Shown: in pieces, positions 1 through 29,097 of the stretch | Layout of the letters: every line of letters begins with the position of its first letter | How positions within the stretch are numbered: the stretch's first letter is position 1 | Origin: a virus | Strand: one strand, 5' to 3' | Length of the DNA stretch: 29,097 nucleotides | Virus record (IMG/VR): IMGVR_UViG_3300020472_000121 | Span: 1 to 29,097 of that record | Translations under genes and position numbers: made by a program | Notes under the pieces: generated by a model | Told to the model about the DNA's origin: nothing | The model's database searches: none | Seen by the model: the letters and a program-made list of their open reading frames with translations, nothing else

Positions 1-2
1 TA

Positions 3-1874
3 GCATATAATACCTACATCACTTCATACAATGCCAACATGGTATCGAATGAAGTATTCATTGATAGTGCAACATTAAGAGAAAATGTGGTTGCACTTGC
101 AAGAAATATTGGATATTTACCAAAATCACGTAAATCATCAACTGCATATATTACTTTTTTCGTAGATACAACAGATATAACCCCTAGACCATCTACAATT
201 ACAATTAAAAAAGGCCCAATCGCATCAAGTTCTGGTAATTTTGGTAATAGTTCGTATATCTTCTCAATTGCAGAAGATATAACGATGCCTGTTGTTGATA
301 ATGTTGCAGAATTTAACAATATTAAGATAAATGAAGGGTCATTATTGACTACTAACTTTACTTATAGCTCTAGAAACCCAAATCAGAAGTTTATTTTACC
401 AAATATAGGTATTGATACTGATTTAATTACGGTTTCTGTTAAAACTGACAACTCTGAGTTTGCTCCAGCAACAAAATATAGCAGACAAGACAGTCTTTTT
501 GATATTACCAAGGATTCTAACGTATTTTATCTTCAAGAATCTGATGATGAACAGTATGAAATCTTTTTTGGAGACAATGTTTTCGGAAAAGCACTTGAAG
601 ATGGTAATTTTATCACTACAAACTATATTGTATCAAATGGAGAATCTGCAAACGGTGTAAATTCCTTCCAATTTGCTGGTAGAATCGTTTATACTTTAGG
701 TTCAACTGAATATGTTGTTACATCAGGTATATCACTTATCTCAGCAGGTACAGGGTCTGCAGGAGGTGCTACAATAGAGTCTGTAGATTCAATTAAAAAG
801 TATGCTCCACGCATTTATGCCTCTCAAAACCGTGCTTTAACTGCAAATGACTATGAATCATTAATTCCAACTAAAATTTATCCTGATACAGAGTCAATTT
901 CTGTTTTTGGAGGTGAAGAATTAGTTCCTCCTCAGTATGGTAAGGTCTTTATTAGTATAAAACCAAGATTTGGTGATTTTTTACCTAATTTAATCAAACA
1001 AAATATTAAAAATAAGCTTAAAAAGTATTCTGTAGCAGGAATTGTTCCAGAAATCCTCGATTTAAAATACCTTTACATAGAAATACACTCCTCGGTATAT
1101 TATAATACGAATTTAGCTCCATCTGCAGAGGATATTGGTAGTATTGTTACTAACAATTCTCAAAAATATGCAGATTCTAGTGATATGAACAAGTATGGAG
1201 CTAGATTTAAGTATAGTAAGTTCCTAAAAATTATTGATGATAGTAGTGATGCTATTACTTCTAACATTACAACAGTCTATATGAGACGTGACTTAAGAGT
1301 TGCTCTTAATTCCTTTGCAGAATATGCAATTGGTTTTGGTAATGCATTTCATGTTAAGAGAGCATCTGGTTATAATATTAAATCCAGTTCATTTAAAATT
1401 AATGGTTTAACTCAATCAGTATATCTTAGTGATATACCAAATAATGATTTAAAGACTGGTACACTGTTTTTCTTTACTTTACCTTCAGTAAATTCACAAA
1501 CTCCTACTATTATAAAGAGAAATGTTGGTAAAATTGATTATGAAACTGGAATTGTCATTATAAATCCAGTAAATATTACTGACGGTAAGCAAAAAGATGG
1601 CCAAACCATTATTGAAATCTCTACATGCCCACTTTCTAATGATGTTATTGGACTACAAGACCTTTATCTACAATTAGATGTTAGTAATAGTTCATTTAAT
1701 ATGGTTATAGATGAAATTGCTTCGGGATTAGACCCATCAGCATCCAATTATATCGTGACTTCAAGTTATGATAGGGGAAATTTGGTTCGTTCAGGTGGAC
1801 CTGCTAGTGGTAATATAGATAGTGGTACAACAATTGGTGATACAGCATCTACAGTGACAACTACAGGATACTAA
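3..1874 (+). CDS. 6: Baseplate wedge protein gp6 (T4-like), 5' partial
   Basis: The reading frame is open from the first in-frame codon at base 3, so the true start lies upstream. The ATG at 39 is internal, because the residues before it (AYNTYITSYNAN) continue the family pattern. About 624 codons are present; T4 gp6 is about 660 residues, so only a few dozen residues are probably missing. Family-like features are the early segment FIDSATLRENVVALARNIGY, then an FGDNVFGKALEDGN motif (about residue 177 from base 39) typical of gp6/gpJ-like wedge proteins, then SVFGGEELVPPQYGKVFISI near residue 285. gp6 dimers form the inner ring of the baseplate and, with gp7, the wedge core. The position directly before the gp7-place gene and gp8 supports this. 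The Ser/Thr/Gly-rich C-terminus (last ~30 residues) looks flexible. Confidence 0.92.
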   Translation, partial: AYNTYITSYNANMVSNEVFIDSATLRENVVALARNIGYLPKSRKSSTAYITFFVDTTDITPRPSTITIKKGPIASSSGNFGNSSYIFSIAEDITMPVVDNVAEFNNIKINEGSLLTTNFTYSSRNPNQKFILPNIGIDTDLITVSVKTDNSEFAPATKYSRQDSLFDITKDSNVFYLQESDDEQYEIFFGDNVFGKALEDGNFITTNYIVSNGESANGVNSFQFAGRIVYTLGSTEYVVTSGISLISAGTGSAGGATIESVDSIKKYAPRIYASQNRALTANDYESLIPTKIYPDTESISVFGGEELVPPQYGKVFISIKPRFGDFLPNLIKQNIKNKLKKYSVAGIVPEILDLKYLYIEIHSSVYYNTNLAPSAEDIGSIVTNNSQKYADSSDMNKYGARFKYSKFLKIIDDSSDAITSNITTVYMRRDLRVALNSFAEYAIGFGNAFHVKRASGYNIKSSSFKINGLTQSVYLSDIPNNDLKTGTLFFFTLPSVNSQTPTIIKRNVGKIDYETGIVIINPVNITDGKQKDGQTIIEISTCPLSNDVIGLQDLYLQLDVSNSSFNMVIDEIASGLDPSASNYIVTSSYDRGNLVRSGGPASGNIDSGTTIGDTASTVTTTGY

Positions 1875-1887
1875 TCAATACAAATAA

Positions 1888-4800
1888 ATGTCAGAGAAAA
1901 GAGTAAGTCTTACTAACGTATTAGAAAGTCAGTTTCCCGATTATATAAAATCGGAGTATCCTTTAGTCATTGATTTTATTAAACAATATTATCAATCTCA
2001 AGAGTCTCAATCAGCTCCGATTGATTTATTGAATAATATTGATCAATATATTAAATTAGACGAAAATACAAATACTACATATTCTGTTGTACTTGGTAGT
2101 GATATATCATTTAATGATAATATAATTACTATTGATATGCGTGAATCTCCAACAGGTACGATTGGATTTCCCGATTCCTATGGATTGTTAAAGATTGATG
2201 ATGAAATTATTACATATACTAGTAAGACAGATACTGCTTTTGAGGGGTGTGTAAGAGGATTTTGTGGAATTACTTCATATAAAGATCCAACTAAATCAGA
2301 TACTCTAGTTTTTAATAGTACAGCGATAGCAGAACATACAGGTAGTGTTTATGCAAGCAATAATTCACTTACTTCAATTGGATCTACTATTCAAAACTTA
2401 AGTTCCTTATTCCTTAAGGAATTTTTGAGAAAAATAAAGTTTCAAGTTTTACCAGGATTTGAAGAAAGAAAATTAACTGATAATTTAAATCAAAATACCT
2501 TTATAAAGCAAGCAAAGGATTTTTATTCAACAAAAGGAACTGATCAAGCATTTGAGATACTCTTTAGAGGTTTATATGATTCTGATGTAAAAATTGTAAA
2601 ACCTCAAGATTTTCTTCTTACACCATCAAATGCTCAGTATCAAATTACTAAGGATTTGGTTGTTGAGCCTATAGAAGGTAACCCAGTAGACTTAATTAAT
2701 TCTACTATTTTTCAAAAAACAACAAGTGGTGAAGATCAAGGATATTCACCTATAGCTTCAGTTGAAGAAGTATACAGTGGTGTTGGTCAAACTTATTATA
2801 GATTAAGTCTTGATGGTGGTTATAATAAAGATATTAGAGTTGATGGTTCAATATACGGTAAATTTACTGTTCAACCTACAACAAAGGCAATTGGAAGTGT
2901 TGCTGTAGGTTCAACATATATTACTGTTGATTCTACAATAGGTTTCCCTGAATCAGGTGACCTTTATGTTTCTTATGGATCAACTGTAGGTATAGTTTCT
3001 TATACTGAAAAATCAGATAACCAATTCTTTGGTGTTGAAGGACTTGTTGGTGTAGTAACTGATACTTATAGTGTTGGAATAGCCACTTATGCATTTGGTA
3101 CATCTTCAGTTGATGGTTCGGATATAAAAGTAAGAATTGGTTCTGTATTATCTGATTTTGAGTATGAAAGTACATCATTTGATTATTCAGTAGGTGATAT
3201 TGCAAAAATAAAGACTTTAGGTATATCCGATACTTCAGATAAAGCTGAAAATTGGTTTTATAATGTAGCACCTGTTTATAAGGTTGATAAATTAACCCTA
3301 ATTGACACTGCAGAACCAAGAACTTATCAAGTAGATTTTGATGTTGATCATTATTTTGATATTGGTGATAGTGCATCACTTATTAGTTCTTCTGGTGTAT
3401 CATTAGTATCAGCTGTTACTAAAATTAAAAATGCAAAGTCAATTATTATTCGTAGAGAAGGTTTTATTGATGTAACAGGAACATTTACCTTAAGAAAAAA
3501 TATTTTAAATGTAGATGCCACAAATTTCCCTAATGCTAATAAATTTACATCTAATGTTCAGAATCTTTATACGAAAGATAGTGATTTAATAGTTGCATCT
3601 TCATCTATTTCTTCTTATGATTCTCAAGCACTTGAAGTTACTGATAGATCAGTTACATTCTCTGGTACTTTTAATGGAAGTACATTTGAAATAACCCCTG
3701 ATAGAGATCATGGATTCTATACTGGGGATCCTGTTTATTATACTCCTGAAAAAATAGAAAGTGAGACATATAATGCAATTACTGGCCAAATAGACACTTT
3801 AACTTCTACAAATCTATTTTTACCTAAAGAGGGTCTTTATTTTATTAAAAGAATAGATTCTAATAATGTAAAATTTGCAAATAGTAGATCAGATATTCAT
3901 AATAGTATCTTTATTAACTTTACTACTGCTGTTACTGTTAATAATCAAAGAATAGAACCATATACTTTTAAAGGTAAGACATTAGTATCACAAAAACTTT
4001 ATAGAAAGTTATCTACTCCTACTAATGATGGTAATAAAGTTTCTACTCCATCTGGATTTACAGGAATTTTAATAAATGGTGTTGAGATATTAAATTATAA
4101 GTCTAATGATTTTTGTTATTATGGACAATTAGAAAATATTGATGTTATTACTACTGGTGATGAATATGATGTTATTAATCCACCAGATTTAATAATTGAG
4201 GATTCAGTTGGGACAGGAGCAACAGGTAAGGTATCATTATCAGGATCTCTTAGAGAAATTAAAATAGTTGATCCTGGATTTGACTATGTTGAAGAACCAA
4301 TAGTTTCTATTACTGGTGGTAATGGTAATGGTGCCTTGGCTTCCGTAAGTTTGAAGTCTATTGAACATTTTGCCGAATTTAATTCAGAAAATCCAGTAGA
4401 TGTTGGTATAGGAACCACTGTATCTACTTTACATTTCCCAACTGCTCATAAATTTAGGAATATTGAGAAAGTAACCTATAATCCACAAGCACAAAAAGCA
4501 ATTTCTGGATTAAGTACAAATTCAGTATATTATGCTCGTGTAGTAGATACGCAAACTGTTAAATTACATTATAATGAAGCAGATGCTCTTGCAGGAATTG
4601 GTACAGTAACATTATTGACTTTAGGGGAAGGTACTCAAAGAATATCTTCTTATAATCCTAAAAATATTATTGAATCTATTAATGTAGTTAATGGTGGTCA
4701 AAATTATCAAAATAAAGAGAAAATTGCAAATCCAACAGGTATAAGCACATTCTTAAACTCTGTTACTATTACAAATCATGATTATGCTTCAGGAGAAGTT

Positions 4801-7800
4801 ATAAAATATGTTTCTATTGGTTCCTCTGTTGGGGGATTGTCTAGTGGTAGTGAATACTATGTAACTAAAGTGGATGATAGCAACTTTAAACTATCACAAG
4901 TTGGTGTAGGAACTGATAATAAAGATTTTTATTATAGAACTAATCAGTATGTTGATATAACTTCTGTTGGTGTAGGAACTCACAAATTCAATTATCCTGA
5001 TATAACTGTAAATATAGCAGGAAAAACAGGTGAATCTTTATCATCTTATCAAGCTCAAGCATACCCAATATTTAAGGGAGGGATTACCTCTGTTCAGGTA
5101 ACTTCTAATGGTTCTGAATATGGGTCATCCGAAGTCTTAAACTTTAATAGACAACCTGTTATTAGTCTTTCTAGGGGTGGTGGAGCACAATTAAAACCAA
5201 TTATAAGTCAAGGTAAGATAGTTCAAGTTATAGTCCTTGCTACTGGTAGGGGATATAAAGGTTTACCAAATATTAATATAAATGGTATAGGAGAAGGTGC
5301 ATTTTTAACCCCAATTTTAAATAATGGGGAGATTGAATCAATAAAAATAATTGAACCTGGAAATGGTTATATAGAATCTGATACAACTGTTACAGTAGAA
5401 GCAACTGGTTCTGGAGCTATTTTTGAATCCAGAATACAAAGTTGGAGAGTTAATCTTTTCCATAAGAATGGTGGATCAGAAGGATTAGCAAATATTCCAC
5501 TTGATGACGGATATATTACAAATCCATTAAATCCAAAATCAGGTTTACAATACTCTCATATCTACACACCTAGAAAATTAAGAGAAAGTGTATTTGCAGT
5601 TGATCAGATTGGAAGAAAATTATATGGAGAAACTGATCTAAGAAAAGAAAATGGTCAAGAAGTTACATCGGTTAGTCATTCCCCTGTAATTGGATGGGCT
5701 TATGATGGCAATCCAATATATGGACCTTATGGTTACAGTTCAATACAAGGTGGTGTTGTAAATCAGATGAAATCTGGATATTCGATTTCATTAAAGGATA
5801 ATAGACCATCAACAGATATATTCCCTAATGGATTCTTTATAGAAGACTATAATTACACTAAAGTAAATGATGAAACAGTATTAGATGAGAACAATGGTAG
5901 GTTCTGTGTGACCCCAGAATACCCAAATGGTACATATGCCTATTTCACTACAATTGACCCCAATGTAGTCGATTCTGCGGGGGTTTTTGCTGGATATAGA
6001 AGACCTGTATTCCCCTATATCATAGGAGATAAATTTAACTCTATTATTGATACTTTTAATTATGATGTAAATTCAATTCAAAACAGTTATGATTTAGTAT
6101 CTAACAAATATTATAGAAATACCGCACCTTATAATCTTATAGAGAAAACTCTTAATTATCAATATATTGATATTCCTGATAATTTAAGTCAATCAGTTAA
6201 GATAAAAGCAACAACTCCAGGAAATATTCAATCAGTAGGAATAGAAACTGGTGGTAGAGATTATCAAATTGCAGATCGGATTGTTTTAGATGATTCTGAA
6301 ACTAAAGGTTATGGTGGAGATATTAGTATTGTTAAGGTTTCTGGTAAAGATGTAAGCAATATTAGTGTAGCTACTACTAGTGTTTCTAGTATGGAGATTT
6401 ATAATTCTAATGATTCTGGTCATTATCACTTAATATCGGAGTCTGCTCATCCATTTAAGAAAAATGATACTATTACAATATCGGGATTATCGACAGCTGG
6501 ATTGAAATTAGATGGTTCATATACTGTCGGATTAACTGTAAATACATTATCTTTAGTTGGATTAGGAACAACTTCTGCTGGTATTGGAACTGATGGTGTT
6601 ACTGGGATAGTTACTTACGTTAATGTTGGTGGTGATTTAAGAAATACTATTTCAAATGATCTTTTACAAATAGAGGAAGAGATTGTTAAGGTATTAAATG
6701 TAGATAGAGAGCAATCTAGACTTAGAATTTTACGTTCTTTTAATAATGTAGGTACAGAACATACAGCAGGATCTATTTTTACAGAGCTTCCTAGAGAATT
6801 TAATATAAAATCTAATAAAAATATAAAGGAAATAGTAAAAAGGAATAAAGAATTCTACTTTAATCCTTTAGATTCTGTAGCTCTTGGTTCTACTTCTGGT
6901 GTTGGTATAGGAACTACTATTACTTTCTCTAATCCAGGAGCAGGTGTAACACAATTATTTGTTCCTACTAAAACAATTTACATTAAAGATAATAATTTAC
7001 AAACAGGTGATTTAGTAACGTACTTTACAAATACTGGAACACCTCTAAAAGTTTCTAATGGTCCAACTACCTTTGACTTAACAAATCAACAACAGTTGTT
7101 TGTGGCTAAAGTAGGTAATGATTTAATCGGATTATCTACAGTTCGTGTTGGAGTAGGTACTACTGGAACATTTGTAGGTATAGCCAGTACTCAAAGAAGT
7201 CAATCAACATTAATGTTTGCTGGATTGGGAACGGGTACTTACCATAGCCTTAAAACTAATTATGATGCAATAACTGGAAAAGTATCAAGAAATCTTGTTA
7301 CAGTATCTACTTCAAGCACTCATGGATTAATTACTAATGATCTTGTTGATATTGATGTTAATCCTTCAATAGGATCCACTTATAAAGTTGTTTATAATGA
7401 TTTAAATAGACGAACTGTTGTAAATCCAAGAGATTTTGCTGACGCTGATATTGATGTTAATGCAGATTCTATTGAAATATTGAATCATGGGTATACGACT
7501 GGTCAAAAGGTAATTCACACTGCTGCAACGCCAGCAGGAGGTCTTATAGAAGGTGGAATGTACTATGTTGTGAAGGTGGGAGATAATAGTATTAAATTAG
7601 CAACAACAGAATATAATGCTACATTAGAAGATCCTATTGTAGTTAATATTACAGCAACAGCAACAGGAACAATTTCTCCAATCAATCCTCCATTAAAATT
7701 ATATAAAGATTCTACAATAACTTTTGATTTGTCTGATTCATCACTTTCATTTGTTAAACAATCTACTAGATATCCTGCATTTACCTTAGATTTCTTTACT

Positions 7801-10800
7801 GATGAGAACTTTACTGATGAATGGGATAAGAATACTTCTATAAAAGCGTTTGCAGTTAATAGAACAGGGGAAGTGGGTATTACTACAGATCCTGTGGCTT
7901 CTGCTCTATTGACAGTAGATAAAAATACTCCTACAAAGTTATTCTATAAATTGACACCTATTTTTGAAAGTAGTCCACCTTTAGAAAAAACTCAGGCAAT
8001 TATTGATAATGATGTTGTATCTAATAGTTTACTTGAGATTAAAGAGAGTGTTTATAATGGAGAATATAAAGTATCGGTAGGAACAACTAGTACCTTCACC
8101 TATACTATAGCAGATGTTCCTGAAAAGTCTTCATATTCATCTGTCTCTAAACTATCATACAAAACATCATCGGCCAGTGCATTTGGTCCTATTAGTGATT
8201 TACTTATTAAGAATTCAGGAAATAATTACTATACTTTCCCTACTATTTCTACAATAACATCTGAGTTTGGTACTAATGCAATATTAAGTATTGGAAGTAC
8301 AAATATTGGGCAAATTAAGAAAGGTACTATTCAAAATATTGGATTTAATTTCCCAACAGACAAAACACTACAACCAAGTGTTGGATTGCCTCAAATTATA
8401 GAAATTGATGATTTCTCTACTATTAAATCTATTGGTATTACTTCTGTTGGTAGGGGTTATACGATAGCACCATTACCCGTTATAGTTGATGGAAAAACTA
8501 ACAATGAAGTGAAAGACGTTGAATTGCATTATACACTTGGTGATACTGATGTAACTATTATTAAAAATACATTTGGAATGAGTAATCTTCCTCCAATTGT
8601 AATACCAACCCGTAATAGTAATGGTGTTGCTATTAGTACAGTTGGATTTAATAGTATTACTAAAGATGTAACACTTGGATTGGGAACAGTTTACAGTGAT
8701 GCAGCTGAGTTCCCATTTGTTCTTGGTGATAAGGTATTAATTGAAAATATTAGTGTTGGTGTTGGTTCTACTGGTATAGGATATAATTCTTCTGCATATG
8801 ATTACAAATTATTCAGTATAAAATCTATTACACCAACTATTGGTGGATTTGGTACTGTTTCATATAATATGAGTGATGAACTTACTGATATAGTAACTCC
8901 TGGTGCATTTGATCCTACTAATTCTGATGGGCAAATAATTGCACAAAAAACATTCCCATTATTTAATGTTACTTTTGATAGTAAGAATTTCTTCCCTGGA
9001 GAAACTGTTACTTCTGGAACATCTACTGGTGAGGTAGAAAGTTGGGATCAGAGAGTTGGTGTATTAAGAGTCTCCTCAAGTGATTCGTTTAATGTTGGAG
9101 TAGCAATTCAAGGACAATCTTCTAAGACAAGTGGAACACCAACTAGTGTTACTACATATGATGCTTTCTTAGAATATGATGCAACTTCTACTGTTGAGCA
9201 TGGATGGCAAACTAATTCTGGATTTATAAATGATAATCAGCAAAGAGTACAGGATAGTTTCTATTATCAGAACTTCTCATATGCATTAAAATCAAAAATT
9301 GATTTTGATACATGGAATGATGTTGTATCAAGTTTAAATCATACATTAGGATTTAAGAAATTCTCTGATTATCAGTTAGAATCATCTATAGGTCTTGATA
9401 ATCGGGAGTTGGTAGTTGGTCTTACTACTAATCAAACTGCATATGAGATTGTATCTGATTTACATAATGTCGTTGATCTAAATTGTAGATATGGTTATGC
9501 ATCTGTTAAAGAAAATTCTTTAGATATTGGTGGTCAATTAGCTTCTAATGAAGTTATATTTGATAGAGGTGAGTTAACTGATTATTTTGAATCATTTGGT
9601 AATAGAGTTCTTTCTATTGATGATTTAAGTCCTCAATTTAATAGTGTACCTAGAGCAACTAAGTTTAGTGTTGTTACATCTTTCCCTATAGCAGAATCAA
9701 GAACATTTAAGTTTATTACTTTTGTAAAGGATAGAAGATATACTGCTGAAAGACAAATGATGATCGTTGACATAGCTCATGATACTACATTTGCATATAT
9801 CAATCAGTATGGTAGGGTTGAGACTTTATCTGATATGGGAACGTTTGATTTTGTCATATCAGGATCTGAAGGTCAATTATTATTCTATCCAACTAAAACT
9901 GAAGTTAATGATTATGATATTGCAACTCTAACTTATAGATTAGATGATAATCTAAAGGGTATTGCTAGTCAGCAATTAAGTGGTGCGGTAAAGATTGATA
10001 CAAGTAGCCATAAGGTTGCTGTAGGAGTCACAGAAACGGTTGTAGGGTTTGCGAGTACATATAGGTCAGCTAAGATATTAGTAGGTGTTACTAAGGATGC
10101 TGGTGGAGATGGAACAACTATAATAGGAAATGAATTTGAGTTTGATGAACTTAATGTAATTCATGATGGTACAGATGTAACCATTGTAGAGTATCCACAA
10201 GTTTCTACAGACCAGAATCCATTTGAGACTCCAGGGTTGGGAACTTATAGGGGATATATTGCTGGTGGTCAAGTAAAAATTGATTTTGCACCTGCTGTTG
10301 GAGTTGGAACAACTTCTATTGTAAATACCGTTCAAGTTTTGATGGGTAATGATGCTTCTACTGGTATTGGAACAGAAGATTTAAGACATGCAAGGTTGCA
10401 AGGACAAACAACTAATATTGCATCTTCTGGAACACCTACCGAAAATGTTATTGCTAAATTCCCATCTCAGACATCTTCTGTAGTTGATGAGTTTGATGCT
10501 GCATATTTTGTAGTTCAAGTTACTGATAAAACTAATAATGAATATCAAATGTCTGAGGTTATAGTTGTTGATGACTATAATGAAACAATAGGTACTGGAG
10601 ATGCTTATGATAATGAGTATGGTATTGTTCGCACTGCGGCTGGATTAGGAACTATTGGTTCAAGACTTGATATAAACAATGGTGGTGTTACTTATACCGA
10701 ATTGGTATTCACACCAAATGCAAATATTGCTGCTCATGTTAATGTATACATGAATGCAATTAAATTTGATAATGGAACAAAAGATGAGATAGATTTAACT

Positions 10801-13800
10801 GTTGCTACAATTCAATCTGAATATGGAACTTATAAGGGAACCCATAGTGATGTTAAGAGAGCCTTTGAAGTAAAACATGATAATAATCCAATATTTGAAA
10901 AAGAATTCCTGGGTAATAATGTAGGTATTGTTTCTACCACTAGTAATACCGTTAAAATACCAAATCATTTCTTTGTTAGTGGAGAAAAGGTAAATTATAG
11001 ACATTCAGGTGCTGGATCAACTCAAGCAATAGGAATTACCTCTGCTAGTTTTGTTGGTATAGGAACTACTGATAAAATGCCTGGTGATTTATACGTTATT
11101 AAAATTGATGATAACTTTATTAAGTTGGCATCAAGTGCTGAAAATTCATTAAAACCTTCCCCACAGAGTTTAGATATAGTCAGTGTTGGTATTGGTACAT
11201 CGCATAGATTTGTATCTACAAACCAAAATTCTAAGGTACTTGTTGCTATTGATAATGCAATTCAATCCCCAGTGGTTGCCTCTGCAATTACAGCTTCACT
11301 TTCAAATAATTGTAGTTTTGTTGATGACATAATACAATTTACTGGAATTACTTCGTTCTTTAGTGGCGATTTAATACAAGTTGGTACAGAAATAATGAAG
11401 ATTGAAGGTGTTGGTATAGGAAGCACCAATTATATTAGAGTTAAGAGACCTTGGTTAGGAACTCAAAGTGTTGGTTATGATACAGGTGCTTTGGTTACTA
11501 AGGTAAGTGGTGATTATAATATTGTAGGTAATACGATGAATTTCGTAGCTCCACCTCATGGTAATCTTCCTATGAGTTCTACTACAAATCCTCCTGATAG
11601 TAGGGATTGGGTAGGAGTATCTACAAGTTCAAGTTTCCAAGGAAGATCATTTATAAGATCTGGAGAACTGGGTGGTGTAAATGAGACATATACTAGAAAC
11701 TATATTTTCGATGATATATCATCAGAATTTAATTCCATCAATAAAGATTTTACTTTAAAATCTGGCGGGTCAGATGTGAGTGGAATTAAAGATGATAATG
11801 CTATTATTTTAATTAATGATATATTCCAAGATCCTGGTCCAACAAATAATTATGTTTTAGATGAACCAGGTAATGTAGGTGTTACTACTTTGGGATTTGT
11901 TGGAACTGCAGTATCAGTAACTAATGATGTTGGTATTTCATCATTCCCTAAAGGAGGAATAATACTATCAGTTGGATCTACTAATGGACTTGGTTATCAA
12001 CCATTAGTAGCTGCTGGTGGAACAGCAGTTGTATCTACTGCAGGAACTATTAGTTCTATTTCTATAGGAAATACAGGTTCTGGATATAGATCAGGAATTC
12101 AACCAATAAGAGTTGGTGTTGCTACCCATAGTGGTGCAAAACTCATTAATGTAGGAACTGCATCTGTATCTGGTGGTCATGTAACTGGAATAGCAGTAAC
12201 TAATCCTCACGTTTTCTATAAGAAGAAGACAATAAACAATGTGGTATATGATAATACTACAGGAATAACAACTATTACTACTCGTGAGAAACATGGATTA
12301 ATTGTAGGAGATGAAGCTAAACTATCTGGAATAGCATTTACTTGTGATTATTCTCCAAGATTAGGAATTACAACTGCTGATTATAATAATGTAGTTGGTA
12401 TCATGACTGTTACCACTAATGGTAATCATGGACTAGTAGTGAATAAGGATGTTATCTTTACTGGATTAGCATTTACATGTGGTTTAGATAATGGTGCTTC
12501 AACTCATTATTATCCAAGAGGTGAAGATCCCACTTACAATACATCAGTTGCTATTATAGGAGACGGAAAGAAGAGTACAGTAACAAATGCTTCATATAAC
12601 CCAACAACGGGTATTATGACGCTTACAGTACCTTCTCATGGTTTATCTAATGGTGATAAGGTTAAACTTGAGCTTAATTCATTAACCTTTACCTGTGCTA
12701 AAGATGATCATGCCACAGAGCATTCATATCCAAGAGCGACGGATCCAATTGCTGCACAATGGGTAGCAATTACTAATAAGACTACTAATACTTTTAGAAT
12801 TCAAGTTTTAAGTTCAACACCTTCAACTAATACAAGTGCTCATACCTTTGTCAGAGCAACTGCAAATGGTATTACTTTAAATGATGGAAAGATTACAATA
12901 GATGTTGGTTTTGGTGCTCCAAATGATCAGTATGCACATACATTTGTTTCAGCAACTGCTGGTGCGGTAACAAGTGGTGGTAATTATCAACATCAGTTTG
13001 TAGAAGCTGTTTCTGGATGTATTAGTATAACTGGTTCTACAAATACACTTACACCAACTGCTGCTGATTATAATCCTGCTGCTGGAATTATAACATTCAC
13101 ATCTGCAGCACATGGATTAACAACATCCGATAGTATTAAGATTTCAACTGATGGAATAGTTCTTAGATGTGCAATGGATAACTATGCATCATTGCATTCT
13201 TATCCAAGAATAACTGATCCTATTCATGATACTGCAGTTAGTGTTGCATCTACAACTGCAAATACATTTAGTTTAAATGTTGGGGCATCTCCTCTAGTAA
13301 GTCATAACGTATCTGCTGCTGATTATAATGCAGTATCTGGTATCATGACTATGACAATTGGTGCTCATACATTAAAGACTGGAACTAGCATCAAATTAGG
13401 AACTGAATCATTAACATTCCAGTGTGCGAAGGATGGTAATGCAACTAACCACAGATATCCAAGAAAACCAGATCCTTATTATAATGGTACTCCAGTAACT
13501 AATGTTCTTGGTGTTGATAAGTTTGAAGTTAATATCGGTATTTCTACAGTTCCATCATTCTATGTTGGATTGGGTTCTGTTCAAGGGGCATTACTTGCAC
13601 CAAGAGCAAATGGTAAAGATCCAGCTATTGATCCACGTGCTGTACTTAATGTTTTAAGTGATACTAGTTTTGAAGTTAATACTGGGTTAACTACTTGCCC
13701 ACACTTCTATGCAAGAGGTGGTAAGGTTGATAAACCATTTGAAGTTCTTATTGATGAACCACTATCTTACAGTAGTATTCCTTTAATTTACTCATCTAGT

Positions 13801-15540
13801 TCTGTTACAGGTGTAGGAACAAGTGGAACTGCTGATATAGTTGTTGGTCAAGGATCTAGTGTTATTTCCTTTGTTATAAGAGATGAAGGTTATGGGTATG
13901 GTGTTAATGAAATACTTACTGTTCCTATTGGTGGCCCACTTGGTATTCCAACAACTTCTGCATATGAAGAATTCCAATTAACAGTACAGGAAGAAGTTAC
14001 TGATAAATTTACTGGTTGGTCTATTGGAATGCTTCAGTCTTTGGATAGACTTGATTCATTATTTGATAATGAGAAAAAGGCATTTACTATGACACTTGAT
14101 AATGAACCACTTGCTATAAAAGCAAGAGAAGGATCTCCTATTAATGTTCAGGATACATTATTAGTATTTGTTAATGATATTTTACAAGTTCCTGGTCAAG
14201 GATATGTATTTGAAGGTGGTAGTATTATTACATTCACAGAAGCACCTAAAGATGGTGATACATGTAAGATTATCTTCTATAAAGGAAGTGGATCTGTTGA
14301 CGTTGTATTCAGAGATATTATTGATTCCGTAAAACCTGGTGATGGTGTAGATATTGGATATGATCCTCAACTAGGGCAGAAATATTGGGAAGATGAAGAT
14401 AAGAGAGTTGTAACTAAGATCAATTCTATTGATAATGCAGGAACTAATATTTACTATGGTCCAGGTAATACTAATGATGAGAATTTATTAAGACCTGTAG
14501 ATTGGTATAAGCAAACTGAAGATACTATTATTAACCAAAAGAGAGTATCTAAAGCTAGAGAACTTTATGAACCATTGGTTAATCCTACTGCATACTTAAT
14601 TAAGAGTGTTGGACTTGGATCTACATCAATATTTGTTGATAATATTAGACCATTCTTTAATCCAACTAACGAATCTGATGGTAGCAAAACTTTCCAAGAT
14701 AAAGTTACTATCATCTCACAAGATTCTAAGGTAGGTGCGATTGCTACAGCAACAGTTAATACATCAGGAAATGTTACTGGATTTACTATCAGTAATGCTG
14801 GTGTGGGTTATACAGGTACTCCTTTGGTTTCTATTCAGTCATCAACGGGAACACAAGCTACAGCAACTGCATCAGTTACATCAGGTATTGTAACTACTAT
14901 TACTGTTGCAAATGCTGGATCAGATTATTCATCTACAACACCTCCTATCATCTTAATTGACCCACCAACATTAATATCAGAAACTGATAATGTTAGTTCT
15001 TATCATGGAGATGCTGGTGTAATTGTTGGATTGGGTACTGTTAAAGTAGGTACTCAACAGAAAATTAGAGTTGACTTACATATACCTCTAGATTCATATT
15101 TAAGAGATACTGATGTAGTATCAGCAGCTGCTACTTTAAGTTCTCTAAGTGTTAATGATTATTTCATTCTTTCAAATACAAATCAAACTGTTGGAAATAC
15201 TATTAATTCCTATGATAGTGCTGCTGCTGTAATTGGTATAGCAACTAATAACCTTGATACCATATATCAAGTTGAATCTGCTTCAAATCTTACAACTTCT
15301 GTAGTTGGTGTAGGAACAACGGTTGTCCGAAGAGTATTTGCAAGAGTTAGTGGAATAACTAGTGTTGGAATAAATACAACATCTACTTATCTTGGTAGTT
15401 ATAGTTGGGGTAGAATTGATCTTCATTCAAGAAGTGAAGATAATACATTCAATGCCTATGGAGATTCTGGATTTGTTGGTATTAAAACATCAGCAATTAT
15501 TCAAAGAACAACTCCATTGAAATCGGATAATTATTCTTAA
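1888..15540 (+). CDS. Giant 4550-residue modular baseplate/fibre protein in the gp7 position
   Basis: One uninterrupted frame of 4550 codons starts 13 bases after gp6; no Shine-Dalgarno is seen (ACAAATAA precedes the ATG). Residues 8-40 (QFPDYIKSEYPLVIDFIKQYY) and 174-261 (KDFYSTKGTDQAFEILFRGLY) form an alpha-helical N-terminal domain. It recalls the P2 gpI / T4 gp7 wedge-core region, so I infer that this protein replaces gp7 (1032 residues in T4). After that come, in order: an IGxE-type module (~95-135), GxGY beta repeats (~745-1190), a YHYH-like domain (~1227-1383), HG/YYV/KLA modules, a YYQNFSYALKS domain (~2457-2500), three 'viHDgT' modules (~2610-2970), a C/H/YPR repeat array (~3447-3890), and a 'VFVNDILQVPGQGY' module (~4061-4135). 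The C-terminal end contains SWGRIDLHSRSEDN. Cysteines are rare outside the array. It is probably a wedge and host-contact protein. The coding call is certain; the gp7 equivalence is an inference. Confidence 0.9.
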   Translation: MSEKRVSLTNVLESQFPDYIKSEYPLVIDFIKQYYQSQESQSAPIDLLNNIDQYIKLDENTNTTYSVVLGSDISFNDNIITIDMRESPTGTIGFPDSYGLLKIDDEIITYTSKTDTAFEGCVRGFCGITSYKDPTKSDTLVFNSTAIAEHTGSVYASNNSLTSIGSTIQNLSSLFLKEFLRKIKFQVLPGFEERKLTDNLNQNTFIKQAKDFYSTKGTDQAFEILFRGLYDSDVKIVKPQDFLLTPSNAQYQITKDLVVEPIEGNPVDLINSTIFQKTTSGEDQGYSPIASVEEVYSGVGQTYYRLSLDGGYNKDIRVDGSIYGKFTVQPTTKAIGSVAVGSTYITVDSTIGFPESGDLYVSYGSTVGIVSYTEKSDNQFFGVEGLVGVVTDTYSVGIATYAFGTSSVDGSDIKVRIGSVLSDFEYESTSFDYSVGDIAKIKTLGISDTSDKAENWFYNVAPVYKVDKLTLIDTAEPRTYQVDFDVDHYFDIGDSASLISSSGVSLVSAVTKIKNAKSIIIRREGFIDVTGTFTLRKNILNVDATNFPNANKFTSNVQNLYTKDSDLIVASSSISSYDSQALEVTDRSVTFSGTFNGSTFEITPDRDHGFYTGDPVYYTPEKIESETYNAITGQIDTLTSTNLFLPKEGLYFIKRIDSNNVKFANSRSDIHNSIFINFTTAVTVNNQRIEPYTFKGKTLVSQKLYRKLSTPTNDGNKVSTPSGFTGILINGVEILNYKSNDFCYYGQLENIDVITTGDEYDVINPPDLIIEDSVGTGATGKVSLSGSLREIKIVDPGFDYVEEPIVSITGGNGNGALASVSLKSIEHFAEFNSENPVDVGIGTTVSTLHFPTAHKFRNIEKVTYNPQAQKAISGLSTNSVYYARVVDTQTVKLHYNEADALAGIGTVTLLTLGEGTQRISSYNPKNIIESINVVNGGQNYQNKEKIANPTGISTFLNSVTITNHDYASGEVIKYVSIGSSVGGLSSGSEYYVTKVDDSNFKLSQVGVGTDNKDFYYRTNQYVDITSVGVGTHKFNYPDITVNIAGKTGESLSSYQAQAYPIFKGGITSVQVTSNGSEYGSSEVLNFNRQPVISLSRGGGAQLKPIISQGKIVQVIVLATGRGYKGLPNININGIGEGAFLTPILNNGEIESIKIIEPGNGYIESDTTVTVEATGSGAIFESRIQSWRVNLFHKNGGSEGLANIPLDDGYITNPLNPKSGLQYSHIYTPRKLRESVFAVDQIGRKLYGETDLRKENGQEVTSVSHSPVIGWAYDGNPIYGPYGYSSIQGGVVNQMKSGYSISLKDNRPSTDIFPNGFFIEDYNYTKVNDETVLDENNGRFCVTPEYPNGTYAYFTTIDPNVVDSAGVFAGYRRPVFPYIIGDKFNSIIDTFNYDVNSIQNSYDLVSNKYYRNTAPYNLIEKTLNYQYIDIPDNLSQSVKIKATTPGNIQSVGIETGGRDYQIADRIVLDDSETKGYGGDISIVKVSGKDVSNISVATTSVSSMEIYNSNDSGHYHLISESAHPFKKNDTITISGLSTAGLKLDGSYTVGLTVNTLSLVGLGTTSAGIGTDGVTGIVTYVNVGGDLRNTISNDLLQIEEEIVKVLNVDREQSRLRILRSFNNVGTEHTAGSIFTELPREFNIKSNKNIKEIVKRNKEFYFNPLDSVALGSTSGVGIGTTITFSNPGAGVTQLFVPTKTIYIKDNNLQTGDLVTYFTNTGTPLKVSNGPTTFDLTNQQQLFVAKVGNDLIGLSTVRVGVGTTGTFVGIASTQRSQSTLMFAGLGTGTYHSLKTNYDAITGKVSRNLVTVSTSSTHGLITNDLVDIDVNPSIGSTYKVVYNDLNRRTVVNPRDFADADIDVNADSIEILNHGYTTGQKVIHTAATPAGGLIEGGMYYVVKVGDNSIKLATTEYNATLEDPIVVNITATATGTISPINPPLKLYKDSTITFDLSDSSLSFVKQSTRYPAFTLDFFTDENFTDEWDKNTSIKAFAVNRTGEVGITTDPVASALLTVDKNTPTKLFYKLTPIFESSPPLEKTQAIIDNDVVSNSLLEIKESVYNGEYKVSVGTTSTFTYTIADVPEKSSYSSVSKLSYKTSSASAFGPISDLLIKNSGNNYYTFPTISTITSEFGTNAILSIGSTNIGQIKKGTIQNIGFNFPTDKTLQPSVGLPQIIEIDDFSTIKSIGITSVGRGYTIAPLPVIVDGKTNNEVKDVELHYTLGDTDVTIIKNTFGMSNLPPIVIPTRNSNGVAISTVGFNSITKDVTLGLGTVYSDAAEFPFVLGDKVLIENISVGVGSTGIGYNSSAYDYKLFSIKSITPTIGGFGTVSYNMSDELTDIVTPGAFDPTNSDGQIIAQKTFPLFNVTFDSKNFFPGETVTSGTSTGEVESWDQRVGVLRVSSSDSFNVGVAIQGQSSKTSGTPTSVTTYDAFLEYDATSTVEHGWQTNSGFINDNQQRVQDSFYYQNFSYALKSKIDFDTWNDVVSSLNHTLGFKKFSDYQLESSIGLDNRELVVGLTTNQTAYEIVSDLHNVVDLNCRYGYASVKENSLDIGGQLASNEVIFDRGELTDYFESFGNRVLSIDDLSPQFNSVPRATKFSVVTSFPIAESRTFKFITFVKDRRYTAERQMMIVDIAHDTTFAYINQYGRVETLSDMGTFDFVISGSEGQLLFYPTKTEVNDYDIATLTYRLDDNLKGIASQQLSGAVKIDTSSHKVAVGVTETVVGFASTYRSAKILVGVTKDAGGDGTTIIGNEFEFDELNVIHDGTDVTIVEYPQVSTDQNPFETPGLGTYRGYIAGGQVKIDFAPAVGVGTTSIVNTVQVLMGNDASTGIGTEDLRHARLQGQTTNIASSGTPTENVIAKFPSQTSSVVDEFDAAYFVVQVTDKTNNEYQMSEVIVVDDYNETIGTGDAYDNEYGIVRTAAGLGTIGSRLDINNGGVTYTELVFTPNANIAAHVNVYMNAIKFDNGTKDEIDLTVATIQSEYGTYKGTHSDVKRAFEVKHDNNPIFEKEFLGNNVGIVSTTSNTVKIPNHFFVSGEKVNYRHSGAGSTQAIGITSASFVGIGTTDKMPGDLYVIKIDDNFIKLASSAENSLKPSPQSLDIVSVGIGTSHRFVSTNQNSKVLVAIDNAIQSPVVASAITASLSNNCSFVDDIIQFTGITSFFSGDLIQVGTEIMKIEGVGIGSTNYIRVKRPWLGTQSVGYDTGALVTKVSGDYNIVGNTMNFVAPPHGNLPMSSTTNPPDSRDWVGVSTSSSFQGRSFIRSGELGGVNETYTRNYIFDDISSEFNSINKDFTLKSGGSDVSGIKDDNAIILINDIFQDPGPTNNYVLDEPGNVGVTTLGFVGTAVSVTNDVGISSFPKGGIILSVGSTNGLGYQPLVAAGGTAVVSTAGTISSISIGNTGSGYRSGIQPIRVGVATHSGAKLINVGTASVSGGHVTGIAVTNPHVFYKKKTINNVVYDNTTGITTITTREKHGLIVGDEAKLSGIAFTCDYSPRLGITTADYNNVVGIMTVTTNGNHGLVVNKDVIFTGLAFTCGLDNGASTHYYPRGEDPTYNTSVAIIGDGKKSTVTNASYNPTTGIMTLTVPSHGLSNGDKVKLELNSLTFTCAKDDHATEHSYPRATDPIAAQWVAITNKTTNTFRIQVLSSTPSTNTSAHTFVRATANGITLNDGKITIDVGFGAPNDQYAHTFVSATAGAVTSGGNYQHQFVEAVSGCISITGSTNTLTPTAADYNPAAGIITFTSAAHGLTTSDSIKISTDGIVLRCAMDNYASLHSYPRITDPIHDTAVSVASTTANTFSLNVGASPLVSHNVSAADYNAVSGIMTMTIGAHTLKTGTSIKLGTESLTFQCAKDGNATNHRYPRKPDPYYNGTPVTNVLGVDKFEVNIGISTVPSFYVGLGSVQGALLAPRANGKDPAIDPRAVLNVLSDTSFEVNTGLTTCPHFYARGGKVDKPFEVLIDEPLSYSSIPLIYSSSSVTGVGTSGTADIVVGQGSSVISFVIRDEGYGYGVNEILTVPIGGPLGIPTTSAYEEFQLTVQEEVTDKFTGWSIGMLQSLDRLDSLFDNEKKAFTMTLDNEPLAIKAREGSPINVQDTLLVFVNDILQVPGQGYVFEGGSIITFTEAPKDGDTCKIIFYKGSGSVDVVFRDIIDSVKPGDGVDIGYDPQLGQKYWEDEDKRVVTKINSIDNAGTNIYYGPGNTNDENLLRPVDWYKQTEDTIINQKRVSKARELYEPLVNPTAYLIKSVGLGSTSIFVDNIRPFFNPTNESDGSKTFQDKVTIISQDSKVGAIATATVNTSGNVTGFTISNAGVGYTGTPLVSIQSSTGTQATATASVTSGIVTTITVANAGSDYSSTTPPIILIDPPTLISETDNVSSYHGDAGVIVGLGTVKVGTQQKIRVDLHIPLDSYLRDTDVVSAAATLSSLSVNDYFILSNTNQTVGNTINSYDSAAAVIGIATNNLDTIYQVESASNLTTSVVGVGTTVVRRVFARVSGITSVGINTTSTYLGSYSWGRIDLHSRSEDNTFNAYGDSGFVGIKTSAIIQRTTPLKSDNYS
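5566..6036 (+). other. YHYH-like domain inside the giant protein
   Basis: Residues ~1227-1383 begin with YTPRKLRESVFAVDQIGRKL. They contain the core GWAYDGNPIYGPYGYSS (~1268-1284) and end with a segment containing NGTYAYFTT and FPYIIGDKF. The DGNPIYGPYGY core is the hallmark of the YHYH domain family, which occurs in secreted bacterial proteins and in marine phage structural proteins. A literal YHYH motif is not visible here, so this is a divergent or partial member. Its function is unknown; on a virion it could be a surface-binding or enzymatic decoration. Confidence 0.65.
9706..10785 (+). repeat. Three successive 'viHDgT..eYg..T..lGt' modules in the giant protein
   Basis: Three related segments follow one another: MMIVDIAHDTTFAYINQYGR (~9757), then VIHDGTDVTIVEYPQV (~10159), then MSEVIVVDDYNETIGTGD (~10549). 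Each continues with a short 'GT...' turn and a 'G(G)xVxLxFxP' type strand (GQLLFYPT; GGQVKIDFAPA; NNGGVTYTELVFTP). They are diverged protein-level repeats, not recent DNA copies. Similar modules occur in phage tail proteins in general; the specific role is unknown. Confidence 0.6.
12230..13560 (+). repeat. Tandem repeat array with C-x2-D-x2-A-x2-H-x-YPR-x2-DP motif
   Basis: Residues ~3447-3891 of the giant protein hold one degenerate and four complete units. Each unit starts 'Y(N)xxxGIxTxT...HGLxxxD', continues through a beta stretch ending in Cys, and carries the motif CxxDxxAxxHxYPRxxDP. The Cys codons are at 12343 (degenerate unit, no YPR), 12478, 12694, 13168 and 13423, so spacing is uneven (45, 72, 158 and 85 codons). 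Between units three and four lie three smaller copies of 'HxFVxAxxG' (about 12838, 12933 and 12988). Invariant Cys, Asp, His, Tyr-Pro-Arg and Asp-Pro suggest a conserved fold or a metal or disulphide feature; this is inference. Confidence 0.8.
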
Positions 15541-15566
15541 TTATAAATTTATATAATAAAACTAAT

Positions 15567-15577
15567 CTAAATAAATA
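15567..15577 (+). promoter_or_regulatory. Candidate late promoter (CTAAATAAATA) before gp8
   Basis: The 50-base gap between the giant gene and gp8 is the longest in the window and is almost pure A/T. It contains CTAAATAAATA, which includes AATAAATA, a match to the TATAAATA-like T4 late promoter and to the NATAAATA form described for T4-like cyanophages. CTAAATA ends 17 bases before the ATG at 15591, similar to the copies before gp13 and gp15. TATAAATT at 15542-15549 is a second, weaker match. No Shine-Dalgarno is seen before this start. Confidence 0.5.
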
Positions 15578-15590
15578 AAAACTTTTCACA

Positions 15591-17147
15591 ATGTCTGCTA
15601 TCATAACAGATCAAATTAGAATATTAAATGCGAAGAATTTTGTAGCAGGTATTGGTGCTACAAGTAATTCCTATTATTCTTTTATAGGTTTGCCAAACCC
15701 ATCTGATGTTCAGAGTGATTGGGATGAGTCTCCTCCTGCTCCAAAAGATAATTTTGAAGAAGAAGATTCATATTGGGATACTATGATTGCATTGAAGAAA
15801 ATCAATGCATCTGATGTTAGGCAGGTAGTGAGGAAAAGAACTTGGACTTCTGGTACAATTTATGATATGTATCGGAGTGATTATAGTAGTTCTAATAGAG
15901 CAAAAATCTCTGGAGCAACTAATTTATATTCTGCGTCTTATTATGTTTTAAATGCTGATTTTAGAGTGTATGAGTGCTTACAGAATGGAACTGATCCCGA
16001 TAATCCTAATGGAAGGCCATCTTTAGATGAACCTACTTTTACTGATTTAGAACCTCGTTCTGCAGGTAGTAGTGGTGATGGTTATATTTGGAAGTATCTT
16101 TATACAATTAAACCAGCTGATATTGTAAAATTTGAATCAACTGATTTCTTACCAGTTCCTCAAGATTGGGCAACATCTATTGATGCTTCTTCTGTTAGGA
16201 ATAATGCAGTTGATGGTTCACTTAAAATAGTAACTGTTACTAATAGGGGAACTGCAATAGGAAATACTGCTACATCATATACTAATGTTCCTATTAAAGG
16301 AAATGGTAGTGGTGGTCAATGTACTGTTGTTGTTAATAATGAGTATAAGATTGATTCTGTTACTGTAACTACTCAGGGATATGGGTATACATATGGTTCT
16401 GTAGATTTACTTGCAGGTGGAGTTCCGACAGGAACTACTATCCCTACATTTGATGTCATCATCCCACCTGAAGGTGGTCATGGTGCAGACATTTATAGAG
16501 AACTTGGTGCATTTAATGTACTATTATATTCTAGAATTGAAAATGATACTGAGAATCCTGATTTTATTACTGGAAACCAAATCGCAAGAGTTGGTGTAGT
16601 TGAGAATCCAAGAGTAACTACTAATACATTATTAACATCCGATAAAGCAAGTGCTGTACCAGCTTTAAGACTTACTGGTGTTGGTTATAGTTCTGCTAAT
16701 TTTACTGCAGATACTATCATAAGACAAACTATTGGAACAGGTAAAACTGCAGTTGGTAAAGTAATTAGTTATGATTCTAATACTGGAGTTTTAAAGTACT
16801 GGCAGGATAAATCACTTGCTGGATTTACTACTGTTGGTGCTGCAATTACAAACCCTACCTATGGGTATGAATTATTACAATTTACTAGTACTCCTTCTGG
16901 TACTGGTACTGTGACAATTGTTCCAGATTCAGGAACAAACTCGAATTTGGGTATTGATACAGTCTTTAGCGGTATTTCGACTGTAATAAATAATAGGACA
17001 TATAACCTTGGTCAATCTTTCGTGAGTGGGATTGCTGGTCCTGAGGCCAAAAAGTATTCAGGAAACATCATATATGTAGATAACCGTCCTTCTATAACTA
17101 GGTCGGTAAATCAAAAAGAAGATATTAAAATCATTTTGCAGTTCTAA
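15591..17147 (+). CDS. 8: Baseplate wedge protein gp8 (T4-like), enlarged
   Basis: This 518-residue protein has gp8 features. The N-terminus (IITDQIRILNAKNFVAGIG) is followed by YSFIGLPNPSDV and by a WDTMIALKKI segment. An ADFRVYECLQNGTDPDNPNG segment (~125-143) precedes GSSGDGYIWKYLYTI (~160-174). The C-terminal IIYVDNRPSITRSVNQKEDI resembles the end of T4 gp8 (ENRPPI...). gp8 dimers sit on the baseplate wedge outside gp6/gp7. T4 gp8 is 334 residues; the extra ~180 residues here fall mostly in ~205-275, a GxGY-type beta repeat (GNGSGGQCTVVVNN, TTQGYGYTYGS), and ~380-410, a 'GTGKTAVGKVISYDSNTGVL' module. Both are also found in neighbouring proteins. The gene follows the giant gene after a 50-base gap, and the next gene begins 6 bases after its stop. 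Confidence 0.88.
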   Translation: MSAIITDQIRILNAKNFVAGIGATSNSYYSFIGLPNPSDVQSDWDESPPAPKDNFEEEDSYWDTMIALKKINASDVRQVVRKRTWTSGTIYDMYRSDYSSSNRAKISGATNLYSASYYVLNADFRVYECLQNGTDPDNPNGRPSLDEPTFTDLEPRSAGSSGDGYIWKYLYTIKPADIVKFESTDFLPVPQDWATSIDASSVRNNAVDGSLKIVTVTNRGTAIGNTATSYTNVPIKGNGSGGQCTVVVNNEYKIDSVTVTTQGYGYTYGSVDLLAGGVPTGTTIPTFDVIIPPEGGHGADIYRELGAFNVLLYSRIENDTENPDFITGNQIARVGVVENPRVTTNTLLTSDKASAVPALRLTGVGYSSANFTADTIIRQTIGTGKTAVGKVISYDSNTGVLKYWQDKSLAGFTTVGAAITNPTYGYELLQFTSTPSGTGTVTIVPDSGTNSNLGIDTVFSGISTVINNRTYNLGQSFVSGIAGPEAKKYSGNIIYVDNRPSITRSVNQKEDIKIILQF

Positions 17148-17153
17148 AAAATC

Positions 17154-20100
17154 ATGCCACAGCAAACGAATCTAAATGTAGCTCCTTATTTTGATGATTT
17201 TGATTCAGCAAATGATTTTCATAAGGTACTGTTCAAACCTGGATATCCAGTTCAGGCTAGAGAATTAACGACATTACAATCAATATTACAAAATCAAGTT
17301 GAAAAATTTGGTCAGCATTTTTTTAAAGAAGGTGCAAAAGTAATACCTGGGAATGTTTCATATAATAAACAATATTATGCTGTTCAATTAAGTAGCACAT
17401 ACCAAGGGGTTCCTATATCTGCGTATATTGATCAGTTAGTTGGATTAAAAATTACAGGTGCAAGATCTGGTGTTACTGCAGTTGTTGATAAGATATTATT
17501 AGCAGAAAATTCAGAAAGAGGATATTTAACATTATATGTAAATTATCTTTCATCAAATACTCAAGATAATTCAACACAAACATTTTTAGATGGTGAGGAT
17601 ATTTATTGCGGTAAAACTATTGTATCTGGACTATTAGGAAATTCTGCAATAACTGCAGGTAGTCCAGTAGCTACTACTATTCCAAATGGATCTACTGCAA
17701 CGGGATCATCATTCTCTGTTCAAGATGGTGTATATTTTATCAGAGGTAATTTTGTAAATGTTTCATCCGAAACATTAGTTCTTGATCAATATGATACTGA
17801 TCCAAGTTATAGGGTTGGATTTTTTGTAAATGAGCAGGTAATTAATTCTGATATGGATCAAACTCTGAATGATAATTCTCAGGGTTTCAATAATTATTCT
17901 GCACCAGGTGCTGATAGATTGAAAATATCAGTAAATCTGTTTAAAAAGACTCTTTCTGATTTAAATGATGATAATTTTGTAGAATTAGCAGTAATTGAAA
18001 ATGGTATTATAAAGACAAAAGCAAAGAGTGGAAGTACTAGTGGATCTATTTTTGCAAAAGATTTAAATGATTCATTAGCAAAAAGAACATATGAAACATT
18101 TGGTGATTATCTAGTAAGGGCATTTGATATAACAGTATTAGAATCATTAAATGATAATCAAGGAAATAATGGTGTATTTAATGCTGGTCAATCAACTCCT
18201 GGTGGAGTAGCAGCATCTGATAATGATATGCTTTATAAGGTTGGTCCAGGTAAATCATATGTTAAAGGATATCCTGTACAGACTTTAGCATCGACATTTT
18301 TAGATTCACCTAAAACAAGAACTACAAAAACATTAAAACAACAATCATTAACTTATAATACTGGATCTACATTATCTTTAAATCGTGTTTATGGGTCTGC
18401 TGAAATTGGAGTTGGTAATACTTATGTTGTTAGTTTAAGAGATACTAGAGTTGGTGCTAATGGTTATGATGTGCCAGGAAAAGAAATTGGAATGGCCAGA
18501 GTATATGATTTCAAATTAGAATCAGGATCATATAATGCATCAAATGGAAATTTAAATGAGTGGGATTTGAGTTTATTTGATGTTCAAACAACTTCTGAAA
18601 TCACTGTTAATGAACCTACAACACTATCAATTCCAACATATGTTAAAGGTGCTCAAACTGGAGCAACTGCTTTCCTTAGAGACGCAGTAACTGCTGGTGT
18701 TGCACTTACTGTGTATGAAAGACAGGGTGAATTTAATCCTAATGAGCCATTAATATTCAATGGCGAAGCAAATGGTAGAATTGCTATTGCAATTACAAAT
18801 CATACTATTTCTGATGTAAAATCAGTATATGCAACTGATAATGGTTTAGTTGGTGTTAATACCTTTAGTGCTGATATTCTACCAACAGTAAAGGCAAATA
18901 TTGGTATTGCTTCTATTACACAAGTAAAAGCAGGAATTAGTACTATAACAAGTACAAATGTATTATTTCCAAAAGCAGTAGAGGTTGGAAATCTTATTAA
19001 ATTTAGTAATTTAGCAAATTCAGATGATCCAACTTTAGCAAAAGTTATATCTGTTGGTTCAAATCTAGTTACCATTCAAGGTGTAGAAACTGTAGCAGGA
19101 ATATGTAATGGTGTTTTGCCAGCTAGTACAATAAATGTCACAGATTTGACTGTACAATCTTCAGATGTACAAACATCTAGTGATGACAAATTATTTACAT
19201 GGTTACCCAAGCATAATATAGCAACTGTTGATTTGACAGATGCATCAATTACAATAAGAAAAGTATTTACAGTTAATATAGCAGGTAATCAGATAGACGG
19301 TGGAACTATTCCTACTGCAGGAGAAAATGAAACCTTCTTACCGTTTGATGAGGAAAGATATTCATTAACAAGATCAAATGGTGCTACAGAAGTACTAACC
19401 TCTGATAAGGTTCAATTTGTATCAGGTAGTGGTGGAAGATTATTACAAATTTATAATTTAGGTGCTGCTGATACTGGTGCAACTTTAACAGCAACTTTAA
19501 CTAAAATTAAACCAAAGGCTAAAGTTAAGATAAGAAATAGAGTTCAATCTATTGTTATTAATAAGTCTAAGAATGATGGTTCTGGTATAGGAGCTACTAC
19601 TTTAAATAATGGATTAGAATATGGTAATTATCCTTTCGGTACAAGAGTTGAAGATAGTCTAATATCACTTAATACTCCAGATATTATTACTATCCATAGT
19701 ATATTTGAATCATCAGATACTCAAGATCCTTCTGCACCTAAACTTACATTATCATCTATATTGAGTGCATCTACAACAACTGAAGAGTATGTTGTAGGAG
19801 AATTATTAACAGGCCAATCTAGTGGTGCTGCTGCTATCGTTGCTGGAAAATTAACTAGTAATCAAATTTCTGTTCTTTATAAGAATGATAATGTGTTTAA
19901 AGAAGGTGAATCTATATTATCTTCTGAATCGCAATTCACTGCAACTATTACTACTTTAAATTCACCTAGTTTTGATATATCTAATAATTATTCCTTTGAT
20001 AATGGACAAGAGGCAACCATTTATAACTATGGTGCTATTGAGAAAAAAGCAGATGCAGACGCTCCAACAAAGAAATTAATTGTTTATTTTGCTAGTGGTT

Positions 20101-23100
20101 CTTATGATGCAACAGATACAGGAGATATTACTACTGTTGAATCGTATGATACTTATAATTATGGTAAAGAAATTCCAATGTTTAATGGAATGAGTAATTC
20201 TGATATTATTGATATCAGACCAAGAGTTCAAGATTATTCAGTAGCAGTAAATACAAGATCTCCATTTGAATTCTTGGGTAGAACATTCTCAACTACATCA
20301 AATTCTGCTGCAAATGTATTAGCATCTGATGAGGCTCTTTTAACTACTTTCTCTTATTATCAAGGTAGAATTGATAGAATTTTTATTAATAGAGATTCTT
20401 CTCTTCAAGTAAAATATGGAACACCTGCAGATAAACCAGATCTCCCAGAAGGTGTTAGTGATGCTTTAGAATTAGCACAGTTAACACTTCCTCCATACAT
20501 TTATGATGTAAAAGATGTTTCAGTTGAATTTTTAAAATATAAGAAATTTAAGATGAGTGATCTTAAGGATCTTGAGGATAGAGTTAAGAGTTTAGAATAT
20601 TATACAACACTATCAATGTTAGAAAATGCAACTTCTAACATGTTTATTCCTGATCAGGATGGATTTAATAGATTTAAATCAGGATTCTTTGTTGACAACT
20701 TTACATCAGTTGGAGCACAAGAAACTGCATTCACTGCTTCACTTGCTAATAGTATTGATTTGAACGAACAATCATTGCGTCCAAAGCATTATACAAATTC
20801 ATTAAGTCTTATACCTGGACCTGTGGTTAATGTTGATACTACTGCAGATGCTGCATTCTCTTTAATTGAGGGTGTTAATGTAAGAAGAACTGGCGATATT
20901 GTTAGTTTGGATTATGCAGAAGTAGAATATGTAAAACAATCATTCGGAACTAGAAGTGAAAGTGTAACTCCATTCATGATAAGTTTCTGGCAAGGAACTG
21001 TTGAAATGACTCCAGCAACAGACAACTGGGTTGATACCGTAAGATTGGAAGCTAGGGTTATTAATAATGAAGGTAATTTTGCTGCAGTACTTGCAGATGC
21101 AAGAGAAAATCTTGGATTTAGTCAGGACGGTTTTGCAGGAACCATTTGGAATTCTTGGCAAACTAACTGGCAAGGAACTAGAACAACTGAGAGACGAGTT
21201 AATAGGGGAACCACTACAAGTACACACTCTCATGATGGTGGTAGGAGTGGTAGTAGAACTTCAACTACTGTATTTGAAAATGAAAGATTAACTATTGAAT
21301 CTGGGACACAATCCAGGACAGGAACAAGACGTGCAGTTGTTGAACAGTTTGATAGAGAATCTTTAGGTGATAGGACTATAAGTAGAGATATAGTTCTATT
21401 CTTAAGGTCTAGAAATATACAGATAGTTGCTAAGAGAATTAAACCATTAACACAGATATATGCATTCTTTGATGGTAAGGATGTAAGTAAGTACGTAACT
21501 CCAAAATTATTAGAAATTCAAATGACTTCTGGTATATTCCAAGTTGGGGAATCAGTGGTTGCTACTCAAGGTGGAACAGGATTAGGTGACATATCAGCAC
21601 CTAATACAAGTGCTGGAGCGATATTTAGAGTTGCTCAACCAAAACATAAAGGTGGACCATATAATATTCCTACATCAACATTTTCAGATAACCCATATAC
21701 TTATAAGTCTATTCCATCAAGTTATTCTGCATCTTCTACACTATTGAACATAGATGTTCGTTCAATGGCAGATGAGGCTCAAGGAGATTATTATGGTTGG
21801 GTGGAATCAGGTATGGTTCTAGTTGGTCAATCTAGTGGAGCTCAGGCAAAAATCACTAATCTTAGATTGATTTCTGATACTTCTGCTACATTGATTGGAA
21901 GTTTCTTTGTTCCAAATCCAAATTCAAATACTCATCCAAGATTCGAGACTGGTAAGAAGGTATTAAATTTAACAAATGATCCAAATAATAATCCAGATAC
22001 AGCAACAACAACAGCAGAAGAAACCTTTGAATCTAGTGGTATTCTTGAAACTATTCAGGAAGATATTGTTTCTACCAGAAACGCAAGAGTTGAAACACAG
22101 GATGTTACTGATGGCAGGTCAATAGAAAGAACCATAAACACTGAAGTTATTCCAGGATCTAGAACAACAAGTACTCGTAGTTGGGGATTTAATAATAGAC
22201 CTAGACGTTGGGGTGATCCACTTGCACAAACAGTTCAGATTGAAGATCCTGAAGGTATATTCTTAACACGAGTTGATCTCTTCTTTAGAAGTAGAGATGA
22301 TATGAATATTCCTTTCATCTTCCAAATAAGAACAACAGAAAATGGAGCTCCTGTTTCTACTGTACTTCCAAATTCAGAAGTAACATTAAATCCATCAGAA
22401 ATTAATTTATCTGCAGATGGATCAGTTGCAACACCAATCCAATTCGAGTCTCCTGTATTCCTTGAAGGTGGTAATAAAGAGTATGCATTAACACTACTTT
22501 CTAGTTCAACTAAGTATGCTGTTTATATTTCTAGAGTTGGTGAAAATGACCTAATTACTGAGGCATATGTATCTCAGCAACCATATCTTGGATCATTGTT
22601 CAAATCACAGAACGCATCTATATGGGAACCAAGTCAGTGGGAAGATCTTAAGTTTACTCTTTACAGAGCAGATTTCTTAACTAGCGGAACATTTGATCTT
22701 TATAATGCAGATCTTAAGACAGGAAATAATCAGATACCATATTTAAATCCAAATGCTTTAGTTGTTAATTCTAGACAATTAAGAGTTGGATTGGGTACAA
22801 CAGTAGCAGATTCTGCACTTAAAGTTGGTAATACTGTTACTCAATTGAATAATGGTGCTACTGGTAATCTTGTTTCTACTGCTGGAATAGCAACAGGTGC
22901 TTTAAGTATAACAAGAGCAGGATTAGGATTTACTCCTGCAAGTGGACATTATCAATATGATGGTGTTAATTTAACTACTCTTAGTGGTAACGGTACTGGA
23001 GCTAAAGCAAATATCACTATAGCAAATGGAGTTGCATTAGGTGCTACATTCTCTGTAGGTGGTCATGGATATCAAGTTGGCGATGTCTTAGGTATAACCA

Positions 23101-24707
23101 GTATTGGTAATAATAATCTAGGATTGAATGCTAGATTATCTATCGCAACTATTGGAGATGTTAATGAACTTATTTTAGATAATGTTCAAGGTGACTATAA
23201 GGTTGGTGCAGCAAATACTGTAATGTTTACAAATAGTGCTGGAGTATCAACTGCATTAAACTTTAGTAATGGTGGTGATGTTCAAGTAGGTGAAGTAATA
23301 ACTGCGAGTGATGGTGTTCATATTAAAGTGAACCATAATAATCATGGTATGTATTTTAATGATAATAAGGTAAGAATATTTGGTGTTAAATCAGATATTA
23401 AACCTACAAAATTAACTGTAGAATATAAATCGGATGCTGTTGGTGCATTATCAGTAGAAGATGCATCTGCATTCTCTATATTTGAAAATGTGGGAGTTGG
23501 TACAACTAATACTGGATTCTTACAGATTGGTGATGAAGTTGTTGAATATACTGCTGTTAGTGGTAACAACATTGGTGGAAATATTACTAGATCTGTTGAT
23601 AAGGTTACTTCAATCGGTTCTAGCACTCTTATAGGTATTAGAAATTATCCTGTAGGAACACCCGTTTATAAGTATGAATTAAGTGATGTTAATCTATTGA
23701 GGATTAATAAGACTCATGATTTAGCATCAACAACTGCTACTGGAAAGGGTGAGGCTATTGGTTTTGATCATTATAATTTAGAAGTTGATATGTCTACTAC
23801 ATTTAATGATAATAATACAAGTAGGGCAGTTGGTACATCATTCCCTAATTTATATTTGAATAATACTAAATCAACTGGTGGAAATGCTATTCAGGCATCT
23901 CAGAATATTGCATATGATTTAATAAATCCTGCAATTCAAACATTATCTGTTCCTGGTACTACTATGACAGGTGAGATCAGAACAGTAACTAGTCAGAGTA
24001 TAGATGGTAATGAATTACCTTGGGTTGATAATGGATTTGAATCTATTACCTTGAATGATAATAATTGGATGAATAGTCCAAGATTAATTGCATCAAATGT
24101 TAATGCAGAGAACAAATTATCAGCATTGCCTGGTAATAAATCTACTAACTTGAAGTTGACCTTGGGAACAACAGATTCTAGATTAAGTCCACTAGTTGAT
24201 TTACAAAGATCTTCTCTTCTATTAACAACAAACCGTGTTAATAATGTAATTACTGATTTTGCAACTGATCCAAGAGTTAACGAAATAGGTACAGATCCTA
24301 CTGCTTTCCGATATGTTTCTAAGGAAGTTGAATTAATTAATCCTGCAACATCTATTAGAATTATGTTAGAGGGTCATTTAACTTCTAGCAATGATATTAG
24401 AGCATTCTATGCAATTAGTGATAAGGAAAACTTTAATCCAATATTCGTACCATTCCCTGGTTATGCTAACTTAGATCAAAATGGTCAAGTTATTACTCCA
24501 GAGAAAAATAATGGACAGTCTGATACATTTGTTGCTCCAACAAATGAAGAATCATTCAATCCAAGTGAGTTGGAATTCAATCCTTATGAATTTACTATTG
24601 ACAATCTACCGTCATTTAAATCATATAGAATTAAAATAGTTGCAACTTCTACAAGTCAAGTTTATGTTCCTCAAATTAAAGCCTTGAGAGTGATTGCATT
24701 CGCATAG
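17154..24707 (+). CDS. 2517-residue DUF4815-type virion structural protein
   Basis: The N-terminus is characteristic of the DUF4815 phage family: PYFDDFDSANDFHKVLFKPG, then YPVQARELTTLQSILQNQVE (~28-47) and FFKEGAKVIPGNVSYN. Further conserved-looking blocks are MSDLKDLEDRVKSLEYYTTL with a following RFKSGFFVDNF (~1133-1183), RIKPLTQIYAFFDGKDVSKY (~1427-1446), and RRWGDPLAQTVQIEDPEGIF (~1684-1703) with a domain up to ~1850. The end contains SFKSYRIKIVATSTSQVYVP. Two Ser/Thr/Arg-rich stretches (~1345-1400 and ~1640-1685) look like flexible linkers. The segment ~2110-2190 has an IGDEVVEY module shared with gp15. The gene fills the place of T4 gp9-gp12 and wac, so a peripheral baseplate or tail-fibre role is likely but unproven. 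No Shine-Dalgarno; it starts 6 bases after gp8. Confidence 0.85.
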   Translation: MPQQTNLNVAPYFDDFDSANDFHKVLFKPGYPVQARELTTLQSILQNQVEKFGQHFFKEGAKVIPGNVSYNKQYYAVQLSSTYQGVPISAYIDQLVGLKITGARSGVTAVVDKILLAENSERGYLTLYVNYLSSNTQDNSTQTFLDGEDIYCGKTIVSGLLGNSAITAGSPVATTIPNGSTATGSSFSVQDGVYFIRGNFVNVSSETLVLDQYDTDPSYRVGFFVNEQVINSDMDQTLNDNSQGFNNYSAPGADRLKISVNLFKKTLSDLNDDNFVELAVIENGIIKTKAKSGSTSGSIFAKDLNDSLAKRTYETFGDYLVRAFDITVLESLNDNQGNNGVFNAGQSTPGGVAASDNDMLYKVGPGKSYVKGYPVQTLASTFLDSPKTRTTKTLKQQSLTYNTGSTLSLNRVYGSAEIGVGNTYVVSLRDTRVGANGYDVPGKEIGMARVYDFKLESGSYNASNGNLNEWDLSLFDVQTTSEITVNEPTTLSIPTYVKGAQTGATAFLRDAVTAGVALTVYERQGEFNPNEPLIFNGEANGRIAIAITNHTISDVKSVYATDNGLVGVNTFSADILPTVKANIGIASITQVKAGISTITSTNVLFPKAVEVGNLIKFSNLANSDDPTLAKVISVGSNLVTIQGVETVAGICNGVLPASTINVTDLTVQSSDVQTSSDDKLFTWLPKHNIATVDLTDASITIRKVFTVNIAGNQIDGGTIPTAGENETFLPFDEERYSLTRSNGATEVLTSDKVQFVSGSGGRLLQIYNLGAADTGATLTATLTKIKPKAKVKIRNRVQSIVINKSKNDGSGIGATTLNNGLEYGNYPFGTRVEDSLISLNTPDIITIHSIFESSDTQDPSAPKLTLSSILSASTTTEEYVVGELLTGQSSGAAAIVAGKLTSNQISVLYKNDNVFKEGESILSSESQFTATITTLNSPSFDISNNYSFDNGQEATIYNYGAIEKKADADAPTKKLIVYFASGSYDATDTGDITTVESYDTYNYGKEIPMFNGMSNSDIIDIRPRVQDYSVAVNTRSPFEFLGRTFSTTSNSAANVLASDEALLTTFSYYQGRIDRIFINRDSSLQVKYGTPADKPDLPEGVSDALELAQLTLPPYIYDVKDVSVEFLKYKKFKMSDLKDLEDRVKSLEYYTTLSMLENATSNMFIPDQDGFNRFKSGFFVDNFTSVGAQETAFTASLANSIDLNEQSLRPKHYTNSLSLIPGPVVNVDTTADAAFSLIEGVNVRRTGDIVSLDYAEVEYVKQSFGTRSESVTPFMISFWQGTVEMTPATDNWVDTVRLEARVINNEGNFAAVLADARENLGFSQDGFAGTIWNSWQTNWQGTRTTERRVNRGTTTSTHSHDGGRSGSRTSTTVFENERLTIESGTQSRTGTRRAVVEQFDRESLGDRTISRDIVLFLRSRNIQIVAKRIKPLTQIYAFFDGKDVSKYVTPKLLEIQMTSGIFQVGESVVATQGGTGLGDISAPNTSAGAIFRVAQPKHKGGPYNIPTSTFSDNPYTYKSIPSSYSASSTLLNIDVRSMADEAQGDYYGWVESGMVLVGQSSGAQAKITNLRLISDTSATLIGSFFVPNPNSNTHPRFETGKKVLNLTNDPNNNPDTATTTAEETFESSGILETIQEDIVSTRNARVETQDVTDGRSIERTINTEVIPGSRTTSTRSWGFNNRPRRWGDPLAQTVQIEDPEGIFLTRVDLFFRSRDDMNIPFIFQIRTTENGAPVSTVLPNSEVTLNPSEINLSADGSVATPIQFESPVFLEGGNKEYALTLLSSSTKYAVYISRVGENDLITEAYVSQQPYLGSLFKSQNASIWEPSQWEDLKFTLYRADFLTSGTFDLYNADLKTGNNQIPYLNPNALVVNSRQLRVGLGTTVADSALKVGNTVTQLNNGATGNLVSTAGIATGALSITRAGLGFTPASGHYQYDGVNLTTLSGNGTGAKANITIANGVALGATFSVGGHGYQVGDVLGITSIGNNNLGLNARLSIATIGDVNELILDNVQGDYKVGAANTVMFTNSAGVSTALNFSNGGDVQVGEVITASDGVHIKVNHNNHGMYFNDNKVRIFGVKSDIKPTKLTVEYKSDAVGALSVEDASAFSIFENVGVGTTNTGFLQIGDEVVEYTAVSGNNIGGNITRSVDKVTSIGSSTLIGIRNYPVGTPVYKYELSDVNLLRINKTHDLASTTATGKGEAIGFDHYNLEVDMSTTFNDNNTSRAVGTSFPNLYLNNTKSTGGNAIQASQNIAYDLINPAIQTLSVPGTTMTGEIRTVTSQSIDGNELPWVDNGFESITLNDNNWMNSPRLIASNVNAENKLSALPGNKSTNLKLTLGTTDSRLSPLVDLQRSSLLLTTNRVNNVITDFATDPRVNEIGTDPTAFRYVSKEVELINPATSIRIMLEGHLTSSNDIRAFYAISDKENFNPIFVPFPGYANLDQNGQVITPEKNNGQSDTFVAPTNEESFNPSELEFNPYEFTIDNLPSFKSYRIKIVATSTSQVYVPQIKALRVIAFA

Positions 24708-24708
24708 T

Positions 24709-24933
24709 ATGGAATTACAAAAAGTAAAAGATCAAACTTCTTTATCTCGTAATATTGAGTCAAATTCAATTGTAAATACAGATACGAAAGAATTTAATAA
24801 GTATATCATGAGAAAACAGGTGAGAGATAAAGGTCATGATAAATTGGATGTGATGGAAAATGATCTATCACTTTTAAAAGGTGAAATTAATGAAATCAAA
24901 AATCTACTCAAGGAATTGGTAAATGTCCATTAA
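24709..24933 (+). CDS. Small coiled-coil protein, 74 residues
   Basis: I place the start at ATG 24709, one base after the upstream TAG stop. The in-frame TTG at 24694 would overlap the upstream gene and add only MHSHS. The protein is charged and mostly helical. The C-terminal half (MENDLSLLKGEINEIKNLLK, ~45-70) has leucine/isoleucine spacing of a coiled coil, so it probably oligomerises. It sits where T4 carries gp12/wac, but is far too short to be a fibritin and has no recognisable foldon. Its last 11 bases overlap the start of the next gene. Small coiled-coil proteins at this place are seen in other marine T4-like phages; function is unknown. Confidence 0.75.
   Translation: MELQKVKDQTSLSRNIESNSIVNTDTKEFNKYIMRKQVRDKGHDKLDVMENDLSLLKGEINEIKNLLKELVNVH
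24910..24914 (+). promoter_or_regulatory. Shine-Dalgarno for the 130-residue protein
   Basis: AAGGA lies 8 bases before ATG 24923, inside the end of the coiled-coil gene. It supports this start and implies coupled translation across the 11-base overlap. Confidence 0.6.
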
Positions 24934-25315
24934 AAATATTACATTCGATCCGACTTCAGGAGTACCTTATGCTGCTAACCTGACAATTCAGGGTGGTGCT
25001 AATTTTGATGCAACCTTTAATGTAGTAGATACTTCAAATTCACCATATCCCTTTACGACTGCATGGTCTGCAAATTCACAGATTGCAAAAAGTGTCGCAG
25101 TTGGTGCAACTTTAGGTGCATCTGCAACCTTTACTTCAGGGATAACAACCACATCCACTACAAGTAAAATAAAAATTTCTTTAGGTTCTACTGCTACCAG
25201 AAATTTAAGTGAAGGAAGATATGTTTATAATGTTTTAGTGGGGTCTGGAACAACGATATATAGCATAGTAAATGGTAATATTATGGTTTATGCAGGTGTA
25301 TCGTCTGCACCCTAA
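24923..25315 (+). CDS. Small beta-rich virion structural protein, 130 residues
   Basis: The pattern 'LTIQGGANFDATFNVVDTSN' near residue 20, then SANSQIAKSV, a TFTSG stretch, a 'KISLGSTATRNLSEGRYVYN' segment (~84-103) and a final GNIMVYAGV strand, matches a common class of small phage proteins of 110-130 residues. These begin with 'I.QGA.F...F.V.D' and end with 'GRYVYDV...V..G.V.V'. Such proteins are found in virion structural clusters and are probably beta-sandwich adaptors; the exact attachment site is unknown. It overlaps the coiled-coil gene by 11 bases. Its stop codon is embedded in the CTAAATA motif preceding gp13. Confidence 0.8.
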   Translation: MSIKNITFDPTSGVPYAANLTIQGGANFDATFNVVDTSNSPYPFTTAWSANSQIAKSVAVGATLGASATFTSGITTTSTTSKIKISLGSTATRNLSEGRYVYNVLVGSGTTIYSIVNGNIMVYAGVSSAP

Positions 25316-25318
25316 ATA
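25310..25318 (+). promoter_or_regulatory. Candidate late promoter (CCCTAAATA) before gp13
   Basis: CCCTAAATA spans the stop codon of the preceding gene (CCC TAA ATA) and ends 20 bases before the gp13 ATG. The identical nine bases recur at 27626-27634 before gp15, and CTAAATA recurs before gp8. The motif resembles the T4 late promoter TATAAATA. Confidence 0.5.
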
Positions 25319-25322
25319 CTGT

Positions 25323-25329
25323 TAAGGAG
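25323..25329 (+). promoter_or_regulatory. Strong Shine-Dalgarno for gp13
   Basis: TAAGGAG lies 9 bases before ATG 25339. It is the best Shine-Dalgarno in the window and fixes the gp13 start. Most other genes here have weak or no such site. Confidence 0.75.
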
Positions 25330-25338
25330 TAGACGCAA

Positions 25339-26181
25339 ATGGCAAAACCCGCAAGTAGATCAGACTTAATAAACTATTGCAAGAGGCAATTGGGTGCTCC
25401 TGTGTTGGAGATCAATGTAGCCGATGAGCAAATAGATGATTTAGTAGATGACGCTCTTCAGATCTTCCATGAGCGACATTTTGATGGTGTAACGAAGGAT
25501 TATGTAAAATATAAAATAACTGAAGATGATATTAATAGAGGAAGAGGATTAACTGACCCTGAAGTTAGTGGAATAACCACAACTACAGTAACAGAAACGG
25601 TTGGTGTAACTACAGAATTTAAATTTGAAGAGAATAGTAATTATCTACCATTACCTCCAGATATTATTGGAGTAGAAAAGATTTTCCATTTTGATGGATC
25701 TGCTACATCTACCAATAATATGTTTAGTGTAAAGTATCAATTGTTCTTGAATGACATCTATTATTATGGTGCTACTCAATTGATGAATTATGCTATGGTA
25801 AGGTCTTATTTGTCTGATATTGATTTCTTATTAACAACCCAGAAACAATTTAGATTTAATCAGCGTCAAGATAGACTTTATATTGATATTGATTGGGCTG
25901 GTGTTCAAGAGGGTGATTATATGATATTTGATGTCTTTAAGGCAATAAATCCAGATGATTTTACTGGAGTATGGAATGATTCATTCTTAAAAAGATATGT
26001 GACCCAATTAGTGAAAAGACAATGGGGCCAAAACTTAATAAAATTCCAAGGAGTAAAACTTCCTGGTGGTGTTGAATTAAATGGACGGCAAATGTATGAT
26101 GATGCAGAAAAAGAATTGGAGATTATTAGAGAGCAAATGTCTAATACTTATGAATTGCCACCATTAGATTTGATAGGTTAA
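25339..26181 (+). CDS. 13: Neck protein gp13 (T4-like head completion)
   Basis: This 280-residue protein (T4 gp13: 309) has the gp13 N-terminus SRSDLINYCKRQLGAPVLEI followed by DDLVDDALQIFHERHFDG (~30-47). Further features are PLPPDIIGVEKIFHF (~106-120), FLNDIYYYGATQLMNYAMVR (~135-155), and the C-terminal region KRQWGQNLIKFQGVKLPGGV with the last residues NTYELPPLDLIG. gp13 and gp14 form the neck complex that closes the filled capsid and docks the tail. A Thr/Val-rich loop (~77-93, GITTTTVTETVGVTTEF) looks like a surface loop. It has a strong ribosome site and a candidate late promoter, and is followed 4 bases later by gp14. Confidence 0.93.
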   Translation: MAKPASRSDLINYCKRQLGAPVLEINVADEQIDDLVDDALQIFHERHFDGVTKDYVKYKITEDDINRGRGLTDPEVSGITTTTVTETVGVTTEFKFEENSNYLPLPPDIIGVEKIFHFDGSATSTNNMFSVKYQLFLNDIYYYGATQLMNYAMVRSYLSDIDFLLTTQKQFRFNQRQDRLYIDIDWAGVQEGDYMIFDVFKAINPDDFTGVWNDSFLKRYVTQLVKRQWGQNLIKFQGVKLPGGVELNGRQMYDDAEKELEIIREQMSNTYELPPLDLIG

Positions 26182-26185
26182 TATT

Positions 26186-27631
26186 ATGGCACTTAATCCG
26201 TATTTTCAGCAAGGTGCTAGATCAGAACAAAATTTAGTTCAGGATCTTATCAACGAACAGTTGAGGATGTATGGTGTCGAGGTACATTATATGCCTCGAA
26301 AATATATAAAAGAAAATACGGTAATAAGAGAAGTAGTTCAATCTAAATTTGATGATGCATATCCCCTTGAGGCATATGTTGATACTTATGATGGTTATGG
26401 AGAGAATCCAGTTCTTCTAACCAAATTTGGTATAGAAGCAACAAATGAAATAACTCTTACTATTTCTAGGGAAAGATGGGAGAATTATATCGAACCTTTA
26501 ATGGAAAATGAGGCAGATGTAAAACTAACAACTAGACCAAAAGAAGGTGATTTAGTATATTTCCCATTAGGTGATAGATTATTTGAGATTAAGTTTGTTG
26601 AGCATGAAAAGCCTTTCTATCAGTTACAAAAGAATTATGTTTATGAATTGAGATGTGAACTCTTCCGTTACGAAGACGAAGTTATCGATACAGGTGTTGA
26701 AGAAATTGATAATGAATTGGTAGGTGATAATGTTGATGGAACATCTGAAGACGGTATTCCAACAATATTAGGGCCTACACAAACCTTCACTTTGGTGGGT
26801 GCTGCATCTACTGCTGCTGCATACACTAGTGTGGTCGCCTCTGGTGGTATTAATTACTTTACCATATCAAATAGGGGTGGTGGGTATGTTACACCTCCTA
26901 CAATCGGATTATCATCAGCACCTTCTGGTGGAACAACAGGTATTGCAACTGCTGTATTAATTGCTGGTATTCAATATTGCAATTTAAATATAGGACTTAA
27001 TCAAAAGTCGGTACAAACAATAGAAATTGCAAATCCAGGTGCAGGATATACTGTTGCACCAGGTGTAGCATTTACTAGTGATAGTGGTGTTGGTGCAGCA
27101 GCAACCGCATTCATTGCCGATGGAACATTAGGTGTTACGACAGTTACAAGTGCTGGTGGTGGATTTACAAGTACACCTACAGTTACATTTGCAGGACCAA
27201 CAGGGGTTGGAACAACTGCTACAGCTGTTGCCGTTATCAATGCAGCTGGTTCTGTTACTGATGTTAGATTTACTAATACTGGTGCTGGTTATACTGCTGG
27301 TGATCTTCCATTATATGCAACATTCTCTACTCCAGCAACAGGATCTGAAGGAGATTATAGATTCAATGAAACAGTAACTGGTGCTACAAGTGGAGCAACT
27401 GGTAAGGTAAGGACATGGAATTCTGTCACAAATGTTTTAGAAGTATCGTCAATATCAGGAACATTCTCAATTGGAGAAAATATAACTGGTTCTCTGTCAG
27501 GTGCAATACATGCATTGAGAATAGTTAATACAGAACCTACTGACGATGGATTTGCGGATAATATTAACATAGAAACAGAAGCAGATAAAATATTAGACTT
27601 TAGTGAACAGAACCCATTTGGGATGCCCTAA
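26186..27631 (+). CDS. 14: Neck protein gp14 (T4-like) with a repeat-bearing insertion
   Basis: The first ~195 of 481 residues are typical gp14: NPYFQQGARSEQNLVQDLIN, YGVEVHYMPRKYIKEN, ITLTISRERWENYIEPL, and FPLGDRLFEIKFVEHEKPFY. The last ~30 residues, including ADKILDFSEQNPFGMP, also match the family C-terminus. T4 gp14 is 256 residues; the excess lies between these two parts. Residues ~205-375 are GxGY beta repeats and ~399-442 a 'TGATSGATGKVRTWNSVTNV' module. With gp13, gp14 completes the head and forms the tail-docking collar. The insertion is probably an exposed decoration on the neck; its role is unknown. The start is 4 bases after gp13; only a weak AGG precedes it. Confidence 0.93.
   Translation: MALNPYFQQGARSEQNLVQDLINEQLRMYGVEVHYMPRKYIKENTVIREVVQSKFDDAYPLEAYVDTYDGYGENPVLLTKFGIEATNEITLTISRERWENYIEPLMENEADVKLTTRPKEGDLVYFPLGDRLFEIKFVEHEKPFYQLQKNYVYELRCELFRYEDEVIDTGVEEIDNELVGDNVDGTSEDGIPTILGPTQTFTLVGAASTAAAYTSVVASGGINYFTISNRGGGYVTPPTIGLSSAPSGGTTGIATAVLIAGIQYCNLNIGLNQKSVQTIEIANPGAGYTVAPGVAFTSDSGVGAAATAFIADGTLGVTTVTSAGGGFTSTPTVTFAGPTGVGTTATAVAVINAAGSVTDVRFTNTGAGYTAGDLPLYATFSTPATGSEGDYRFNETVTGATSGATGKVRTWNSVTNVLEVSSISGTFSIGENITGSLSGAIHALRIVNTEPTDDGFADNINIETEADKILDFSEQNPFGMP
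26780..27510 (+). repeat. GxGY repeat insertion in gp14
   Basis: Four degenerate repeats of the form 'xxITNxGxGYxxxPxVxF' are visible: FTISNRGGGYVTPPTIGL, IEIANPGAGYTVAPGVAF, TTVTSAGGGFTSTPTVTF and VRFTNTGAGYTAGDLPLY. They are followed by the TGxVxxW module. The DNA is richer in G+C than the gp14 core: hand counts of lines 27121 and 27181 give 26/60 and 28/60, against 19/60 in line 26401. Gly/Ala/Thr codons explain part of this. Similar repeats occur in the giant protein and gp8. Confidence 0.8.
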
Positions 27632-27634
27632 ATA
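27626..27634 (+). promoter_or_regulatory. Candidate late promoter (CCCTAAATA) before gp15
   Basis: The same nine bases as at 25310-25318 again overlap the upstream stop codon (CCC TAA ATA), here 19 bases before the gp15 ATG. AGGA at 27642-27645 may serve as a weak Shine-Dalgarno. Confidence 0.5.
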
Positions 27635-27653
27635 AGATACCAGGACTATAACA

Positions 27654-28649
27654 ATGTTTGAATATTTTTATAACGAAATTCTGAGAAGAACCATTATTTC
27701 TTTTGGTACTTTGTTTAATGGTATAACTGTTAAGCAAGAGGATTCTACTATTAAGGTTCCATTAGCATATGGTCCTACACAAAAGTTTTTAGCTAGATTA
27801 GAGCAATCACCTGATTTAAATAAAGCAACGGCAATTACTTTGCCAAGGATGTCATTTGAGTTTACTGGTTTAACTTATGATCCTGCAAGAAAGGTAACAA
27901 CAACTCAAACATTTACTGTCAAAGATCCAGATACTGGAAAAGATTCAAAGAAAGCATATCTTCCAGTACCTTATAATATGCAATTTGAACTTGCTATTAT
28001 GTGTAAGTTAAATGATGATGCACTTCAGATTACAGAGCAAATATTACCATTTTTCCAACCTGCATATAATGTTACTGTTCAATTAGTTGAGTCAATTAAG
28101 GAGAAAAGAGATATTCCTATTGTATTGGAAAATATTACAATGCAAGATGATTATGAAGGAGATTTCACTCAGAGAAGAGTACTTCTTTATACATTAAGAT
28201 TTACTGCAAAGACATATCTATTTGGCCCTGTATCCGATGCTTCCAAGGATATTATCAAGAAGTCTACTGTCAATTACAGAGGTGGAAAGGCACTTCCTGG
28301 TCAAAGAGATGTTACATACTCTGTTGCACCTAGAGCAATTAAGAATTACACTGGTGATGTTGTAACTAACTTGACTAATGATATCTTAATAAACGATATT
28401 GTTATTGCTGTTGATAATGCTTCTACTATAAATGCAAGCACTAATACAACCAGAACATATATTACTATTGGTGAAGAAGAGATGAAGGTTGTTAAGAAGG
28501 ATGGAAATAATCTTACAGTTGAAAGAGGTAGAGATGGTACAACTCCTGCGTCTCATCTAAGGGGTGACGGTATTGGTTTAATTACTGATGCAGATGATGT
28601 ATTAATTCCAGAAGGTGATGACTTTGGATTTGACGGGAATACATTCTAA
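27654..28649 (+). CDS. 15: Tail terminator / proximal sheath stabiliser gp15 (T4-like) with C-terminal extension
   Basis: The N-terminus (EYFYNEILRRTIISFGTLFN), the segment IKVPLAYGPTQKFLARLEQS (~35-55), LPRMSFEFTGLTYDPARK and the 'VPYNMQFELAIMCKLNDDAL' block (~105-125) identify gp15, which caps the tail and joins it to the neck. T4 gp15 is 272 residues; this one has 331. The extra ~80 residues at the end carry YITIGEEEMKVVKKDGNNLT followed by VERGRDGTTPASH, a module also found in the giant and DUF4815 proteins, and an acidic tail. The gene ends TAATG, so its stop overlaps the next start by one base. Confidence 0.92.
   Translation: MFEYFYNEILRRTIISFGTLFNGITVKQEDSTIKVPLAYGPTQKFLARLEQSPDLNKATAITLPRMSFEFTGLTYDPARKVTTTQTFTVKDPDTGKDSKKAYLPVPYNMQFELAIMCKLNDDALQITEQILPFFQPAYNVTVQLVESIKEKRDIPIVLENITMQDDYEGDFTQRRVLLYTLRFTAKTYLFGPVSDASKDIIKKSTVNYRGGKALPGQRDVTYSVAPRAIKNYTGDVVTNLTNDILINDIVIAVDNASTINASTNTTRTYITIGEEEMKVVKKDGNNLTVERGRDGTTPASHLRGDGIGLITDADDVLIPEGDDFGFDGNTF
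28440..28580 (+). other. 'IGxExM..GNxLTVxRGxDGT' module at the gp15 C-terminus
   Basis: Residues ~264-308 of gp15. Related segments occur in the giant protein (KIDDEIITYT ~2188; QIEEEIVKVL ~6667; QVGTEIMKIEG ~11377) and in the DUF4815 protein (QIGDEVVEYT ~23523). It lies outside the length of T4 gp15, so it appears to be an added decoration domain. Confidence 0.6.
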
Positions 28650-29092
28650 TGAAACAATTAGATAAAGCATTTAATATCACACCAGTTGAAGTTGAGACTA
28701 CTCCTGAGAATGGTTGTTCACCTAAAAAGGAACAACTTACTAATATTACTAGACCTGAGAAACCTGATAGATTAACTAAAGATGATATTACAAAAGATTA
28801 TGAATATACAAGAGGCAATCTTTATAGTATAATTGAAAAAGGTCAAGAAGCCATTGATGGCATTCTTGAATTAGCTCAAGAAACGGAAACAGCAAGATCA
28901 TATGAAGTTGCAGGACAACTTATTAAGAGTGTCTCTGATGCAACTGATAAGTTAATGGATCTTCAGAAAAAATTGAAGGATGTTGAAGAAGAAACGAGTA
29001 AAACAACTAATGTAACTAACAATGCATTATTTGTTGGATCTACTGCAGAACTAGCAAAAATGATCAAACAAGAAAACTTGAAAAAAGAGTAA
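28649..29092 (+). CDS. 16: Small terminase subunit gp16 (T4-like)
   Basis: This 147-residue protein (T4 gp16: 164) has the central helical region typical of the family: DYEYTRGNLYSIIEKGQEAI, then GILELAQETETARSYEVAGQ and LIKSVSDATDKLMDLQKKLK (~50-115), probably a coiled-coil oligomerisation domain. The C-terminus is FVGSTAELAKMIKQENLKKE. Small terminase forms a ring that assists the large terminase gp17 in starting packaging of concatemeric DNA. The ATG overlaps the gp15 stop (TAATG), implying translational coupling. The gene ends 5 bases before the window edge, where gp17 would be expected. Confidence 0.92.
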   Translation: MKQLDKAFNITPVEVETTPENGCSPKKEQLTNITRPEKPDRLTKDDITKDYEYTRGNLYSIIEKGQEAIDGILELAQETETARSYEVAGQLIKSVSDATDKLMDLQKKLKDVEEETSKTTNVTNNALFVGSTAELAKMIKQENLKKE

Positions 29093-29097
29093 TTTCT

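Follow-up and report, generated by a model that had tools for sequence, protein, structure and literature searches.

The 29,097-base virus record analysed here (the window) comes from part of a T4-like cyanophage genome in which several virion protein genes encode a recurring GxGY motif, and this raises the questions of whether the copies belong to a single family, how they came to be shared among structural genes, and what they might do there. Genes in the window lie in cyanophage order and encode gp6, a 4,550-amino acid gp7, gp8, a 2,517-amino acid DUF4815 protein, a small fibre-assembly protein, gp13, gp14, gp15 and gp16. The nearest DNA is that of the single-cell virus AG-345-O18 (~89%) followed by Synechococcus phage S-SM2, in which the giant gene is annotated as gp7, and a search of the window for tandem DNA repeats found none. 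The original prediction was that baseplate, wedge and neck proteins carry one family of decoration module, as if it had moved between the structural genes of this phage.

We seeded a profile solely with gp14 copies and iterated it over 13 gp14 genes. Applied to the window and to 12 gene blocks of cyanophages with a threshold of at least 8 bits, it identified 96 repeats, compared with 0.18 expected per control set (the controls for this first search were the same proteins reversed and locally shuffled). A seed profile limited to the four gp14 copies of the window itself was too weak and recovered just one gp7 copy. After iteration and the addition of further regions, 1,160 ORFs from 17 phages and the window yielded 272 copies scoring at least 9 bits, and six control sets (one reversed and five locally shuffled) yielded none at this score, which rules out glycine composition as the cause of the GxGY matches. 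Whole-genome searches produced repeat matches in 17/17 cyanophages and none in the one E. coli T4-like phage searched; our sample as a whole consisted of the seventeen named phages plus metagenomic fragments. No Pfam family matched the GxGY repeats when members were scanned singly or when whole window proteins were scanned, neither NCBIfam nor known Ig-like profiles (Pfam Big or I-set type) gave a match to them, and a literature search found no paper describing the GxGY repeat in cyanophages. It is barely credible that these are convergent Gly/Thr/Val-rich low-complexity beta segments, alike in composition and not homologous: the units are short and Gly-rich and some copies are degenerate, as this explanation would have it, but the shuffled controls had equal composition, the repeat spacing is constant at 37–46 amino acids, orthology is position-specific, and one fold is predicted in two proteins. 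The repeats are therefore one real family, with the same predicted three-strand unit in gp14 and gp7, and the family extends beyond the baseplate, wedge and neck proteins first proposed to the hub, fibres and sheath.

Four of the copies in the window belong to gp14. Like other cyanophage gp14 proteins, it retains both parts of the T4 protein with a barrel between them. The T4-like core (residues 1–177, 26186..26716, + strand) matches Pfam PF11649 (E 4.6e-29) and PDB 9mkb and 9lu4 (E ~1e-24; VIA Z 11), and the C-terminal tail with its conserved F-x-E-x-N-P-F-G (27533..27628, +) was identified by alignment with T4-like gp14; T4 gp14 was the sole significant match in a PDB fold search with the whole protein. 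The core and tail thus resemble those of T4 gp14 (9mkb, 9lu4–9lu7; PMC12270204), but the T4 protein (256 amino acids) has neither barrel nor array; before it joins the tail its ordered part ends at residue 177, and in the virion the final 79 residues bind gp15 (PMC12270204). The barrel, which we refer to as module B, occupies residues 386–449 (27341..27532, +; 67 bits with the module B profile at residues 393–442), and its first strand (residues 196–203, 26771–26794) lies on the opposite side of the array, which is thus nested within the barrel. Residues 196..449 show a weak match to the eIF2-gamma domain III barrel (Z 5.5). The array itself (residues 205–385, 26798..27340, +) has four GxGY repeats forming two predicted six-stranded Ig-like domains, with the copies at 26849–26935, 27011–27097, 27140–27214 and 27254–27301 (+) scoring 21, 23.5, 20.5 and 10.5 bits.

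Comparison across phages places the array at one of two positions. In the clade of the window it separates barrel strands 1 and 2 (site I), and in the group of S-RIM8, ACG-2014b, S-MbCM7 and ACG-2014j it separates barrel strands 2 and 3 (site II). Despite the two insertion loops, gp14 minus the array is 290–307 amino acids long in all cyanophages tested, and the natural array-free gp14 of S-PM2 has 292. Array-free proteins are found in wild-type S-PM2, S-RIM44, Syn1 and Sf-CH11, and those of Syn1, Sf-CH11 and S-PM2 share 76–82% identity with the array-bearing S-RIM32 protein across the common part. In the gp14 core tree, the root of which is poorly supported, the array-free group is nested inside the site II clade, and loss or replacement of the array is therefore a likelier origin of these proteins than gain. 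The array is also the more variable part, with a median identity of 57% compared to 77% for the core.

The repeat unit is ~40 amino acids long and has three strands, a (I.V.nxGxGY), b (P.V.f) and c (GxGAxAxaxv). The AF2 prediction for gp14 is of high confidence over residues 200–450, with the array (pLDDT ~90) forming a regular series of strands at residues 211–217, 221–229, 239–242, 253–259, 274–283 and 294–297 in the first domain, and 305–311, 314–322, 332–335, 346–351, 357–364 and 376–380 in the second. The prediction for gp7 residues 1040–1200, which is confident over ~78 residues only (pLDDT ~95 at model residues 57–134), matches this strand series and spacing, and in both proteins the strands group as c-a-b-c-a-b with six strands equal to two repeats. 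Two consecutive half-domains of ~40 residues would then build one Ig-like beta-sandwich of ~80–90 residues. A domain unit of two repeats is also indicated by gp14 copy numbers, which fit pairs: among 80 metagenomic loci there are four copies in 64, three in 11 (where one further copy is probably below threshold), six in 4 and two in 1, and site II arrays hold two copies. A c strand precedes the first copy in 8/8 gp8 proteins, in most of the array-starting site I gp14 copies, and in just 37% of gp7 first copies; as some gp7 copies are also isolated or in runs of three, not all of them are half of a c-a-b-c-a-b domain.

The fold of the repeat pair is likely to be Ig-like, judging from a single relative of known structure and from fold matches that are weak. 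A VIA search with the gp7 unit listed nearly all Ig-like or FnIII folds, with a top Z of 4.6 (all <5) and Dpo31 not among them. The only credible match of the repeat profile in the PDB was to residues 443–506 of Dpo31/Dpo36, the tailspike of the marine podovirus Carin-1 (8ck1, 28lx and 28mg; E 2.9e-4), a segment with two copies of 9.4 and 15.7 bits compared with 1.9 when reversed, and 18.7 bits with an independent HMM. The crystal paper assigns residues 434–536 to an Ig-like domain, D3*, which is inserted in the beta-helix of the spike and has a distant DALI similarity to sugar-binding Ig-like domains (PMC13317679). As in the GxGY family, there is a pair of repeats, here 42 residues apart, in an inserted domain, which in Dpo31 is Ig-like, but Dpo31 has one such domain on a depolymerase spike whereas the contractile-tailed cyanophages carry it many times over, on their baseplate, neck, hub and fibres.

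The giant gp7 of the window carries a repeat pair at residues 748–816 (4117..4365, +) with copies at 4135–4221 (15 bits) and 4255–4335 (18 bits), and this pair has the same position in S-SM2, Bellamy, P-TIM68 and S-B43. The array at residues 1040–1200 (5005..5487, +) has a predicted six-stranded unit at 5173–5406, and includes a 17-bit copy at 5332–5418 and another at 5227–5307 which is weak in the window and has orthologs of 24, 26 and 22 bits in Bellamy, P-TIM68 and S-T4, respectively. Degenerate copies follow at 6223..6357 (+; orthologs Bellamy 14, P-TIM68 12 and S-T4 15 bits) and 8422..8517 (+; 6.5 bits, orthologs Bellamy 18 and S-B43 14 bits). A C-terminal domain in c-a-b-c-a-b order (14728..14976, +; GAIATATV...ISNAGVGY...VANAGSDY...PPIILIDPP) has copies at 14773–14853 and 14890–14970 of 18 bits each. 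Most of the positions originally predicted are thus recovered by the profile or through orthologs. Two others in gp7 are not, as no ortholog scores and the motif is what points to them: 12049–12177 reaches 5 bits in the window, and the profile does not find a copy at 13855–13947. We also note a single gp7 copy which had not been listed before, at residues 928–946 (4669..4725, +; 12 bits), with scoring orthologs in S-SM2, P-TIM68 and S-B43.

In gp8, a GxGY domain (16212..16460, +) consists of a degenerate first copy and a 10-bit copy at 16350–16394. It lies within residues 203–486, for which the equivalent stretch in T4-type gp8 is just ~82 residues, and the solved Klebsiella phage gp8 (9f4a) aligns only to window residues 3–202 and 487–518. 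The copy suspected earlier in the DUF4815 protein, of a GYxxGD type (22890..23110, +), is below threshold in the window; since the orthologous Bellamy stretch (NGGSGYQVGDVLGI) scores 9 bits, this is likely to be a degenerate copy.

Further afield, gp7 copies were found in the window and in each of the phages for which gp7 was examined, gp14 copies in all phages except those of the S-PM2 type, gp8 copies in eight phages including the window, and DUF4815 copies in a few. Other carriers are the gp5-like hub/lysozyme proteins (phrog_1922) and tail fibres, and S-PM2 and two metagenomic phages have copies in their tail sheath protein, gp18. PHROG comparisons cross the same protein boundaries, with phrog_460 (gp14) matching gp7 residues 4265–4377 and window gp14 residues 212–450 matching baseplate and fibre families. 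The GxGY family accounts for mis-annotations such as the 3,044-amino acid S-MbCM7 fibre labelled 'neck protein gp14'.

The structural proteins also have two other small modules in common. Module B occurs in gp7 (8998..9135, +; 31 bits), in the DUF4815 protein (18639–18758 and 19794–19934; 20 and 46 bits) and weakly in gp8 (16734–16799; 7 bits). Module C ('IGxExmxV...RGxxGT') is found at the gp15 C-terminus (28455..28568, +; 58 bits), where the gp15 alignment confines it to the clade of the window and S-SSM7, as well as in gp7 (2182–2262, 6658–6774 and 11368–11472; 21, 15 and 32 bits) and the DUF4815 protein (23514–23603; 23 bits). Controls for module B gave no hits at 8 bits or above. As these modules too are common to several structural proteins, the cyanophage virion seems to draw on one shared set of small beta modules.

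Copies of 40 amino acids give weak trees, and we therefore based our tests of inheritance on counts of labels and on best hits. The best match of 223/272 copies was to the same protein in another phage and that of 2/272 to another protein in the same phage, and for gp14 the best hit was a copy of the same rank in 38/44 cases. In the tree of copies, protein labels changed 90 times compared with 158 when shuffled, and phage labels 206 times compared with 199. The copies cluster by protein and not by phage, which indicates that the spread of repeats over genes is old, probably through copying between genes in deep time. Recent movement between the structural genes of this phage, as first suggested, is not supported, this clustering being the result named beforehand as evidence against it. 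Copying of modules between genes within one phage genome would explain why the same family occurs in many genes of each phage, why a few same-genome pairs score highly (e.g. the S-B43 838-amino acid fibre and gp7), and a gp14–gp7 same-phage excess (p 0.06), yet we consider it improbable, as cross-protein best matches within the same phage number 13 against 12.3 expected, the gp8–gp7 and gp14–gp8 comparisons give p 0.5–0.8, and the tree groups the copies as described above.

What does move is whole domains, which are gained and lost at fixed loops and transferred laterally between the gp14 genes of different phages. Four metagenomic gp14 genes (L064, L072, L077 and L086) have an extra two-repeat domain of ~88 residues, and between L086 and the other three this is 97–98% identical in protein and 94–96% in DNA, compared with 82–84% DNA identity for the cores. 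A fifth gene, L166, has a Bellamy-like core with 66–67% amino acid and 46–54% third-position identity to the extra-domain genes, and an extra domain with 90–91% and 80–81% identity, respectively (Fisher p 3e-8 and 3e-5). Across L064, L086 and L166, third-position identity is 80–85% for the extra domain compared with 46–65% for the cores (domain-versus-core Fisher p 3e-8, 3e-5 and 4e-4). The ~88-residue domain has been laterally transferred among gp14 genes at the same site, and more divergent versions of it are found in P-SSM2/S-T4-like gp14. Candidate donors of this domain outside gp14 were not borne out, as the nearest matches looked at all lay in gp14 genes and those in gp7 and gp18 were distant. 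For the site II array of S-RIM8/ACG-2014b, own-genome and foreign non-gp14 copies scored alike and pointed to no donor. Insertions of 74–80 amino acids that some gp7 loci seemed to have turned out to be additional repeat HSPs with no length difference.

We suggest that these observations are best, and quite probably, explained by a family of Ig-like repeat pairs decorating cyanophage virion proteins and binding weakly to the host surface. The domains would sit on surface loops of the wedge proteins gp7 and gp8, the neck protein gp14, the gp5-like hub and fibres, and sometimes the DUF4815 protein or sheath, and if T4 topology is a guide they would project from the neck, wedge and fibres, where they might bind cell-surface polysaccharide weakly and multivalently and so aid reversible adsorption. 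Nesting in the barrel would spare the assembly interfaces of gp14 (the core and the gp15-binding tail), such that domains could be added or swapped harmlessly. Structural reinforcement, in which the domains act as spacers or cement, stabilise the large baseplate and the neck through contacts with their neighbours and have no host-binding role, is the main alternative and a possible though less likely one. It is consistent with gp7 and gp14 copies holding their positions across distant genera like structural parts, with the presence of copies on assembly proteins and not on fibres alone, and with the good conservation of the gp7 748–816 copies, but gp14 functions without the array in S-PM2, Syn1 and Sf-CH11, and within gp14 it is the array that evolves fast, with a number of domains that is not constant. 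Weak multivalent host-surface binding appears to fit best as the role of the arrays because the gp14 array is fast-evolving, dispensable, countable in domains and, in T4 terms, near the neck–tail joint, and because a lectin-like LamG match adjoins the repeats in S-SSM7 gp14 (slightly under the Pfam cutoff) and Ig-like relatives are linked to sugar binding. A more specific proposal, that the gp14 domains can be exchanged and determine adsorption or host range at a site remote from the tail tip, in place of the T4 collar/whisker system, seems doubtful to us; we note that the T4 fibritin-binding region is partly absent from the gp13 of these phages.

In work from 2006, Fraser et al. reportedly found Ig-like domains scattered over the capsid, tail and fibre proteins of tailed phages, and these are said to be traded between phages and were reportedly proposed to bind weakly to cell-surface carbohydrates. 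The GxGY family is similar in being found on several virion proteins (gp7, gp8, gp14, gp5-like, fibres, DUF4815 and gp18), in being variably present, as in gp14 with or without the array, and in being laterally exchanged between phages. It differs in being internally duplicated and located in the loops of neck and wedge proteins, and while the families of Fraser et al. are recognised by existing Ig-like models, the GxGY family matches none in Pfam. Shuffled domains, including Ig-like ones, have also been described in receptor-binding and baseplate proteins by Smug et al. (2023; PMC10684548), an analysis based on ECOD domains which, in the portions drawn on here, does not mention the GxGY repeat. 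Marine T4-like cyanophages have very large baseplate and fibre proteins with scant annotation, and part of this bulk is explained by a probably Ig-like family that can be searched for with a profile and is absent from the protein-family libraries we searched. As the gp14 proteins of natural relatives hold zero, one, two or three of these predicted Ig-like domains at one exact loop, the role of phage Ig-like domains becomes directly testable.

In some phages the tail sheath protein also contains internal copies of the GxGY repeat, namely S-PM2 gp18 (L095 33276–35504) and the sheath proteins of two metagenomic phages (L196 2084–4249 and L202 2132–4315). The 3,044-aa structural protein of S-MbCM7 (L097 16347–25481) is annotated as 'neck protein gp14', presumably because it has repeats in common with gp14; the true gp14 of this phage is encoded at 29208–30332. 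In S-SSM7 gp14 (762 aa; L006 36704–38989), GxGY copies flank a concanavalin A/LamG-like match (E 7.6e-6, slightly under Pfam's cutoff), and a 960-aa ORF at a further locus (L184 2–2881), in which the gp14 match spans 638 residues, is predicted to be a neck protein of unusually large size.

Within the window, gp7 includes a YHYH domain (PF14240; 5662–5970, E 1.4e-23), and gp13 (25339–26178) is without a counterpart of residues 171–190 and 196–217 of the T4-type gp13, segments which overlap the fibritin-binding region (190–239 in T4). The small module C (~55–65 aa; window 28455–28568) precedes the conserved C-terminal GDDFGF motif of gp15 in the window's clade and S-SSM7, and is absent from the gp15 proteins compared from S-T4, P-SSM2, Sf-CH8, S-CAM7, ACG-2014f and the T4-type. 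Copies related to this gp15 module are found in gp7 and the DUF4815 protein.
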